Positions 1 to 64,000 of a DNA stretch of 64,000 nucleotides are shown in pieces (the stretch's first letter is position 1; each line of letters begins with the position of its first letter). The translations under genes and the position numbers were made by a program. The stretch comes from Betaproteobacteria bacterium. GTDB taxonomy: Bacteria; Pseudomonadota; Gammaproteobacteria; Burkholderiales; Rhodocyclaceae. Below the pieces are notes generated by a model that did not search any database, had not been told where the DNA came from, and was given only the letters and a program-made list of their open reading frames with translations. Where the stretch lies: contig JAHRYW010000001.1 in the NCBI GenBank assembly GCA_020621865.1, forward strand, positions 150,071 to 214,070, given 5' to 3'.

Positions 1-101
1 TTGGCTTTGCCCGGCTCCAGCCAGTCCGCGCCGGCGACACCGGGCAACATGGCCAACGCCAGGCAAACTCCTCGGTAAAAGCGGTAAGGCAGCACGTCCA
101 T
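1..101 (-). CDS. Partial secreted protein, N-terminal end only
   Basis: An open frame enters from the left edge and starts at an ATG whose first base is 101. The first 33 residues look like a signal peptide: a basic start (YRFYR), a hydrophobic core (CLALAMLPG) and a small-residue cleavage site (VAGA), followed by DWLEPGK. GGGGA lies a short distance upstream as a possible ribosome-binding site. The rest of the gene is outside the window, so no family can be named. The call rests only on an open frame and the signal-peptide look. Confidence 0.4.
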   Translation of the reverse strand, partial: MDVLPYRFYRGVCLALAMLPGVAGADWLEPGKA

Positions 102-171
102 CAAATCATCCCCAGGCTGGAAATCAGTCGGCCAATCGGCTGGCCAGCGGCAGCCGGCATTGTAGAGTCCA

Positions 172-200
172 AATGCTACGGTCAAAGGCAAAAAAGCCGG
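172..200 (+). repeat. USS-like motif, copy 1
   Basis: A 12-bp core (AATGCTACGGTC, 172-183) is followed by an A tract 7-12 bases after the core and a second A/T tract 18-23 bases after it. The same layout recurs at 53980, 59601 and 61192. This copy lies between the partial gene at the left edge and the small gene at 299. Confidence 0.75.
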
Positions 201-298
201 AAAATTGAAATTCCGCCGACCGTGCTGCGGTGGCTCTCCCCGGCAGCCCGATTTTCAGCGCTACAATGAAGCGACCAACCCAGCAGGAGAGGTGCTTC

Positions 299-538
299 AT
301 GAACACGCTGACGCTTCATCAAGCCGCGCAGACACTGGCTTGTGCAAAAGACAAGGTGCATGCGACCGAAATCGAACTGGCCCACGCCATAGAACATGGC
401 GATCTGCATGCCAACGTCAAACGTTGGGCGACCGAACAGTGGGAAGGCCAACAACTGCCAGGCAACATCAACCGCCTGGAAACCCTGATCGATCGCAGCG
501 AACTGGATGCCTGGCAACAGCGGCGAGCCAAAAGCTGA
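299..538 (+). CDS. Hypothetical protein, 79 aa
   Basis: A small soluble protein, mostly helical by composition, with no signal peptide or membrane segment. It begins MNTLTLHQAAQTLA and ends QQRRAKS. An upstream in-frame ATG at 230 exists, but the start at 299 is chosen because a strong ribosome-binding site (AGGAGAGG) sits 6 bases before it. I do not recognise the family. It is convergent with the thioredoxin-like gene downstream. Confidence 0.6.
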   Translation: MNTLTLHQAAQTLACAKDKVHATEIELAHAIEHGDLHANVKRWATEQWEGQQLPGNINRLETLIDRSELDAWQQRRAKS

Positions 539-570
539 TTTCTCGCCCTTTGACGGATTGATCGATCCGA

Positions 571-900
571 TCAGGCAGCCGCCAGCCGCGCCAGCGCTGC
601 GGCAATCTCCGCTTCCGTCGTCGGCCGGACCAGGCGTTCAAGTTCCTGGCCATCCTTGATCAGCAGCAAACTCGGCCACAACTTGATGCGGAATGAACGC
701 CCCAGACGGCGTCCCGGTCCGTCTTCGACCTTCAGGTGGCGCAGGGCCGGATAATCCTGCAGCGCCCGTTCGAGCAGCGGCTGGGCAAGCTGGCAATGAG
801 GACACCAGTCCACGCCGAATTCAAGCAAGAGCAGACCTTGCTGGGCGTCGATTTCCGCCCTCTCCGGCGCATCGACGACAAAAGTTGCGGTGTAAGCCAT
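571..900 (-). CDS. Thioredoxin-family protein
   Basis: A 109-residue single-domain thioredoxin fold protein with the active-site motif WCPHC (about residues 32-36) after the usual beta strand LLLLEFGVDW, and the cis-proline region LWPSLLLIKDG. It lacks a signal peptide, so a cytoplasmic disulfide-exchange role is likely. CPHC resembles the DsbA-type active site more than the CGPC of classical thioredoxin, so substrate and direction of exchange are uncertain. It lies 26 bp downstream of the TauE/SafE gene on the same strand and may share its transcript. Confidence 0.85.
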   Translation of the reverse strand: MAYTATFVVDAPERAEIDAQQGLLLLEFGVDWCPHCQLAQPLLERALQDYPALRHLKVEDGPGRRLGRSFRIKLWPSLLLIKDGQELERLVRPTTEAEIAAALARLAAA

Positions 901-926
901 AGGTTTTTTCTCCAGATTCGCCCGTT

Positions 927-1769
927 TTACCAGAGCCGGATCGTATCCCAGGCAAATTTGACGATCAGCACACCAACCATGATCAGGAAAACCTGGCGGA
1001 TAAAGCCGCTGCCATGCTTCAGGGCCAGCCGCGTGCCGACCATCGATCCGCTGACATTGGCCAGCGCCATTCCCGCCGCCAGCACCGGCAGCAGGTAGCC
1101 ATGGGGGACGAAATAGGCGAGGGCAGCCAGATTGGTAGCCACATTGACGACCTTGGCACTGGCCGAGGCATGCAGGAAATCGAAACCGAAGAAGCGGACG
1201 AACAGGAAAATCAGGAAACTGCCGGTTCCCGGTCCGAAAAAACCGTCGTAGAAGCCGATTGCCCCGCCAAGCAAGGTCGCATAGAGCAGTTCGCGATGAC
1301 CGCTGTGCGCTGGGGCGTGCTGACCGCCAAAATCCTTGCGGCGCAGCGTGTAGACCGCGGCAAAAATCAGCAACAGCAAGATCAGCGGCCGGACGGCATC
1401 TCTAGGCAACCAGGCCACGGTGGCCGCGCCGACATATGAAAACGCAAAGGCAGTCAGGGCAGCCGGCAGAATCGTTCGCCATGGCATGACGACATGCCGC
1501 GCGTAGCGCCAGGCTGCATTACTGGTACCAACCACGCTGGCGCATTTGTTGGTGCCAAACAGGCTGGCCGGGGATTCCGCGGGATAGGCAAGAAACAAAG
1601 CCGGGATCTGGATCAAACCACCACCACCGACTACTGCATCGATCCCGCCAGCAATAAAAGCAGCTAGCAGCAGAACCAGCAATTCATGGGTGATCGAATC
1701 CAAAAACAGTCTTTCAGAAGTGGGGAAGGTTTGGTTTACGGTTTTATATAAGAAGTATATGTAAACCAA
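927..1769 (-). CDS. TauE/SafE-family sulfite/anion exporter
   Basis: A 280-residue inner-membrane protein with several hydrophobic segments and the family's N-terminal glycine-rich signature (AAFIAGGIDAVVGGGG) and GFYDGFFGPGTGSF in the middle. The family (formerly DUF81) exports small sulfur-containing anions such as sulfite or sulfoacetate; the substrate here cannot be told. The first 23 residues before LDSITHELL are unlike the family, so translation may really begin at the in-frame TTG near 1702. It faces the AT-rich, DnaA-box-containing gap upstream. Confidence 0.85.
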   Translation of the reverse strand: MVYIYFLYKTVNQTFPTSERLFLDSITHELLVLLLAAFIAGGIDAVVGGGGLIQIPALFLAYPAESPASLFGTNKCASVVGTSNAAWRYARHVVMPWRTILPAALTAFAFSYVGAATVAWLPRDAVRPLILLLLIFAAVYTLRRKDFGGQHAPAHSGHRELLYATLLGGAIGFYDGFFGPGTGSFLIFLFVRFFGFDFLHASASAKVVNVATNLAALAYFVPHGYLLPVLAAGMALANVSGSMVGTRLALKHGSGFIRQVFLIMVGVLIVKFAWDTIRLW

Positions 1770-2111
1770 CTACTGAGAATATATCAGCAACAACTCTGTG
1801 GACAACTATATTTAATTTATAAAAATCATGACTTTAAAGACGAATTTCCGGGTCGTGTAACCCACTGCTCAGCCTGTGGATGGAATGTGCACAAATTTTT
1901 GGTTAACGCATATATACAGGATCACCCACAAACTGCTGACAACTTGCCCACAGCTTTATCAGACCAAGGTTTTTTACGACGCAGGGATCAAGAATCCAGC
2001 ACCCGAAATCTGTTATTCATAGGCCGGATGGCACCAAAAGCATAAATGCCAGTCTAATTTTGCAAGCAGTCGGAGTTTCTTCGGCAGGTGAACAAGGTAC
2101 AAGGTACCTCA
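1770..2111. other. AT-rich intergenic region with DnaA-box-like sites (candidate oriC)
   Basis: Five 9-mers close to the DnaA box consensus TTATCCACA lie within 156 bp: 1797-1805 (reverse, TTGTCCACA), 1875-1883 (reverse, CCATCCACA), 1886-1894 (reverse, TTGTGCACA), 1922-1930 (TCACCCACA) and 1944-1952 (TTGCCCACA). None is a perfect box. An A/T-rich stretch at about 1806-1840 could be an unwinding element. The gap separates a leftward gene from a rightward one, close to mnmE-dnaA. Perfect boxes occur nearer dnaA (6530 and 8242), so the true origin could be any of the three clusters. Confidence 0.45.
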
Positions 2112-2675
2112 ATGAAAACAACGATAACCGTGTGTGTCGCAGTCATCCTCAGCGGATGCGCGGCATTGCTTCCGGGAGGACGGCAGGAGACAGTCGCGCC
2201 GTGGAATTCATTTGAAGAAGCCAAGGCTTCGTATGACCGGATCGAGCCGTATGTGACCAAGCTGAGTGATTTGCACGAGCTTGGCTACGATCCAAAGCAA
2301 ACCCCCAATGTCGCCATTCTTAATTATTCGCAGGTGGTCAAAACAGCAGTCCCGCAGGCGAGTTTTTCCATCGACGACCAGCCACAGGGCATACGCGACT
2401 GCATTCGTGCCGAGAACCGGTGCATTGGCTATTCACTTGAACAGAGCCAGATCAAGCGCAAGCGGGTCGGCAACTTCTTCCTGGATTTTCTCAACTTTGA
2501 TCGTGAGACGCTGATTACCGGCTGGCGCTTTAGCGCTCTGGTCGTAGTTATCGACGGTACGGTGGTCTACAAGCAGTGGAGCGGACAGCCGATGGTCAGG
2601 CAGGTAGACCGCAACCGGAATCCGCTCGGGCCGTTCCAGAGCGCCGGTGATGCCAAGAATGTCCTGTCGATGTGA
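2112..2675 (+). CDS. Putative lipoprotein, 187 aa
   Basis: The protein starts MKTTITVCVAVILSGC, a type II signal peptide with lipobox LSGC (Cys 16), so it should be exported and lipidated. The mature part has no transmembrane segment and no motif I recognise. The start at 2112 is preferred over the upstream ATG at 2088 because it places the signal peptide at the N-terminus. It ends 6 bp before the stop of mnmE, which converges on it. Function unknown. Confidence 0.75.
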   Translation: MKTTITVCVAVILSGCAALLPGGRQETVAPWNSFEEAKASYDRIEPYVTKLSDLHELGYDPKQTPNVAILNYSQVVKTAVPQASFSIDDQPQGIRDCIRAENRCIGYSLEQSQIKRKRVGNFFLDFLNFDRETLITGWRFSALVVVIDGTVVYKQWSGQPMVRQVDRNRNPLGPFQSAGDAKNVLSM

Positions 2676-2681
2676 GCCGGC

Positions 2682-4040
2682 TTACTTGCCAATGCAGAAG
2701 CGGCTGAAAATAACGCCGAGCAGGTCGTCCGCCGTGAATTCGCCGGTGATCTGACCAAGCGACTGCTGGGCCAGGCGTAGCTCCTCGGCAAACAGTTCGA
2801 GGGCGGGCAGGCGGCCTTCGACGAGCTGGCGAGCCGCCGCTACGTGTTCCTGGGCATCGGCCAGGGCGCGCAGGTGACGTTCGCGGGCAATGAAGACGTC
2901 CTCGGCCTGATGCCAGCCGGCAATGCACAGCAGCTCCTGGCGCAGCAGACCAATGCCCTGGTTGGCCTTGGCCGACAGTGAGATGGCGATGCCATCGGCT
3001 TCCTGATGGCGCTCGGGCGCGCGGCCGGCCAAATCGATCTTGTTGTAGACGGTGATCCGCTGCAGGCGCTCGGGCAGGCGAGACAGGATGTCGCGATCGG
3101 CTTCGCCGACGCCGCTGCGCGCGTCGACCAGCAGCAGGACGACATCGGCCCGTTCGATTTCCTGCCAACTGCGGGCGATGCCGATTTTTTCGACTTCGTC
3201 ATCCGTTTCGCGCAGGCCGGCGGTGTCGATAATGTGCAGCGGAATGCCCTCGATCTGGATGGTCGAACGAAGGGCGTCGCGCGTCGTGCCGGCAATCGGC
3301 GTGACGATGGCCAGGTCGTCGCCGGCCAGGCGGTTCAACAGTGAGGATTTGCCGACATTGGGCTGGCCGGCCAGCACGACGTGCAAGCCGGACTGCAGCA
3401 GCTTGCCCTGACCGGCGCGGTCGAAGATTTCAGCCAGCTTGAGTTGCAGGCGTTCCAGCCGGCCGAAGGCGTTGGCGGCCTGCAGGAAGTCGATGTCTTC
3501 TTCCGGAAAATCCAGTGTCGCCTCGACCAGCATGCGCAGGTTGATCAATTCTTCATTCAGTTCGCCGATTGCCCGCGAGAATTCGCCCTGCAAAGAGCGT
3601 ACGGCTGAACGGGCGGCGCTGGCCGTGCTGGCATCGATCAGGTCGGCCACCGCTTCGGCCTGCGCCAGGTCCATCTTGCCGTTGAGGAAGGCGCGCCGGC
3701 TGAATTCGCCGGGTTCGGCCAGCCGGGCCCCGAGATCGAGACAGCGGGCGAGCAGCATCTGCATGACCACCGGACCGCCGTGGCCCTGCAGTTCAAGCAC
3801 GTCCTCGCCGGTGAAGGAATGCGGATTCGGGAAGAAAAGCAGAATGCCGCTATCGAGCGTCACACTGTTGGCGTCCTTGAAGTCGGCCAGCGTGGCGTAG
3901 CGCGGCTTGGGCGTCTTGCCAGTCAGTGCAAAAGCAAAGGGCAGCAAATTGCTGCCCGAGATGCGGATGACGCCGACACCACCACGGCCGGGGGCCGTGG
4001 CGATGGCAGCGATGGTGTCTGCGGTCTTTACAACATTCAC
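2682..4040 (-). CDS. mnmE: tRNA modification GTPase MnmE
   Basis: A 452-residue full-length MnmE. With MnmG it builds the carboxymethylaminomethyl group on wobble U34 of certain tRNAs. Visible are the N-terminal folate-binding domain ([22 protein letters not shown]), the G domain with P-loop GQPNVGKSS, switch DTAG and specificity motif NKID, and the C-terminal CIGK whose cysteine belongs to the active site. It starts 3 bp after yidC ends and is the last gene of the leftward rpmH-rnpA-yidD-yidC-mnmE cluster typical of origin regions. Confidence 0.98.
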
Positions 4041-4043
4041 ACC

Positions 4044-5690
4044 TTAGGCTTTCGCGTCGTTGGCAGCCTTGCCGCCGGCGTCGATCATCCGCGTGATGTG
4101 CCACTGCTGGGCAATCGACAGCACGTTATTGACCACCCAGTAGAGGACCAGACCAGCCGGGAACCAGAAGAACATGAAGCCGAAGATCAGCGGCATCATC
4201 ATCATGACCTTGGCCTGGATCGGGTCCGGCGGCGTCGGGTTCAACTTTGTCTGGACGAACATCGAGACCATCATGATGACAGGCAGGATGTAGAACGGGT
4301 CGGCCGAAGCGAGGTCCTTGATCCACAGGATCCACGGTGCGCCGCGCATTTCGACGGCGCCGAGCAGCACCCAGTAGAGGGCGATGAAGACCGGAATCTG
4401 GACCAGGATGGGCAGGCAGCCGCCGAGCGGATTGACCTTCTCGGTCTGGTACAGTTTCATCATTTCCTGGTTCAGGCGCTGCTTGTCGTCGCCGAAGCGC
4501 TCCTTCAACTGCATCAGGCGCGGCGTCAGCACCTTCATCTTGGCCATCGACTTGTAGGAAGCTGCCGATAGCGGGAAGAAGACGGCCTTGATCATGATGG
4601 TCAGGACGACGATGGCCCAGCCCCAGTTGCCGACCAGCTTGTGGATCGCTTCAAGGGCCCAGAAGATCGGTGCGGCCACGACAGTCAGCCAGCCGTAGTC
4701 GACGACCAGATCGAGGCCCGGGGCAACCTGTTTCAGATTCGATTGCAGTTGCGGACCGGCGTACAGGCTGATCGACGTTTCACCCTTGGTTCCCGGCGCA
4801 ATTTCGGCAACCGGCACAATGACGCCAGCCTGATAGAGATTGCTGCCATCCAGCTTGCGCATGTAGAACTCGCGCTGGGTCTTTTCCTTCGGGACCCAGG
4901 CCGCGACGAAATAATGCTGGACCATGGCCAGCCAGCCATTGTCGGCGGTCTTGGTGAACTTTGCCTTGTTGTCGGCGATATGGCCGAAATCAACCTTCTG
5001 GTACTTTTCGGCTTCGGTATACACGGCCGGACCGGTAAAGGTCGATACCATGGCCGATTCGCCGGCCGGTGCCGCATCGTCGCGCTGCAGCTGGTAGTAG
5101 GCGTGGGGCGCGATCGCCTTGTCGCCGGTGTTGGCGACTTCCCAGGCGACGTCGATCAGATAGGAGCCGCGCTTGAAGGTCAGGGTCTTGGCAACCTTGA
5201 TGCCATTCTGATCGGCTGATTCCAGACGTACCTTCAACTCGCCGGCACCATCGGCCAGCGCGGTTTCTTTGCCAACCCGCTTGAACAGCGTACGGTGGGT
5301 CGGCAGACCGTCGCCGATCAGGCCGGATTGGGCCATGTACTGATGCTTGGCGTCGAAAAGGACGAAAGTTTTCTTGCTGTCGTCGTGATCGGCGTAGTTG
5401 AGCAGTTCGAGATCGACCAGATCGCCACCCTGGGTGGAGATGGTTGCCTTCAGCAGATCGGTGGTGATCGTAAAGGTTTCGGCGGTCGAGGCAGCAACCG
5501 TCGCCGGCGGCGTACCCGGCGCGACCTTGCCTTGCAGCGCGGCAGACGGCGTCGGCGTACCGCCGGCGGCAGGCGCGGTGGCGACGGCATCGGCAGCCGG
5601 CTTCGGCTGGTTGTACTTCTGCCAGTTTTCCCACAGCATGAAGCTGGAGAACGTGAAGATCAAAACCAGTATCAGGCGTCGAGTATCCAT
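4044..5690 (-). CDS. yidC: Membrane protein insertase YidC
   Basis: A 548-residue Gram-negative YidC: an N-terminal membrane anchor (RLILVLIFTFSSFMLW), a large periplasmic domain, then the conserved membrane core from about residue 345 (LVGNWGWAIVVLTIMIKAVFFPL) with the cytoplasmic hairpin and later segments. It inserts proteins into the inner membrane, alone or with SecYEG. The periplasmic N-terminal part carries a Pro/Ala-rich linker after the anchor, which is common. It lies between yidD and mnmE on the same strand. Confidence 0.98.
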   Translation of the reverse strand: MDTRRLILVLIFTFSSFMLWENWQKYNQPKPAADAVATAPAAGGTPTPSAALQGKVAPGTPPATVAASTAETFTITTDLLKATISTQGGDLVDLELLNYADHDDSKKTFVLFDAKHQYMAQSGLIGDGLPTHRTLFKRVGKETALADGAGELKVRLESADQNGIKVAKTLTFKRGSYLIDVAWEVANTGDKAIAPHAYYQLQRDDAAPAGESAMVSTFTGPAVYTEAEKYQKVDFGHIADNKAKFTKTADNGWLAMVQHYFVAAWVPKEKTQREFYMRKLDGSNLYQAGVIVPVAEIAPGTKGETSISLYAGPQLQSNLKQVAPGLDLVVDYGWLTVVAAPIFWALEAIHKLVGNWGWAIVVLTIMIKAVFFPLSAASYKSMAKMKVLTPRLMQLKERFGDDKQRLNQEMMKLYQTEKVNPLGGCLPILVQIPVFIALYWVLLGAVEMRGAPWILWIKDLASADPFYILPVIMMVSMFVQTKLNPTPPDPIQAKVMMMMPLIFGFMFFWFPAGLVLYWVVNNVLSIAQQWHITRMIDAGGKAANDAKA

Positions 5691-5715
5691 AACAGCCTAC
5701 AAAAGAATTCTTGAG

Positions 5716-5925
5716 TCAGGGTACAGGATCATACCCGCCGGGATGCCAGGGGTGACAACGGCAGACGCGCTTGGCGCCCAGCCAGCCACCCCGCAAGGCA
5801 CCGTATTTTTGCACTGCTTCCACCGCGTATTCCGAGCAACTCGGAAAATAACGGCAGCGACGCCCCAACCAAGGGCTGATCGCATATTGATAGAAGCGAA
5901 CCAGCGCGATCAACAAGTATTTCAT
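5716..5925 (-). CDS. yidD: Membrane protein insertion efficiency factor YidD
   Basis: A 69-residue YidD (DUF37). The sequence from [12 protein letters not shown] through [11 protein letters not shown] to the Cys/His-rich [15 protein letters not shown] matches the whole family. It is thought to assist YidC-dependent insertion. Its start overlaps the end of rnpA by 4 bp, and yidC follows after 25 bp, so the genes are likely co-transcribed. Confidence 0.95.
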
Positions 5926-6293
5926 TGTCCATCCCGCTTGTTGCGCGGTCGTTGCAACTTTTCCAGCAGGGCGAGGAATTCGTCGGCCAGCAGCTTGCGA
6001 TCCAGCGGTGCCGGTTTGACGGCCAGCCTGACAACCAGATCGACGGCCGGCAATCCTGCCCGGCAGCGCCGGAACTGGTCGCGGACAATACGCTTGACCG
6101 TATTGCGATCGACTGCCCGCTTGAGCTGCTTCTTGCCAACGACCAAGCCCAACCGGGCCTCGGTATTGCCTGTCGGCCGTGGCTGATAGTGCAACATCAG
6201 CAACTTGCCGCGAATCGCCCTCCTGAAACCAAAAACGGATGAGAACTCATCCGTTTTTGTCAGGCGATAGCGTCTGGCGAAGCTTTGATTCAC
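5922..6293 (-). CDS. rnpA: Ribonuclease P protein component
   Basis: A 123-residue RnpA, the protein subunit that helps the RNase P RNA cut tRNA 5' leaders. The family signature is the basic RNR-like helix, here [18 protein letters not shown], after a start [19 protein letters not shown] at 6293 is chosen: it gives the usual length and avoids overlap with rpmH. The longest open frame would run to 6398, inside rpmH, and is not credible. Confidence 0.93.
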
Positions 6294-6309
6294 CTCGCCG
6301 GAATCCGGC

Positions 6310-6444
6310 TTAAACTGCCAGACGCTTGCGGCCCTTGGCGCGGCGAGCGGCGAGAACGGCACGGCCACCCTTGGTGCGCGAACGGACCAGGAAGCCATGG
6401 GTGCGCTTGCGGCGCACGACCGACGGTTGATACGTGCGTTTCAT
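6310..6444 (-). CDS. rpmH: 50S ribosomal protein L34
   Basis: A 44-residue, strongly basic protein beginning [18 protein letters not shown] and ending GRKRLAV, which is the L34 sequence throughout. It is a large-subunit protein. It is 16 bp upstream of rnpA, the usual arrangement next to dnaA, and is divergent from dnaA across a 234-bp gap. Confidence 0.98.
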
Positions 6445-6678
6445 GTTGTAATCCCTTGATGTGCGAAGAAAAACGCGTGATTACACCCTGTTTGATGGTG
6501 TGTTGTCAAGATCAATTATTTTCCAAAGCTGTGGATAACTTCCCGTAGGGGGGGTAAAATCCTGCCTTTGCCGGCTACCGAACGGTCGCTGGAATATTAA
6601 AAAAATTGCATAAAATCATATATCTAATAACCGCCATCGACATCCACATCGAATGCGCGGGGAGGAGTGTTGTCGTCA
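6445..6678. promoter_or_regulatory. rpmH/dnaA divergent intergenic region with a perfect DnaA box
   Basis: The gap between the divergent rpmH and dnaA genes must hold both promoters. A perfect DnaA box (TTATCCACA, reverse strand) lies at 6530-6538, suitable for autoregulation of dnaA or as part of an origin. An A/T-rich stretch follows at about 6595-6630. Only one good box was seen here. Confidence 0.7.
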
Positions 6679-8079
6679 ATGGCCGGTTTCTGGGAATCCT
6701 GTTTGCAGCGCTTTGAGCAGGAACTGCCCGCACAGCAATTCAACACCTGGATCAAGCCGCTCCGGCTCGAAGGTGAATCCACGGCCCTGGAAGACGGCCT
6801 GCGCCTGATTGCGCCCAACAGCTTCATTCTGAAATGGGTGCGTGACCGTTATCTGACGCGCATCGAAGATTACAGCCGCAGTTTTTTCTCGGCGCCCGTC
6901 AACATTTCCCTGGTCATCGGCAGCGGCAAGGTAGCCGCTCCCCGGGTTCAGGCATCGACGTCCGAGCAGCCGAACGACAATGCATCGGTCAAATCGGCGA
7001 CGACCGCCGAGAAAAAGTCCGCCGCTCCGGAAAAGTCCCGCGGCAAGGGCAGCAATTACGAGAAGTCCCGGCTCTTTCCGTCTTTCACCTTCGACAACCT
7101 TGTCGTCGGCAAGGCCAATGACTTGGCCCGTGCCGCGGCCGTGCAGGTCGCCAACAATCCGGGCGGCGCCTATAACCCGCTATTCATTTATGGCGGTGCC
7201 GGCCTTGGCAAGACCCACTTGATCCACGCCATCGGTAACACCATCGTCGCCGAGAATCCGGAAAAGATCGTCCGCTACGTTCACGCCGAGGATTATTACT
7301 CCGACGTCGTCCGCGCCTATCAGCAGAAATCCTTCGACAGCTTCAAGCGGACCTATCGTTCGCTCGACGTGCTGCTGCTCGACGACGTGCAATTCTTCAA
7401 CGGCAAGAACCGTTCGCAGGAAGAGTTCTTCTTCCTGTTCAACGCACTGATCGAGGCGCGCAAGCAGATCATCATCACCTGCGATACCTATCCCAAGGAT
7501 ATCAACGGCCTCGACGACCGCCTGGTGACCCGTTTCGACTGGGGTCTGACCGTGCAGATCGAGCCGCCGGAACTGGAGATGCGCGTCGCCATCCTGAAGA
7601 AGAAGGCCGAGGCTGAAGGTATCCAGCTCGATGACGAAGTGGCTTTCTTCATTGCCAAGCACCTGCGCTCGAATGTTCGCGAACTGGAAGGTGCACTAAA
7701 GAAGGTGCTCGCCTATTCCTCTTTCCATGGTCGGGTGATCGCGCTCGATCTTGCCAAGGAGGCGCTGAAGGACCTCATTGGTTCGGCGCGCAACGTCGGC
7801 ATCGACAATATCCAGAAGACCGTCGCCGACTATTACAAGATCAAGGTTGCTGAATTCTTTTCCAAGAAGCGGACGCGCGCCATTGCCCGGCCGCGCCAGG
7901 TGGCGATGTGGCTATGTCGCGAAGTGACTTCGCACAGCTTCCCGGAAATCGGCGATGCTTTCGGCGGTCGCGACCACACCACGGTCATTCATGCGGTCAA
8001 AACGATCGATTCGCTGCGCACCAAGGAAAACGAGTTGAACCACGACCTGCATGTGTTATTGCAAGTATTGAAAGGATGA
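6679..8079 (+). CDS. dnaA: Chromosomal replication initiator DnaA
   Basis: A full-length DnaA of about 466 residues: domain I (FWESCLQRFEQELPAQQFNTWIKPL), a variable linker rich in Ser/Ala/Lys, the AAA+ domain with Walker A GGAGLGKTH and Walker B LLLDDVQFF, and domain IV with the DNA-binding signature GGRDHTTV near the C-terminus. It binds DnaA boxes and melts oriC. The ATG at 6679 is chosen, 11 bp after AGGAG; in-frame GTG 6667 and TTG 6670 are possible earlier starts. Confidence 0.97.
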   Translation: MAGFWESCLQRFEQELPAQQFNTWIKPLRLEGESTALEDGLRLIAPNSFILKWVRDRYLTRIEDYSRSFFSAPVNISLVIGSGKVAAPRVQASTSEQPNDNASVKSATTAEKKSAAPEKSRGKGSNYEKSRLFPSFTFDNLVVGKANDLARAAAVQVANNPGGAYNPLFIYGGAGLGKTHLIHAIGNTIVAENPEKIVRYVHAEDYYSDVVRAYQQKSFDSFKRTYRSLDVLLLDDVQFFNGKNRSQEEFFFLFNALIEARKQIIITCDTYPKDINGLDDRLVTRFDWGLTVQIEPPELEMRVAILKKKAEAEGIQLDDEVAFFIAKHLRSNVRELEGALKKVLAYSSFHGRVIALDLAKEALKDLIGSARNVGIDNIQKTVADYYKIKVAEFFSKKRTRAIARPRQVAMWLCREVTSHSFPEIGDAFGGRDHTTVIHAVKTIDSLRTKENELNHDLHVLLQVLKG

Positions 8080-8288
8080 GTCTGTCGATAAACCTGTGGA
8101 AAACCTGTTGGTCATTTGTGAGTTATCTGGTGAATCCCGCTTTGTGGGAAAATTGTCCGGATTTCATCCACAGTCAGGCCAGCTACTTTCGCAGATCGTA
8201 AACGACGATTCAATTCGCTGAAACAAAAGAGAAATTTTCGGTTATCCACAGAATTGTTCCCGATATAGTCGATAAAGGAATTTAATAT
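8080..8288. promoter_or_regulatory. dnaA-dnaN intergenic region with several DnaA boxes
   Basis: Four DnaA-box-like 9-mers: 8095-8103 (reverse, TTTTCCACA), 8143-8151 (reverse, TTTCCCACA), 8164-8172 (TCATCCACA) and 8242-8250 (TTATCCACA, perfect), in 156 bp of A/T-rich sequence. This matches the dnaA-dnaN origin position of many bacteria. The ribosome-binding site of dnaN is at its right end. Confidence 0.6.
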
Positions 8289-9395
8289 ATGGTTCTTATT
8301 AAAACCCAAAGAGACACGCTTCTGGCCCCGCTGCAGTCGGTGTCGGGAATTGTCGAGCGTCGCCACACGCTGCCCATTCTTTCCAATGTGTTGCTGGAGA
8401 AGAAAGGCGATCGCCTGACGCTGTTGGCCACCGACATCGAGATCCAGATCACAACCAGCACCGAATGTGCTGGTGGCGAGGGTGACGGCGCGGTAACGGT
8501 TGGCGCCCGCAAGATGCAGGAAATCCTGCGTTCGCTGCCGGATACTGCCGAAGTCAGCCTGGTGCTGGAAGACAAGCGCCTGCAGGTGCGGGCCGGCAAG
8601 AGCCGTTTTAGCCTGCAGACCCTGCCTGCCGACGATTTTCCGCGGATGACGGTTAGCGAAGGCGAAACCAAGCAATTCACGATTTCGCAGAAGGCCTTCC
8701 GCCAGCTGATCGGCAAGACCCAGTACTCAATGGCCGCCCAGGACGTGCGCTACTACCTGAACGGCCTGCTGTTGCTGGTTGAAGGCAAGGAACTGCGTGC
8801 CGTCGCCACCGACGGCCATCGTCTGGCCTACGCCAGTGTCGAGATCGACACCGACCTGCCGCGCCAGGAAATGATCCTGCCGCGCAAGACCGTGCTTGAA
8901 CTGAACCGCCTGCTGGTCGATACCGACGATCAGTTGCACATCACGCTGACCCCGAACCAGGTACGTTTCTCCTTCGGTTCCGTCGTGCTGGTCTCCAAGC
9001 TGATCGATGGCAAGTTCCCGGACTACGAGCGCGTCGTGCCGGCCACCCTGAAGAACCACATGAAGGTCGGTCGCCAGACGCTGATGCAGGCCATGCAGCG
9101 CGCCGCCATCCTGACCAACGAGAAATTCCGTGGCGTCCGCGTCGTGCTCGGCGACAACAGCCTGAAGCTGGTTGCCGCCAATGCCGAGCAGGAAGAAGCG
9201 CAGGAAGAAGTCGAAGTCGATTACGCCGGCGACGCCATCGATGTCGGCTTCAATGTCGGCTATCTGCTCGACGTGCTGAACAACATCCACGCCGATGAAA
9301 TCCAGTGGAGTTTCAACGACGCCAATTCCAGCGCCCTGATCACGCTGCCTGGCAACGACCGCTTCAAGTATGTCGTGATGCCGATGCGCATCTGA
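8289..9395 (+). CDS. dnaN: DNA polymerase III beta subunit (sliding clamp)
   Basis: A 368-residue clamp protein that encircles DNA and tethers polymerase III. The three clamp domains are recognisable from the start (LLAPLQSVSGIVERRHTLPILSNVLLE) to the conserved C-terminus (KYVVMPMRI). Length is normal for the family. Initiation at ATG 8289 follows AAAGGA. It lies between dnaA and gyrB in the standard order. Confidence 0.98.
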   Translation: MVLIKTQRDTLLAPLQSVSGIVERRHTLPILSNVLLEKKGDRLTLLATDIEIQITTSTECAGGEGDGAVTVGARKMQEILRSLPDTAEVSLVLEDKRLQVRAGKSRFSLQTLPADDFPRMTVSEGETKQFTISQKAFRQLIGKTQYSMAAQDVRYYLNGLLLLVEGKELRAVATDGHRLAYASVEIDTDLPRQEMILPRKTVLELNRLLVDTDDQLHITLTPNQVRFSFGSVVLVSKLIDGKFPDYERVVPATLKNHMKVGRQTLMQAMQRAAILTNEKFRGVRVVLGDNSLKLVAANAEQEEAQEEVEVDYAGDAIDVGFNVGYLLDVLNNIHADEIQWSFNDANSSALITLPGNDRFKYVVMPMRI

Positions 9396-9420
9396 TTTCC
9401 CGATTCAAGACCTGCAGTAA

Positions 9421-11946
<2,526 letters not shown>

Positions 11947-11951
11947 TCTGC

Positions 11952-11956
11952 TGTGT
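11952..11956. repeat. Target site duplication, left copy (TGTGT)
   Basis: The five bases TGTGT directly precede the TGT end of the transposon and are repeated at 35138-35142 directly after the ACA end. A 5-bp duplication is the Tn7-family hallmark. Confidence 0.92.
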
Positions 11957-12004
11957 TGTAGGTGAATGCATAACCTGAGAAAGCTGGACGCATAAACCGA
12001 GAAA
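11957..12004 (+). repeat. Left (gyrB-proximal) transposon end with two TnsB-type sites
   Basis: The end starts TGTAGGTG and carries two sites 22 bp apart: 11969-11982 (CATAACCTGAGAAA) and 11991-12004 (CATAAACCGAGAAA). Close spacing resembles the right end of Tn7. Sites are assigned by repetition, not by binding data. Confidence 0.85.
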
Positions 12005-12073
12005 ACTATGAACAACTGCCTTTCGATTGCTCTGTTGACTTATGGGGCGTCGGGCGCCCAGTAGAACAATTGA

Positions 12074-12098
12074 ACGGCCACCAAGAGTGGCCGTTTTT
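12074..12098 (+). terminator. Intrinsic terminator in the left transposon end
   Basis: An 8-bp perfect stem (ACGGCCAC/GTGGCCGT) with a 5-base loop followed by a T run. It would stop gyrB read-through before the defence operon. Confidence 0.8.
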
Positions 12099-12158
12099 CT
12101 TAGCCTTTCACCTTTCGGTCGTCCGCTCTATCGAATCGACAGTTACTGAATCATCATC

Positions 12159-13778
12159 ATGGCAAACAAACTCACTCTAGACACGCTCGAAAGCTGGCTC
12201 TGGGAATCCGCCAACATCTTGCGCGGCTCCATCGATTCGTCCGACTTCAAGAACTACATCTTTGGCTTGCTGTTTCTCAAGCGCTTCAACGACGTCTTCG
12301 AAGAACGCGTGGTTGGGTTGATGAACGACGAAGGTCTCAGCCGTGAAGATGCCGATGCCGAGGTTTGCGAAGACCAGGGAGATTTCCCGGAAACCGCCCG
12401 CTGGGGCTACCTCATCTCTCGCACCGAGAACATCGGTGAGGCACTCGACAAAGCCTTCCACGACATTGAAGCAGGTGTGAAGGGCACCGACCTGCAGCAC
12501 GTGCTTACGGCCACCCAGTACGGCGACAAGCGTGTGCTGTCCGACCATACTCTGCAACGCCTGCTGCGCCACTTCAACCAGTACCAGTTGGGTAATGATG
12601 ACCTCTACAAGGCCGACATGCTGGGCGATGCTTATGAGTACCTCATCAAGCAATTCGCCGATGACGCGGGCAAGAAGGGGGGCGAGTTCTACACACCAAA
12701 GGGTGTGGTGAAACTGGTGGTTGAACTGCTCGACCCGCATCCCGGCATGAGCGTGTATGACCCGACTTGCGGCAGCGGCGGCATGCTGGTGGAGAGCGCG
12801 CACCACATCGCCAGTTTGCCGGGCGGCACAATGCTGGGCGATAAGCCCAACGTCCTTCTGTACGGTCAGGAAAAGAACCTGGGCACCTGGGCCATAGCCA
12901 AGTTGAACCTTTACTTGCACAACATGCGCGCCGAAATCGAGCGCGGTGACACGTTGGTCGAGCCGAAGCATCTCGACGGTGACTACCTCAAGACCTACGA
13001 CCGCGTGATTGCCAATCCACCGTTTTCTGCCAAGGCCTGGTGGTCACCGCTGGAGCTTGAAAGCGAGGCAGAGAAAGAGGGCGACAAGAAGCCCAAGGCA
13101 CCCAACTACAAGCAGGTTAGCGACCCCTATGGCCGTTTTGCTTACGGCATTCCACCTCGCGGCTATGCAGACCTCGCCTTCGCTCAACACATGTTGGCGA
13201 GTCTGAAGGCTGACGGCCGAATGGGCGTCATCCTGCCGCACGGCGTGCTCTTCCGTAGTGGTGAAGAAGGCAAAATTCGCGAAGGGCTGCTGTTCGGCAC
13301 CAACACTGCAAGCGGCAACCAGCCCGGCGACCTCATCGAGGCTATCATCGGCCTGCCGCCAGCACTGTTCTACAATACTGGCATCGCAGCCTGTGTGTTA
13401 GTGCTCAACAAGCAGAAGCCCGCAACGCTTAAAGGCAAGGTCATCATCATCGACGCCAGTCGCGACTACCTCGAAGGCAAGGCCCAGAACAGCCTGCGTC
13501 CTGAGGACATCGCGCACATCGTGAGCACCCATAAATCAGCCTTCGAGCAGCAGACCGAAGTGGAGAACTACTGCCGGGTGGTGACGCTGGAGGAAATTCG
13601 CAGCAACGACGGCAACCTCAACATCGCCCGCTACATTGACAACGGTGAGACTGAGGAGGCGATTGATGTGGCCGCGACTTTGGCGCAATTAACCGCATTG
13701 GCCAAGGACGAGGCACAGATTGATGCGCGTCTGAATAGTTATCTGGTAGAACTGGGATTGCTGGAGGCAAGGGCGTGA
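12159..13778 (+). CDS. hsdM: Type I restriction-modification system, methyltransferase subunit
   Basis: A 539-residue HsdM that transfers methyl groups from SAM to adenine N6 when assembled with HsdS. The N-terminal helical HsdM_N domain ([14 protein letters not shown]) is followed by the N6-MTase domain with SAM motif DPTCGSGGM (from residue 201) and catalytic NPPF (residues 286-289). It is the first gene of the seven-gene defence operon; its stop overlaps the start of hsdS. It is cargo of the Tn7-like element. Confidence 0.97.
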
Positions 13779-15085
13779 ATTCGGTAGCAAAGCCGGGGTA
13801 CAAAGAAACTCCAATTGGCTCGGTTCCTTCCGAGTGGTCTGTCAAACAGGTCGCAATGCTTGCTGATGTTGATTCTGAGTCCCTGCCGAAAAAAACGCCC
13901 GCTGATTTTTTGTTCCGCTACATCAGCCTTGGTGATGTCGATTCGGGAAAGCTGTTATCTGGTCACGACCAAATCACCTATTCTGAATCCCCTTCGCGAG
14001 CACGGCGCGTAGTAAGAACTGGAGACGTCCTGTTTGCTACTGTCCGTCCCAACCTGAAAGGGCATTACTTCGTACGCCAAGCACATGGCAATGTGATTGC
14101 ATCAACAGGATTCGCTGTTGTTCGGGCCAAGGCTGGAATTGCATCCCCAGAGTTTCTGTATCAATCGCTGCTATCTAAAAGCGTAGATACGCAAATCGAG
14201 AAGCTCACGGTTGGCTCCAGCTATCCAGCCGTCAATTCCGCAGATGTAAAAGGGTTGCTTTTATCAGTGCCTCCACTCGCTGAGCAAAAGAAAATCGCTG
14301 CCATCCTCAAAGCGGTGGATGAAAAACTGGACATCATTTCCCGCCAGATTGAAGCCACCCAGACCCTCAAGCGCGGACTGATGCAAACCCTTTTTAGGCG
14401 GGGTGTCGGTAACCAGAACACTGATGGTCGATGGGTGCCACATACCGATTTCAAAGATAGCGATTTGGGAGAGATTCCTAAGGCTTGGTGCACTCGCCCG
14501 ATTGGCACGTTGTTTGATGTCGTTGAGCGACCATTCGATATGTCTGAGGACAAACTGTATCGCCGTGTCACGGTCAAGCGTCGGTACGGCGGAATTGAAT
14601 TACGCGACGAGCTTCCCGGTAAAGACATCAAGGTCAAGAACCAGTTTTTGGTTAAGGAGGGTGATTTCCTGATTTCTGAACGCCAGATTGTTCATGGTGC
14701 GTGTGGCATTGTGCCTGCTGAATTGGCAGGGGCACTGGTATCGAACGAATATCTGGTGTTAAAGGCCAAGGATGGTATCGATGTGCGTTACTTCGGCTAC
14801 CTTGTTCAGCTGTTGAGGTATGCAAAGTATTTCCTGCTTTGTAGTCAGGGTGTGGACATCGAGAAATTCCTTTTTAAGCCAAAGGACTGGCTCAAAAAAT
14901 TGATTCCTGTGCCGCCGCACGAAGAGCAGGTACGGATTGCTGACATGCTTTCCACTATCGAAGAGAAGCTTCAATCGTTTCAACGCAGGCAGTCTGTGTT
15001 CCAGCAGCTCAAGTGCGGCCTCATGCAGAAACTGCTGACCGGCGAATGGCGGGTCAAGCTCGACGAAGAAGCGGTCACGGCCTGA
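13775..15085 (+). CDS. hsdS: Type I restriction-modification system, specificity subunit
   Basis: A 436-residue HsdS with two target-recognition domains, which set the bipartite DNA site, each followed by a conserved helix. The repeats are [20 protein letters not shown] after the first domain and [20 protein letters not shown] after the second, each ending in a GLMQ-type helix. It starts at GTG 13775, overlapping the hsdM stop by 4 bp. The recognition sequence cannot be predicted from this alone. Confidence 0.95.
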
Positions 15086-15121
15086 ACTGGCACTATCAAA
15101 AAATACAGGGAGCAACGGGAC

Positions 15122-18100
15122 ATGGGTGGTGCGGAGAAAGTAGGCGTTGAGACTCCGGCAATCGAATGGCTGGTCAAGCTGGGCTATACCCATTTACCCG
15201 GCAGCCAAGTGGAGGTGTCGCATCGCCATCTCGCCCCGGTGCTCGAGAATATCCTGTCGCCCCGACTGTTGTCGCTGAACCCCTGGCTCGTCAAGGCGCC
15301 CGGTGGTGTCAGCGCCGCGCTGGTGGAACTACGCAAACGGGTCAATGACGAGCTGCTGCCTGCGAACAAGGCGTTCTGGGAGCAGGTTGTACACCGCTCC
15401 GACATCCAGGTGAAAGATGGGGAAGGTAGCCCGCGCAGCGTGCGCTTCTTCGACGCGACCACTGTCGCCAACAACGACTTCCACGTGGTCGACCAATACG
15501 TCGGTCGCAATCCAGACGACGACGTGTTCCGCCCCGACCTGTTGCTGTTCGTGAATGGTCTGCCCCTAGCCATCATCGAATGCAAGGCTAGCCACCACCG
15601 CCTCGATGAAGCACTGGCACAACTGGACGGCTACCGGGCCGCCTTTCCGGCCCAGTTCGTATTCAACCAGATATCCGTTGGCCTCAATCGCCGCCAAGGG
15701 TTGTACGGAGCCATCTTTACGCCACCGGCTTTCTACGCCCACTACCGCTTACAGGAGGCCGAGCGCGTTGAGGTGGCGGCACTGCTGGGGACTGAGCCAA
15801 GTAAGCAGGAGCAGTTGTTGTGGGCCTTGTTTGAGCCCGCGCGCTTCCTGGAACTCGTCACGCACTATGTGCTGTTCGAAACCCGTGAGGGCAAGACGGC
15901 CAAGAAGCTCCCGCGCTATCAGCAGTGGCGCGCCGTACGCCAGACGGTGCTGCGCCTGACTGCGCCGACCCCTGTCGGTGGCGTCATCTGGCATACCCAG
16001 GGCAGTGGCAAATCGCTGACCATGGCTTTGTTGGCGAGACTGTTGCGGGCCGAGAGCACGGGCCTCGACAATCCGACTGTGCTGGTGCTGACCGACCGGC
16101 GTGACCTCGACAAGCAAATCTTCGACACCTTTCATGCGGTGGGTATCAAGGCTATCCAGGCAGTGTCGGTCGATGGCCTCATCAGGATGCTGTCGAACGA
16201 CTATGGCAGCGTGTTCACGACCACCGTCCAAAAATTCCAGGAAAAGGATGAGAAGGATGGGGCCGAAGACGCGGCCCAGGCGGTACCTGTGGTAGATGAG
16301 AACGAAATCCTGCAAGCGGTCCGGAGTCGGCGAGTGCGGGACGGTAAGGACTTCTTTCTGCTCGAAGAGCGCAATACGAACTTCGGCCTGTGCGACGAAG
16401 ATGGGGTGCTATTGCCCGCCAACTGGGAAGAGTTAAGCCGAGAGAAGGTGAATTTCCGAGTGCTGAGCATGAAGGACAACTTCTATGTGCTGGTCGACGA
16501 AGCGCACCGCAGCCAGTACGATTTTCTGGCCGCCTTCATGCGGGCTAGCCTGCCGAACGCCAAGTTTATCGCCTTCACCGGTACGCCTCTGCTGAATGAC
16601 GACAAGCACACGCTGGCGGAGTTTGGCGGCGGCGAATACATCGATGAATACCGCTTGCATGAGGCAGTGGCCGATGGTGCGACCTTGCCCATCAAGTATC
16701 AGGATGCCTGGGTCGCGCTCGCTCCTGATGCCAAGTTAGACCAGGCCTTCAAGGACCAGTTTGCAAAGGAAACCGAAGCTAGAAAGTTGGTGCTCAAGAA
16801 GGAACTGCTGACGCGCTGGCGACAGGCCGGCGACCGAATGGAGAAGGTAGCCCACCATCTGGTTGAGCACTTCTTGAGCAATGTGCGAGCGAAAGGCCTC
16901 AAGGGTATGTTGGTCTGCGACGGGCGCGAAATGGCCGTGCGCTACAAGGACCTGCTCGACGCCATCATGAGGGAGCGTACAGAGCAGGGTTTGCCCACCT
17001 TCGAGAGTCGTGTGGTGGTGTCCCTGGCCAGCATCACAGGGTCGCGAACTGGTGCATCCGAGCAGGAAGCGGCAGCTGAGTACAAGGTCGACGCCAAGCA
17101 GGTGCAAACCATCGAAGAGCGTGTGCGAGCGGAAGTAAAGGCCGGCAAGCAACCGGTGGCGATGCCGGCTGAGCAAGTTGCCAACTTCGTCAGCAAGCTC
17201 TTTCCGTTGCCATATGGAAACGAAACCAAAGGCAAGGATGGCAAGGTGCACGCCAACAACGTGGGGCTCATTATTGTCTCCGACATGCTGCTTACCGGTT
17301 GGGATGCGCCTATCGTTGGCACCATGTACCTGGATAAGCCGCTCAAGGAACACACCCTTCTTCAGGCCATTGCGCGCGTGAACCGCACCCTGGAGGGCAA
17401 GAATGCCGGGTACATCGTGGATTACCACGGCGTAGTCGAGCATCTGGACCACGCACTCAAGATTTACGGTGGTGAAGTCAAACCGGCCCAGGTCTGGGAA
17501 GGGGTGGAGAGTGAGCTACCCAAACTGCAGGCGACCCAGGAGCGCATCCTCAAGCTGCTGCCACGCAAGCATGACCCGGTCGGCCAGCGCGAGGACTACA
17601 AGAACGATGCGGAGGTCTTCCTCGACCCGGTAACGCGTCTGGATATGGTCGAAGACTTCCTGGAATTGGTGAAACAGTTCAACCGCAGCATCGACATCAT
17701 CCTGCCCGATGTGCGCGGCCTGCCTTTCAAGCCCTACTTCACCTTGTTCGCGGAAATCCGCCTGATGCTACGGGACAAGTTACCGGGTACTACCTACCGG
17801 GAGCGCATTACCAAGCTGGAGTCGTTGCTCCTGCAGCAACTGCTTGATGAGTACATCAGTGCCAGTCCAGCCAAGAGCTTGCTTGGCAAGGAGGTGTCGA
17901 TTCTGGATGCGTCGGATATGGCCCGGCTGAAGAAGCTGGCCAGCCCCGGCAGCCAGGCGTTGGTCATGAAAAACCAGCTGAAGCACACCATAATGACGGG
18001 GCGCGACAGGGACCCGTCTTTTTTCGACAAGCTCGCCGCAGAGCTGGAGAAGTTGCTCGAAGAGGAAAAGGCAGGCCGGATTTCACAAGTCAAATTCCTA

Positions 18101-18415
18101 GAGCAACTGGAACTGTTCGGTCAGCGCATCAAGGACAAAGACAACACCGGCTTTGCCATCGCGGCGCAGTCAGCGGTTTTTCACTTCCTTGAATCTCAAC
18201 TTGCGAGCGAGCTGGCGAGGGTTGTGACGACCAAACTATTCGAGGATGCAGAGCTCTGCCGCACTATCGCTTCCGGTAACTGGAAAGCGATGCCAGACCT
18301 ACACCCTGATTTGAGAAAGCACATCACCAGCCTGCTTGTCCCGTTGGCGGGATGGCAACGCGCGGTAGCCCGGGACCACGCCGCGCAAGTTCTGAATATT
18401 CTGCTTAAGAACTGA
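15122..18415 (+). CDS. hsdR: Type I restriction endonuclease, motor/nuclease subunit
   Basis: A 1097-residue HsdR that translocates DNA and cuts it far from the recognition site. An N-terminal PD-(D/E)xK nuclease is seen as RPDLLLF then IECK (E153, K155). The SF2 motor has Walker A QGSGKS (residues 293-298) and the DEAH box at 459-462, followed by the SAT-like motif FTGTP and the C-terminal helicase and HsdM-contact regions. All catalytic residues are present. It lies 36 bp after hsdS and 2 bp before the next gene. Confidence 0.97.
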   Translation: MGGAEKVGVETPAIEWLVKLGYTHLPGSQVEVSHRHLAPVLENILSPRLLSLNPWLVKAPGGVSAALVELRKRVNDELLPANKAFWEQVVHRSDIQVKDGEGSPRSVRFFDATTVANNDFHVVDQYVGRNPDDDVFRPDLLLFVNGLPLAIIECKASHHRLDEALAQLDGYRAAFPAQFVFNQISVGLNRRQGLYGAIFTPPAFYAHYRLQEAERVEVAALLGTEPSKQEQLLWALFEPARFLELVTHYVLFETREGKTAKKLPRYQQWRAVRQTVLRLTAPTPVGGVIWHTQGSGKSLTMALLARLLRAESTGLDNPTVLVLTDRRDLDKQIFDTFHAVGIKAIQAVSVDGLIRMLSNDYGSVFTTTVQKFQEKDEKDGAEDAAQAVPVVDENEILQAVRSRRVRDGKDFFLLEERNTNFGLCDEDGVLLPANWEELSREKVNFRVLSMKDNFYVLVDEAHRSQYDFLAAFMRASLPNAKFIAFTGTPLLNDDKHTLAEFGGGEYIDEYRLHEAVADGATLPIKYQDAWVALAPDAKLDQAFKDQFAKETEARKLVLKKELLTRWRQAGDRMEKVAHHLVEHFLSNVRAKGLKGMLVCDGREMAVRYKDLLDAIMRERTEQGLPTFESRVVVSLASITGSRTGASEQEAAAEYKVDAKQVQTIEERVRAEVKAGKQPVAMPAEQVANFVSKLFPLPYGNETKGKDGKVHANNVGLIIVSDMLLTGWDAPIVGTMYLDKPLKEHTLLQAIARVNRTLEGKNAGYIVDYHGVVEHLDHALKIYGGEVKPAQVWEGVESELPKLQATQERILKLLPRKHDPVGQREDYKNDAEVFLDPVTRLDMVEDFLELVKQFNRSIDIILPDVRGLPFKPYFTLFAEIRLMLRDKLPGTTYRERITKLESLLLQQLLDEYISASPAKSLLGKEVSILDASDMARLKKLASPGSQALVMKNQLKHTIMTGRDRDPSFFDKLAAELEKLLEEEKAGRISQVKFLEQLELFGQRIKDKDNTGFAIAAQSAVFHFLESQLASELARVVTTKLFEDAELCRTIASGNWKAMPDLHPDLRKHITSLLVPLAGWQRAVARDHAAQVLNILLKN

Positions 18416-18417
18416 CC

Positions 18418-19128
18418 ATGCCGCGTTTGCACTATGGCCAGACAGTCATCGAATGGCAGTTCCAGGCAGATGCCAGCCTGAAACGTCACTACGTGACGGT
18501 CGAACGTGGTCGTCCTGTGTTGCTACGTGGACCGTTGGTAGATGCGTCTGAGCAGGAGGCGCTAGTCCGTCAGCGTGCCCGTTGGATTAGAGAAAAGTTG
18601 GCCCAAGTTAACAAGCCACGTGCGGAAGGCGCTGTCGTAACGGGTAGCCGTCTGCGGTATTGCGGGCGGAGCTACTTCACGGAAGTCCGTCATGTCCCCG
18701 GGCTGGCCATGCCGCGATTGGCCTTTACGGCTTCGCGATTTGTTGTCGAATGCTCCGAGGGAGCCCTGGTCGCCCCAGAGGTCGTGGAGCAGTTACTTGA
18801 GGGCTTCTACCGGGAGCGCGCAGAGGCGAAGTTACCGTCCAGAGTTCGTCATTGGGAGCGCGAGACGGGATTGAAATCAGCTGGTGCACGCATTCGGCAG
18901 TTTCAAAGTCGGTGGGCAAGTTGTGATGCAAAAAACATACTGCAGTTCCACCCGCGTGTGATGGAGCTGGCTGTTACTGTGCAGGACTACATCATCATCC
19001 ACGAGCTTTGCCATACGGTAGAAAAGAACCACACCAAGGCATTCTGGCTCCTTCTTTCGCGAACTATGCCAGGCTGGCAGCAGCTACACGAGACCTTGGA
19101 GCGGGCTGCGTTCGGGGACGCAATCTAG
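18418..19128 (+). CDS. YgjP-like (DUF45) zinc metallopeptidase
   Basis: A 236-residue protein of the YgjP/SprT-like metallopeptidase family, with HELCH at 195-199 and H205 (zinc site HExxH...H) and the upstream family signature QSRWASC. Members are very often encoded beside type I restriction systems; the biological substrate is not settled. It begins 2 bp after hsdR, so it is almost certainly translated from the same message. Confidence 0.88.
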   Translation: MPRLHYGQTVIEWQFQADASLKRHYVTVERGRPVLLRGPLVDASEQEALVRQRARWIREKLAQVNKPRAEGAVVTGSRLRYCGRSYFTEVRHVPGLAMPRLAFTASRFVVECSEGALVAPEVVEQLLEGFYRERAEAKLPSRVRHWERETGLKSAGARIRQFQSRWASCDAKNILQFHPRVMELAVTVQDYIIIHELCHTVEKNHTKAFWLLLSRTMPGWQQLHETLERAAFGDAI

Positions 19129-19173
19129 TTAAACTGCATAACCGAACTCGGTAATCAAAGAAAGGGAGCAGAA

Positions 19174-20418
19174 ATGGCATTCGTGGGAATCCGGGGCGCT
19201 ACACCTTTGAAGGACGCGATTGAGCTTCGCGCGCATCTCGCCACTTTGTTGCGACTCGAAAACGTCGGCATCTTCCTGGGGGCGGGTGCATCGGTTGCTG
19301 CGGGTGGAAAGACGATGTGGCACCTATGGGATGACTTCGTAGACACATCACCCAACGAGGCACAATGGATGGTCGACAATGAATTTGTCGAGCCTAGCGC
19401 GGTTGATGACCCTTTGGTCCGAGATGTTCCCAACGTTGAAAAACTTGGCGACGCGCTGGAGATTGCTCGTGTCGAGTGGCGGCGCCAGAACAGTGTGCAT
19501 CTCCCCGAACTAGAACGTGCTCGTGCTCATCTCGCGCGGGCAGTAGTCCGCGCGGCACAATTGCAGCCTTCGTGGTGGACATCGCCAGGCGGGGCTGAAG
19601 CCGATGCGGAGCAACTACAGCACCACCGAGCAGTTTTGCAGAAGCTAGTCGCGGCGCGGCAACCAGGCCAGGCGGCGCCATGGGTATTCACAACCAACTA
19701 TGACCTGGCAATTGAGTGGGCTGCTGAGTCCATTGACCTTCAGGTGGTCGACGGATTTCTAGGTATCCACGGTCGTCGCTTTTCCCCACAGAGCTTCGAC
19801 TTGGGTTTTCGGAATACGCAGGCGCGTGGCGAGGCTCGCTTCGGGGTCTATAACATTTACCTCGCGAAGCTTCACGGGTCGCTGAGTTGGCGGGAGGATG
19901 CGGAACAGGTCTACGAAGTTCAGGCACCGTTGGCAGGACAACAAATCCAGGAGTTTCTAGGTGATGCTGCCAAGACTGAACTCGGCCTCATGGTTATGCC
20001 AAGGGCTGCAAAGTACATGCAGACCGTTGGGTATGTGCTGGGCGAACTGTTCAGGCGTCTCTCTGAGTTCCTGTCACGTCCGCAAACAAGCTTAGTGGTG
20101 TGCGGTTATGGGTTCGGTGACGAACACATCAACCGGTTGCTGCGTTCGGCGTTATTGAATCCAACCTTGCAGTTGGTGGTGTATTTCCCAGGGTTTTCCG
20201 GCGATACGACGGCAGCAACGCTACCGGAAGCGCTCCGGAAATTACTGTCTTTGAAGAATCCCAGGGTTACAGTTGTAGGCGGAGGGGAGGACGCACACTT
20301 GGACAAGCTGGCTTCCCAGTTGCCCGACCCCCTACTTTACGATGATGACATGCGAAAGCTAGAGAAGGTACTCCGGGAGCCGCTAAGCGATGCCGCCAAT
20401 TTAGAGGACATCCTATGA
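19174..20418 (+). CDS. SIR2-domain defence protein (SIR2-HerA system)
   Basis: A 414-residue SIR2-like protein with GAGAS at 36-40, FTTNYD at 172-177 and the putative catalytic histidine in KLHGSLSW (H234), then a GYGFGDEHI motif. Such proteins hydrolyse NAD+ on phage infection, and together with HerA form the two-gene SIR2-HerA antiphage system. The ATG follows AAAGGGAG. Its stop overlaps the herA start (ATGA), which supports a complex of the two proteins. The assignment is from motifs and pairing. Confidence 0.88.
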   Translation: MAFVGIRGATPLKDAIELRAHLATLLRLENVGIFLGAGASVAAGGKTMWHLWDDFVDTSPNEAQWMVDNEFVEPSAVDDPLVRDVPNVEKLGDALEIARVEWRRQNSVHLPELERARAHLARAVVRAAQLQPSWWTSPGGAEADAEQLQHHRAVLQKLVAARQPGQAAPWVFTTNYDLAIEWAAESIDLQVVDGFLGIHGRRFSPQSFDLGFRNTQARGEARFGVYNIYLAKLHGSLSWREDAEQVYEVQAPLAGQQIQEFLGDAAKTELGLMVMPRAAKYMQTVGYVLGELFRRLSEFLSRPQTSLVVCGYGFGDEHINRLLRSALLNPTLQLVVYFPGFSGDTTAATLPEALRKLLSLKNPRVTVVGGGEDAHLDKLASQLPDPLLYDDDMRKLEKVLREPLSDAANLEDIL

Positions 20419-22157
20419 GGAGCCGTCAGGCGATTGGCTATGTCGTGCAAATTGACGGCGCAGAAGTTACCCTGAATCTCCTTGATATGCACCGTGGGCA
20501 GGTCGCTTCTCATCTGCAGGGTATCTCTCCCGTAACAGAGGTCGGTAGTTTACTGGCGCTCGATGCGGGTAGTCGTGTCTTGGTGATGAAAGTGCTGTCC
20601 CTTAGTTTTGCTGAGCCTAGGGAAGCGCATCGCTTTGGGGTTGGTTCAAGTTCCCATCAAACCGAACCCTTACGAAACGTCACCGGTGTCATAGTTGGGC
20701 AATTGGTGCGGGCTGAAGGGGTTACCCAGTTCATCAGCGATTCACTGCCTACACCTCCTTTGGGTGCGGAGGCATTTCCCATGACCGGGAGCGAATTAGC
20801 TGCCGCACTCGGTCATGCCGAAGACGAGGCTTTGCCCATTTCTCTTGGAGAAGACCTTCGAGGAGGAGGAACTCTGCGAGTTGGGCTTGAAAGCTTGCTC
20901 TCGCGGCACGTTGCCGTGCTGGGAAGCTCTGGGCAAGGAAAAAGCTGCTTCACTGCTGCCGTCTTGCAGCAGATAGTTCGACTGCCGCAGGCTCGCATAG
21001 TCATCTTCGACGTCAACGGCGAATACGCGGATGCCTTCAACTTGCCAGATTTGCCTGCTGGCGCGGTGAAGCACACTACCCTGGGTGGCAACGAGGCGGA
21101 TTCATTCAAAATTCCCTATTTCGCCCTTGGCAGGTTTGGGCTTAACCGTCTTCTCATTCCTAGCGAGAAAACACAGCGGCCAGCCCTTTCATTCGCGCTG
21201 GAGCATCTCAACAAGGTACGGTGGTTCCCAGCGGAAAAGGGGGCAGGGCTTGCAACCGACACCGCAGCCACGTTATTCGATGACTGCCGACAAGCAGGGG
21301 CTTCATATGCAGACGAGCGCATCCAATACCTTCGAACTGGCGCTGCAGCCTTGTCAAATGAATGGCCGCACATGGCTGCATTGGCTGCACTTGTTGCAGA
21401 GAGCCATGGCATTCAACCGGGAAGAAATGGGCCAGAGCGTTCGAGCTTTCAGTATTCAAATGTCTCCCCGCTAGTCACGCGCATCCATCGATTCGCAGAG
21501 GACCAGATGTTCACCGATGTAGTGAATGTCTCTGGCGGGCCAGGCCAAGGCGGTGCGCTGTCGTGGGCCGTAGAATCGGCCAATCTGGTAGAGCGCATTT
21601 TCGGTGGGCAACAAGTTGACTGGCGCGTCCATATCATCAACTTGCGCCGGGTTTCGCATGACCTCACGCCTTTTGTGCTTGGCTCGTTACTGGAACTTTA
21701 TGCTTACGAACTCTTCCGCCGTGGGCAAGAACAAGCTGTGCCCACGCTTTTGGTTCTCGAGGAGGCCCACCATTACATGCGGCCTATCGGTTCTGGAGAG
21801 GAGGCCAACGAAAACTCCCTGGCGTATGAGCGTTTAGCCAAGGAAGGTCGTAAATTCGGTCTGGCACTCTGGCTAAGCACACAGCGGCCGTCAGAAATTT
21901 CGCCTACCGTGCTGTCTCAGTGCAATAACTGGGTGACGTTCCGGCTCACCTCCGAAAAGGACCTCAATGCCGTGCAAACCGCAAGTGAGTGGGCTGACCG
22001 TCGTGAAGTAAGGCGCATTGCTGGATTAGCGCGACAAACTGCGATTGTCTTCGGGGGCAGCATCTCGATGCCGACCATGTTGCGAGCTCCAGACGCATCG
22101 CCACGACCACGGTCGGATGATGGGGCCTTCCGAAACTGGGGGCTTCCCGTCTTATAG
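20415..22157 (+). CDS. herA: HerA-type hexameric ATPase (SIR2-HerA system)
   Basis: A 580-residue FtsK/HerA-superfamily ATPase: a small N-terminal beta-barrel-like region, Walker A GSSGQGKS (170-177), Walker B LVLEEAHHYM and the HerA motif LWLSTQRPSEISPTVLSQCNN. Known HerA partners of SIR2 proteins assemble into rings that gate NAD-consuming or nuclease activity. Translationally coupled to the SIR2 gene by a 4-bp overlap. It is not the archaeal HerA-NurA repair pair because no NurA follows. Confidence 0.88.
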   Translation: MRSRQAIGYVVQIDGAEVTLNLLDMHRGQVASHLQGISPVTEVGSLLALDAGSRVLVMKVLSLSFAEPREAHRFGVGSSSHQTEPLRNVTGVIVGQLVRAEGVTQFISDSLPTPPLGAEAFPMTGSELAAALGHAEDEALPISLGEDLRGGGTLRVGLESLLSRHVAVLGSSGQGKSCFTAAVLQQIVRLPQARIVIFDVNGEYADAFNLPDLPAGAVKHTTLGGNEADSFKIPYFALGRFGLNRLLIPSEKTQRPALSFALEHLNKVRWFPAEKGAGLATDTAATLFDDCRQAGASYADERIQYLRTGAAALSNEWPHMAALAALVAESHGIQPGRNGPERSSFQYSNVSPLVTRIHRFAEDQMFTDVVNVSGGPGQGGALSWAVESANLVERIFGGQQVDWRVHIINLRRVSHDLTPFVLGSLLELYAYELFRRGQEQAVPTLLVLEEAHHYMRPIGSGEEANENSLAYERLAKEGRKFGLALWLSTQRPSEISPTVLSQCNNWVTFRLTSEKDLNAVQTASEWADRREVRRIAGLARQTAIVFGGSISMPTMLRAPDASPRPRSDDGAFRNWGLPVL

Positions 22158-22198
22158 GTGACGGGAAGCTCTCATACATTTCACGATAGGTGGCTCAA

Positions 22199-23152
22199 AT
22201 GAGCCGCCTGACTCCCTCTGCTTACACCGATATGTTTCGTACCTTCTTTGCTTACCACCTTACTCACGTGTTTGGTCCGTTTGGACTCGATAGCTATCAC
22301 ACCAACAGCGAAAAGCCGACCGAGGGTGACCTCGTCTATGTGCTATCCGGGAACAAAGACCCAGATGTTCCCGGCGTGGATTACTTTCTGGAAGGCGTAT
22401 TTCGGATTCGGCGTCGAAAAGTTGGACCATGGCCTTTGAAGAGTATCCATGGCGAGACGCGGAACTACAAATATCGTCTATCTATGGAACCAGTTCGCCG
22501 TCCAGATGAGCCGATTGCACTGGAGCGTGCCGGGTGGTACTCGCGAAAGGAAATACATCGCTACTTCTCCAGCGGCCAGAACTTCAATCCGCTTCCTACC
22601 GACCCTGATTACAAGAGCAGGCTCGATGAATTGCTTGCAGGGTACGCATCTAACGAAGCGGACACTCTCACGTATGACCTTGCTGCACTGGAGCGGGACG
22701 TTCCCGATGAGACAGAGCGCGATGTGCTAACCAAAGCTCGTATTGGGCAAGGAAAGTTCAGAGCAGACCTTGTCGTTTCTTGGAGAAAAGGTGAGGTATG
22801 CGTGCTTACCGGCCTTTCTGTGCCTGAAATGCTTATTGCTTCGCACATCAAGCCATGGAGAGATTGTACTAACGAGGAGCGCCTGGACCCGATGAATGGT
22901 CTCTTACTCGCCGCGCATGTCGATAAGCTATTTGACCGATATTTGCTGAGCTTTAAGGAGTCACGCAACGGATTCGAAAGTATTTTGCATCCGCGGGTTC
23001 GTTCCGCTGTCGCTGCGTTGGGCATCAAATCTGGGATGTCGTTGGATACTAGGTATTTGGGCTTTACCGAGGAGGGGCGATTGAAAACATACATGGCCGA
23101 GCATTTGAAGCGCCATTTTGAACTGCTTGAACAGGACCAGCCATCTGTGTGA
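22199..23152 (+). CDS. HNH endonuclease, possibly modification-dependent
   Basis: A 317-residue protein with a C-terminal HNH_2-type nuclease: RIGQGKFR (181-188), C201, ASHIKPW (H216) and NGLLL..HVDKLFD (N233, H240, D246). The first 100 residues (GDLVYVLSG, DYFLEGVFRIRR) look like a PUA/EVE-like reader, which in other HNH proteins recognises modified bases; this is only a resemblance. It is 41 bp after herA and is the last gene of the defence operon. An in-frame GTG at 22190 could also be the start. Confidence 0.8.
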   Translation: MSRLTPSAYTDMFRTFFAYHLTHVFGPFGLDSYHTNSEKPTEGDLVYVLSGNKDPDVPGVDYFLEGVFRIRRRKVGPWPLKSIHGETRNYKYRLSMEPVRRPDEPIALERAGWYSRKEIHRYFSSGQNFNPLPTDPDYKSRLDELLAGYASNEADTLTYDLAALERDVPDETERDVLTKARIGQGKFRADLVVSWRKGEVCVLTGLSVPEMLIASHIKPWRDCTNEERLDPMNGLLLAAHVDKLFDRYLLSFKESRNGFESILHPRVRSAVAALGIKSGMSLDTRYLGFTEEGRLKTYMAEHLKRHFELLEQDQPSV

Positions 23153-23318
23153 GTAACTATCAAAGGGCGTATTGTCTTTGAACTTGGATGCCTGACGCGA
23201 TGGCTCCTAGCCGATTGGGTCAGCTCAGACGCTTCGTAGAAGTCTAGTGCGCAGAAGGTAGGTTTGGCTTAACGACAATTCTGAATAGATTTCACCAGCT
23301 GGAATGAGCTGGGTAACG

Positions 23319-23732
23319 TCATTCGTCCGCGTGAAGCCGTACTGTGTCGTAGCCACGAGACTCCATGGTGGCCAACCAAATGCGCACCAAGCGATTTGCG
23401 TCGTCAAAGCGCATGCCTGTTGCGTTGACCACTTCTTCGACAGCATCCTGCTTAGCCTGAACCGTGATGATGTCTTCTCTATACATCCCCACAGCTAGCG
23501 CGAGCCGCGCAATGATGGGTGCAAAACACGTTTCCTCAATGTCCCAGTCTTGAAACGTCCCCCCGCAAATTATTCCATATCGTTCGGTGCCCACGCGGGG
23601 GCGAGAGAATCCTCGGACATCTTGCGGGCCACACCCAGTGGCTTTGGTGATGGCTTCAGTTGGACTGGGGGCCTCGATAATTATCCAAGGCCCCATCGGA
23701 TTGCCAACGAGGCGTAGTCGATATTCGGTCAT
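23319..23732 (-). CDS. Hypothetical protein, 137 aa
   Basis: Begins MTEYRLRLVGNPMGPWIIIEAPSPTEAITKA and has no signal peptide or membrane segment. The start at 23732 is preferred to 23831 because the extra residues look non-coding. It points toward the end of the defence operon, so it is transcribed separately. I do not recognise the family. Composition is otherwise similar to neighbouring transposon genes. Confidence 0.55.
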   Translation of the reverse strand: MTEYRLRLVGNPMGPWIIIEAPSPTEAITKATGCGPQDVRGFSRPRVGTERYGIICGGTFQDWDIEETCFAPIIARLALAVGMYREDIITVQAKQDAVEEVVNATGMRFDDANRLVRIWLATMESRGYDTVRLHADE

Positions 23733-24480
23733 GAGAGATTTTCCATAAGTGATTTTGCCGGGCGCGCAATAGGCCGTCAGGCCGGTTAGAGGCAGTGTAA
23801 TCGACAACATGCACGTCGAATAACGGCCCATTCGCCTTGCTCAGAAGGCGTTTTGACTATTGGAATTGGGTGTCCACCGTGACCGGCTGCTACTAACCGT
23901 GTGCTGACGTAGGCAGTCACCACAATTAATAGAGCGGCTGCGTTCATTCTCCTGCACAACGGCAGCCGCCAAAAATAGTTGATTTCCTTACTCGCCAATA
24001 AAGTGGCCAGCCCTGAACCACATTCACGAGTAAAGCGATGCTGAAGCAGAGGACTGCTGGCACTCATCCAATCTCCGCACAACAATGTACTAGCTGGTTT
24101 GCCAAAAAATTGGCTGTGCCTTCCATTCCAATTCAGAAACGATTGTTATATCGTCCACCGCACGGCATAGGCCGCGACAGTACGAGACTTTTGCTTTGCG
24201 AGGGAGCTAACGGCTCTCAAGGGCGCCATTTTGTGAACGGACGACAAAATGGGGGCTCGGAAATGCATAGCAGCAAAATGTCGGTGGCTAAGTGGGTTGG
24301 ATATCGCCAATACCATTGTGTGGCAAGGCTTTACAGCCGATGTGCTGCAAATAGCCAAAGTCGAACGCAAGGCTATTCCTGGTCACCAGTACGGTTTCTT
24401 AAGCACCTTGTCCTCCCAGTTGCCGACCACAAGCTCGGTTACGTGGCCAAATGCTCACCGGTACGCCAAGGAGGTTCAGC
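23733..24480. other. Non-coding stretch upstream of tnsA
   Basis: About 750 bp without a convincing gene. A short frame on the minus strand (23786-23947) starts with a hydrophobic segment but has no further support. Two dyads stand out: 24099-24112 and the 9-bp perfect inverted repeat at 24226-24252. This stretch should contain the tns operon promoter. Confidence 0.6.
24226..24252. promoter_or_regulatory. Perfect 9-9-9 dyad upstream of the tns operon (candidate operator)
   Basis: CCATTTTGT and ACAAAATGG are exact inverted repeats separated by 9 bases, about 230 bp before the tnsA start. There is no T run, so a terminator is unlikely and a dimeric repressor site is the better guess. No regulator gene is adjacent; TnsB-type or host proteins are possible binders. 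Confidence 0.4.
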
Positions 24481-25254
24481 GTGAGCCGAACCGCCCCGAC
24501 CTACGGCCGCCGTGGCCGTCAGAATGCTGCCAACACGGGAATCCGTCACCCCGCGCCTACCTACGGCAAAGCAAAAATCGGCACATGGAGTGAAAAGGGG
24601 AATGGCTACCTGAATGTTGAGTCGGAACCTGAGCGATTCGTCGCGCACTTGCTGACTCTCGACCCGCGAGTCTCCGCTTTTCAGCCCCAACCATTTACGG
24701 TCGACCTGATAGACAAACGTCTGCTGCTCACACGCGAAGCACAGAGGGCAGCTGCTCAAAAGCACCGCGATGTGCCAGGTCCCAAGTTCTATACACCGGA
24801 TTTCCGCATCGACTGGCAAGATAGACTACATCACGCCATCGAGGTTAAAGCCGAAGGCTACGAAGGTGATGATGTCTATTGGGACAAGGTTGAGCGGGCC
24901 CGGTTGATTTTGGCTGCAAATGGATATCCGCTGCGTACCGTGGTTTATCCCGCGAATTCTGCACATCCCATCAGGATGAACGCCCGCGTACTCAAGCAAG
25001 CGACCCACCGTGTTTCTGAGTATCTATCGGAAGCACTGGTCGAACAGGTGACATCCCGGTGCGAGTACGGTCCTCTCACGGTGAGTAGCCTATGTCAGGA
25101 AATGGCGCTTTCGCCGGGCATGATTCCGCTCTTTTTGGTAAGTGGTGTTTTGAGCGCCGACCTCGCTCACTGTGCTGTCTGCGGAAAACTCGAAGTGTCA
25201 GCCGCGTACGGCGATTTGAGCCATCTCTGTTTGCTGGAGGAGATGGAACGATGA
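24481..25254 (+). CDS. tnsA: TnsA, transposon 5'-end endonuclease
   Basis: A 257-residue TnsA. In Tn7 it cuts the 5' strands at both ends so that transposition is cut-and-paste. The restriction-enzyme-like active site is visible as SEPERF (E49/E51), YTPDF (D107) and EVK (E121, K123), followed by the C-terminal helical part that contacts TnsC. GTG 24481 is chosen: it has AAGGAGG six bases upstream, whereas the ATG at 24451 has none. It overlaps tnsB by 4 bp. Confidence 0.93.
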   Translation: MSRTAPTYGRRGRQNAANTGIRHPAPTYGKAKIGTWSEKGNGYLNVESEPERFVAHLLTLDPRVSAFQPQPFTVDLIDKRLLLTREAQRAAAQKHRDVPGPKFYTPDFRIDWQDRLHHAIEVKAEGYEGDDVYWDKVERARLILAANGYPLRTVVYPANSAHPIRMNARVLKQATHRVSEYLSEALVEQVTSRCEYGPLTVSSLCQEMALSPGMIPLFLVSGVLSADLAHCAVCGKLEVSAAYGDLSHLCLLEEMER

Positions 25255-27263
25255 CCCGTACCCTGCTCATCAATGACCGACTCGCGCCCCCAGAAAATCA
25301 CGAAGCCTACCTGGAGGTGCTTGACCCGCACCCTCGGAGTGGCTGCATCAAGGTGTTCGATGCCGAAAAACGGCAAGACCGGTATATCAAGGTAACTCGT
25401 CTGACGGCTGAGCTGTATGAAGGCACGCTGATTGTTGTACGTCCTGGAAAACCTCGATTCAGTGTTGCTGAACAACCCGATGACCCGGTATTGCACGAAC
25501 GAAATGCCGATATTCGCAAGATGTTGAAGCGCATTCGTGACCTCCAAAAGCGCTTGGGTATCAGCTTTCTGAAGGCGTACCGTCATGCAGCTGACGAGTA
25601 TGCTGAAGCAGTTTCGCTACAGACAGAGCCCTTTCCGTCCCAGGCCGCGATATATCGCTACCGAAAATCTACATCGGCAGGCCTGCCGGCGCTGCGGGGT
25701 AACAAGAACAAGGGTAACCGCATGTCGCGTTATCCCGACGATGTGATTCAGGTCATTTGCCAGTTAGCTGAACGACACTATCTGCAACCACAGTCGCGTT
25801 GGACGCTAAAAAAGTTGACCGAAGCGGTGAACATTGAGGTGTCCGACTCCTTGCGTCCGGCTGGTCAATCCCCGATAAGCATTAAGTACGTTAAGCGCGT
25901 CATGCTGCATTTTCTGACGCCGGACCCCGAACACCACCGGATGCTTCCGAAAGATGCCGTGGCGGGCAAGTCGTTCGCGAAACGCCGTATCCGGCTTGAG
26001 CTTCCGTTCGAGCGTGTTGAACAAGATGCAGTGCATTTGCCGTTTGTCGTCAAAACGCCGAGTGGCATCACAAGCCAGGTCTACCTTGTACATGCCATCG
26101 ACTGCTGCACAGGCTATCCCTTGGGCTGGCACCTGGTCATTGGTGGGTTGACGGACACTGACTCGCTGGCATGTGCTGAGATGTACATGGCACCGATTAA
26201 GCAGAAACGTTTTGAGGAACTCGGTATCAATCATGCGATGAACGTATGTGGTACGCCGGGTGAGCTGATTTTCGACAACGGCCCGGAAGCCAAAGGGGGG
26301 CGGATTCAGCGCTTGGAGCGTCTCGGCGTGGACGTCAAGCACTGCCGTGCTCGTGCCGGACAGGAAAAGCCCTTCATCGAGCGGCTGAATCGTTCTCTCA
26401 AGGAAGCCCTGGAGGTACTACCCGGTTGTACTCGGTTGGATGGCAAAGATGGCCAGCGCGACCCAGTTGCGCTCGGCGACGAGTTGATGACCATCGAGCA
26501 ACTTGAACGTTGGATAGTTCGATGGCTTTATGAGAAATGGGTCCATATCTCTTTGAAACGTTTGCAGTGGGACCTTATCCTCACGAGCGACCTCAAGGGA
26601 GATACGCCGGCCGAGCGGTGGGCACATTACGAGGAATCGTGTTTTGCGCTCTCGCTCCCTCCATCTCGTGCCGAATGGCTTGCGACGCTATATGAGCACG
26701 TCGAGCGCCGCATCAACCGAAAAACGGGAATGACCCTTGAGGGTTTAAATTACAAAGGCGACAACATTGCCTTCCTGCTGGGGAAATACGGGGAGCAGCA
26801 AGCACTGAAGGTTCTATACAACCCGGACGATTTCCGTCACGTATATGTGCATGAAGGTGATGACCAGCCGTTGGTTATGCTGTCTCATGAGCATCTTCGT
26901 CCTGAGACGCCGGCGTGGTCTTTCAACGAAGCTAAGGAACGCTTAAAAACCCAGCGCTCAAAATCGACGCCGGCAGTCCAGGCAGAGCAGTTCGACCGCG
27001 ACCTTTATGCGCAGAGTGTCGCTGATTCGCGCCCGCCGAAGCTCAAACGCCCAAGCAAACATGCGCGAAATCGTGAAACAGCTCAGCTCGAAAAGGAAGC
27101 AAAAGCCGTGTCTCGGGCGGCAAAGCAGCCGGTGCCAATGCCCCCTCCGGTTAAGTTTGGCAATGTGCCAACGACTACTGGCGTACCAGCCTCCAGTTCG
27201 ATTCTCGAAGAGGCAAATCTGTTGCCCCTTATCGACCGTGAGAATGGGGGGGCATTGTGGTGA
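25251..27263 (+). CDS. tnsB: TnsB, DDE transposase
   Basis: A 670-residue TnsB that binds the ends and joins the 3' strands to the target. The DDE triad can be placed at D259 (VEQDAVH), D342 (IFDNGPEAKG) and E377 (KPFIERLN), with 34 residues between the last two. N-terminal DNA-binding domains and the Arg/Lys-rich C-terminal tail that contacts TnsC in homologues are present. Starts at ATG 25251 overlapping tnsA (ATGA). It should recognise the CATAA-N-C-N-GAGAAA sites at the ends. Confidence 0.96.
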   Translation: MTRTLLINDRLAPPENHEAYLEVLDPHPRSGCIKVFDAEKRQDRYIKVTRLTAELYEGTLIVVRPGKPRFSVAEQPDDPVLHERNADIRKMLKRIRDLQKRLGISFLKAYRHAADEYAEAVSLQTEPFPSQAAIYRYRKSTSAGLPALRGNKNKGNRMSRYPDDVIQVICQLAERHYLQPQSRWTLKKLTEAVNIEVSDSLRPAGQSPISIKYVKRVMLHFLTPDPEHHRMLPKDAVAGKSFAKRRIRLELPFERVEQDAVHLPFVVKTPSGITSQVYLVHAIDCCTGYPLGWHLVIGGLTDTDSLACAEMYMAPIKQKRFEELGINHAMNVCGTPGELIFDNGPEAKGGRIQRLERLGVDVKHCRARAGQEKPFIERLNRSLKEALEVLPGCTRLDGKDGQRDPVALGDELMTIEQLERWIVRWLYEKWVHISLKRLQWDLILTSDLKGDTPAERWAHYEESCFALSLPPSRAEWLATLYEHVERRINRKTGMTLEGLNYKGDNIAFLLGKYGEQQALKVLYNPDDFRHVYVHEGDDQPLVMLSHEHLRPETPAWSFNEAKERLKTQRSKSTPAVQAEQFDRDLYAQSVADSRPPKLKRPSKHARNRETAQLEKEAKAVSRAAKQPVPMPPPVKFGNVPTTTGVPASSSILEEANLLPLIDRENGGALW

Positions 27264-28249
27264 CTCCCGCAAAAAAATTACGCATTGCCATCGAGGCCTG
27301 TGAACTACCGCATAAGGCGTTTCAGGAGCAGTTAAAAGCAATGCGGTTGCGCATCGAGGACGCCCTTGATGGTGCTGCAAGCCGAATCGAACATGTAGTC
27401 GGGCCATCCAGAGTTGGTAAGTCGATGCTGATTCAAGCGTTACGGCGGAACTTTCCGGAATCAAAGGTGGATGGGCGCCGCCGGGTTCCTGTCCTCGTTG
27501 TTCAAGTACCAACGCCAGTGTCCCCACTTCAGTTGCCATCCAGCGTCCTCGAGGCTCTAGGGCTCCCGGTCCACGGCAGCATGAACTCGGGAGTCCTGAG
27601 GCTGCGGATGCGCGACCAATTGAAACTGGCGGGCACTCGGGTGGTCATTTTTGATGAGGCCAGCCATTTAGTTGAGCCGGGTGCCCGTGTACCACCCCGC
27701 GCTGCCGGCGACTGGTTCAAGATGCTGGCAGACTCTCTCAATTTGAGCTTGCTGCTGTTTGGTGTCCCACGTCTTGAGCGTCTATTCGAACACAATGAAC
27801 AGCTACGTATGCGTGCATCGGCCGTACGTTGGATGATGCCCTACGACTCTCGTGTTCCAGATAGTCTGAAGGCATTTCACGATTGCGTCGCAACCTACGC
27901 AAATCTGTTCAAAGAAGCGGGTTACCCGATTGAAGTTTCGGCAACGGCTTTAACCCATCAGTGCTATCTGCTTACAGGGGGGCTCATTGGCGTTTTGAGT
28001 CGGTTCATGCAGGAACTGGCCAGCCAAATGGCGTACCAATCGCCACGGCCGCTGACTTTCACGGACTGCCAAGCTGCAGCTCGGTGCATCGAAGCCGCTG
28101 GCTCGCCACGCATACCTGCTTTTGAAGGCCCCGATGTCGTGCTCGCTGACATCGCACCCGCATTGCTACATCAAGCGTTCGTACAGGTCATGCACGACAA
28201 CAACTTGGCAGTACCGCTGCTTAGAGAGATGGAAGGAGGTGTCCAGTGA
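27257..28249 (+). CDS. tnsC: TnsC, AAA+ transposition regulator
   Basis: A 330-residue AAA+ ATPase that links target selection (TniQ/TnsD) to the transposase. Walker A is GPSRVGKS (49-56) and Walker B VVIFDE (D133, E134). It starts at GTG 27257, overlapping the tnsB stop, with a second GTG at 27260. It is shorter than the 555-residue TnsC of Tn7, so some accessory regions are missing, as in many Tn7-like elements. Confidence 0.93.
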   Translation: MVTPAKKLRIAIEACELPHKAFQEQLKAMRLRIEDALDGAASRIEHVVGPSRVGKSMLIQALRRNFPESKVDGRRRVPVLVVQVPTPVSPLQLPSSVLEALGLPVHGSMNSGVLRLRMRDQLKLAGTRVVIFDEASHLVEPGARVPPRAAGDWFKMLADSLNLSLLLFGVPRLERLFEHNEQLRMRASAVRWMMPYDSRVPDSLKAFHDCVATYANLFKEAGYPIEVSATALTHQCYLLTGGLIGVLSRFMQELASQMAYQSPRPLTFTDCQAAARCIEAAGSPRIPAFEGPDVVLADIAPALLHQAFVQVMHDNNLAVPLLREMEGGVQ

Positions 28250-30090
28250 GTCTCATGGTGACGTATGCCCCACATAGCGATGAATCTGGACTCGGTTACT
28301 ACCGTCGGCTCGCTGCAGACAATCTGTTGTCAGGGTGGGGGGAACTGACCAAATTGGCGGGTGTTAGACGTAGCCGTGGTGCGTTAATGGAGCAGGCCGA
28401 GCATGTTGCCGGATGCTTGGGTCTCGAGCCGGAATGGGCACAATATGCGCGACAGCAGGAGGTGGATAGTCGTTGCTGGGGCCGATTGTCTCGTGTTCAG
28501 GCCGATGCGGTATGCCCGGACTGTCTCGCAGAAGCGGGATACATGCGGCATCACTGGGGGCATGCTTATGTCACTGCGTGTCCGATTCACCAGATTCAAC
28601 TGGTCGACCGCTGCGATAGCTGTGGTGAGTCACTGTCGCCGAACCGCGACTACATCGACCAGTGCGCGTGTGGTCACGAGCTGTATCGCTTGCCACGTCG
28701 AGCTTCAACGCCCAGTCAGCATTGGCTGTCCTCGTTGATTGCCAGTGGTGGTATGCAAACCGGGGGCGCTGAACCGGAACTACGCTGTGCCGACTTAGGC
28801 ACCGTCGGCCAGGTTGTTGCGACGCTTTGCCTTTCAGCAGACCCGACAAAGCCGATGGCCCCGCGCGCTGCAGCGTTTCCGCTGTCGGTCTCTGCTGCTA
28901 TGGATTTTCTGGCGCCACTGGAATCATTGCTGGCAGACTGGCCACGTGGCTTCAGCAGCCACGTGGCGACCCGGATTGCGGCGGGTAAGCCGGAGGCGCG
29001 AACACTGAACTCACTACTTGGCGCGTGGTACATCAGCCTGCGTAAACTGAGCCAGGGCAACGGTTTTGAAGCCTTGCTGCAAGTTGTCATTGATGTTGCA
29101 GCAGAAAAGTTTGATGGCCTGCTCGGCCTCGACTCGGCCAAAGCAATGGCCGAGGCAGCGACCGAACATCTGCGTGCGCCAGATGCTGCCAAGGCTATCG
29201 GTGTCAGTGTTGACCGGTTGCACAAATCGATTCAGCTCGGGGAATGCGCTTCACGAACTCGCCGTACCGGCACCCGTGGCCAAGTTTATGAAATCCCCCG
29301 CGAAGAAGTCACGCGAATTCAGGAAAAACGCAGTAGGTGGGTTAGCCGCGAAGCTGCTTGTGAGCTCGCGGGTGTGTCACCGTCCGTGCTCGAACGAATG
29401 ATGGCTGCTGGCGTCATTAGCTCAGATGTAAACTGGCGCCATGACCTGCTGAAAGGGGGGCCGGTTGCATCGGCCTCTATTCAAGCGCTGGCCGACCGAA
29501 TTTCTGCAGCGGCGGCGCCTGCCGTAGCTCGTGAGATAGAAACACTGGCCTGGTCAGGACTGACGAGTCGGCGCATGGGCGACAAACGGGCAATCGAGTC
29601 GGTGATGCAGGCCATTGCTGATGGCAAGGTGAAGGCTATCGCTACCGGCAGGCAACTGGGCGACATGGTTTTCCGGCAAGCTGATGTGGTGGAGTATTTC
29701 GGTACCCCGCTGCTGGAAGCCGGTATGTCGCTTAATCAGCTGTCGAAGGTTACAGGCTGGAAGTGGGAGAGTATTTCGCACTGGATAGCTGAGGAGCTGT
29801 TGTGCGCCGAATCGGTCGTTGTTCGGGGGCGTCTCCATCGGGTCGTGCTCCCACAGGAATTGCTGAAATTCAGGCAAACCTATGTGCCGCTGGCGGATTT
29901 AGCCCGAGGGATGGGCACCAAGTCCTCTGCGCTGTCAAAGCTCCTGCCTGGCATCGAATTGGTAGGTGCGCAGCAACTTCCTGATGGGGCCAAGCGTGGC
30001 GGGTTGGTTCGTATTGTTGATTTGTGCCGGCTTGCGATGATTGGGGCTCGTGCAGGGGAAGACCTGTTTGTGTCATCGGGAAGCGAGTAA
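28246..30090 (+). CDS. tniQ: TniQ/TnsD-family target-selection protein
   Basis: A 614-residue TnsD-like protein: an N-terminal TniQ domain with paired zinc sites (C90/C93, C112/H115, C123/C126, C140/C142) followed by a long C-terminal part containing repeated helix-turn-helix units, e.g. DAAKAIGVSVDRLHKSIQ and SREAACELAGVSPSVLERM. In Tn7, TnsD binds the 3' end of the attachment gene; here the target is probably the end of gyrB, inferred from the insertion point. GTG 28246 overlaps the tnsC stop and follows GGAGGT. Confidence 0.9.
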   Translation: MSLMVTYAPHSDESGLGYYRRLAADNLLSGWGELTKLAGVRRSRGALMEQAEHVAGCLGLEPEWAQYARQQEVDSRCWGRLSRVQADAVCPDCLAEAGYMRHHWGHAYVTACPIHQIQLVDRCDSCGESLSPNRDYIDQCACGHELYRLPRRASTPSQHWLSSLIASGGMQTGGAEPELRCADLGTVGQVVATLCLSADPTKPMAPRAAAFPLSVSAAMDFLAPLESLLADWPRGFSSHVATRIAAGKPEARTLNSLLGAWYISLRKLSQGNGFEALLQVVIDVAAEKFDGLLGLDSAKAMAEAATEHLRAPDAAKAIGVSVDRLHKSIQLGECASRTRRTGTRGQVYEIPREEVTRIQEKRSRWVSREAACELAGVSPSVLERMMAAGVISSDVNWRHDLLKGGPVASASIQALADRISAAAAPAVAREIETLAWSGLTSRRMGDKRAIESVMQAIADGKVKAIATGRQLGDMVFRQADVVEYFGTPLLEAGMSLNQLSKVTGWKWESISHWIAEELLCAESVVVRGRLHRVVLPQELLKFRQTYVPLADLARGMGTKSSALSKLLPGIELVGAQQLPDGAKRGGLVRIVDLCRLAMIGARAGEDLFVSSGSE

Positions 30091-30882
30091 TGCTTCTTCC
30101 ATAGCTTAGAGGAGATTATTGTTGGATGAGGGCCGCTTGCGGCCACACCACCCTAACGCCCAGCGAAGGCTATCCAGCCAGCTCGGAGTTCAGCAGGTAT
30201 AAGAAAGCCCCGACATGCGGGGCTTCTCTTTGAAACTCGAACTATCCTGGAAACAGCTAAAACTCAAGCTTCGCATCAGTAAGGCTCTGGTATTTGCCAT
30301 ATTGATGATGTGGGTTTAAGAAACCCACTGTGACGAGTGAGGTGCCAGCCTCCTTCGTGACGCGATTCATAGTAAAACAAATCTTGCCTTGCAACCAGAT
30401 GGATTGACAGCATGGTCGGCCGACACCACCCAAGGTCTATGCTATGTGGTTTGATTTCGAGGTAGATTGTATGGATATTCGCTCCGTAGAAATCGAATAC
30501 ATGCATGCACGTCCGCGAAAGCGGCAATCGCTACAGAGTTGAGGCTATCAGTAGGATGGAGCGGCCCTGCTATCCGGCGGCATGGTGCGCGGCGGGCAGG
30601 ATGTAGCTTCATGCTTATGAGTATAGGCATCGTGGTCGCGCATGAAATGAGCCGTTTGCATAAATAATTTGGTATCCCGCACTTGCCCCCATTTCGGCAG
30701 GCAAACCCACAAATTGCAACAGATGTAACGTTAGCCATCCTGTACGAGCAGCTTTCTCGAATTTGGCCATCAGCAGACCGTATCCAACTCCTGCGGAGAG
30801 AGACATTAACGAGGACGACCGCAGTGTCCTGCACCTCTCTCCGCGACAATAGTTCCGAATTGTTAATGAGCGAACAAAACGA
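30091..30882. other. Non-coding stretch between tniQ and the ParB module
   Basis: About 790 bp separating the convergent tns operon and ParB/recombinase operon. It holds the terminator at 30205 and no credible gene: the short open frames lack ribosome-binding sites and family-like sequence. No further transposon-end sites were seen. Confidence 0.6.
30205..30225 (+). terminator. Intrinsic terminator after tniQ
   Basis: An 8-bp perfect stem AAGCCCCG/CGGGGCTT with a 5-base loop followed by TCTCTTT, 115 bp after the tniQ stop. Confidence 0.75.
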
Positions 30883-31761
30883 CTACAGGTCAAGCGACGA
30901 TACCGAAACGATATGCTTTAGCTGCTCCAGCAATTCTGGATGCCGTTGCTGAATAAATCGCTCAACGGGCTCGTTTTCGAGGAGTTTTGCGACGTACCCT
31001 CGTGCTAGAACCAGATTCAGCACGTCGTCGGCGTAATTCCGTTCAATCAGTTCGTACTGTCCTTGCAGCTTGGCCATTTCTCGCTCCATTCGCAGCATTT
31101 GCTCGGCAGACACGCCGGCCAGTTTCTTGGCTTTCTGTCCTTCATGAAGTTGCTCGGCCGGCGTCGCCGCGAGCAGTGCCTCGGCGTAAGGAATGGTCAG
31201 ATTGTTCGCCAGCAGCATCAGGTCGACGCATTCGACCTGGCGCGTCGGCTTCATTTTTCGCAGCAAGCGGGAAATCTCCGCAGAAAACTGTCTATCCCTA
31301 AGAAGCTCAATCGCCTCGGGGCAAATGCCGTCCAACAATTTGACCTTCTTGAGGATTTGCGAGACATCGACGTTGAGTGCCCGAGCCAACCGTGCTGCCG
31401 GGACGCCGCGCTGAACGGCCTTGCGCAACATGCGATGCTCACCGATGGTGGCCAGTCGGTTGATTTTGGTGTTGTAGGTATAGGACTCGTCGTCGGTGGC
31501 CACCAGGCAGAGGGCTTCGGCGTAACCCAGTTCTCGTAGGGCCAGCAGCCGCGCGTGGCCATCGAGCACCAGATAATTGCCATCCGCTTGCATCGGGGAA
31601 ATCGACAGTGGCTCGATGAGTCCGACCTCTTCCAGGGAGCTGACGATTTGTTTGTACTTGACCGAGGCAACCAGGCCGGCCGGAATTTTCTTGGACGGCA
31701 AGAGCTTATCGAGCGGCACCAAGCAGGTTTCGGGGATAAATCCCAACAGGGGGCCATTCAC
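30883..31761 (-). CDS. ParB N-terminal domain protein
   Basis: A 292-residue ParB-like protein. The ParB/sulfiredoxin-like signature is VLDGHARLLALRELG (residues 66-80), preceded by LLPSKK and followed by an HTH region (VPAARLARALNVDVSQILKKVK). The C-terminal half is charged and probably helical. Such proteins bind DNA and, in true ParBs, CTP. Its ATG overlaps the stop of the preceding RepB-like gene by 4 bp. No ParA is nearby, so classical partition is unlikely. Confidence 0.82.
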   Translation of the reverse strand: MNGPLLGFIPETCLVPLDKLLPSKKIPAGLVASVKYKQIVSSLEEVGLIEPLSISPMQADGNYLVLDGHARLLALRELGYAEALCLVATDDESYTYNTKINRLATIGEHRMLRKAVQRGVPAARLARALNVDVSQILKKVKLLDGICPEAIELLRDRQFSAEISRLLRKMKPTRQVECVDLMLLANNLTIPYAEALLAATPAEQLHEGQKAKKLAGVSAEQMLRMEREMAKLQGQYELIERNYADDVLNLVLARGYVAKLLENEPVERFIQQRHPELLEQLKHIVSVSSLDL

Positions 31762-32660
31762 GCAGGACCTCCGTTCGGCCAGACACGGTTCGCCAGGTAA
31801 TTGGGCATGGTGTCCAGGTGCTCGGCACGCAACAGGGTGACGAAGTTCTCGTCGGCGAGGAGTTGGCGCAGCGCGCTGACCACAAAAAGCAGACGCTGTT
31901 GGGTCAATTCGGCCTTTTTTACTACCAGCTTTTGGCGCTCAACTTCACGCTGGTAGGTACGCACCAGACTGGAGGCCGAGACTTCCGTCGTGCCGTTGCG
32001 GGGGCGCTTGGTCGCGCTACGCCCTAGGGTTTGCCGGCGTTCGATGACCTTGCGCGTTTCCAGCAATTGCTTGCCGCGGAGTCGACCGGATTCATACGCC
32101 TCCTGCATGGCGGCTTGTAAAGCCTTGTCGTCGTCTCCGGCGCCGACAATGTCTAGCGCCGTATTCAACGGCACCCGGCCGGTTTCCACGGCAATGAGGA
32201 GACGTTCTTCGCCGTGGTCGAGGAGTTTCAAAACGCCGGACACATAGGTCTGGGTCAGTCCCGTCTTGGTAGCAATATCCTTGGCCGCATAGCCAAGGTC
32301 GCCCAAGCGCTTAATGCTCGACAAGATTTCGAGCGGCCGGTACTGCCGGCGAGCCATGTTTTCAGCAAGGCTGATGATGTAGGCCGCTTCGTCATCGACC
32401 TCCACGACCAAGGCAGGAATTTCCGTATGGCCCAAGGCACGGAAAGCATTCAGTCGCCCTTCGCCACAAACCAGCAGGTATCGTTCGGCACCGTCTTCGC
32501 CACTTCGGGGCGTAACCGTCACCGGCTTTTTGAGGCCGACCTTCTGAATGTTGCCGACAATGTCCTCATAGACCCGTTTATTCCGCTCGCGGGGGTTGAT
32601 GACCTCGATGCGGTCTATCGGGATGGTTTTGAGGGGGCGCTTTTTCAGGAGCGAGGTCAT
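31758..32660 (-). CDS. RepB/ParB-family protein
   Basis: A 300-residue protein with the ParB N-terminal core (VCGEGRLNAFRALG at 64-77, AENMARRQYRPLEIL about 99-113), an HTH (YAAKDIATKTGLTQTYVSGVLK) and a C-terminal region like the RepB plasmid partition C-terminal domain. The ATG at 32660 overlaps the recombinase stop by 4 bp. The paired ParB proteins and the serine recombinase look like one functional unit; the role is unknown. Confidence 0.82.
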   Translation of the reverse strand: MTSLLKKRPLKTIPIDRIEVINPRERNKRVYEDIVGNIQKVGLKKPVTVTPRSGEDGAERYLLVCGEGRLNAFRALGHTEIPALVVEVDDEAAYIISLAENMARRQYRPLEILSSIKRLGDLGYAAKDIATKTGLTQTYVSGVLKLLDHGEERLLIAVETGRVPLNTALDIVGAGDDDKALQAAMQEAYESGRLRGKQLLETRKVIERRQTLGRSATKRPRNGTTEVSASSLVRTYQREVERQKLVVKKAELTQQRLLFVVSALRQLLADENFVTLLRAEHLDTMPNYLANRVWPNGGPA

Positions 32661-34222
32661 GCTGCCCTCCGAATCCGCCGGCGCTCCGCCATCCCGACCA
32701 GGTAATCCAGGGTATCGAAACGGTAGCAATCGAACTCCACCGCGTTGACCTCGGCCAGACGCAGATTCGTTTCGCCAAAGTCGAGCCGTGGCAACAGGTA
32801 GTAGTCGTAGGCGGCATCGTTGTCCGGGGTCAGGCGAACGGCTACGGTGACATCGGGGCAGAGGCTGGTATCCAGCCGTATCTTCCAGCGGCGACTGCCA
32901 GTGCTGGTCGTCAGGCAGCGGGCAAGGACCAGAGACACCGTGAATTCGTTATTGACCGTCAGGAGGTCTGTGGCCGGGTCCCGGTCCACCTCGCCGCCAA
33001 CAGCTTGGATGGCCGCTTCGGTCTCGCTCACAATGGTCGGATGCAACTGGCGAAGGAAGCGGTTGGTTTCCAAGAAGCGATAGTCGCGGTCAGGCATGAA
33101 GCCCACTTTCTGGTAGGCCCGTATCAAGCTGCCAAACCGATGGGCATAGGCCGCAGCCGACGGCATGCCCTCGGTCTCGTTGATGATGAGCCCGGATAGC
33201 AGCCCACGCGTCTGATAGAGGCTACGAAGGCGCTCAAGGAGTTCATCGTCGCTGTAGCGTCGTGCTCGCGCCCGCAGGATGCCCTGGGCTGTGAAAAACA
33301 ATTCAGGGGAGACGATGGCTTCGAATGCGCCTTCTTTGCGAACCCACATCTCGCCAGGATTGGTTACACGGGTTTTCTTGAGCTTGAAGGAAATCCGGTT
33401 GTAAATGTTGTTGCCGATGTACTTCTCATTGCTCAGCACCTCGTTGACGGTGCCGCGTGTCCAGGCCCGGTCAAGGTCGGTACGGATACCTTCCGCGTTG
33501 AGGCGATTGGCAATCTGCGATTCCGCCAGATTGTCATCAATGAACCAACGGTAGATGCGATTGACCACCGCGACTTCTTCAGGAGGCCCTGGAACCAGGA
33601 TGACCCGGTCGGTTTGCAGGCTTTTGTGCTCCCCTCGGGCCAGCATGCTCTTCACTAGCCCATGTTGGTCGATGAGTACCCGGCGTAGTCCATAACCTGC
33701 CGGGCCACCTTGCCGGTAGCCAAGTTCGATAAGCCGGCATTGGCCAGCGAACACCTTGGCCGACAGCTCACGGCTGTACTCGCCGGCCATAGCGCGTTTG
33801 ACCCCTTTGACGATGGTCGAAACTGGCGAACCATCGTTGTCGAATTGCTCGGCGACGTAGGTGACGGTGATGCCTTTACGCTTGCAGATGTATTCGTAAT
33901 AAGCACTTTCATCCGCATCCTGAAAACGTCCCCAGCGGCTGACGTCATAGACCAATATGAGTTGGAAATCCGCCTGACCGGTCTCCACATCGTGAATCAG
34001 CCGTTGCAGCGCTGCCCGGCCATCGATGCGCAAACCGCTCTTGCCCTCATCGGCGTAGGTGCGAACTATCTGGATGCCGTGGCGGGCAGCGTACTCCCGG
34101 ATGCGGTCAGCCTGGTTCTCGGTGGAGTATTGCTGATGCTCGGTCGACATGCGGACATACTCCGCCGCCCGAAACAGGGAAAACTGACTGGCACCATGGG
34201 GTTGGTCATCTGGGGATGGCAT
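32657..34222 (-). CDS. Large serine recombinase
   Basis: A 521-residue serine recombinase: resolvase domain with the nucleophile in YVRMS (S26), followed by DEGKSGL and SRWGRFQD, the Recombinase domain (NRLNAEGIRTDLDRAWTRGTVNEVLSNEKYIGNN) and a long C-terminal region without an obvious Cys-rich zinc ribbon. Large serine recombinases integrate or excise DNA at att sites. It is transcribed against the tns operon and overlaps the RepB-like gene. TnsA is present, so cointegrate resolution is not needed for the Tn7 reaction; the recombinase may belong to a once-separate element. Confidence 0.92.
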   Translation of the reverse strand: MPSPDDQPHGASQFSLFRAAEYVRMSTEHQQYSTENQADRIREYAARHGIQIVRTYADEGKSGLRIDGRAALQRLIHDVETGQADFQLILVYDVSRWGRFQDADESAYYEYICKRKGITVTYVAEQFDNDGSPVSTIVKGVKRAMAGEYSRELSAKVFAGQCRLIELGYRQGGPAGYGLRRVLIDQHGLVKSMLARGEHKSLQTDRVILVPGPPEEVAVVNRIYRWFIDDNLAESQIANRLNAEGIRTDLDRAWTRGTVNEVLSNEKYIGNNIYNRISFKLKKTRVTNPGEMWVRKEGAFEAIVSPELFFTAQGILRARARRYSDDELLERLRSLYQTRGLLSGLIINETEGMPSAAAYAHRFGSLIRAYQKVGFMPDRDYRFLETNRFLRQLHPTIVSETEAAIQAVGGEVDRDPATDLLTVNNEFTVSLVLARCLTTSTGSRRWKIRLDTSLCPDVTVAVRLTPDNDAAYDYYLLPRLDFGETNLRLAEVNAVEFDCYRFDTLDYLVGMAERRRIRRAA

Positions 34223-34341
34223 ACGACATTGCTCCCTTCCTCGTGGCGAGTGCGCAATTGCCGTTCCATGCAGAAGGCCCCGCCACTGGTTGTTGGTGAC
34301 GAGGACCCTATCAAGGAATTTACCGCTCGAACATCACAGAC

Positions 34342-34779
34342 TCATTTGCAATTCAGCGCTTCAACGTCTGAAGGTCTTTGCAGCACAGTGATTTCGACGA
34401 GCCACACCGCATCCTTTGCAATCATTTCGGCCGTCGCTGGAATCAGCTGGTAAAGCCCAGAGGGCAAGATGTTGGATGAGAACGACGTATCTTTTGCAAT
34501 TCGCGCCTGATTACGCGTTTGTTGTTGCATCCTATTCCGTTCCGCATAGGCTAAATGTTCGGCACGGTATTTTTGCCAGTAGTCGGGATTCTTTGCGGAC
34601 CAGTCCTTGAGATACTGGGCATCGCTTTCACGCATAGTCAGGCTCTCCTGGCGTCGCTTGGCCTGCTTGAGCCGGCGCCGCTCGTTTTGGCAGGGCGGGT
34701 TCGAGCAAAATTGCTGGTTTTTTGCTTGAGGCCACGGCGTGAATGAATTACCGCAGGCCTTGCATCGTCTGGTTGTCAT
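34342..34779 (-). CDS. Small zinc-finger protein of the recombinase module
   Basis: A 145-residue basic protein with an N-terminal four-cysteine finger (C6, C9, C25, C30: CKACG...FCSNPPC) followed by an Arg/Lys/Gln-rich helix and a C-terminal tail. It is probably DNA- or RNA-binding. The start at 34779 is chosen because the upstream frame to 35097 runs into the transposon end. It is the first gene of the leftward module, 119 bp before the recombinase. Function unknown. Confidence 0.7.
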   Translation of the reverse strand: MTTRRCKACGNSFTPWPQAKNQQFCSNPPCQNERRRLKQAKRRQESLTMRESDAQYLKDWSAKNPDYWQKYRAEHLAYAERNRMQQQTRNQARIAKDTSFSSNILPSGLYQLIPATAEMIAKDAVWLVEITVLQRPSDVEALNCK

Positions 34780-35035
34780 CGCTTTCTCCGAATAATAAGG
34801 AGGCTGCAATGCACTACTACCGTGGCTTTCGGGCAATCTTGGTTGGTTTCCGTAGCCCTGCGCGCTGGTGGTTGAGACCGACTCCCCATGCGTCGATAAA
34901 CAGACTAAAATCACGTTCAAATACAGGCAGTTTTCTTGGTGGCCATCTATGCTGGCCAATGGCCCAAACCTTCTGATGGGGTGGCAGCATTTATGGCAAT
35001 CCTCCCGACCGTGAAGGATGAGGGGTGGAGAGAGA

Positions 35036-35137
35036 TTTCTCAGTTTATGAGTAGCCTTTTCTCGCCTTATGAATCCCCTCCGGCCGGAAAGCCACATCTG
35101 GGAAAGAGGAATTTCTCAGGTTATCCATCCATCTACA
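35036..35137 (-). repeat. Right transposon end with three TnsB-type sites
   Basis: On the reverse strand the end reads TGTAGATGGATGGATAACC, matching the left end. Sites are at 35112-35125, 35058-35071 and 35036-35049, with spacings of 54 and 22 bp. Wider spacing of the outer site resembles the left end of Tn7. Confidence 0.85.
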
Positions 35138-35142
35138 TGTGT
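35138..35142. repeat. Target site duplication, right copy (TGTGT)
   Basis: Directly follows the ACA end; identical to 11952-11956. Confidence 0.92.
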
Positions 35143-35198
35143 ATGTAGGTTCCAGTCTAAGTCTGGATTTTTCCAGTTTTTCTGGATTTAGTCGGATT

Positions 35199-35228
35199 AA
35201 AAAAGCCGGTCTTTTGACCGGTTTTTTG
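35199..35228 (+). terminator. Intrinsic terminator
   Basis: CCGGTC/GACCGG stem with flanking A and T runs, a good bidirectional terminator. It resembles the terminator on the far side of the inserted segment (50153-50188). Confidence 0.75.
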
Positions 35229-35272
35229 ATTTCTGCAGTTCGGCCAAAGCTGACGTTGGCCTTCCCGAAGAA

Positions 35273-35305
35273 AAATGGCCGGTTCTGATTACAGACCGGC
35301 CATTT
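35273..35305 (-). terminator. Bidirectional terminator after the 143-aa gene
   Basis: An 11-bp perfect stem (AAATGGCCGGT/ACCGGCCATTT) 72 bp beyond the stop codon of the leftward gene at 35377-35808. Confidence 0.7.
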
Positions 35306-35376
35306 GTATTTTAATTGCGGAAGCTACTCGCCTACTTCAGCTTCTGACCCTACTCCCTGATCAATACACCGGCTGA

Positions 35377-35808
35377 CTATATTTCGTTGGCTTTTCGCCT
35401 GAGCACGACAAGCTCGGAATGCACGGCATCACGCATTGCCTGCCTTGAAAGCGGTGTGCCAGCGAAGATCCTTTCCTGCTCTTCAGCTCGAGTGTCCATC
35501 GTATCGACCGCAAAATCCAACCAGTTCGCATACCCTTCTGGTGGCGAGGGTGAATCAGCTGCGTCAGGCTGGACTTCGGCATGCTTAAGTAGCTCCATCA
35601 CAATATCGTGATCAGCACCATCAACAGCAAACCAGTTTGCGCATACGTCGCCGCAGTGCCGCCGCCACAACTCCGCCGCGTCGCGTGGAGTTACCTGATA
35701 GCCCAGATTGGTTGCGGCCGCAATTATGCGGTCAATATCCTCGGGGTAATCAGCGAGCGGATCGAAGTCAGGCGTAACAGGTAGAGGGGCGGGGATTATG
35801 CGTTTCAT
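35377..35808 (-). CDS. Hypothetical protein, 143 aa
   Basis: An acidic soluble protein beginning MKRIIPAPLPVTPDFDPLADYPEDIDRIIAAATNLGYQVT and ending VVLRRKANEI. The first part, with RDAAELWRRHCGDVCANW, is probably a helical bundle. There is no signal peptide. I do not recognise a named family. It stands alone between two terminators and an IS element. Confidence 0.65.
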   Translation of the reverse strand: MKRIIPAPLPVTPDFDPLADYPEDIDRIIAAATNLGYQVTPRDAAELWRRHCGDVCANWFAVDGADHDIVMELLKHAEVQPDAADSPSPPEGYANWLDFAVDTMDTRAEEQERIFAGTPLSRQAMRDAVHSELVVLRRKANEI

Positions 35809-36184
35809 GTCTCAGGTTGGCCTTGTTTAATTATTTTGGCACAGCATTAGCCTGTTGCGTTCCACGGCATGGTCGCAAGCTTGCCAAGCTAGTGCTCGCC
35901 TCATCTGCTCGGAGCACTACTGCACCCTAGCTGGCAAACTCCCCGTTGCTCACCTGAAATCTGGAATCAAGACGAGATCACCGGGTGCTTGCGCTTCTGG
36001 CTGGGACGGGCCCGATGGAGTTGCAAGCCCTAACCGGCCGTTCAGACTCTCCAAAGGCGGCTATCTGGAATTGGCCAGGAATACTTGCTATCGGCCGTAA
36101 ACGACCAGTCGCCCTTGCGACAAAGCAGTCATCTCAATGACCGCTGCACTCTAAAACCTACCGGACAGCCAATTCAGACAAATC

Positions 36185-36306
36185 GGCCAAAGCCGCCAGC
36201 CAGATCACATCAGGCGAGTGACCGATATGGCTCCGAAAGCAGGCGCTGATGAAGTTCGCTCCACGAACGGCTGCTAACGGGGAATGGTGAGAGTCAGGAC
36301 CCGACC
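36185..36306 (-). repeat. Dispersed repeat, copy A (interrupted by an IS)
   Basis: A 122-bp sequence that is the inverted copy of 44309-44430 with 4 mismatches by eye. The IS1182-type element is inserted at its end: after the IS the repeat seems to continue (GACCCTTTGC at 37883). The encoded peptide is conserved in both copies but has no start signals, so I treat it as a repeat and not a gene. The rest of 35809-36184 shows no gene. Confidence 0.8.
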
Positions 36307-37882
36307 GATGGTGTTGAAAAACCCTCCACGCTAAAATATGCGCAATGCATTTTGTGATGGGGTGATCAAGATGATGGGGCGTCAGCTTGGTGGGCAAGAG
36401 CATCTGTTCTACTCCTTCGACCTTGAGTCGGTTATTCCCCAGAAACATCTGCTGCGCGGCATCGACCGTTGCCTTGATCTAGCCGATCTGCGTCAGCACC
36501 TGGCTGAGTATTACAGCCATACGGGGCGCCCGTCGATTGACCCAGAGTTGATGATCCGGATGTTGGTCATTGGCTACTGCTATGGCATCCGTTCCGAGCG
36601 GCGATTATGCGAGGAAGTGCACCTGAACCTGGCCTACCGTTGGTTCTGCCGCCTCAGTCTGGAAGATGTCGTACCGAACCATTCGACCTTTTCAAAGAAT
36701 CGCCACGGGCGGTTTCGTGAGAGCGGGACGTTTCGTTGGGTGTTCGACAAAGTCGTCCGTGCCTGCATGGCCGCCGGCCTGGTCAAGGGCGAAGGCTTTG
36801 CCGTCGATGCCAGCATTATTGAGGCGGAGGCAGGCTCCAAGCTCGCCATGCCGGGTGATGAGCCTCATGTCTGGCAGAATCCTGCTCACTGCCAGCGGGC
36901 GGTACGCGAGTATCTCGAAGGATTGGACAACGAAGCGCCCGGCACGACCATCCCCAAGCGCATTTCGCTCGCTGATCCGCAATCCAGCTGGACGGCCGCC
37001 CCCGGCGGGCCGGCCTTCTTTGCCTATTCGACGAACTATCTGATTGATGTTGCCCATGGTGTCATCGTGGATGTGGAAGCGACGCCTGCACATCGCACCG
37101 CAGAGGTCGAGTCCACCAAGCTCATGGTGGATCGAGTCGAGGCGAATTTCAATATCACGCCCCAGCGCCTCATCGGAGATACAGCTTACGGTACGGCGCC
37201 GATGCTGGCCTGGATGGTTGATGAGAAGGCCATTGAACCGCATATCCCCGTCTGGGACAGGACCGAGCGCAAGGACGGGACTTTCTCCCGTAGCGATTTC
37301 CGGTGGGATCAAGAGGCCAATGAATACCGCTGCCCAACCGACAAGGCGCTACGCTGTGATCGTCGCGCCTTCAATAATCCACGCAGCCGCATCACTAAAG
37401 CCGAGACGATCATATATCGGGCAAGCCAGCGCGACTGCGCAAGCTGTCCAGAAAAAGCCCGGTGCTGTCCGAATACTGAGATGCGCAAAATTGCCCGAAG
37501 CATTCATGAGGATGCCCGGAAGGTTGCCCGCGAAATTGCCAGGACGCCTCAATATCAACAGTCACGTTGCGAGCGCAAGAAGGTGGAAATGCTCTTTGCC
37601 CACCTCAAACGGATTCTCCGGTTGGACAGGTTGCGTTTGCGCGGCCTCAGCAGTGCCAGCGATGAATTCACATTGGCGGCGACCGTTCAGAATTTGCGCC
37701 GACTGGCCAAGCTTGCTTGTCCTTTACCACTCAGTGGCGGGATGGTTGCGCCCGCAGGATACAAAATTGGATGAAATGACCCAATAACCCGGCTCGACCG
37801 CCGCATTTAAAGGCAAAACACGCAAAAAATTGCATATCTGGCGAGCGCACCCGGCTTGATCGATGAATTTTTCAACACCATC
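36307..37882 (+). mobile_element. IS1182-type insertion sequence
   Basis: A 1576-bp IS with a 15-bp perfect terminal inverted repeat (GATGGTGTTGAAAAA), a 4-bp target duplication GACC (36303-36306 and 37883-37886), and one intact transposase gene. The interrupted repeat can be rejoined when one GACC is removed, which fixes the borders. Confidence 0.9.
36371..37774 (+). CDS. IS1182-family transposase
   Basis: A 467-residue DDE transposase with the N-terminal DUF772-type region (GRPSIDPELMIRMLVIGYCYGIRSERRLCEEV), the DDE_Tnp_1 core (VDASIIEAEA, IGDTAYGT) and the C-terminal part CPEKARCC...RCERKKVEMLFAHLKRILRLDRLRLRG, where the catalytic Glu is expected. The frame is intact. ATG 36371 or 36374 is the likely start; an upstream ATG at 36338 is also in frame. 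Confidence 0.93.
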   Translation: MMGRQLGGQEHLFYSFDLESVIPQKHLLRGIDRCLDLADLRQHLAEYYSHTGRPSIDPELMIRMLVIGYCYGIRSERRLCEEVHLNLAYRWFCRLSLEDVVPNHSTFSKNRHGRFRESGTFRWVFDKVVRACMAAGLVKGEGFAVDASIIEAEAGSKLAMPGDEPHVWQNPAHCQRAVREYLEGLDNEAPGTTIPKRISLADPQSSWTAAPGGPAFFAYSTNYLIDVAHGVIVDVEATPAHRTAEVESTKLMVDRVEANFNITPQRLIGDTAYGTAPMLAWMVDEKAIEPHIPVWDRTERKDGTFSRSDFRWDQEANEYRCPTDKALRCDRRAFNNPRSRITKAETIIYRASQRDCASCPEKARCCPNTEMRKIARSIHEDARKVAREIARTPQYQQSRCERKKVEMLFAHLKRILRLDRLRLRGLSSASDEFTLAATVQNLRRLAKLACPLPLSGGMVAPAGYKIG

Positions 37883-37958
37883 GACCCTTTGCTGTCATTC
37901 GCGCCTTCAATACGTCAACGGCAGCTTTCTTAACCAAGCGGTCGCACTATCGGACCGC

Positions 37959-40361
37959 TTATGAGGTCAACTCATCTCGCCCAGGATACTCCACGACCAC
38001 TTGGTTTCGTCCCTGATGCTTTGCCCGGTACAGCGCTTCATCAGCAATCCGGAGTGCAGTATCTTCGTTAGCATCGCTGGATTGTGCCAACGTCAGTCCG
38101 AGGCTCAGCGTAACCTGCCCGACAACTGGCACGGGGGTATCGGCAACGGCAGAGCGCAGCTTTTCAGCAAGAATTTGTGCCCCCTCCAAGTCGGTACCAG
38201 GCAAAACGGCGAGAAACTCTTCCCCACCAAAACGGGCCACAAAATCGGTAGCTCGTACCGCTTCGCTTATGAGTTGAGCAACCCGCTTAAGAACTTGGTC
38301 GCCGGTCTCGTGACCATAGGTATCGTTCACCCGCTTGAAGTGATCAATGTCCATGATGATCACCGAATACACCTCGCCGCTCCGCTTCATGCGCAGAAAT
38401 TCTTCCCGCAGCCTTTCATTGGCGGCCAGGCGGTTGTACAGCCCAGTCAGGGCATCATGCCGTGCCAACTGCTCCAACTCCTGGTTGGCGCGGACCAATT
38501 CGGAAACGTCCTTCAGCACAAAAAGCAGCATGCGACTGGCCTCGTGCTCCAGCGGCACCATAGTTATGTACATGTGCATCTGCTTCCCGAAGGTGCTTTC
38601 CGTACTCACCAACTGCTGCTGGCTGCGCTGCCCTTCGAGCGCTTTCACTGCCAATTCATAAAAGCCGCCAGTTCGCCAGGAGGAGATATGGTGGAAGTTC
38701 TGTTGCAGCAGTTTTTCCACCGTCGCGCCAACAATCTCTGCGGCGGCTTCGTTGGCCAGAATGCATTGCCCATCTTCCCGGTAGAGCAGCAGACCGTTGG
38801 CCGTGGCATGGATGATTGCTTGGCTGAGCGCCTCTTGGCTGCGCAGTTCAAGTTCAAGCCGGCGTTGTTCAGCTACGTCCATCACCGCGCTGCGGGAGCC
38901 GATGAGGTTACCTGCGGCATCGAGTACCGCGTTCGAGCTGATGCGGACCGGCAATAGAGAGCCATCCCGGCGAACTAGATGCGTATCCACCGGCGTTAGG
39001 GTCTTGCCCGCCTTCATCAGAGCCTGGCGTTCCCGGAATGTAGCCTCACACCCAGGGGGCAACAGTTCCCCAATACGCCGTACGCCAACGACCTCATCAC
39101 GGGTGTATCCGAGCCACGCCAGTTCCGTATCGTTGATTTGCAGGACTGTTCCGTCCGGTCCGAGCGTGTGGTATCCCACGGGCGCTTCGTTGTACAGGCT
39201 GGACAACGAAGCGGTGCGCTCGGCAACCGTTTGCTCCAGCGAAGCATTGGTTTGTTCGATTGCCCGTCTTCGGTCCATCAAGGTTTGAGCCATGCCTTCA
39301 ATAGCCTGACCCAAGCGACGCAGTTCACGGGTATTGCCTGGCGAGGGGAATTTCAGATTTTCATGGCCCTGCTGGATAGCGGCAGCTGTTTCCGCCATTT
39401 TCTCAATAGGCCGGCTAATGCTGCTCGCAAGGTGATAGGCCAGGACCATGAATACGACAGTGGCGATTAAGCCAAGGATGATTAAAGTACGGTGCAATTC
39501 GGCCGCAGGTGCCAAGGCCTTGTCGATGGGTTGCCGGATGACGATACGCCATTTCAGTTCCGTCGGAATATCTGCGTGGACATTGACCGTGCTCGTCAGG
39601 TAGCGGTTGCCTGGCGTCCATTCCAGCACGGCGAAAGCGTCATCTCCCGGCAAGTTGGCAGGAAGGGAGCTGGTTCCGACAGCCTGATAAGGATAGAGAA
39701 TTTCTCCCTTGGCGCCGACCACCATTGCTTCGACCCCACTTCTGCCGGCATCTGACCGCAATGCTCCCTCGACAGTCTCATCGACCCATGACCAAAGTGC
39801 GTGGCTAGCCAGAACGCCTTGTAGCTTGCCGTCCCGGTCGTAAACAGGTGACGCGAAATCCACGAAGCGCAGTGGTTGTTCAGGGTGGGGGTTTGCCAAT
39901 TTCTTGGCGAGCAGCACGGCCTCATGGACATCACCGACGAATGCGCCTTGCCGCCCATTTATGAACCATGGGCGCTGCGATACGTTCTCGCCTTCCAGAA
40001 GGCCACCTGCTGCTGCTTTCACAATTCCATGGGTGTCGGCAAAGCCAATCCAGGCGAGGTGGCGATAAGAGCGCTTGATGGCTTCCAGGCGCTGCCTCAA
40101 TTCCGCTGTTGTGAGCTGTTCCTTGACCAGCGATGGGGACTGAGCCAGCAGGGTAATTTCCCGGTCACGTTCGCGCAGATTCTCGGCAAGGGAATGGGCA
40201 ATGGAGCGCGCCACCCAGCGCAGAGATTCCCCGCTGTCTTGTGTAATGCGAGCGGAAGCCGCCTCGTCCACGTAGATGGCCATTACAGTACCAATCAGCA
40301 GGGAAAGCCCACCGAAAAGCAGGGTCAGTCGGATGCGGAAACTGTTTAACCAGTTAGTCAT
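37959..40361 (-). CDS. Membrane-bound diguanylate cyclase (sensor-HAMP-PAS-GGDEF)
   Basis: An approximately 800-residue protein making cyclic di-GMP. An N-terminal membrane helix (LTLLFGGLSLLIGTVMAIYV) and a second near residue 285 enclose a periplasmic dCACHE-like sensor. After HAMP (YHLASSISRPIEKMAE) come two PAS domains and a GGDEF domain with the active-site motif GGEEF preceded by an RxxD inhibitory site (RATD). ATG 40361 (MTNWLNS) is preferred to 40376. It has all residues for catalysis and product inhibition. It is accessory cargo of the inserted segment. Confidence 0.93.
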   Translation of the reverse strand: MTNWLNSFRIRLTLLFGGLSLLIGTVMAIYVDEAASARITQDSGESLRWVARSIAHSLAENLRERDREITLLAQSPSLVKEQLTTAELRQRLEAIKRSYRHLAWIGFADTHGIVKAAAGGLLEGENVSQRPWFINGRQGAFVGDVHEAVLLAKKLANPHPEQPLRFVDFASPVYDRDGKLQGVLASHALWSWVDETVEGALRSDAGRSGVEAMVVGAKGEILYPYQAVGTSSLPANLPGDDAFAVLEWTPGNRYLTSTVNVHADIPTELKWRIVIRQPIDKALAPAAELHRTLIILGLIATVVFMVLAYHLASSISRPIEKMAETAAAIQQGHENLKFPSPGNTRELRRLGQAIEGMAQTLMDRRRAIEQTNASLEQTVAERTASLSSLYNEAPVGYHTLGPDGTVLQINDTELAWLGYTRDEVVGVRRIGELLPPGCEATFRERQALMKAGKTLTPVDTHLVRRDGSLLPVRISSNAVLDAAGNLIGSRSAVMDVAEQRRLELELRSQEALSQAIIHATANGLLLYREDGQCILANEAAAEIVGATVEKLLQQNFHHISSWRTGGFYELAVKALEGQRSQQQLVSTESTFGKQMHMYITMVPLEHEASRMLLFVLKDVSELVRANQELEQLARHDALTGLYNRLAANERLREEFLRMKRSGEVYSVIIMDIDHFKRVNDTYGHETGDQVLKRVAQLISEAVRATDFVARFGGEEFLAVLPGTDLEGAQILAEKLRSAVADTPVPVVGQVTLSLGLTLAQSSDANEDTALRIADEALYRAKHQGRNQVVVEYPGRDELTS

Positions 40362-40748
40362 TGGTATAGAGAGCAAAGCGGGTTAAGCGCAGAGTACCTA
40401 AAGGTCAGCTCGGAAACTAGACCAACGTTGGCCACAATTTGAATAAACCTTCACGATTTGGGGCGAATTTCAGTCGAGGCGCACCGGCCGGTATCAGACC
40501 AAAGAGGACAGAAGAGCACCAGCAATGTGAGTTGGACGAATGGCGGCTCCTGGCCGGCTTCAGCCTGATCCAGTTACATCTCAAGCGCGAGGCCGCGCCA
40601 ATGGCTGCTTCTCAAAACTGGACAGACGGCCAGCGACCCTCACCGGTCATTGCCACTTCGGGATTTTCTGTCGGCAACACACCCCTAAACAGTCCTCTGA
40701 ATAAAAACCTCTGAGACAGAAAAGCCTTCTTGAGTCATTAATCATTCA
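40362..40748. other. Intergenic stretch without a gene
   Basis: About 390 bp upstream of the diguanylate cyclase and downstream of the cyanophycinase. No supported gene. The 13-mer AATGGCGGCTCCT at about 40543 recurs at about 49853, which suggests remnants of a dispersed repeat. Confidence 0.5.
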
Positions 40749-41660
40749 TTACGTTGGAAATGAAACCTTCCTTTTCTTCGGGTTGAAAATACCACCCTCC
40801 GGAAGGACATGCATTCGTATATCGCTCGCCTTTGCCATCGGGCCATCGTCATCGATGATGTGCGCCTTGCGGGCATCGAATATCTTGACGTAATGCTTGC
40901 CGAGCACCTCCCAAGCACCATCGGGCCGAACCAATAGCGCTGTTTCCTCATCGATGCCCACCCCGACCAACTCAGGGTGATCAAGCACAGCGCTGATTAA
41001 TCGGTTGTAGCGGGCTCGATGCATGAAATGCTGATCGACAATCGCCCCCTTAAATATGCCGAATCCGTTGGCGACCTCTTTCATTCCGCGCGCAATATTC
41101 AATACCTCTTCCTCTTCGGCATTTTTTGGATTGCGCCAGCGTCCCGTCAGCATCACAGAGGTCATTACTGAAGCACCGGCAGAGGTGCCACCAATCACTG
41201 CGCCATCGCGAAAGCGTCGGTCAATCGCTTCCAGTGCCTTGGTACCAACCAGCAAATTGGCCAGGCGAGATTGATCGCCGCCCGTAAACCAGTAACCCGA
41301 GAACTGCTCTAGGTATGTAGCAGTGGCTTCGCTGTTTGCTTCACGCCTGTCGATACTGACTACATGTACTTCCGCGCCCAACCGTTGTAAATCTGCCAGA
41401 ACCTCCTGGGCTTCTTCGTCTGTCTTCTGGCTTGCCATGGGTAGAACGGCTATTTTCGCGTTGCCTGCGCCACCCGCAAGGCTGATGTATCGGTTCTGCA
41501 CAGAGTCAGGGGTGTCCCCACCACCAACGATAATGAGGCTGCCCTTTGGCTCGGGCGCAAATAGCTTCGAAAACTGGGCAGAAGCAGGGGGGCATGTGAG
41601 GGCACCACATAGCAGAAGAGCAACCCATAGGGTCCTAGCGAGTGCCGCGGCATGATTCAT
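40749..41660 (-). CDS. Secreted cyanophycinase-like peptidase (S51)
   Basis: A 303-residue protein with a signal peptide (TLWVALLLCGALTCPPASAQ) and the S51 peptidase fold: LIIVGGGDTPD, the nucleophile elbow GGTSAGAS and YWFTGGDQSRL. Cyanophycinases cut the Asp-Arg polymer cyanophycin; secreted forms let bacteria use external polymer. The start at 41660 overlaps the stop of the upstream secreted protein by 4 bp, so both are probably made together. No cyanophycin synthetase is in the window. Confidence 0.88.
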   Translation of the reverse strand: MNHAAALARTLWVALLLCGALTCPPASAQFSKLFAPEPKGSLIIVGGGDTPDSVQNRYISLAGGAGNAKIAVLPMASQKTDEEAQEVLADLQRLGAEVHVVSIDRREANSEATATYLEQFSGYWFTGGDQSRLANLLVGTKALEAIDRRFRDGAVIGGTSAGASVMTSVMLTGRWRNPKNAEEEEVLNIARGMKEVANGFGIFKGAIVDQHFMHRARYNRLISAVLDHPELVGVGIDEETALLVRPDGAWEVLGKHYVKIFDARKAHIIDDDGPMAKASDIRMHVLPEGGIFNPKKRKVSFPT

Positions 41661-42451
41661 GGCGTGCGCAATTCTGTCAGTTGCAGGGCGGAATCCACAA
41701 AATGGAATTTGACGGTGGGCGGGAACCACCCCTCTGCCGAGCGCAACACCTTCGTCACCGAATTGTTAAGCTGGACCTCGATGCGATAGCTCTCAGGAAA
41801 GGTCTTATCCCAGCGCGGCAGGATCTGCTTTATGTAGTTCAACTCGTGCTCTTCGTTCCGGATGATGCCCATAGTTTCGAGCAGGCTGAGCTTGGGCCAG
41901 TGTTCTCCGCCGGGCCGGCCATAGGTCACGATGTTTAGGAAGCGCTCGAAGTCGTGATAGAAGGGGTCGGAGGGATCGACCATCTTGCCGTTGGAGTAGA
42001 TCGCATCCATCAGGTACGTGATGGTGTAGTTCCGTGGGGGACGCTTTGCCCACTGGTAAATGATGTCGTGCAAGGCGGCAGACATGCACAGTTCAAGATG
42101 CCCGCCGACGATATAGAGGTGACTTGCCGTGACATTGAAGCTGATTTCCCCGCCTGCCGAGAATACCCAATGCTCTGGGTAACAGTCCGCCATAAAGTAA
42201 TACTCGTCGGGTGTGTCGTCCTGAAGATAGATAACCGGAATCTTCTTGTCCTTGGCGAACCTGACAGCTTCGTCTACGCCACGCTTCGTCGAGAAGCGAG
42301 CATCGTAGGTAGATGACTGATGAACGACGATCATTACCACGTCGCCATTGATCTTGACCTTCTCTGGTGGGGTAATGTCGTGTTGCCTACAGGCTGACCA
42401 TGCAGACGATAGCGACAGCATACATGCGATCAAAAACAAAAACTTTCTCAT
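41657..42451 (-). CDS. Secreted hypothetical protein coupled to cyanophycinase
   Basis: A 264-residue protein with an N-terminal signal peptide (FLFLIACMLSLSSAWSA) and a mature domain with aromatic-rich stretches (DEYYFMADCYPEHWVFSAGG). It has an alpha/beta look (DVVMIVVHQSS) but no family I can name. It is immediately upstream of, and overlaps by 4 bp, the cyanophycinase gene, so a role in the same extracellular process is inferred. Confidence 0.7.
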   Translation of the reverse strand: MRKFLFLIACMLSLSSAWSACRQHDITPPEKVKINGDVVMIVVHQSSTYDARFSTKRGVDEAVRFAKDKKIPVIYLQDDTPDEYYFMADCYPEHWVFSAGGEISFNVTASHLYIVGGHLELCMSAALHDIIYQWAKRPPRNYTITYLMDAIYSNGKMVDPSDPFYHDFERFLNIVTYGRPGGEHWPKLSLLETMGIIRNEEHELNYIKQILPRWDKTFPESYRIEVQLNNSVTKVLRSAEGWFPPTVKFHFVDSALQLTELRTP

Positions 42452-42946
42452 AAGTGCTCATGGAAACCGATTTTGATGGCTCGGCATTTTATATACCTTC
42501 ATCGCGACTGTTTCAGTTGATGCAGATGTTATATCGTGGAGGCCCAATGGTCGTGTTGTGCTCATTCAGGAGTAGCAAGACCAAAATGGCAACAGCCGCT
42601 TTAAGGCTCGTTGCAACTGTTGGTTCCCAGCACTCCAATGGCCGGTTATGGCCGGTGCCGGTCAGTCAGCGGGGCGTCTCCAGAACAGACACCGGGAATA
42701 CCCAACGGCAGCTATCGGGCACCGAGAGGGAATACGTGCTGTCGGCCACAAGCGGACATATGGACGCCGTTCCCCAAAGCAGACATGGCCCCATGTGTAG
42801 CTGTCGGGCATATTGATGTTGTTATACTGATAGCCAATATTCCAGGTGGCTGAAAACCATGGGTTTAGGGCAAGAAATTCAGCATCATCAATATCAATTG
42901 TTATACGGACCCAGCGGTCCGTGTAAACACTGTTAGCCGTCGAAAG
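42452..42946. other. Region before the cassette array, gene remnants
   Basis: About 495 bp with no intact gene. On the minus strand a piece reading AEFLALNPWFSATWNIGYQ and then NNINMPDSYTWGHVCF looks like a degraded coding sequence. A strong hairpin (ACGGACC/GGTCCGT) lies at about 42903-42921, just before the GTTAGCC core at 42934 that begins the first cassette. Confidence 0.45.
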
Positions 42947-43495
42947 ATGATCGAGTCCAGCTATTGGCGCACCGAGTTGAGGAACGATCTCGCGTGGCTC
43001 AAGAGCCACCGGGTATATCGCAGGTGGTCTGAGAAGCAGCAAGTCCTCTTCGAGCGAAAGTTAATGCTGGTTGCCTTTCAGGTCCGCTCATTGCTGGAAC
43101 GCCCTAAGGTTACCGATCAAGCCCGAAGCACCTCTATGTCGGTCTTGCGTTACAAGAAAGTCGGCAACCGTCCATTTACGGCCACGGGTGCGGGCTGGCC
43201 TCATGAACGGTTCGATATGGAGCATCCCGAGGCCGCCGTTCTCTCGGTACTTGAGGTTTGTAACCAACTCATCCATTACTACTGGATGCAAACTTTGTCG
43301 GAACACCGATCCTTTATTTCGATGCTTGTGTTCTCCGACTATCAGCGTCACAAGTGGGCCTACCAACTTCGAATCGAAGACCTCTTGCACTTGTTCGGTG
43401 TGTTCGGCAATGACTCTTCAGCCATTGTCGGCATGGAATCTCGATGGGACGACAAGAGGCTAGACTACATTGTCACGAGAGCGTGGGGAGCCTGA
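42947..43495 (+). CDS. Integron cassette protein 1, unknown function
   Basis: A 182-residue protein beginning MIESSYWRTELRNDLAWLKSHRVYRRW and ending LDYIVTRAWGA, soluble, rich in Arg, Trp and Tyr. It starts 6 bp after a GTTAGCC core, and its following attC begins with the complementary GGCTAAC, the signature of a cassette. It is unlike its neighbours and of no family I recognise. Confidence 0.75.
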   Translation: MIESSYWRTELRNDLAWLKSHRVYRRWSEKQQVLFERKLMLVAFQVRSLLERPKVTDQARSTSMSVLRYKKVGNRPFTATGAGWPHERFDMEHPEAAVLSVLEVCNQLIHYYWMQTLSEHRSFISMLVFSDYQRHKWAYQLRIEDLLHLFGVFGNDSSAIVGMESRWDDKRLDYIVTRAWGA

Positions 43496-43505
43496 GTGAA
43501 TCGAC

Positions 43506-43572
43506 GGCTAACCTCTCATTCCACCGGACCTGCGCGAAAAGCCACGCAGGCCTGTGAATTCAAACGTTAGGT
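43506..43572 (+). repeat. attC site of cassette 1
   Basis: It starts GGCTAAC, complementary to the core that opens cassette 1, and ends with core GTTAGGT. Between them lies an imperfect hairpin (ACCGGACCTGCG paired with CGCAGG). Length 67 bp fits a short attC. Confidence 0.8.
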
Positions 43573-43576
43573 TTTC

Positions 43577-44200
43577 ATGCCCACGTACCGTTCGGCCCGC
43601 GATTGCCTTTCTTCGGTTGCTGCACGCTACCGCTCTCTTCAGTCCTATTCAGATGTGGGAGTCGTGCGGCCAGTCGGCGCACTCACCCCCCTCTCATGTT
43701 GGTTCGAAACTCAGTTTGCTCGTCCGCAGCAGTTCCGCTTCCAATTCATTCGCCCTCATCCGTATCGCCGCCTGCGGCACGCCCTGACAAAGTACATCGC
43801 GGGTAGTGATGGTTCGGCCGCATATTTCTACACGGAGCAGCGCGGCTCAAAGCCATTAGTCGAATCAGAGGAAAGCTTGGAGATGGCGGTTGCTGGTGCA
43901 ACGGGCATCTCTCAAGGAGCAGCGCACACCGTAGGCGAGTTGCTTCTTGAGTGTGTGGGTGGCTTTCCCCTAACCGCCTTAAATCGCCTGCGCTTTCGCC
44001 GTGCTCGCAGCTTTGATGGGGTACCTTGCTACCGTATTTCTGGCAGGCACCCCCGTGGTGGTCGCGTTGTAATCTGGGTTGGCATACCCGACCTACTTAT
44101 TCGCAAGGTTGTGAAACATCGATTTCGCCAGGAAGAGGTTCGTTTCAACATTCGCGTAAATGAGCCAATCGCAGCCGAGGTGTTTCGTGTGCCGTCCTAA
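43577..44200 (+). CDS. Integron cassette protein 2, unknown function
   Basis: A 207-residue basic protein starting MPTYRSARDCLSSVAARYRSLQSY and ending EPIAAEVFRVPS. It starts 4 bp after the GTTAGGT core. The middle carries a Gly/Ala-rich hydrophobic stretch; no catalytic motif was recognised. The ACCTAAC that starts the following attC complements the opening core, confirming cassette structure. Confidence 0.75.
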   Translation: MPTYRSARDCLSSVAARYRSLQSYSDVGVVRPVGALTPLSCWFETQFARPQQFRFQFIRPHPYRRLRHALTKYIAGSDGSAAYFYTEQRGSKPLVESEESLEMAVAGATGISQGAAHTVGELLLECVGGFPLTALNRLRFRRARSFDGVPCYRISGRHPRGGRVVIWVGIPDLLIRKVVKHRFRQEEVRFNIRVNEPIAAEVFRVPS

Positions 44201-44272
44201 ACCTAACATTCCAATCCACCGGACCTCCGGCAAGCTGTGCTTGCCTCTGTCCGGTGATTTTCAACGTTCCTG
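44201..44272 (+). repeat. attC site of cassette 2 (degenerate 3' core)
   Basis: It starts ACCTAAC and contains a strong stem (CACCGGAC/GTCCGGTG). The 3' core reads GTTCCTG and not the GTTRRRY consensus, so the array is probably truncated here. Confidence 0.7.
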
Positions 44273-44308
44273 AACGTCCGCTTTCTCAGCTGGCCTACTT
44301 CCGCTTTG

Positions 44309-44430
44309 GGTCGGGTCCTGACTCTCACCATTCTCCGTTAGCAGTCGTTCGTGGAGCGAACTTCATCAGCGCCTGTTTTCTGAGCCATATCGGTCACTCG
44401 CCTGATGTGATCTGGCTGGCGGCTTTGGCC
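44309..44430 (+). repeat. Dispersed repeat, copy B
   Basis: The 122-bp inverted counterpart of 36185-36306, about 97% identical. It abuts the methyltransferase gene fragment. Confidence 0.8.
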
Positions 44431-44659
44431 GAGAACCAGTCTGAACTGCCCGGTTTGCAGCTATGGAGCACCTCCCGCATCCAGGCAAGATACTCATCGC
44501 GTGTTTTCCACTGGAAATCGAAATCGCCCCTGATCTGAAAATAAGGGGGATCGGCGATGACGAGATCAACAGATTCCGCCGGGAGTGACGCAATCCATCG
44601 AGGCAGTCAGCGTGTAGGAGTTCTCCTATGGGCAGTTCGGGTGTGGCTTTTTTTGCCAT
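44431..44659 (-). pseudogene. DNA methyltransferase fragment with frameshift
   Basis: The minus strand begins MAKKATPELPIGELLHADCLDGL and then, after a one-base frame change near 44585, continues PAESVDLVIADPPYFQIRG and DFDFQWKTRDEYLAWMREVL. That is the start of an N6/N4 methyltransferase with the catalytic DPPY. The coding sequence stops at the border of repeat copy B, so both a frameshift and a truncation are present. Confidence 0.75.
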
Positions 44660-44953
44660 CTTTTTCTCCGATTGAAAGATATTTTTACACTCCCAAATCA
44701 GAGGCTTTTTGTTCGGTACTTCCAGTTAAACGGTAATGGTGAATACCGTGTTTCACCTTTCGCAGTCTGTGTTTTCCCTGTATTGGCAAGGGTTTAGGAG
44801 AAAATCGGGTCTGAAATAGACCGGCAAAAAATAACCCTACAAACGAAAGGTGAATTCAGCCTCGAAATTTTTCTCACCTTTAAAAACAGAGACTTAGTTG
44901 ACAGTTTTGGGGTGAATGCAAAGAATGAGGGTTGCTTTCATTAGAGCAATCTC
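44660..44953. promoter_or_regulatory. Divergent promoter region with CACCTTT repeats
   Basis: Between the leftward methyltransferase fragment and the rightward HTH fragment. TTTCACCTTTCG at about 44752 and CGAAAGGTGAAT at about 44837 are inverted copies, with a third TCACCTTT at about 44875. They look like operators for a controller protein, perhaps the broken XRE gene beside them. Confidence 0.4.
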
Positions 44954-45434
44954 GTGAGCCCATTTGCCAATTTTCTGCGTGAACTCCGACAGCGTCGCGG
45001 CCTGAAACAAAAAGAAGTGGCCGAATTGCTCGGGTATCGTGCACCGGCGGATTGGCGTGAAGCAAGAGGTCGCTTACTGGCTTGTGCGCCATCAGTTCAT
45101 TTGTAGCGAGAAGGCCGGGCGCTTCTCAAGCGCCAGGGTATGGCGTGAGGATATTGAGGATTTCCATGCGCAGCATGCTTTTGGGCGAGACATCGCGGTG
45201 TTCCTCAAAAAGTCTCCCAAGCACACGGTCTTGTTACTCGCCGAGCAAGGTATTCATCCGCTGCTCGCAGACGGTTCCCCCGATGAATGCCGCCAGGTGG
45301 TGTACCGGCTAGATGGGCGATTGCGTGAATTTCTGGCCGAGACTGGTACGGAATTCTTAACTTCCGGTATTGGGCGCCCCAAAGATGGCTCTAGTTGCTT
45401 CAGATTGCGAAATTCATCCAAAGGCCCTTGTTGA
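44954..45434 (+). pseudogene. HTH regulator remnants (XRE N-terminus joined to another HTH C-terminus)
   Basis: From GTG 44954 one frame reads SPFANFLRELRQRRGLKQKE then VAELLGY, the start of a XRE/Cro repressor, and ends soon after. In another frame from about 45039 a second piece follows: IGVKQEVAYWLVRHQFI, then EDIEDFHAQHAFGRDIA and HPLLADGSPDECRQVVYRL. The second piece has paired HTH units reminiscent of the C-terminal halves of TniQ-type proteins. Neither is a complete gene. Confidence 0.55.
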
Positions 45435-45690
45435 ATGGTCGGACGCATCGGTTATCTAAGGCAATGGTGGGCTCTACCGTTAAGTGTCGGCGGATTGATT
45501 CTTATCGAGCAACGGAGCAGCGTAGGTCAAACGTCACGGTAGAGCAGTTTTTCGCAACAATTCAAGGCCGCTGGAGAATTTTAAGCCCCTATTTGAAGCT
45601 TTTGTGACGGATGACCTACGTGGCCAGCATGATTATTTGATGCTGATGTGGAACGCATCGGGCGAACAGGACTCCCATTAAAATCTCAGA

Positions 45691-46365
45691 ATGAAGAACA
45701 TCAACCAAGAATCGAAGCGCCGACGTGTTCGGCAATATCATCGCAATAATCCGTGGCGGTTAAATGCGGAGGGGATTTTTGTCCCTCATGCCTACCCAAA
45801 GCGTCGCGAATTGTCCTGGTGGGACGATGTCGGTTTTATCTTGAATGGTCGACGGGTGATGGTTTGGTGGGTACATCCGCGCATGAAATATGCGGACGCA
45901 ATTGAAGATGCTGTGTGGGCTGAAGTCGGTGAGCCACCAAAGTCGTTCAGTGGGTCTCTTGACCCGGACTCATGCACGAAGCTGTACAAGCGACAAGGTC
46001 GGTCTCGGAGGAAGGTTGTCGGGTACAAAGCAGCTCCTCAGACAGCAGAGACAACGGACTTTTTCAACCGACTCAACGCCGTTCAGCGAAGAATTGAAAC
46101 AGAAGGGCTGGATCTTGTGGTGCGGCCCTCGATGTCTGTCAGGACTTTGGATTGGTGTCTTGGCATTGAGCTATGCGTCCCATGCGAGGTGTTATCCGAA
46201 GCGGATGTTGTGTCTCTTGCGCATACTGTGCGTCAGATGTTGAAAGGTGGGCGCTCACTTGCTTTGCTTGGTGAATTTCTGGTCGGTTATCAATACGGCA
46301 AGGCAGAGTGGTTAGCCGAAGCTACTGCACGACAGCGTGACCGGGACGATGCCGAACATCAATGA
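45691..46365 (+). CDS. Hypothetical protein, 224 aa
   Basis: A basic, Trp-rich soluble protein starting MKNINQESKRRRVRQYHRNN, with WWDDVGFILNGRRVMVWWVHPRM in the first third and a helical C-terminus. No known catalytic motif or membrane segment. It lies among decayed sequence and cassettes. I do not recognise the family. Confidence 0.65.
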   Translation: MKNINQESKRRRVRQYHRNNPWRLNAEGIFVPHAYPKRRELSWWDDVGFILNGRRVMVWWVHPRMKYADAIEDAVWAEVGEPPKSFSGSLDPDSCTKLYKRQGRSRRKVVGYKAAPQTAETTDFFNRLNAVQRRIETEGLDLVVRPSMSVRTLDWCLGIELCVPCEVLSEADVVSLAHTVRQMLKGGRSLALLGEFLVGYQYGKAEWLAEATARQRDRDDAEHQ

Positions 46366-46460
46366 TCCCGAATGTGTCATGACGATGTTTCGAATGGCGA
46401 CTATGACACCAGCTACTATGTTGTGCGTTTGCCAGCCGAATTCTTCAATCTGTAAAGCGA

Positions 46461-46718
46461 TCAAGGAGGTGGGGAGGAGATCGCTAGTCCCTTTATGAAA
46501 TATGTTTTATCGATCTCTACAGCAATGGTTTCCGACGAGTGATTTTCAACAGTTCCGGTTGGACATACTTTGATTTCGGTTGTAACTGTCACTAGCTTTG
46601 GCTCTTCACGCGGTGGAGGTTCAACGAGCACGTAACACCGATCGCACTCCTTTGGCCAAGGCTGCAGCGGATTTTCCGCTGGCGCGAAAGTAACAGGTAC
46701 TTCATTTATATCAGCCAT
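46461..46718 (-). CDS. Hypothetical protein, 85 aa
   Basis: A small acidic, Pro-rich protein (MADINEVPVTFAPAENPLQP...LAISSPPP) with a likely ribosome-binding site AAAGGAGAG before the ATG. No signal peptide. It is separated from the leftward gene at 46771 by a short palindrome made of cassette core sequences. Function unknown. Confidence 0.55.
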   Translation of the reverse strand: MADINEVPVTFAPAENPLQPWPKECDRCYVLVEPPPREEPKLVTVTTEIKVCPTGTVENHSSETIAVEIDKTYFIKGLAISSPPP

Positions 46719-46756
46719 TTAGTCTCTCCTTTGGTGGGGTTGTGAACAGCCTAACG

Positions 46757-47251
46757 TTAGGTGTTGTCACTTATCGAATTTCAAACTGTAGGAGAACATC
46801 CCCATTGCTGCACTTTCCAACATTTTTTGGGCCGGAAATAACGGCACCACTCTCTATGTGCCCCCAGAACGTAGCCATACACCCTTCTGTGAAGCTTGCG
46901 CCCCAGTTGCATCGAATCTTCCCGCCTTCCTTTTTGTAATACTTTTCTCGGCAGTAAAGTACGTATGACTTTGAGCCAACCTGCGCATAACGAGGCGCTT
47001 GGTCTGCATTTTCGTACGCCACCCCATTGATGAATTCAGTGCGCTTTTGATCAATACTGTTCTGAGCAAACACCAAATGACTCCAAACCGTGAGGACAAC
47101 GGTCAGTGCAAGGGCGCGAAAAGACATGTGTATCTCCCAAGGGATAGGTTGAATAAAATGACTCCGCTTTACCTAGGACATGCGGACATAGTCTGCAGTA
47201 GGCAAACGACGTTGCCTGCCGTAGGGGGCTGGCTCGAGCGAGGGGTTAGGC
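46757..47251 (+). repeat. Possible third integron cassette with inverted gene
   Basis: A GTTAGGT core lies at 46756-46762 and a GTTAGGC core at 47245-47251. Between them the attC-like segment 47171-47251 opens with ACCTAGG (expected ACCTAAC) and contains the stem GTAGGCAA/TTGCCTGC. The gene inside reads leftward. The match is weaker than for the other two cassettes. Confidence 0.4.
46771..47127 (-). CDS. Secreted hypothetical protein, 118 aa
   Basis: It begins with a signal peptide (MSFRALALTVVLTVWSHLVFA) and a Cys-containing mature domain (VLYCREKYYKKEGGKIRCNW, GCMATFWGH, KCSNGDVLLQFEIR), so it is probably periplasmic with disulfides. GGGAGAT precedes the ATG. The family is unknown. It may be the gene of a third integron cassette, inserted in reverse. 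Confidence 0.65.
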   Translation of the reverse strand: MSFRALALTVVLTVWSHLVFAQNSIDQKRTEFINGVAYENADQAPRYAQVGSKSYVLYCREKYYKKEGGKIRCNWGASFTEGCMATFWGHIESGAVISGPKNVGKCSNGDVLLQFEIR

Positions 47252-47800
47252 CGCACGCCATTGAGCGTCGCTCACCGGACTTTACCAATTGACTACTTAC
47301 AGCCATGACAACGCGCTGCAAATTAGGTTCCGAATAGCATAAGTATCTATTGCCATTGGATTGAGCGTCTGCTTTGAAGCTGGCTCACTACCGCTTGTTA
47401 CTGGCCGACTGTCAGCCCTATGCCAAGTCGTTGGCCAACGAAATGATAGCGTTTGGTCACGTACCGTGAGATTAAGTGGTCAACTGATTGGGATAATCGA
47501 AAAATTGACCCCGAAGGGCTAATTCGCTCCGGTAATTGCTATCTGGAGGCAGTTCGTAGAGGTTAAGGAGTCTCTGATCGATGAGTAAGAACGCTATGGG
47601 GCGCGGAGCGAATACCGACTAGTTTTGGGATCCAGGATTTTCTATTCCATCCCAATGTTCATTGAATTGCGTCTGATCCAACCGACCCAAATTGACCCAA
47701 TACGGATTGGCTAACACAGCCGGAGAAGGCCAAAAGCCAAACCGAAACTGCAAGCAAAGCTTGTAGTTTCGGTTAAATAGATTCTAGACGCACGAATACC
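47252..47800. other. Non-coding stretch
   Basis: About 550 bp with no gene that can be supported. Parts (TCTGCTTTGAAGCTGGCTC at about 47368) resemble dispersed repeat remnants. A hairpin of CCGAAACTGCAAGC and GCTTGTAGTTTCGG at 47741-47774 may terminate the leftward gene at 47801. Confidence 0.5.
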
Positions 47801-49180
47801 TTACTGGGTTGCAGGCGTATCCCAGCCCAGACTCTTAGTGATAGGTGCTCGTATTGCTGCTTGGTCTCGAAGAATAACAACGGTTCTTCCACTATCGCTA
47901 ATGCTCATGCTAAAACCACCACGACTCGGATTATTATCGTCTAGCTGTATTGCCTCGCCCGTCATTAAGTCAACAATAGTGGCGCTGTGAAAGAGTCGCA
48001 CATTCTTGGCAGCCGCCGGAATACTCGCAGATGGATACACCCAACGCTTAGCACTCTCAAGAGGGGCCGAAGAAGTAAATTGCGGTAGTACAACCGATTC
48101 ATCGTATGCGCCTTCAATCGATATATCGATAGGCGTTCCTTCTTTCACACCACGCCAACATGCCGCGGTAAACAACCCTTCAATTCTCCAATGGCACTCG
48201 TTATAGAGAATATTAACTGTTGCACAGTTGGGAGCGGAGCCGGAGGACATTGTCGCGGCGATTGGCTGGAAACACTGGTATTCAGCTAATCGTCCCTGGA
48301 TTGGGACGGCGCCATATGATTGCACTCCCGAAGGTCTGCGACGAGTATCGGCTGAGCATAGTTGAAATGGCCTCCAGTAGCGAGTGTCAACGCATTGATG
48401 ATGCGCCAACCTGACATTAAACGATTCTGTATAGGCACGCGAAATAACAACTTCCCCTGTGATCACAATTGAAGCGCTGAGGCGTGGTTTAGGCACGTTT
48501 GGAATATAGAAACCTTCGGTAATTCCATTAAATGTCACGGTTCCGCGTATTTCCTTGTCTGTTTCACGTTGGATTAGCGCTGTTGTGTTTCCATTAGCTT
48601 CCAGCTTGAGACCTTCGGGAAGCCACATTCCGGGTTTAAGAGAGGGGACCGATCCCCCAATTAAGGTCTGCGTTGTCAGTTTCGCTTGTTTTGCGGGTGG
48701 CATTGGATTCCAAAATACATGAACGTCCGCACCATATTGATTTTCTCTTTCCACCCACACGTGAAGCCCAAAATTCTTAAGAGATACAGTCTTAATGCAC
48801 TCAAGCCAATAGCTTCTTCCGGAATCTGGAACAACATACCTCAGCTTTGAAATCGCTGTGTCCTGACTTTCTGAATACTGTTCTTTCTGAAATAAAGAAC
48901 TTCTATTTTTATCAAACTCATCGTAGTTCGCACCAAGGTCGACGCCGTCATACTTGATAGAGCCACCTGCTGCGGCTTTCCGCTCAGCGAAATTCTCATT
49001 AGTGATAGTCCTAAGCCATGCCAATTTTACACTTCGATCAAGGGTGTCGTATTCAACATTTGCAATCAGAACTGGGTCGCATACCTTTGTTGGCTGCGCG
49101 CCTGCAGCGCTAAAAGGTAATATTAAGCAGGATAACTGCATGATTCTAATCAGAGCAATGCGATTAGCAAGCTTAATCAT
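47801..49180 (-). CDS. Secreted hypothetical protein, 459 aa
   Basis: A large exported protein with a signal peptide ending AAGAQ (MIKLANRIALIRIMQLSCLILPFS...). The mature part is beta-rich and contains several cysteines (VCDPVLI, CVDTRYWRPFQLCSADTRRR, CHWRIEGLFTAACWRG). No enzyme motif was found. Base composition is clearly lower in G+C than the core genome, which suggests recent transfer. ATG 49180 is chosen to put the signal peptide at the N-terminus; 49207 is an alternative. Confidence 0.7.
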   Translation of the reverse strand: MIKLANRIALIRIMQLSCLILPFSAAGAQPTKVCDPVLIANVEYDTLDRSVKLAWLRTITNENFAERKAAAGGSIKYDGVDLGANYDEFDKNRSSLFQKEQYSESQDTAISKLRYVVPDSGRSYWLECIKTVSLKNFGLHVWVERENQYGADVHVFWNPMPPAKQAKLTTQTLIGGSVPSLKPGMWLPEGLKLEANGNTTALIQRETDKEIRGTVTFNGITEGFYIPNVPKPRLSASIVITGEVVISRAYTESFNVRLAHHQCVDTRYWRPFQLCSADTRRRPSGVQSYGAVPIQGRLAEYQCFQPIAATMSSGSAPNCATVNILYNECHWRIEGLFTAACWRGVKEGTPIDISIEGAYDESVVLPQFTSSAPLESAKRWVYPSASIPAAAKNVRLFHSATIVDLMTGEAIQLDDNNPSRGGFSMSISDSGRTVVILRDQAAIRAPITKSLGWDTPATQ

Positions 49181-49280
49181 ATAGCAAGTCCTTAGTATGT
49201 TTGGCATCCAGGTATTGAGCTAGATATAGAAAGGTATTTTGAAGTTTTCCCACTGGAACGTTGAGGCACTCTATTGATCG

Positions 49281-49583
49281 TCATCGTAGGGCATTAACAA
49301 TCCTCCATGAAACTCGTCCTGAAGGAAAATCGCCTCCACTGTCGAATACCTCTCCAGTCCCAGATAGTCCAATTGAAGTAGTATCAATATTCAATCCATG
49401 GAGTACCCATGAATTAGGAGACATAGGAACTACATTGTTTGTTTGATTTGTAAAATCGCCTTGGTGCGGATTGAAGGTGCCTTCTGTTAAAAATATGAAT
49501 TGATTCCAAGGTCCGAGCAAATCTTTCAATTCCAATCTTTCAGTAGTTCTGCCAGAAGAAATCTCTACAAGCCAGCTAGCCAT
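49281..49583 (-). CDS. Hypothetical protein, 100 aa
   Basis: A small soluble protein starting MASWLVEISSGRTTERLELKDLLGPW, with Asn/Thr/Gly-rich middle, no signal peptide. Low G+C like its neighbour. Upstream of, and on the same strand as, the secreted 459-residue protein, 73 bp away. Function unknown. Confidence 0.5.
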   Translation of the reverse strand: MASWLVEISSGRTTERLELKDLLGPWNQFIFLTEGTFNPHQGDFTNQTNNVVPMSPNSWVLHGLNIDTTSIGLSGTGEVFDSGGDFPSGRVSWRIVNALR

Positions 49584-50152
49584 ATCGTGCCTCGCGAAGA
49601 AGTGTCAAAAATTCTGGTTTTGAATGCTATTTGTGATACCTAGCAGTTCTTGCACGGATATTGGTATCCGTAAAATTGATATTTAGGGCAGAAAGCTGAC
49701 AGCAGAAACAATCTATTTTTCAGCGCTTTGTGTAATCGCTGTCAGCCAAATAACCCCGATTGTGAACTCGGATAATTTGTTTTAGCATACGCCGATTGCA
49801 TAGACAAGTGTATGCGACCAATTAAATGGCTGCTATCGATGCGTGGCAACCAATGGCGGCTCCTTGCCCAGACTGTTGAAAACCTGAACGAAAATCGGTT
49901 AGTCGGCAGTTCGTTGCCTTGTGGAAGCAATAGGCTTATTTACGGAGGCGATATCTCGTGGTCAAACTCAGCGGAAATTTCGTATCAGCATGGCCGCGGA
50001 AGTTAGGATTATCGTGTTGGCTGGGAATGAGGCCGCTGGCGATCCGATTCGCGTCTTGTAACCTGCAGAACTATTTAACTCGTTCCCAACATACCGAGTG
50101 GGAACCTACATGCTGTGTAGCTTGTTCAGTTTCAGTCCGGATTTATCCGGAC
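49584..50152. other. Non-coding right part of the inserted segment
   Basis: About 570 bp with no supported gene. It contains a second AATGGCGGCTCCT (about 49853) and, at 50101-50110, the right inverted end of the inserted segment followed by TGCTGTGTA. Confidence 0.5.
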
Positions 50153-50188
50153 AGCAGAAAAGCCGATCTCTTGATCGGCTTTTCTGCT
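50153..50188 (+). terminator. Perfect 16-bp stem terminator
   Basis: AGCAGAAAAGCCGATC and its exact complement enclose a 4-base loop TCTT, with the T run inside the stem. It could have been the original gyrB terminator before the insertions. Confidence 0.75.
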
Positions 50189-50305
50189 GTTGGTCCGGTG
50201 TTTCGGGGGCTATGACCAAAGTCATGCCCTGCGCTATATTTGCCGCCTGCCAACGGTTCGCTGCTGTCGCAGACTGTCCTCTCCCCATTTGATGAAACCC
50301 TGCCT

Positions 50306-53300
50306 GTGACCAGATTTCTCGTTCTGACCTTGGCTTATTTCGCTACCGGCTGGCTGGGGCTGCAGATTCCCTATACCGGGTCGCACATCACGCTGGTCTG
50401 GCTGCCGACGGGGATCGCGGTGGCGGCTTTGTTCCGTTGGGGTTCCAGGGTCTGGCCGGGGATTTATCTCGGCGCCTTTATGGTCAATCTGGTCATTGGC
50501 TCGCCCTGGCCGCTGGCCGCCGCCATTGCTGTGGGCAATACGCTGGCGCCGCTGTTGAGTGCGGTCTGGCTCAGGCGGATCGGCTTCCACCCGGCTTTTG
50601 ACCGGCAGCTCGATGTCGGGATTTTTCTGCTGGCGGCTGGCGGGGGGATGCTGGTTTCTGCCCTGGGCGGAGTGGCCAGCCTCTATCTGGCCGGCTTGTT
50701 GCCGGCGCAGGCGGCACCCTGGGCCTGGCTGATCTGGTGGCTAGGCGATACGGTTGGCGTCCTGCTAGCCGCGCCGCTGCTGCTGACATTGAGCGGGCGG
50801 AGCCTCGAACAATTGAAGCGGGTGCGCCGCGAGCTGCTGTTGTGGTTGCTGGTGGCCGGCCCGGTGGCCTGGCTGGCCTTCATTCGCGACTACGAGCAAC
50901 TGGGCCGCACCTTGCCGCTGGCCTTTCTGACCCTGCCGTTGTTTGCCTGGGCGGCGCTGCGTTTTGGCAATACCGTCGCCGCGCTGGCCGGTCTCGGATT
51001 TTCGCTGGTTGCCGCGTGGAGTACGGCAACCGGGCACGGTACCTTCTTCCTGCCGGACGAACATATCAGCCTGATGCTGTTGTGGAGTTACATGGCGACC
51101 ACGGTGGTGACCGGCTTGATGATTGCCGCCTTGCAGGCCGAGCGCCAGCAGATGGCGGCCAGCCTGCGGAACAGCGAGGAGATGCTGCGTGGGCTGTATG
51201 AGGTATCGCCGCTGGGCATCGCCCTGACCGACATGCAGGGGCACTATGTCGAATTCAACGAGGCTTTTCTGAACATCTGCGGTTATCCAGCCGAGACCTT
51301 GAAGGCGCTCGACTACTGGCAACTGACGCCGGAGAAATACCGGGCAGAGGAGGCGCAGCAACTGGCCTTGCTGGAGAGCAGTGGCCGCTACGGACCCTAC
51401 GAGAAGGAATACATCCGTCAAGATGGCAGCCTCGTCCCCTTGCGTCTCAACGGCATGCTGATCACCCGCCAGGACGGCGAGAAGTACATCTGGTCGATTG
51501 TCGAGGACATCACCGACCAGCGGCGCAACCAGCAGCGCCTGGAACATCTGCTGGCCGAGCAGAAGGCGATTCTCGAGAACCACCTGGTCGGCATCGTCAC
51601 TGTCCGGGAGCGGAGGATCGTCTGGGCCAACCCGGCTTTCGAGCAGATGCTCGGCTACGGGCCGGGGGAGCTGGCCGGGACGCCGACCCGGCAGAATTAT
51701 CCGGACCAGGACAGCTACCTCGCCGTGGGCCGTGCCGCCTATCCGGTGCTGATGGCCGGCGATATCTTCCGGGCGCAGATCGAGCATGTACGCAAGGATG
51801 GCCGCAATATCTGGGTCGATCTGAGCGGCGCCATGCTCGATTCGGCGAGCGGCGAATCGCTGTGGTGCTTCGTCGATATCACCGAGCACCGGCTGCTCGA
51901 ACAAGGCATCGCCAATAGCGAGAGGATGCTGCGCGAGGCCCAGGAGGTCGGGCGGATCGGCAGTTATGCTTTTGAAATCGCGGTCGACCGATGGTCGGGT
52001 TCGCAGGTGCTGGACGATATTTTCGGCATCGCGGCCGACTATCCGCGGACGCTGGCTGGCTGGCGGCAACTGATCGATCCCGCCGAGCGCGAGGAAGTGG
52101 CCGGGGCGTTTCAGGCAGCCTTGGCCAGTGGCAGCAGCTTCAACCGGGAATACCGCATTCGCCGCGCCAGCGACGGTGCCGTGCGCTGGGTACAGAGCAT
52201 CGGCGAGTTCGTTTGCGATGCCGGTGGCCGGCCGGTGCGCATGGTCGGCACCGTCCAGGACATCACGCCGCGCAAGCTGGCCAAGGAGGAACTGTGCCGG
52301 GCCAAGGAGGCGGCGGAGGCGGCCAACGTCGCCAAGAGCCAGTTCCTGGCGACCATGTCGCATGAAATCCGCACGCCGATGAACGGCATGCTGGGCATGG
52401 CGCAACTGCTGCTGATGCCGGGGTTGGAGGAGGCGGAGCGCCTGGAATACGCGCGTACCATCTTCAACTCCGGCCAGGCGCTGCTGACCCTGCTCAACGA
52501 TATTCTCGATCTTTCCAAGGTCGAGGCCGGCAAGCTCGATCTCGTCCCGGCGGCCTGCGACATGGCCCAGCTGGTCGACGAGACCGTTAGCCTGTTTGCC
52601 GAGCCGGCCCGCGCCAAGGGCCTGCACATCGAGGCTGCCTGGCACGGGCCGCGGCCCGGCTGCTACCGGGCCGATCCGCTGCGGCTGCGCCAGATGCTGT
52701 CCAATCTGGTCAGCAATGCCATCAAATTCACGGACAGCGGCTTTGTCCGGATCGAGGCCCGCGAGCTGGCCGCCGACGACAGCGACGCTCAGCTTGAATT
52801 CGTGGTCACCGACAGCGGCATCGGCATTGCGCCGGAACAGCAGGCCCTGCTGTTCCAACCCTTCTCCCAGGCCGACAGTTCGACCACCCGACAATACGGG
52901 GGCACCGGGCTGGGGCTGTCCATCGTCCACCGGCTGGCTGGCTTGATGGCCGGCGAGGTTGGCGTGGACAGTGCGGCCGGGCAGGGGGCCCGCTTCTGGT
53001 TCCGCATCCGTGTTGGGCAACTGCCGGAAGGCGCCGAGCGCCGCCGCCGCGAGCGCAACGGCAGCGCGGCCGGCAGCCGCTTGCCGGGGCTGGCTGGCCG
53101 GGTGCTGGTCGTCGAGGACAACCCGGTTAACCGGGCGGTGATCAAGGCCTTGCTCGGCCGGCTGGGGATTCTCGTCGAGTGTGTGGAAAACGGTCGCCAG
53201 GGGCTCGATTTCGTGACTGCCGGCGGGGCTGCCGACCTGGTGCTGATGGATGTCCAGATGCCGGTCATGGATGGCATCGAGGCGACCCAAAGCATCCGCC

Positions 53301-53494
53301 GCTGGGAGCAGGAAGGCGGCCGCGATCGCCGGCCGATCGTCGCCCTGACTGCTGGCGCCTTCGAGGATGATCACAGGCGCTGCCTGGAGGCCGGGATGGA
53401 TGCCTTCCTGACCAAGCCGGTCAAGCTCGACGAACTGGTCAGCGTGCTTGGGCGCTGGCTGGCAGTGGCCGAACAGCCGGCAGGGGAGGTCTAG
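50306..53494 (+). CDS. MASE1-PAS hybrid sensor histidine kinase
   Basis: About 1062 residues. The N-terminal MASE1 domain has roughly eight membrane segments (from [22 protein letters not shown]). Three PAS/PAC units follow, then HisKA with the phospho-acceptor motif [13 protein letters not shown], a GHKL ATPase with N box [10 protein letters not shown] and GGTGLGLSI, and a C-terminal receiver ([22 protein letters not shown]). No partner regulator is directly adjacent. GTG 50306 is chosen; the open frame extends to a TTG at 50240. It shares a message with dtd (2 bp apart). Confidence 0.93.
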
Positions 53495-53496
53495 GC

Positions 53497-53949
53497 ATGC
53501 GGGTGGTGGTGCAGCGGGTAAGTAGTGCGGCGGTGACCGTCGACGGCCGGACCACCGGCGCCATCGGCCCCGGCCTGCTGGTCCTGGCCGGTTTTGAAGA
53601 GGCGGATGGCGAGGCCGATCTGGCCTGGATGGCCGGCAAGATTGCCCGCCTGCGGCTGTTTGCCGATCAGGATGGGGTGATGAACCGCAGCGTCGTCGAG
53701 GCTGGTGGCCAGGTGCTGGCGGTATCGCAGTTCACGCTCTACGCGTCGGTCAGGAAGGGCAACCGGCCGTCGTGGAGCCGGGCGGCGCGGGGCGAGATTT
53801 CGCAGCCGCTGTTCGAGCGCTTCGTGGTCAAGCTGTCGGTGGAGCTCGGCCAGTCGGTGCCGACCGGGGTGTTCGGCGCCGACATGCAGGTCAGCCTGGT
53901 CAACGATGGCCCGGTGACCCTGAGCATCGATTCGAAGGCGCCGGACTAG
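53497..53949 (+). CDS. dtd: D-aminoacyl-tRNA deacylase
   Basis: A 150-residue DTD that frees tRNA from D-amino acids. Both family motifs are present: SQFTLYA (SQxTL) and NDGPVT (NxGPVT, the Gly-Pro that enforces chirality). Start [17 protein letters not shown] is canonical. It is 2 bp after the hybrid kinase, so the two are probably co-transcribed. Confidence 0.97.
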
Positions 53950-53979
53950 ATTGGATCCGGGATTGCCGGGCGATCGGCA

Positions 53980-54009
53980 AATGCTACGGTCGCCGGCAAA
54001 AAAAGGCCA
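53980..54009 (+). repeat. USS-like motif, copy 2
   Basis: The core AATGCTACGGTC (53980-53991) is followed by A tracts starting 7 and 18 bases after it. It lies between two convergent genes and could also act as a terminator. Confidence 0.75.
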
Positions 54010-54027
54010 AAAACAAAAAGCCTGTGC

Positions 54028-55167
54028 TCAGTCGGACTCGCTGCGGGTGCTGGTCAGGACGTCGGGGTAGCCTTTCGGATCGTCCTTGTGGTCGTAGATT
54101 TCCTTGATGTGGAATTCCAGATCGGTCAGGGCGCCGTTTTCGTCGGCGTAGATTTCACGGATGCGCAGGATTTCCGGCAGGGCGCGTTTGAAGGCCTCGA
54201 TCAGCGTGGGGTCGAAATGGTGGCCGGACTGGTCGTCGAAATAGCGCATCGCTTCGTCGAGCGGCACGGCCTTCTTGTACGGACGCACCGAGACGAGGGC
54301 GTCGAAGACGTCGGCGATGGCGACGATCCGCCCTTCGAGCGGGATGTCCTGGCCCTTCAGGCGCTGCGGGTAACCGCTGCCATCCCACTTTTCGTGGTGG
54401 GTCAGGGCGATGATGCGGGCTGTTTCGAGCAGTTCATTGTCGTGCTTGCCGATGATCTCGGCGCCCATGATCGGGTGCTGGTGCATGACCGCCCATTCCT
54501 CGGCGTCGAGCTTGCCCGGCTTGAGCAGGATGGAATCGGGGATGCCGATCTTGCCGATGTCGTGCATCGGCGCGGTATTGAAGATGACGCTGGCCGACTC
54601 CTCGCCGAGGCCGTGGGCGAGGGCGATCAGGCGGGCGTAGTGGCTCATGCGCAGGACGTGGTTGCCGGTCTCGTTGTCCTTGAACTCGGCGGCGCGGCCA
54701 AGGCGGCGGATGATCTGCTGGCGGGTGGTCAGCAGTTCCATCGTGCGTTGCTGGACCATGCGCTCCAGTTCGCGTGACTGGTCGTAGAGGGCGAGGTGGG
54801 TGCGCACCCGGGCCTCGACGATGGGCGGGCTGATCGGCTTGGTGATGTAGTCGACGGCGCCAGTTTCCAGGCCGCGTTTCTCGTCCTCGGTGCTGCTCAT
54901 CGCGGTGACGAAGATGATCGGGATGCGCCGGCGGTCCGGGTTGGCCTTCAGGCGCCGGCAGATTTCCAGGCCGCTGATGCCAGGCATCATGATGTCGAGC
55001 AGGATCAGGTCGGGCGGCTCGTCGGAATAGACGATCTTCAGCGCTTTTTCGCCGGAGGTGGCAACCCGGATGCGATAGTCGTTGCGCAGCACTTCCGAGA
55101 GCAGGTCGATGTTTTCCGGATTGTCGTCGACAATCAGGATGCATTGTTTGGGGAGCAGGGGTGACAT
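54028..55167 (-). CDS. Response regulator with HD-GYP domain
   Basis: A 379-residue protein: receiver domain (ILIVDDNPENID, phospho-acceptor Asp in LILLDIMMPG) and an HD-GYP phosphodiesterase (MHDIGKIGIPD, HHEKWDGSGYP), which degrades cyclic di-GMP. All metal ligands seem present. It is 27 bp downstream of the giant hybrid kinase on the same strand, which is its likely partner. Confidence 0.95.
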   Translation of the reverse strand: MSPLLPKQCILIVDDNPENIDLLSEVLRNDYRIRVATSGEKALKIVYSDEPPDLILLDIMMPGISGLEICRRLKANPDRRRIPIIFVTAMSSTEDEKRGLETGAVDYITKPISPPIVEARVRTHLALYDQSRELERMVQQRTMELLTTRQQIIRRLGRAAEFKDNETGNHVLRMSHYARLIALAHGLGEESASVIFNTAPMHDIGKIGIPDSILLKPGKLDAEEWAVMHQHPIMGAEIIGKHDNELLETARIIALTHHEKWDGSGYPQRLKGQDIPLEGRIVAIADVFDALVSVRPYKKAVPLDEAMRYFDDQSGHHFDPTLIEAFKRALPEILRIREIYADENGALTDLEFHIKEIYDHKDDPKGYPDVLTSTRSESD

Positions 55168-55194
55168 CGTCGATCGGCCCTCGGTCGTGGTTGG

Positions 55195-59493
<4,299 letters not shown>

Positions 59494-59600
59494 TCCTTCC
59501 CCTTGGTGTGGTGTACGGAAGTTGTGGTTTTTTATACTTTTACCGCATTGTAGCGGGATATCCGTACGGCGTATCCCGCTGTCAAGCGGGCGCTGGACGG

Positions 59601-59629
59601 AATGCTACGGTAAGCCGGAAATTTTGCCG
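59601..59629 (+). repeat. USS-like motif, copy 3
   Basis: AATGCTACGGT (59601-59611, last core base A) followed by A/T tracts 7 and 18 bases beyond the core. It lies between the end of apbE and the start of the giant kinase. Confidence 0.7.
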
Positions 59630-59646
59630 AAAAACGAAATCCGGCC

Positions 59647-60678
59647 TTACGGGACGACGGTGATTTCCGGCTTCTGGCCGATGAATTCCAGGCGCTGGTT
59701 CAGTGCGTCGGTGACGAACACCCGGTCGTCGCGGTCGACGCGCAGCACGAGGCCAACGTCCATTTTCCTGGCCATTTCGCGCCAGCCGTCCGGGCCGGCG
59801 ATGAAGATCGGCTTGGAAGCGGCGTCGGACAGCGTGCCGGCCCTGGGGCCGGGCGGGATCAGCACGGTGACTGCCTGCGTGTGGTCGGCCGGGTAGCCGC
59901 GGCGCGGGTCGAGCAGGTGGGCGTAGCGCTTGCCGTCGAGTTCGAAGTAGCGCTGGTAGTCGCCGGAAGTGCCGATCGCTTCGCCGTCGGCCAGCGTCAC
60001 CGTGGCCATCGGCCCCGGCTGGCGCGGGTGCTGGATGCCGACGCGCCACGCTTTGCCCTGCTTGCTGCCGAGCGCCATGATGTTGCCGCCGATGTTGATC
60101 AGCGCATTGTGGATGCCCTGCTGCTTGAGGATGGCGGCGGCGCGGTCGAGGGCGACGCCCTTCAGGTAGCCGCCAAAATCGAGGGCGACCTGGCGGTTGC
60201 GGCTGCTGACCGTGTTACCGGCGATGGCGAGGTCGGCGATCGACGGCTTGCTGGCCAGCCAGGCCTTGATCTCGGCGGGCGGCGGCAGTTCGGCCTTGAA
60301 TTCGTCGGCCTGGAAGCCCCACAGCTTGATCAGCCGGCCGATGCCGGGGTCGAACAGGTGGTCGCCCTGCTTCGACAGGGCCTGCGCTTCGCGGACGAAG
60401 TCGGCCAGCTCCGGCTTGACTTCCAGCGGCTGGCCGGCGGCGATGGCGGCATTGAGGGCGGTCAGCTCCGACGCCTGCCAGGCGTGGTAGGCGCGGTGCA
60501 GTCGGTCGAATTCGCGCAGCACGGCGGCGATCGCCTGGCGGCCCTGTTCGGGGTCGTCGCCGACGACCAGCACTTCGACGCGGGTGCCGAAGACGTAGGC
60601 CTGCTGCTCCTGCAGCGGGGCGCGGCCGCAGGCGGCGAGGCAGAGCAAAAGGGCGGCGAGGATCAGGTGGCGGAACAT
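59647..60678 (-). CDS. apbE: FAD:protein FMN transferase (ApbE)
   Basis: A 343-residue ApbE lipoprotein with lipobox LAAC (Cys 17). It attaches FMN to Thr in periplasmic or membrane flavoproteins such as Rnf/Nqr subunits. Family motifs seen are FGTRVEV near the start, DFGGYLKGVALDRAA, the glycine-rich NIGGNIMALG, and SGDYQRYFE with the later SDAASKP. Its start overlaps the end of gshB by 16 bp, so it is in the gshA-gshB-apbE operon. Confidence 0.95.
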   Translation of the reverse strand: MFRHLILAALLLCLAACGRAPLQEQQAYVFGTRVEVLVVGDDPEQGRQAIAAVLREFDRLHRAYHAWQASELTALNAAIAAGQPLEVKPELADFVREAQALSKQGDHLFDPGIGRLIKLWGFQADEFKAELPPPAEIKAWLASKPSIADLAIAGNTVSSRNRQVALDFGGYLKGVALDRAAAILKQQGIHNALINIGGNIMALGSKQGKAWRVGIQHPRQPGPMATVTLADGEAIGTSGDYQRYFELDGKRYAHLLDPRRGYPADHTQAVTVLIPPGPRAGTLSDAASKPIFIAGPDGWREMARKMDVGLVLRVDRDDRVFVTDALNQRLEFIGQKPEITVVP

Positions 60679-61682
60679 GCGTGCTCAAGGGCGGTGATGA
60701 AGGCGCCGGCCGCATCGAAGCCGGATTGCTGGCGGATTTCGACCATGCAGGTCGGGCTGGTCACGTTGATTTCGGTCAGGTAGTCGCCGATCACGTCGAT
60801 GCCGACCAGCATCAGGCCGCGCTTGAACAGCACCGGGCCGAGCGCTTCGGCGATCTCGCGGTCACGGGCCGACAGCTCCTGGGCGACGCCGGTGCCGCCG
60901 GCGGCCAGGTTGCCGCGCGTTTCGCCGGCCTTGGGGATGCGCGCCAGGCAAAAAGGCACCGGCTGCCCGGCGATCAGCAGGATGCGCTTGTCGCCGCGGC
61001 TGATCTCGGGGACGAAGCGCTGCGCCATGATCGTCCGCGTACCGTCGTGGGTCAGCGTTTCGATGATGACGTTGCGGTTCGGGTCGTTGCGATGGACGCG
61101 GAAGACCTGGCTGCCGCCCATGCCGTCGAGCGGCTTGAGGATGACGTCGCGTTCCTCGTCGATGAAGCGCTGGATCTGGCCGACGTGGCGGAATGCTACG
61201 GTCGGCGGGGAAAAACGGGCAAATTCCATGATCGCCAGCTTTTCGGAATGCTCGCGCAGCGCCCGCGGCCGGTTGAAGACGCGCACGCCCTCGGCCTCGG
61301 CGCGTTCGAGCAGCCAAGTGGCGGTCAGGTATTCGACATCGAAGGGCGGGTCGCGGCGCATGATCACCGCGTCGAAGGTGGTCAGCGGCAGCCACTCGCG
61401 GCCGGTTTCGCGGTACCAGTCGTGGTCGTCCGGGCGCAGGTGGAGGTGCAGTGCCTCGCCGCAAACGCCGCCGGCGTGCTGGCCGTCCGGCTTGCGCCAG
61501 CCGAGCGTCGCGGCATCGATGGCAAAGACGTCGTGGCCGTGGTTCTCGGCGGCGCGCATCATCGCCACCGAGGAATCCTTCCATGCCTTCAGGTGGTCCA
61601 GCGGGTCGACGACGAAGGCGAGCTTCAGCGAGCGGGCGCTGCCGCCGAGTAGGTGCTTCTCGAAATGCAGTTGCTGGGCCAC
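60663..61682 (-). CDS. gshB: Glutathione synthetase
   Basis: A 339-residue GshB that adds glycine to gamma-glutamylcysteine. ATP-grasp family motifs: LAFVVDPLDHLKAWKDSS near the start, DVILKPLDGMGG, and EINVTSPTCMVEI near the end. GTG 61682 is used; it gives about 18 extra residues before the conserved start and lies 8 bp after gshA. A USS-like motif (copy 4) sits inside the coding sequence in the segment FSPPTVAF. Confidence 0.93.
   Translation of the reverse strand: MAQQLHFEKHLLGGSARSLKLAFVVDPLDHLKAWKDSSVAMMRAAENHGHDVFAIDAATLGWRKPDGQHAGGVCGEALHLHLRPDDHDWYRETGREWLPLTTFDAVIMRRDPPFDVEYLTATWLLERAEAEGVRVFNRPRALREHSEKLAIMEFARFSPPTVAFRHVGQIQRFIDEERDVILKPLDGMGGSQVFRVHRNDPNRNVIIETLTHDGTRTIMAQRFVPEISRGDKRILLIAGQPVPFCLARIPKAGETRGNLAAGGTGVAQELSARDREIAEALGPVLFKRGLMLVGIDVIGDYLTEINVTSPTCMVEIRQQSGFDAAGAFITALEHACSAT
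61192..61220 (+). repeat. USS-like motif, copy 4, inside gshB
   Basis: Core AATGCTACGGTC (61192-61203) with A tracts starting 8 and 18 bases after the core, on the strand opposite to gshB. Confidence 0.75.
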
Positions 61683-61690
61683 GCCGGCGA

Positions 61691-62983
61691 TCAGTCCTCG
61701 TCGACCTCGGGGGCCGTCCGTTCCAGTTCGATGGCGGCGGCCAGGCAGGCCAGCCGGCCAACGACGCCGTAGGCGTAGAAGCGGTTGGGCGGCGCGTCCG
61801 GATTGTTGCAGCCGTAGTCGGGCAGGTTGCAGCCGGTCTCGAAGGCGAGCGGCTCGAAATGCATGCCCGGCGCGTTGAGGTTCTCGTCCTTGCCGCGGCC
61901 GGTGTGCACCCGGTAGAAGCCGCCGACGACGTAGCGGTCGATCATGTAGATGACCGGCTCGGCGACTGCGTCGTTGAGTGTCTCGAAGGAATGCACGCCT
62001 TCCTGGATCAGCACCTCGGAGACTTCCAGACCTTCCTTGATCACGCTCATCTTGTTGCGCTGCTTGCGGTTCAGCGCGATCACCTCGTCGGCGTCGCGCA
62101 CCGTCATCACGCCCATGCCGTAGGTGCCGGCGTCGGCCTTGACGACTACGTAAGGCGTCTCGTCTATGTCGTACTCGCGGTACTTTTCCTTGACGATGTC
62201 GAGTACGGCAGCGACGTTGGCGGCCAGGCATTCCTCACCCTGGCGCTCGTGGAAATTGATGCTGCGGCAGACCGAGAAGGCCGGGTTGATGCGCCACGGA
62301 TCGATGCCGATGGCCTTGGCGAAATCGTTGGCGACCTGGTCGTAGGCGGCGAAATGGTTGGACTTGCGGCGCACCGCCCAGCCGGCATGGACCGGCGGCA
62401 GCACGACCTGCTCGTTGAGGCCCTGGAGGATGTCCGGGATGCCTGCCGACAGGTCGTTGTTGAGCAGGATGGCGCAGGGATCGAAGCCGTCCAGGCCGAG
62501 CCGGTAAGGCGTGCGGACCAGCGGTTCGAGCAGCAGGCTGGCGCCGTTGGGCAGCTCGATCGTCGTCGGCTTGTCGATTTCCGGCAGCAGTGTGCCGATG
62601 CGCACGGTCAGGCCGGTCTGCTTGAGGATGGCGGCGATCTGCGCGACGTTCTGCAGGTAGAACAGGTTGCGCGTGTGGTTCTCGGGGATCAGCAGCAGGC
62701 TGCGGGCGTCCGGGCAGAATTTCTCGATGGCGCTCATCGCCGCCTGCACGCAGAGCGGCAGGAAAGCCGGATTCAGGTTGTTGAAGCCGCCGGGGAAGAG
62801 GTTGGTATCGACCGGCGCCAGCTTGAAGCCGGAATTGCGCAGGTCGACCGACGAGTAAAACGGCGGCGTGTGTTCCAGCCACTGGCCGCGCAGCCAGTGT
62901 TCGATCTGCGGACTGGCCGCCAGGAATCGGCGTTCCAGTTCGAGCAGGGGGCCGCTTAGGGCGGTGGTCAGGTGGGGAACCAT
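61691..62983 (-). CDS. gshA: Glutamate-cysteine ligase
   Basis: A 430-residue glutamate-cysteine ligase of the ATP-grasp-like type found in many beta-proteobacteria, first enzyme of glutathione synthesis. Recognised by its continuous family sequence: SVDLRNSGFKLAPVDTNLFP near residue 45, VVKADAGTYGMGVMTVRD and the GGFYRVHTGRG region. ATG 62983 (MVPHLTTALSGP) is chosen; the frame is open to 63070 but the extra residues look non-coding. Confidence 0.93.
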   Translation of the reverse strand: MVPHLTTALSGPLLELERRFLAASPQIEHWLRGQWLEHTPPFYSSVDLRNSGFKLAPVDTNLFPGGFNNLNPAFLPLCVQAAMSAIEKFCPDARSLLLIPENHTRNLFYLQNVAQIAAILKQTGLTVRIGTLLPEIDKPTTIELPNGASLLLEPLVRTPYRLGLDGFDPCAILLNNDLSAGIPDILQGLNEQVVLPPVHAGWAVRRKSNHFAAYDQVANDFAKAIGIDPWRINPAFSVCRSINFHERQGEECLAANVAAVLDIVKEKYREYDIDETPYVVVKADAGTYGMGVMTVRDADEVIALNRKQRNKMSVIKEGLEVSEVLIQEGVHSFETLNDAVAEPVIYMIDRYVVGGFYRVHTGRGKDENLNAPGMHFEPLAFETGCNLPDYGCNNPDAPPNRFYAYGVVGRLACLAAAIELERTAPEVDED

Positions 62984-63132
62984 GTGCTGAGTCTCAATCC
63001 CGGAGTTTTTTATTGTGGCCGCAAATCTTACACCGCAGTGCACAAATAGGGGGCGCCATTCCGCGGTCAACCCCTTGAAAGAAGGTAAAATTCGCCCCTT
63101 CGTTTTAGCGTAATTTTCAGATTGGAATCGCC

Positions 63133-64000
63133 GTGCTCGTCGCCGCCAACATCACCATGCAGTTCGGGGTCAAACCCCTGTTCGAAAACGTCAATGTCAA
63201 ATTCGGCGAGGGCTACCGCTACGGCCTGATCGGCGCCAATGGGGCGGGCAAGTCGACCTTCATGAAGATTCTCTGCGGCGCGCTGGAGCCGTCGGCCGGC
63301 AATGTCTCCAAGGACAAGCACGAGCGCATGGCCTACCTGAAGCAGGACCAGTTCGCCTACGAAGACATGCGCGTGCTCGACGTCGTGCTGATGGGCCACG
63401 AGGAAATGTGGGCCTGCATGAGCGAGCGCGACGCCATCTATGCCAATCCGGAAGCGACCGAGGACGACTACATGAAGGCCGCCGACCTCGAGCACCAGTT
63501 TGCCGAATACGACGGCTACACCGCCGAATCACGCGCCGGCGAGCTGCTGCTCGGCGTTGGCATCCCGACCGAACAGCACAACGGCCCGATGAGCCAGGTC
63601 GCGCCCGGCTGGAAGCTGCGCGTGCTGCTTTGCCAGGCGCTGTTCGCCAACCCGGACATCCTGCTCCTCGACGAACCGACCAACAACCTCGACATCAACA
63701 CCATCCGCTGGCTGGAAGAGGTGCTCAACAACCGTGACTCGACGATGATCATCATCTCGCACGACCGTCACTTCCTGAACCAGGTCTGCACCCACATGGC
63801 CGACCTCGACTACGGCAAGATCACCACCTACGCCGGCAACTACGACGACTTCATGGAAGCCGCCCAGGCCGCCCGCGAGCGTCAGCAGAACGCCAACGCC
63901 AAGGCCAAGGAACGCATCGCCGAGCTGCAGACCTTCGTCCGCCGCTTCTCGGCCAACGCCTCCAAGGCCAAGCAGGCGACTTCCCGGATGAAGCTGATCG
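63133..64000 (+). CDS. ybiT: ABC-F family ATPase, YbiT type (partial)
   Basis: The first 289 residues of an ABC-F protein, cut by the window edge. ABC-F proteins act on the ribosome and are not transporters. The first nucleotide-binding domain is complete: Walker A GANGAGKS, signature-like region [14 protein letters not shown], Walker [13 protein letters not shown] and switch histidine ISHDRH; then the interdomain linker begins. The order of motifs and the start [12 protein letters not shown] match YbiT. It begins at GTG 63133 and is divergent from gshA. Confidence 0.93.

Follow-up and report, generated by a model that had tools for sequence, protein, structure and literature searches.

A Tn7-like transposon lies directly behind gyrB

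The stretch of DNA analyzed in this study (hereafter, the window; 64,000 nt) carries gyrB on the plus strand (9436-11946; Pfam DNA_gyraseB, GyrB_insert, and DNA_gyraseB_C), with dnaA and dnaN directly upstream. Positions 11957-35137 form a Tn7-like transposon that starts directly behind this gene. In the window sequence, the element opens with TGT at 11957 and closes with an ACA that finishes at 35137. Its 26-bp termini match at 23 of 26 positions, and the runner-up among sites with a closing ACA in the searched stretch (9436-36500) has 14 matching positions. Counting by eye, we found two TnsB-type repeats (i.e., putative TnsB sites) in the gyrB-proximal end (11957-12004, plus strand; repeats at 11968-11982 and 11990-12004, 22 bp apart) and three in the distal end (35036-35137, minus strand; 35036-35050, 35058-35072, and 35112-35126), so the end arrays are asymmetric. 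The element is flanked by a 5-bp target-site duplication, TGTGT, at 11952-11956 on the gyrB side and at 35138-35142 on the far side. Since 10 nt separate the gyrB stop codon (11944-11946) from the TGT, the latter starts at the 11th base.

An earlier sequence-only reading of this locus had proposed the TGT/ACA ends with similar 26-bp termini, the five TnsB-type sites, the TGTGT duplication, an insertion beginning 11 bp past the gyrB stop, and intact tnsA-tnsB-tnsC-tniQ frames. Each of these was borne out, and all four frames are open on the plus strand. Collectively, this operon, the TGT/ACA ends with asymmetric repeat arrays, and the 5-bp duplication place the element among the Tn7-like transposons.

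The tns operon occupies a mid-element position. More specifically, tnsA (24451-25254) displays a weak match to PF08722 (20.4 bits versus a cut-off of 26.5) and E, D, and E-x-K motifs, and its product has matches that are 57-66% identical in four relatives. The tnsB gene (25251-27263), encoding a DDE transposase, is open from 25092 with a start most likely at 25251. Its product matches Mu-transpos_C (20.8 bits; Pfam cut-off, 21.7) and an IS481-type core weakly, contains D/D/E motifs, and has relatives, whereas a phmmer search of PDB with TnsB returned nothing at an E value of 0.01. We assigned TnsA and TnsB from these weak Pfam matches together with gene order, which recurs in relatives, and the active-site-like motifs; the motifs were located by position and are those that we take to mark such active sites. 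The AAA+ ATPase gene tnsC (27257-28249) matches PF05621 (TniB) and PF13401 and has Walker motifs.

The last gene of the operon, tniQ/tnsD (28246-30090), encodes a 614-aa predicted target selector with a long C-terminal part. It matches PF06527 (TniQ) at residues 6-119 and, weakly, HTH_17 at residues 367-392, and the TniQ profile A1 matches both TniQ and TnsD chains in PDB. An AlphaFold2 model built from six sequences was unusable (pLDDT, 47). A search of PLSDB plasmids with TniQ gave no match at an E value of 1e-10, and none of the element proteins covered by the scans (the larger ORFs) reached the cut-off of a cas family.

Cargo genes and a probable older remnant

Anti-phage genes (restriction-modification and SIR2-HerA) make up much of the cargo. 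The plus strand carries a type I restriction-modification system (12159-18415; hsdM 12159-13778, hsdS 13775-15085, and hsdR 15122-18415), a YgjP-like metallopeptidase gene (18418-19128), an anti-phage pair of SIR2 (19174-20418) and HerA (20415-22157) genes detected by NCBIfam NF042942 and NF042943 above cut-off and by PADLOC (19174-22157), and an HNH endonuclease gene (22190-23152). On the minus strand (30883-34222) are genes for a RepB-like protein (30883-31761), a ParB/RepB-like protein (31758-32729), and a large serine recombinase (32657-34222). For each of these three genes, a relative is present in the gyrB element of another genome, G401, whose far end was located.

Beyond the transposon, positions 35144-50110 likely represent an older Tn7-like remnant bounded by TGTAGGTTCC and GGAACCTACA, in which no TniQ of its own matched profile A1 at an E value of 1e-15. 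The sequence TGCTGTGTA is found before the left end of this remnant, where it is split by the newer insertion, and again after its right end (50111-50119); a nested third element that would explain this 9-bp repeat was not found with the few patterns searched. From its sequence, the window seems to hold two stacked elements.

Insertions recur behind gyrB in other genomes

As the sequence-only reading had suggested, we searched for relatives of this TniQ and inspected their flanks. Scored across the entire ORF, 32 relatives (window included) reached 186 bits or more, and 27 of them lie downstream of gyrB on the gyrB contig, 26 on the gyrB strand. The remaining five (G946, G1229, G1184, G1183, and G1392) have tniQ on a contig separate from gyrB; all five genomes carry a Tn7-type end 3-5 nt past the gyrB stop, and in four of them the gyrB contig stops within 700 bp. 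The outcome at this score did not speak against the gyrB end as a landing site. None of 22 weaker relatives was found near gyrB, and two relatives (in G1088 and G801) were not at gyrB among the few neighboring ORFs scanned. In the aligned set, the relatives of this TniQ are between 21% and 67% identical.

Paired ends (18-24 of 26 matching positions) with an exact 5-bp duplication were identified for 21 gyrB insertions, 20 of which contain a tniQ match; the element regions of G1128, G1236, and G1223, read to ~40 kb, yielded no paired end. Of the 11 elements compared, 10 have their two-repeat end towards gyrB. In the exception, G1239, the ends are swapped and the tns genes are reversed too, and orientation control is therefore not absolute. 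Overall, these separate insertions share one conserved gene, behind which they keep a near-fixed distance and, for the most part, a single orientation, the exceptions being G1239 (reversed) and G111 (distance). Sites lacking an insertion were also looked for, and two gyrB genes in the same genus (G336 and G307) have no Tn7-type end behind them.

All of the gyrB cases found belong to one order. Class-wide samples contained TniQ relatives in 3 of 369 and 6 of 369 genomes. Outside the order, TniQ matches were present in G529 and G560, and in G734 tniQ is not on the gyrB contig and no Tn7-type end follows gyrB. In Pseudomonas putida HB3267, judging from the order of locus tags, a Tn7-like element (B479_00025-00140) may lie behind gyrB. 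A TniQ tree did not recover the gyrB set as a single group, with 3 label changes compared with 16.9 in shuffles; a single origin of gyrB-associated TniQ is possible on these sequences.

The insertion distance seems to follow codons inside gyrB

Across 43 hosts, the distance from the gyrB stop to the TGT varies from 2 to 10 nt. In five hosts GyrB is one codon shorter after the conserved NAL residues, and their insertions begin on average 8.0 nt from the stop versus 4.3 nt in the 38 others (Mann-Whitney p 0.001; the five are not independent, as three belong to the window's genus). Measured from the NAL codons, however, the two sets are alike (29.0 versus 28.3 nt; p 0.31). Paired-end cases give a similar picture, with 8.0 (n = 3) versus 4.7 nt (n = 18) from the stop and 29.0 versus 28.7 nt from NAL. 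Within the end family of the window (n = 8), taking the distance from NAL halves the standard deviation; the window insertion itself begins 31 nt past the NAL codons.

Two hosts depart from this pattern. A sixth short-tail host, G111, is outside the five-host count. Its end-like sequence lies 14 nt past the stop and 35 nt from NAL, which is out of range, and adding it together with six other less certain ends shifts the means from NAL to 30.0 versus 28.3 nt (p 0.12). In G1384, the distance is 2.9 nt longer than in its own end family even from NAL. The reference point for the insertion distance seems to lie within gyrB, given that the short-tail hosts insert farther from the stop yet at a like distance from NAL. 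We propose a putative recognition zone of 12 codons (11890-11925, plus strand), from which the insertion distance varies less than from the stop.

A proposed model of TniQ-guided insertion and its alternatives

In our view, the locus very probably holds a cut-and-paste Tn7-like transposon with a defense island, whose single large TnsD-type TniQ would bind the 3' coding end of gyrB and direct insertion just behind it. TniQ is predicted to bind around the codons for EPRRxFIExNAL, TnsC would then be loaded on the stop-codon side of the bound TniQ, and TnsA and TnsB would place the element, its two-repeat end towards gyrB, just behind the stop at ~26-32 nt beyond the NAL codons. Such an insertion would leave gyrB whole, so the docking site would stay safe and available in every host. 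That TniQ reads the gyrB end, as the sequence-only reading had put forward, is supported by the recurrence and the distance pattern, with direct reading and present-day activity being what we infer from sequence.

Given that gyrB adjoins dnaA and dnaN in the window, and that TnsE-type targeting of replication structures is described for Tn7 in excerpts of PMC11406308, the element might instead seek the origin region or an intergenic feature behind gyrB (a terminator hairpin or open chromatin), with gyrB not read. We consider this improbable, as such a preference would be expected to scatter insertions over kilobases, whereas those observed fall within a few nt of one another at a distance that follows the GyrB codons, even though the DNA behind gyrB differs. 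Indeed, position relative to the conserved GyrB codons is nearly constant, yet 18 of 21 duplications are distinct. The differing duplications also argue against the sole explanation being one old insertion, passed down vertically and diverging where it lies, with no ongoing targeting. The restriction of the gyrB cases to one order, and a same-genus pair (G1216 and G1296) with nearly the same TniQ, would fit such a history, but it is made highly improbable by offsets that differ among hosts, several end families at the same spot, the end-free sites of G336 and G307, the apparent stacking in the window, and the reversed element of G1239. In addition, the hsdM genes of the window and G401 elements are 89% identical versus 64% for their tniQ genes.

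The large serine recombinase (32657-34222) has resolvase and recombinase domains and sits near the distal end beside the RepB/ParB-like genes, so it might have placed the island. The probability of this is close to negligible: inverted TGT/ACA ends with TnsB-type repeats, like the 5-bp duplications, are what Tn7-type transposition produces, and a relative of the recombinase was found in only G401 among 39 other gyrB regions searched (E 1e-6), compared with a tniQ match in 20 of 21 paired-end elements. We therefore rejected it as the inserting enzyme.

Beyond the TniQ-guided insertion proposed for the window, a deep TnsD-type TniQ lineage on widely diverged TnsABC may use the gyrB end as its home. 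The DNA between gyrB and the gene that follows it could then be, in Burkholderiales, a principal permanent docking place for anti-phage cargo that can be exchanged, where different element families stack, each with its own distance; we hold the chances for and against this broader proposal to be about even. Few attachment genes are known for Tn7-like elements, and the locus would extend their list by an essential, near-universal gene that lies near the replication start genes. It also provides a natural experiment on how distance is set in TnsD targeting, many likely protein-guided selectors that share one site, and, in the DNA downstream of gyrB, a place to look for transferable defense systems in Burkholderiales.

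Comparison with known Tn7-like systems

Known attachment sites of Tn7-like elements are glmS, comM, yhiN, parE, and tRNA genes, and the literature searched contained no report of gyrB in this role. ParE is a paralogue of GyrB. Tn7 inserts ~25 nt past the glmS stop, whereas the insertion here lies a few nt past the stop of a different target, gyrB. The tns operon points away from the target gene in Tn7 as it does in the window, and the 5-bp duplication is shared. Both elements combine TnsABC with a TnsD selector and insert a short way downstream of an essential gene, the coding end of which is recognized in Tn7 and is predicted to be recognized here (described for Tn7 in parts of PMC11406308 and PMC2918618). 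Their end repeats differ, being four plus three in Tn7 according to a section of PMC10702557 and two plus three here.

Tn7017/EasCAST, which we liken to our element from its description in part of PMC11406308, targets parE by a TniQ-family protein. It is CRISPR-associated; in the window element, the scanned proteins gave no match to a cas family at cut-off. Tn6022 (TniQ plus TnsF, comM) and Tn6230 (yhiN) are likewise Tn7-like elements at fixed chromosomal sites (excerpts of PMC10293859 and PMC11406308). In Tn6022, however, comM is inactivated and TnsF is needed, whereas the insertion here leaves its gene intact and we found one large TniQ only. The Burkholderia Tn7-like metal islands are inserted at various positions, with gyrB absent from the main text of the report, but they come from the same order of bacteria and share with our element the tnsA-tnsB-tnsC-tniQ order, the TGT/ACA ends, and the 5-bp duplication (PMC10702557, in part).

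TniQ similarity and position at gyrB

When genome contigs were searched with the TniQ protein (the target selector) of the Tn7-like element behind gyrB in the window, five loci were returned at 60-67% identity (Cupriavidus, Paraburkholderia, two Burkholderia, and Herbaspirillum), and in all five the best gyrB match lies upstream on the same contig and strand. In the order sample, TniQ matches were found in 3 of 399 genomes, namely the window's own, G388 (35%), and G204 (28%), both of the latter downstream of gyrB. A profile built from nine TniQs (profile A1, cut-off E 1e-15) matched 26 of 399 genomes in the family of G204 and 24 of 249 in the window's own family, and gyrB was found in every matched genome of both. 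In the family of G204, TniQ shares the contig and strand of gyrB and lies downstream of it in 8 genomes, on a different contig in 1 (G946), and away from gyrB in 17. In the window's own family, it lies downstream on the same strand in 14, on the opposite strand in 1 (G1239), on different contigs in 4 (G1229, G1184, G1183, and G1392), and not near gyrB in 5. A class-wide profile search matched 6 of 369 genomes, three counted before and three outside the order; in the one of the latter three that was checked (G734), TniQ is not at gyrB.

Being at gyrB or not tracks TniQ similarity. Whole-ORF rescoring, which excluded G1169, G1300, and G218, gave 32 proteins with at least 186 bits (the window and the five named-genus loci counted), of which 27 are at gyrB and 5 on separate contigs. 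In each of the five separate-contig genomes, a Tn7-type end lies 3-5 nt past the gyrB stop codon; beyond the gyrB match, the gyrB contig continues for 72, 111, 345, or 688 bp in four of them and for 12 kb in the fifth (G1229). The sequence-only reading had expected relatives of this TniQ at gyrB and not beside unrelated genes, and the close relatives (at least 186 bits) did not refute this. The 22 weaker matches were not found near gyrB, 9 of them lying on the gyrB contig at a distance of at least 188 kb and 13 on different contigs. Two of these 13 (G877 and G1169) have a gyrB contig that ends within 8 kb, and their elements may be split across contigs. The best-scoring weaker match among those rescored, G1088, aligned along most of the profile at 163 bits, and the boundary is therefore gradual, one of degree; a single gyrB-sited protein scored below 186 bits (G1128, 157 bits, 385-aa ORF).

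A tree was made of 52 TniQ proteins, with several long branches and some unsure placements: with 30 proteins labeled gyrB (the five separate-contig ones included) and 22 labeled other (among them G529 and G560, whose position relative to gyrB was not looked up), the gyrB label needs 3 changes versus 16.9 in shuffles. The partial proteins of G1038, G1128, and G1223, as well as G1169, G1300, and G218, were left out. The tree is compatible both with a single origin of the gyrB-sited TniQs and with more than one.

End-like sequences also occur behind gyrB in weaker-match genomes, with G981, G1148, and G941 detected by pattern and G803 by eye among 20 read, and G1384 as well. In the first three (L203, L207, and L212), Tn7-type ends stand behind gyrB, and the detected TniQ is weak and elsewhere; other transposon families possibly share the gyrB site there.

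Paired ends and insertion distance

We studied 40 gyrB-downstream regions, 5 of them from same-genus control genomes, and found paired ends (18-24 of 26 positions) with an exact 5-bp duplication in 21: G000, G399, G400, G401, G403, G388, G977, G377, G1163, G1216, G1296, G278, G1375, G1377, G1257, G1353, G1335, G1352, G1239, G049, and control G218. Because the pair scoring rewarded a duplication match, the weakest pairs (18-19) lean on the duplication. The regions of G402, G204, G1038, G1066, and G1043 end at the contig end or at the limit of the sequence retrieved, and no partner end was found within ~40 kb of the region in G1128, G1236, and G1223. The 21 duplications comprise 18 distinct sequences, with GATGT found three times and CTGTT twice, so what is fixed is position more than local sequence.

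With the window Tns proteins as tblastn queries, 20 of the 21 paired-end elements had a tniQ match, in the direction of gyrB except in G1239 (L155-L156). There, the end architecture is also swapped, at an offset equal to that of its end family, so the whole element is reversed and orientation control is not absolute. Two TniQ matches stand in tandem in G377 (L121-L122), G1353, G1335, G1352, and G049, and dual target selectors are possible. In G218 (L048), a 1,768-bp mini-element lies 6 nt past the gyrB stop codon, with 21/26 paired ends and a CGATT duplication; no tns match was found in it, and it could be mobilized by helpers located elsewhere.

The TGT starts 2-10 nt past the stop codon. GyrB usually ends with the conserved residues NAL plus seven residues; among hosts with a readable end, five, one of them the window's host, have NAL plus six. 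Counted from the stop codon, the distance averages 8.0 nt in the short-tail hosts (range 6-10, n = 5) and 4.3 nt in the 38 others (range 2-8; p 0.001), whereas counted from the NAL codons it averages 29.0 and 28.3 nt, respectively (p 0.31); these p-values are indicative only, as the short-tail hosts are related. The paired-end cases alone gave 8.0 (n = 3) versus 4.7 (n = 18) from the stop codon and 29.0 versus 28.7 from NAL, and inclusion of seven less certain ends gave 9.0 versus 4.3 (p 0.0004) and 30.0 versus 28.3 (p 0.12), respectively. For G1377 and G1335, where the retrieved sequence does not cover the NAL codons in full, the distance assumes the usual tail. Within the window's end family, NAL distances are 30, 30, 31, 31, 31, 31, 31, and 32, with the window at 31. 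One of the less certain ends, a TGTCGGxTGACA-type end-like sequence in G111 (L050), has an unusual distance, 14 nt past the stop codon and 35 nt from NAL.

The pattern TGT[AC]G[AGT] occurs within 16 nt of the stop codon in 14 of the best 30 gyrB matches among 150 own-family genomes, versus 138 of 10,018 16-nt stretches (1.4%) at the same loci; the pattern was picked with knowledge of the ends, and the 40-region set includes 6 of the 14. Sites without a Tn7-type end, which the sequence-only reading had proposed to look for, were found in G336, where gyrB is followed by a dtd-like gene, and in G307.

The window's element and a probable older one stacked behind it

In the window, dnaA (6667-8079), dnaN (8289-9395), and gyrB (9436-11946) are followed by the 23,181-bp element (11957-35137). 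All of the claimed end features are present: it runs from TGT to ACA at 35137, TGTGT flanks it on either side, its 26-bp termini are identical at 23 of 26 positions, and the five TnsB-type sites are CATAAcCTGAGAAA-type repeats, two at the gyrB end and three at the distal end. The claimed start 11 bp past the gyrB stop codon is likewise borne out, with 10 nt intervening before the TGT. The element encodes tnsA, tnsB, tnsC, and a 614-aa tniQ, all on the strand of gyrB; TnsA and TnsB fall under the Pfam cut-offs, active-site-like motifs are still legible in both, and the most likely tnsB start overlaps tnsA at an ATGA.

Its cargo comprises a type I restriction system, a SIR2-HerA anti-phage pair that exceeds the NCBIfam cut-offs, an HNH nuclease, a YgjP-like peptidase, and serine recombinase and RepB/ParB-like genes; Pfam gave no family for the small ORFs at 23319-23831, 24038-24484, and 34342-35097. 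The hsdM gene is 89% identical to that of the G401 element, where it lies on the opposite strand, and 84% to that of the G977 element, while tniQ identity is 64% and 43%, respectively. SIR2 and HerA are ~81% identical to their counterparts behind gyrB in G1038. At 30883-34222, a large serine recombinase, a ParB/RepB-like gene, and a RepB-like gene have counterparts in the G401 gyrB element, at 60-73% identity.

Since a dtd-like gene follows gyrB in G336 and the window has dtd at 53497, the bulk of 35138-53490 is additional DNA relative to G336. From 35144 (TGTAGGTTCC) to 50110 (GGAACCTACA) lies a stretch containing a GGDEF protein, an S51 peptidase, and an IS transposase; TGCTGTGTA precedes its left end, in a copy split by the newer insertion, and recurs after its right end. 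This stretch is likely an older Tn7-like remnant with TGCTG duplicated. On that reading, it lies 28 nt from NAL, and most of the CTAGATTT end family lies at 27-28. We read the newer element as having landed after the older one, keeping its own distance. Profile A1 at E 1e-15 found no second TniQ in the window's genome. The TGCTGTGTA repeat is 9 bp versus the 5 bp expected, and the left end of the older stretch carries four additional bases. A sensor kinase occupies 50240-53494.

Comparison with known attachment sites

In a search mainly of titles and abstract starts, with few subscription papers or preprints, no listed paper named gyrB as a Tn7 site; gyrB is absent from the main text of PMC10293859, PMC8649781, PMC11406308, and PMC10702557, and PMC12452197 uses it as a phylogeny marker. 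PMC4731212 describes B479_00025-00140 of P. putida HB3267 as a Tn7-like transposon, which, judging by the order of the tags, may follow gyrB. PMC11406308 gives glmS, comM, yhiN, parE, and tRNA genes as known attachment genes; those of guide-RNA elements are guaC, yciA, ffs, and rsmJ.
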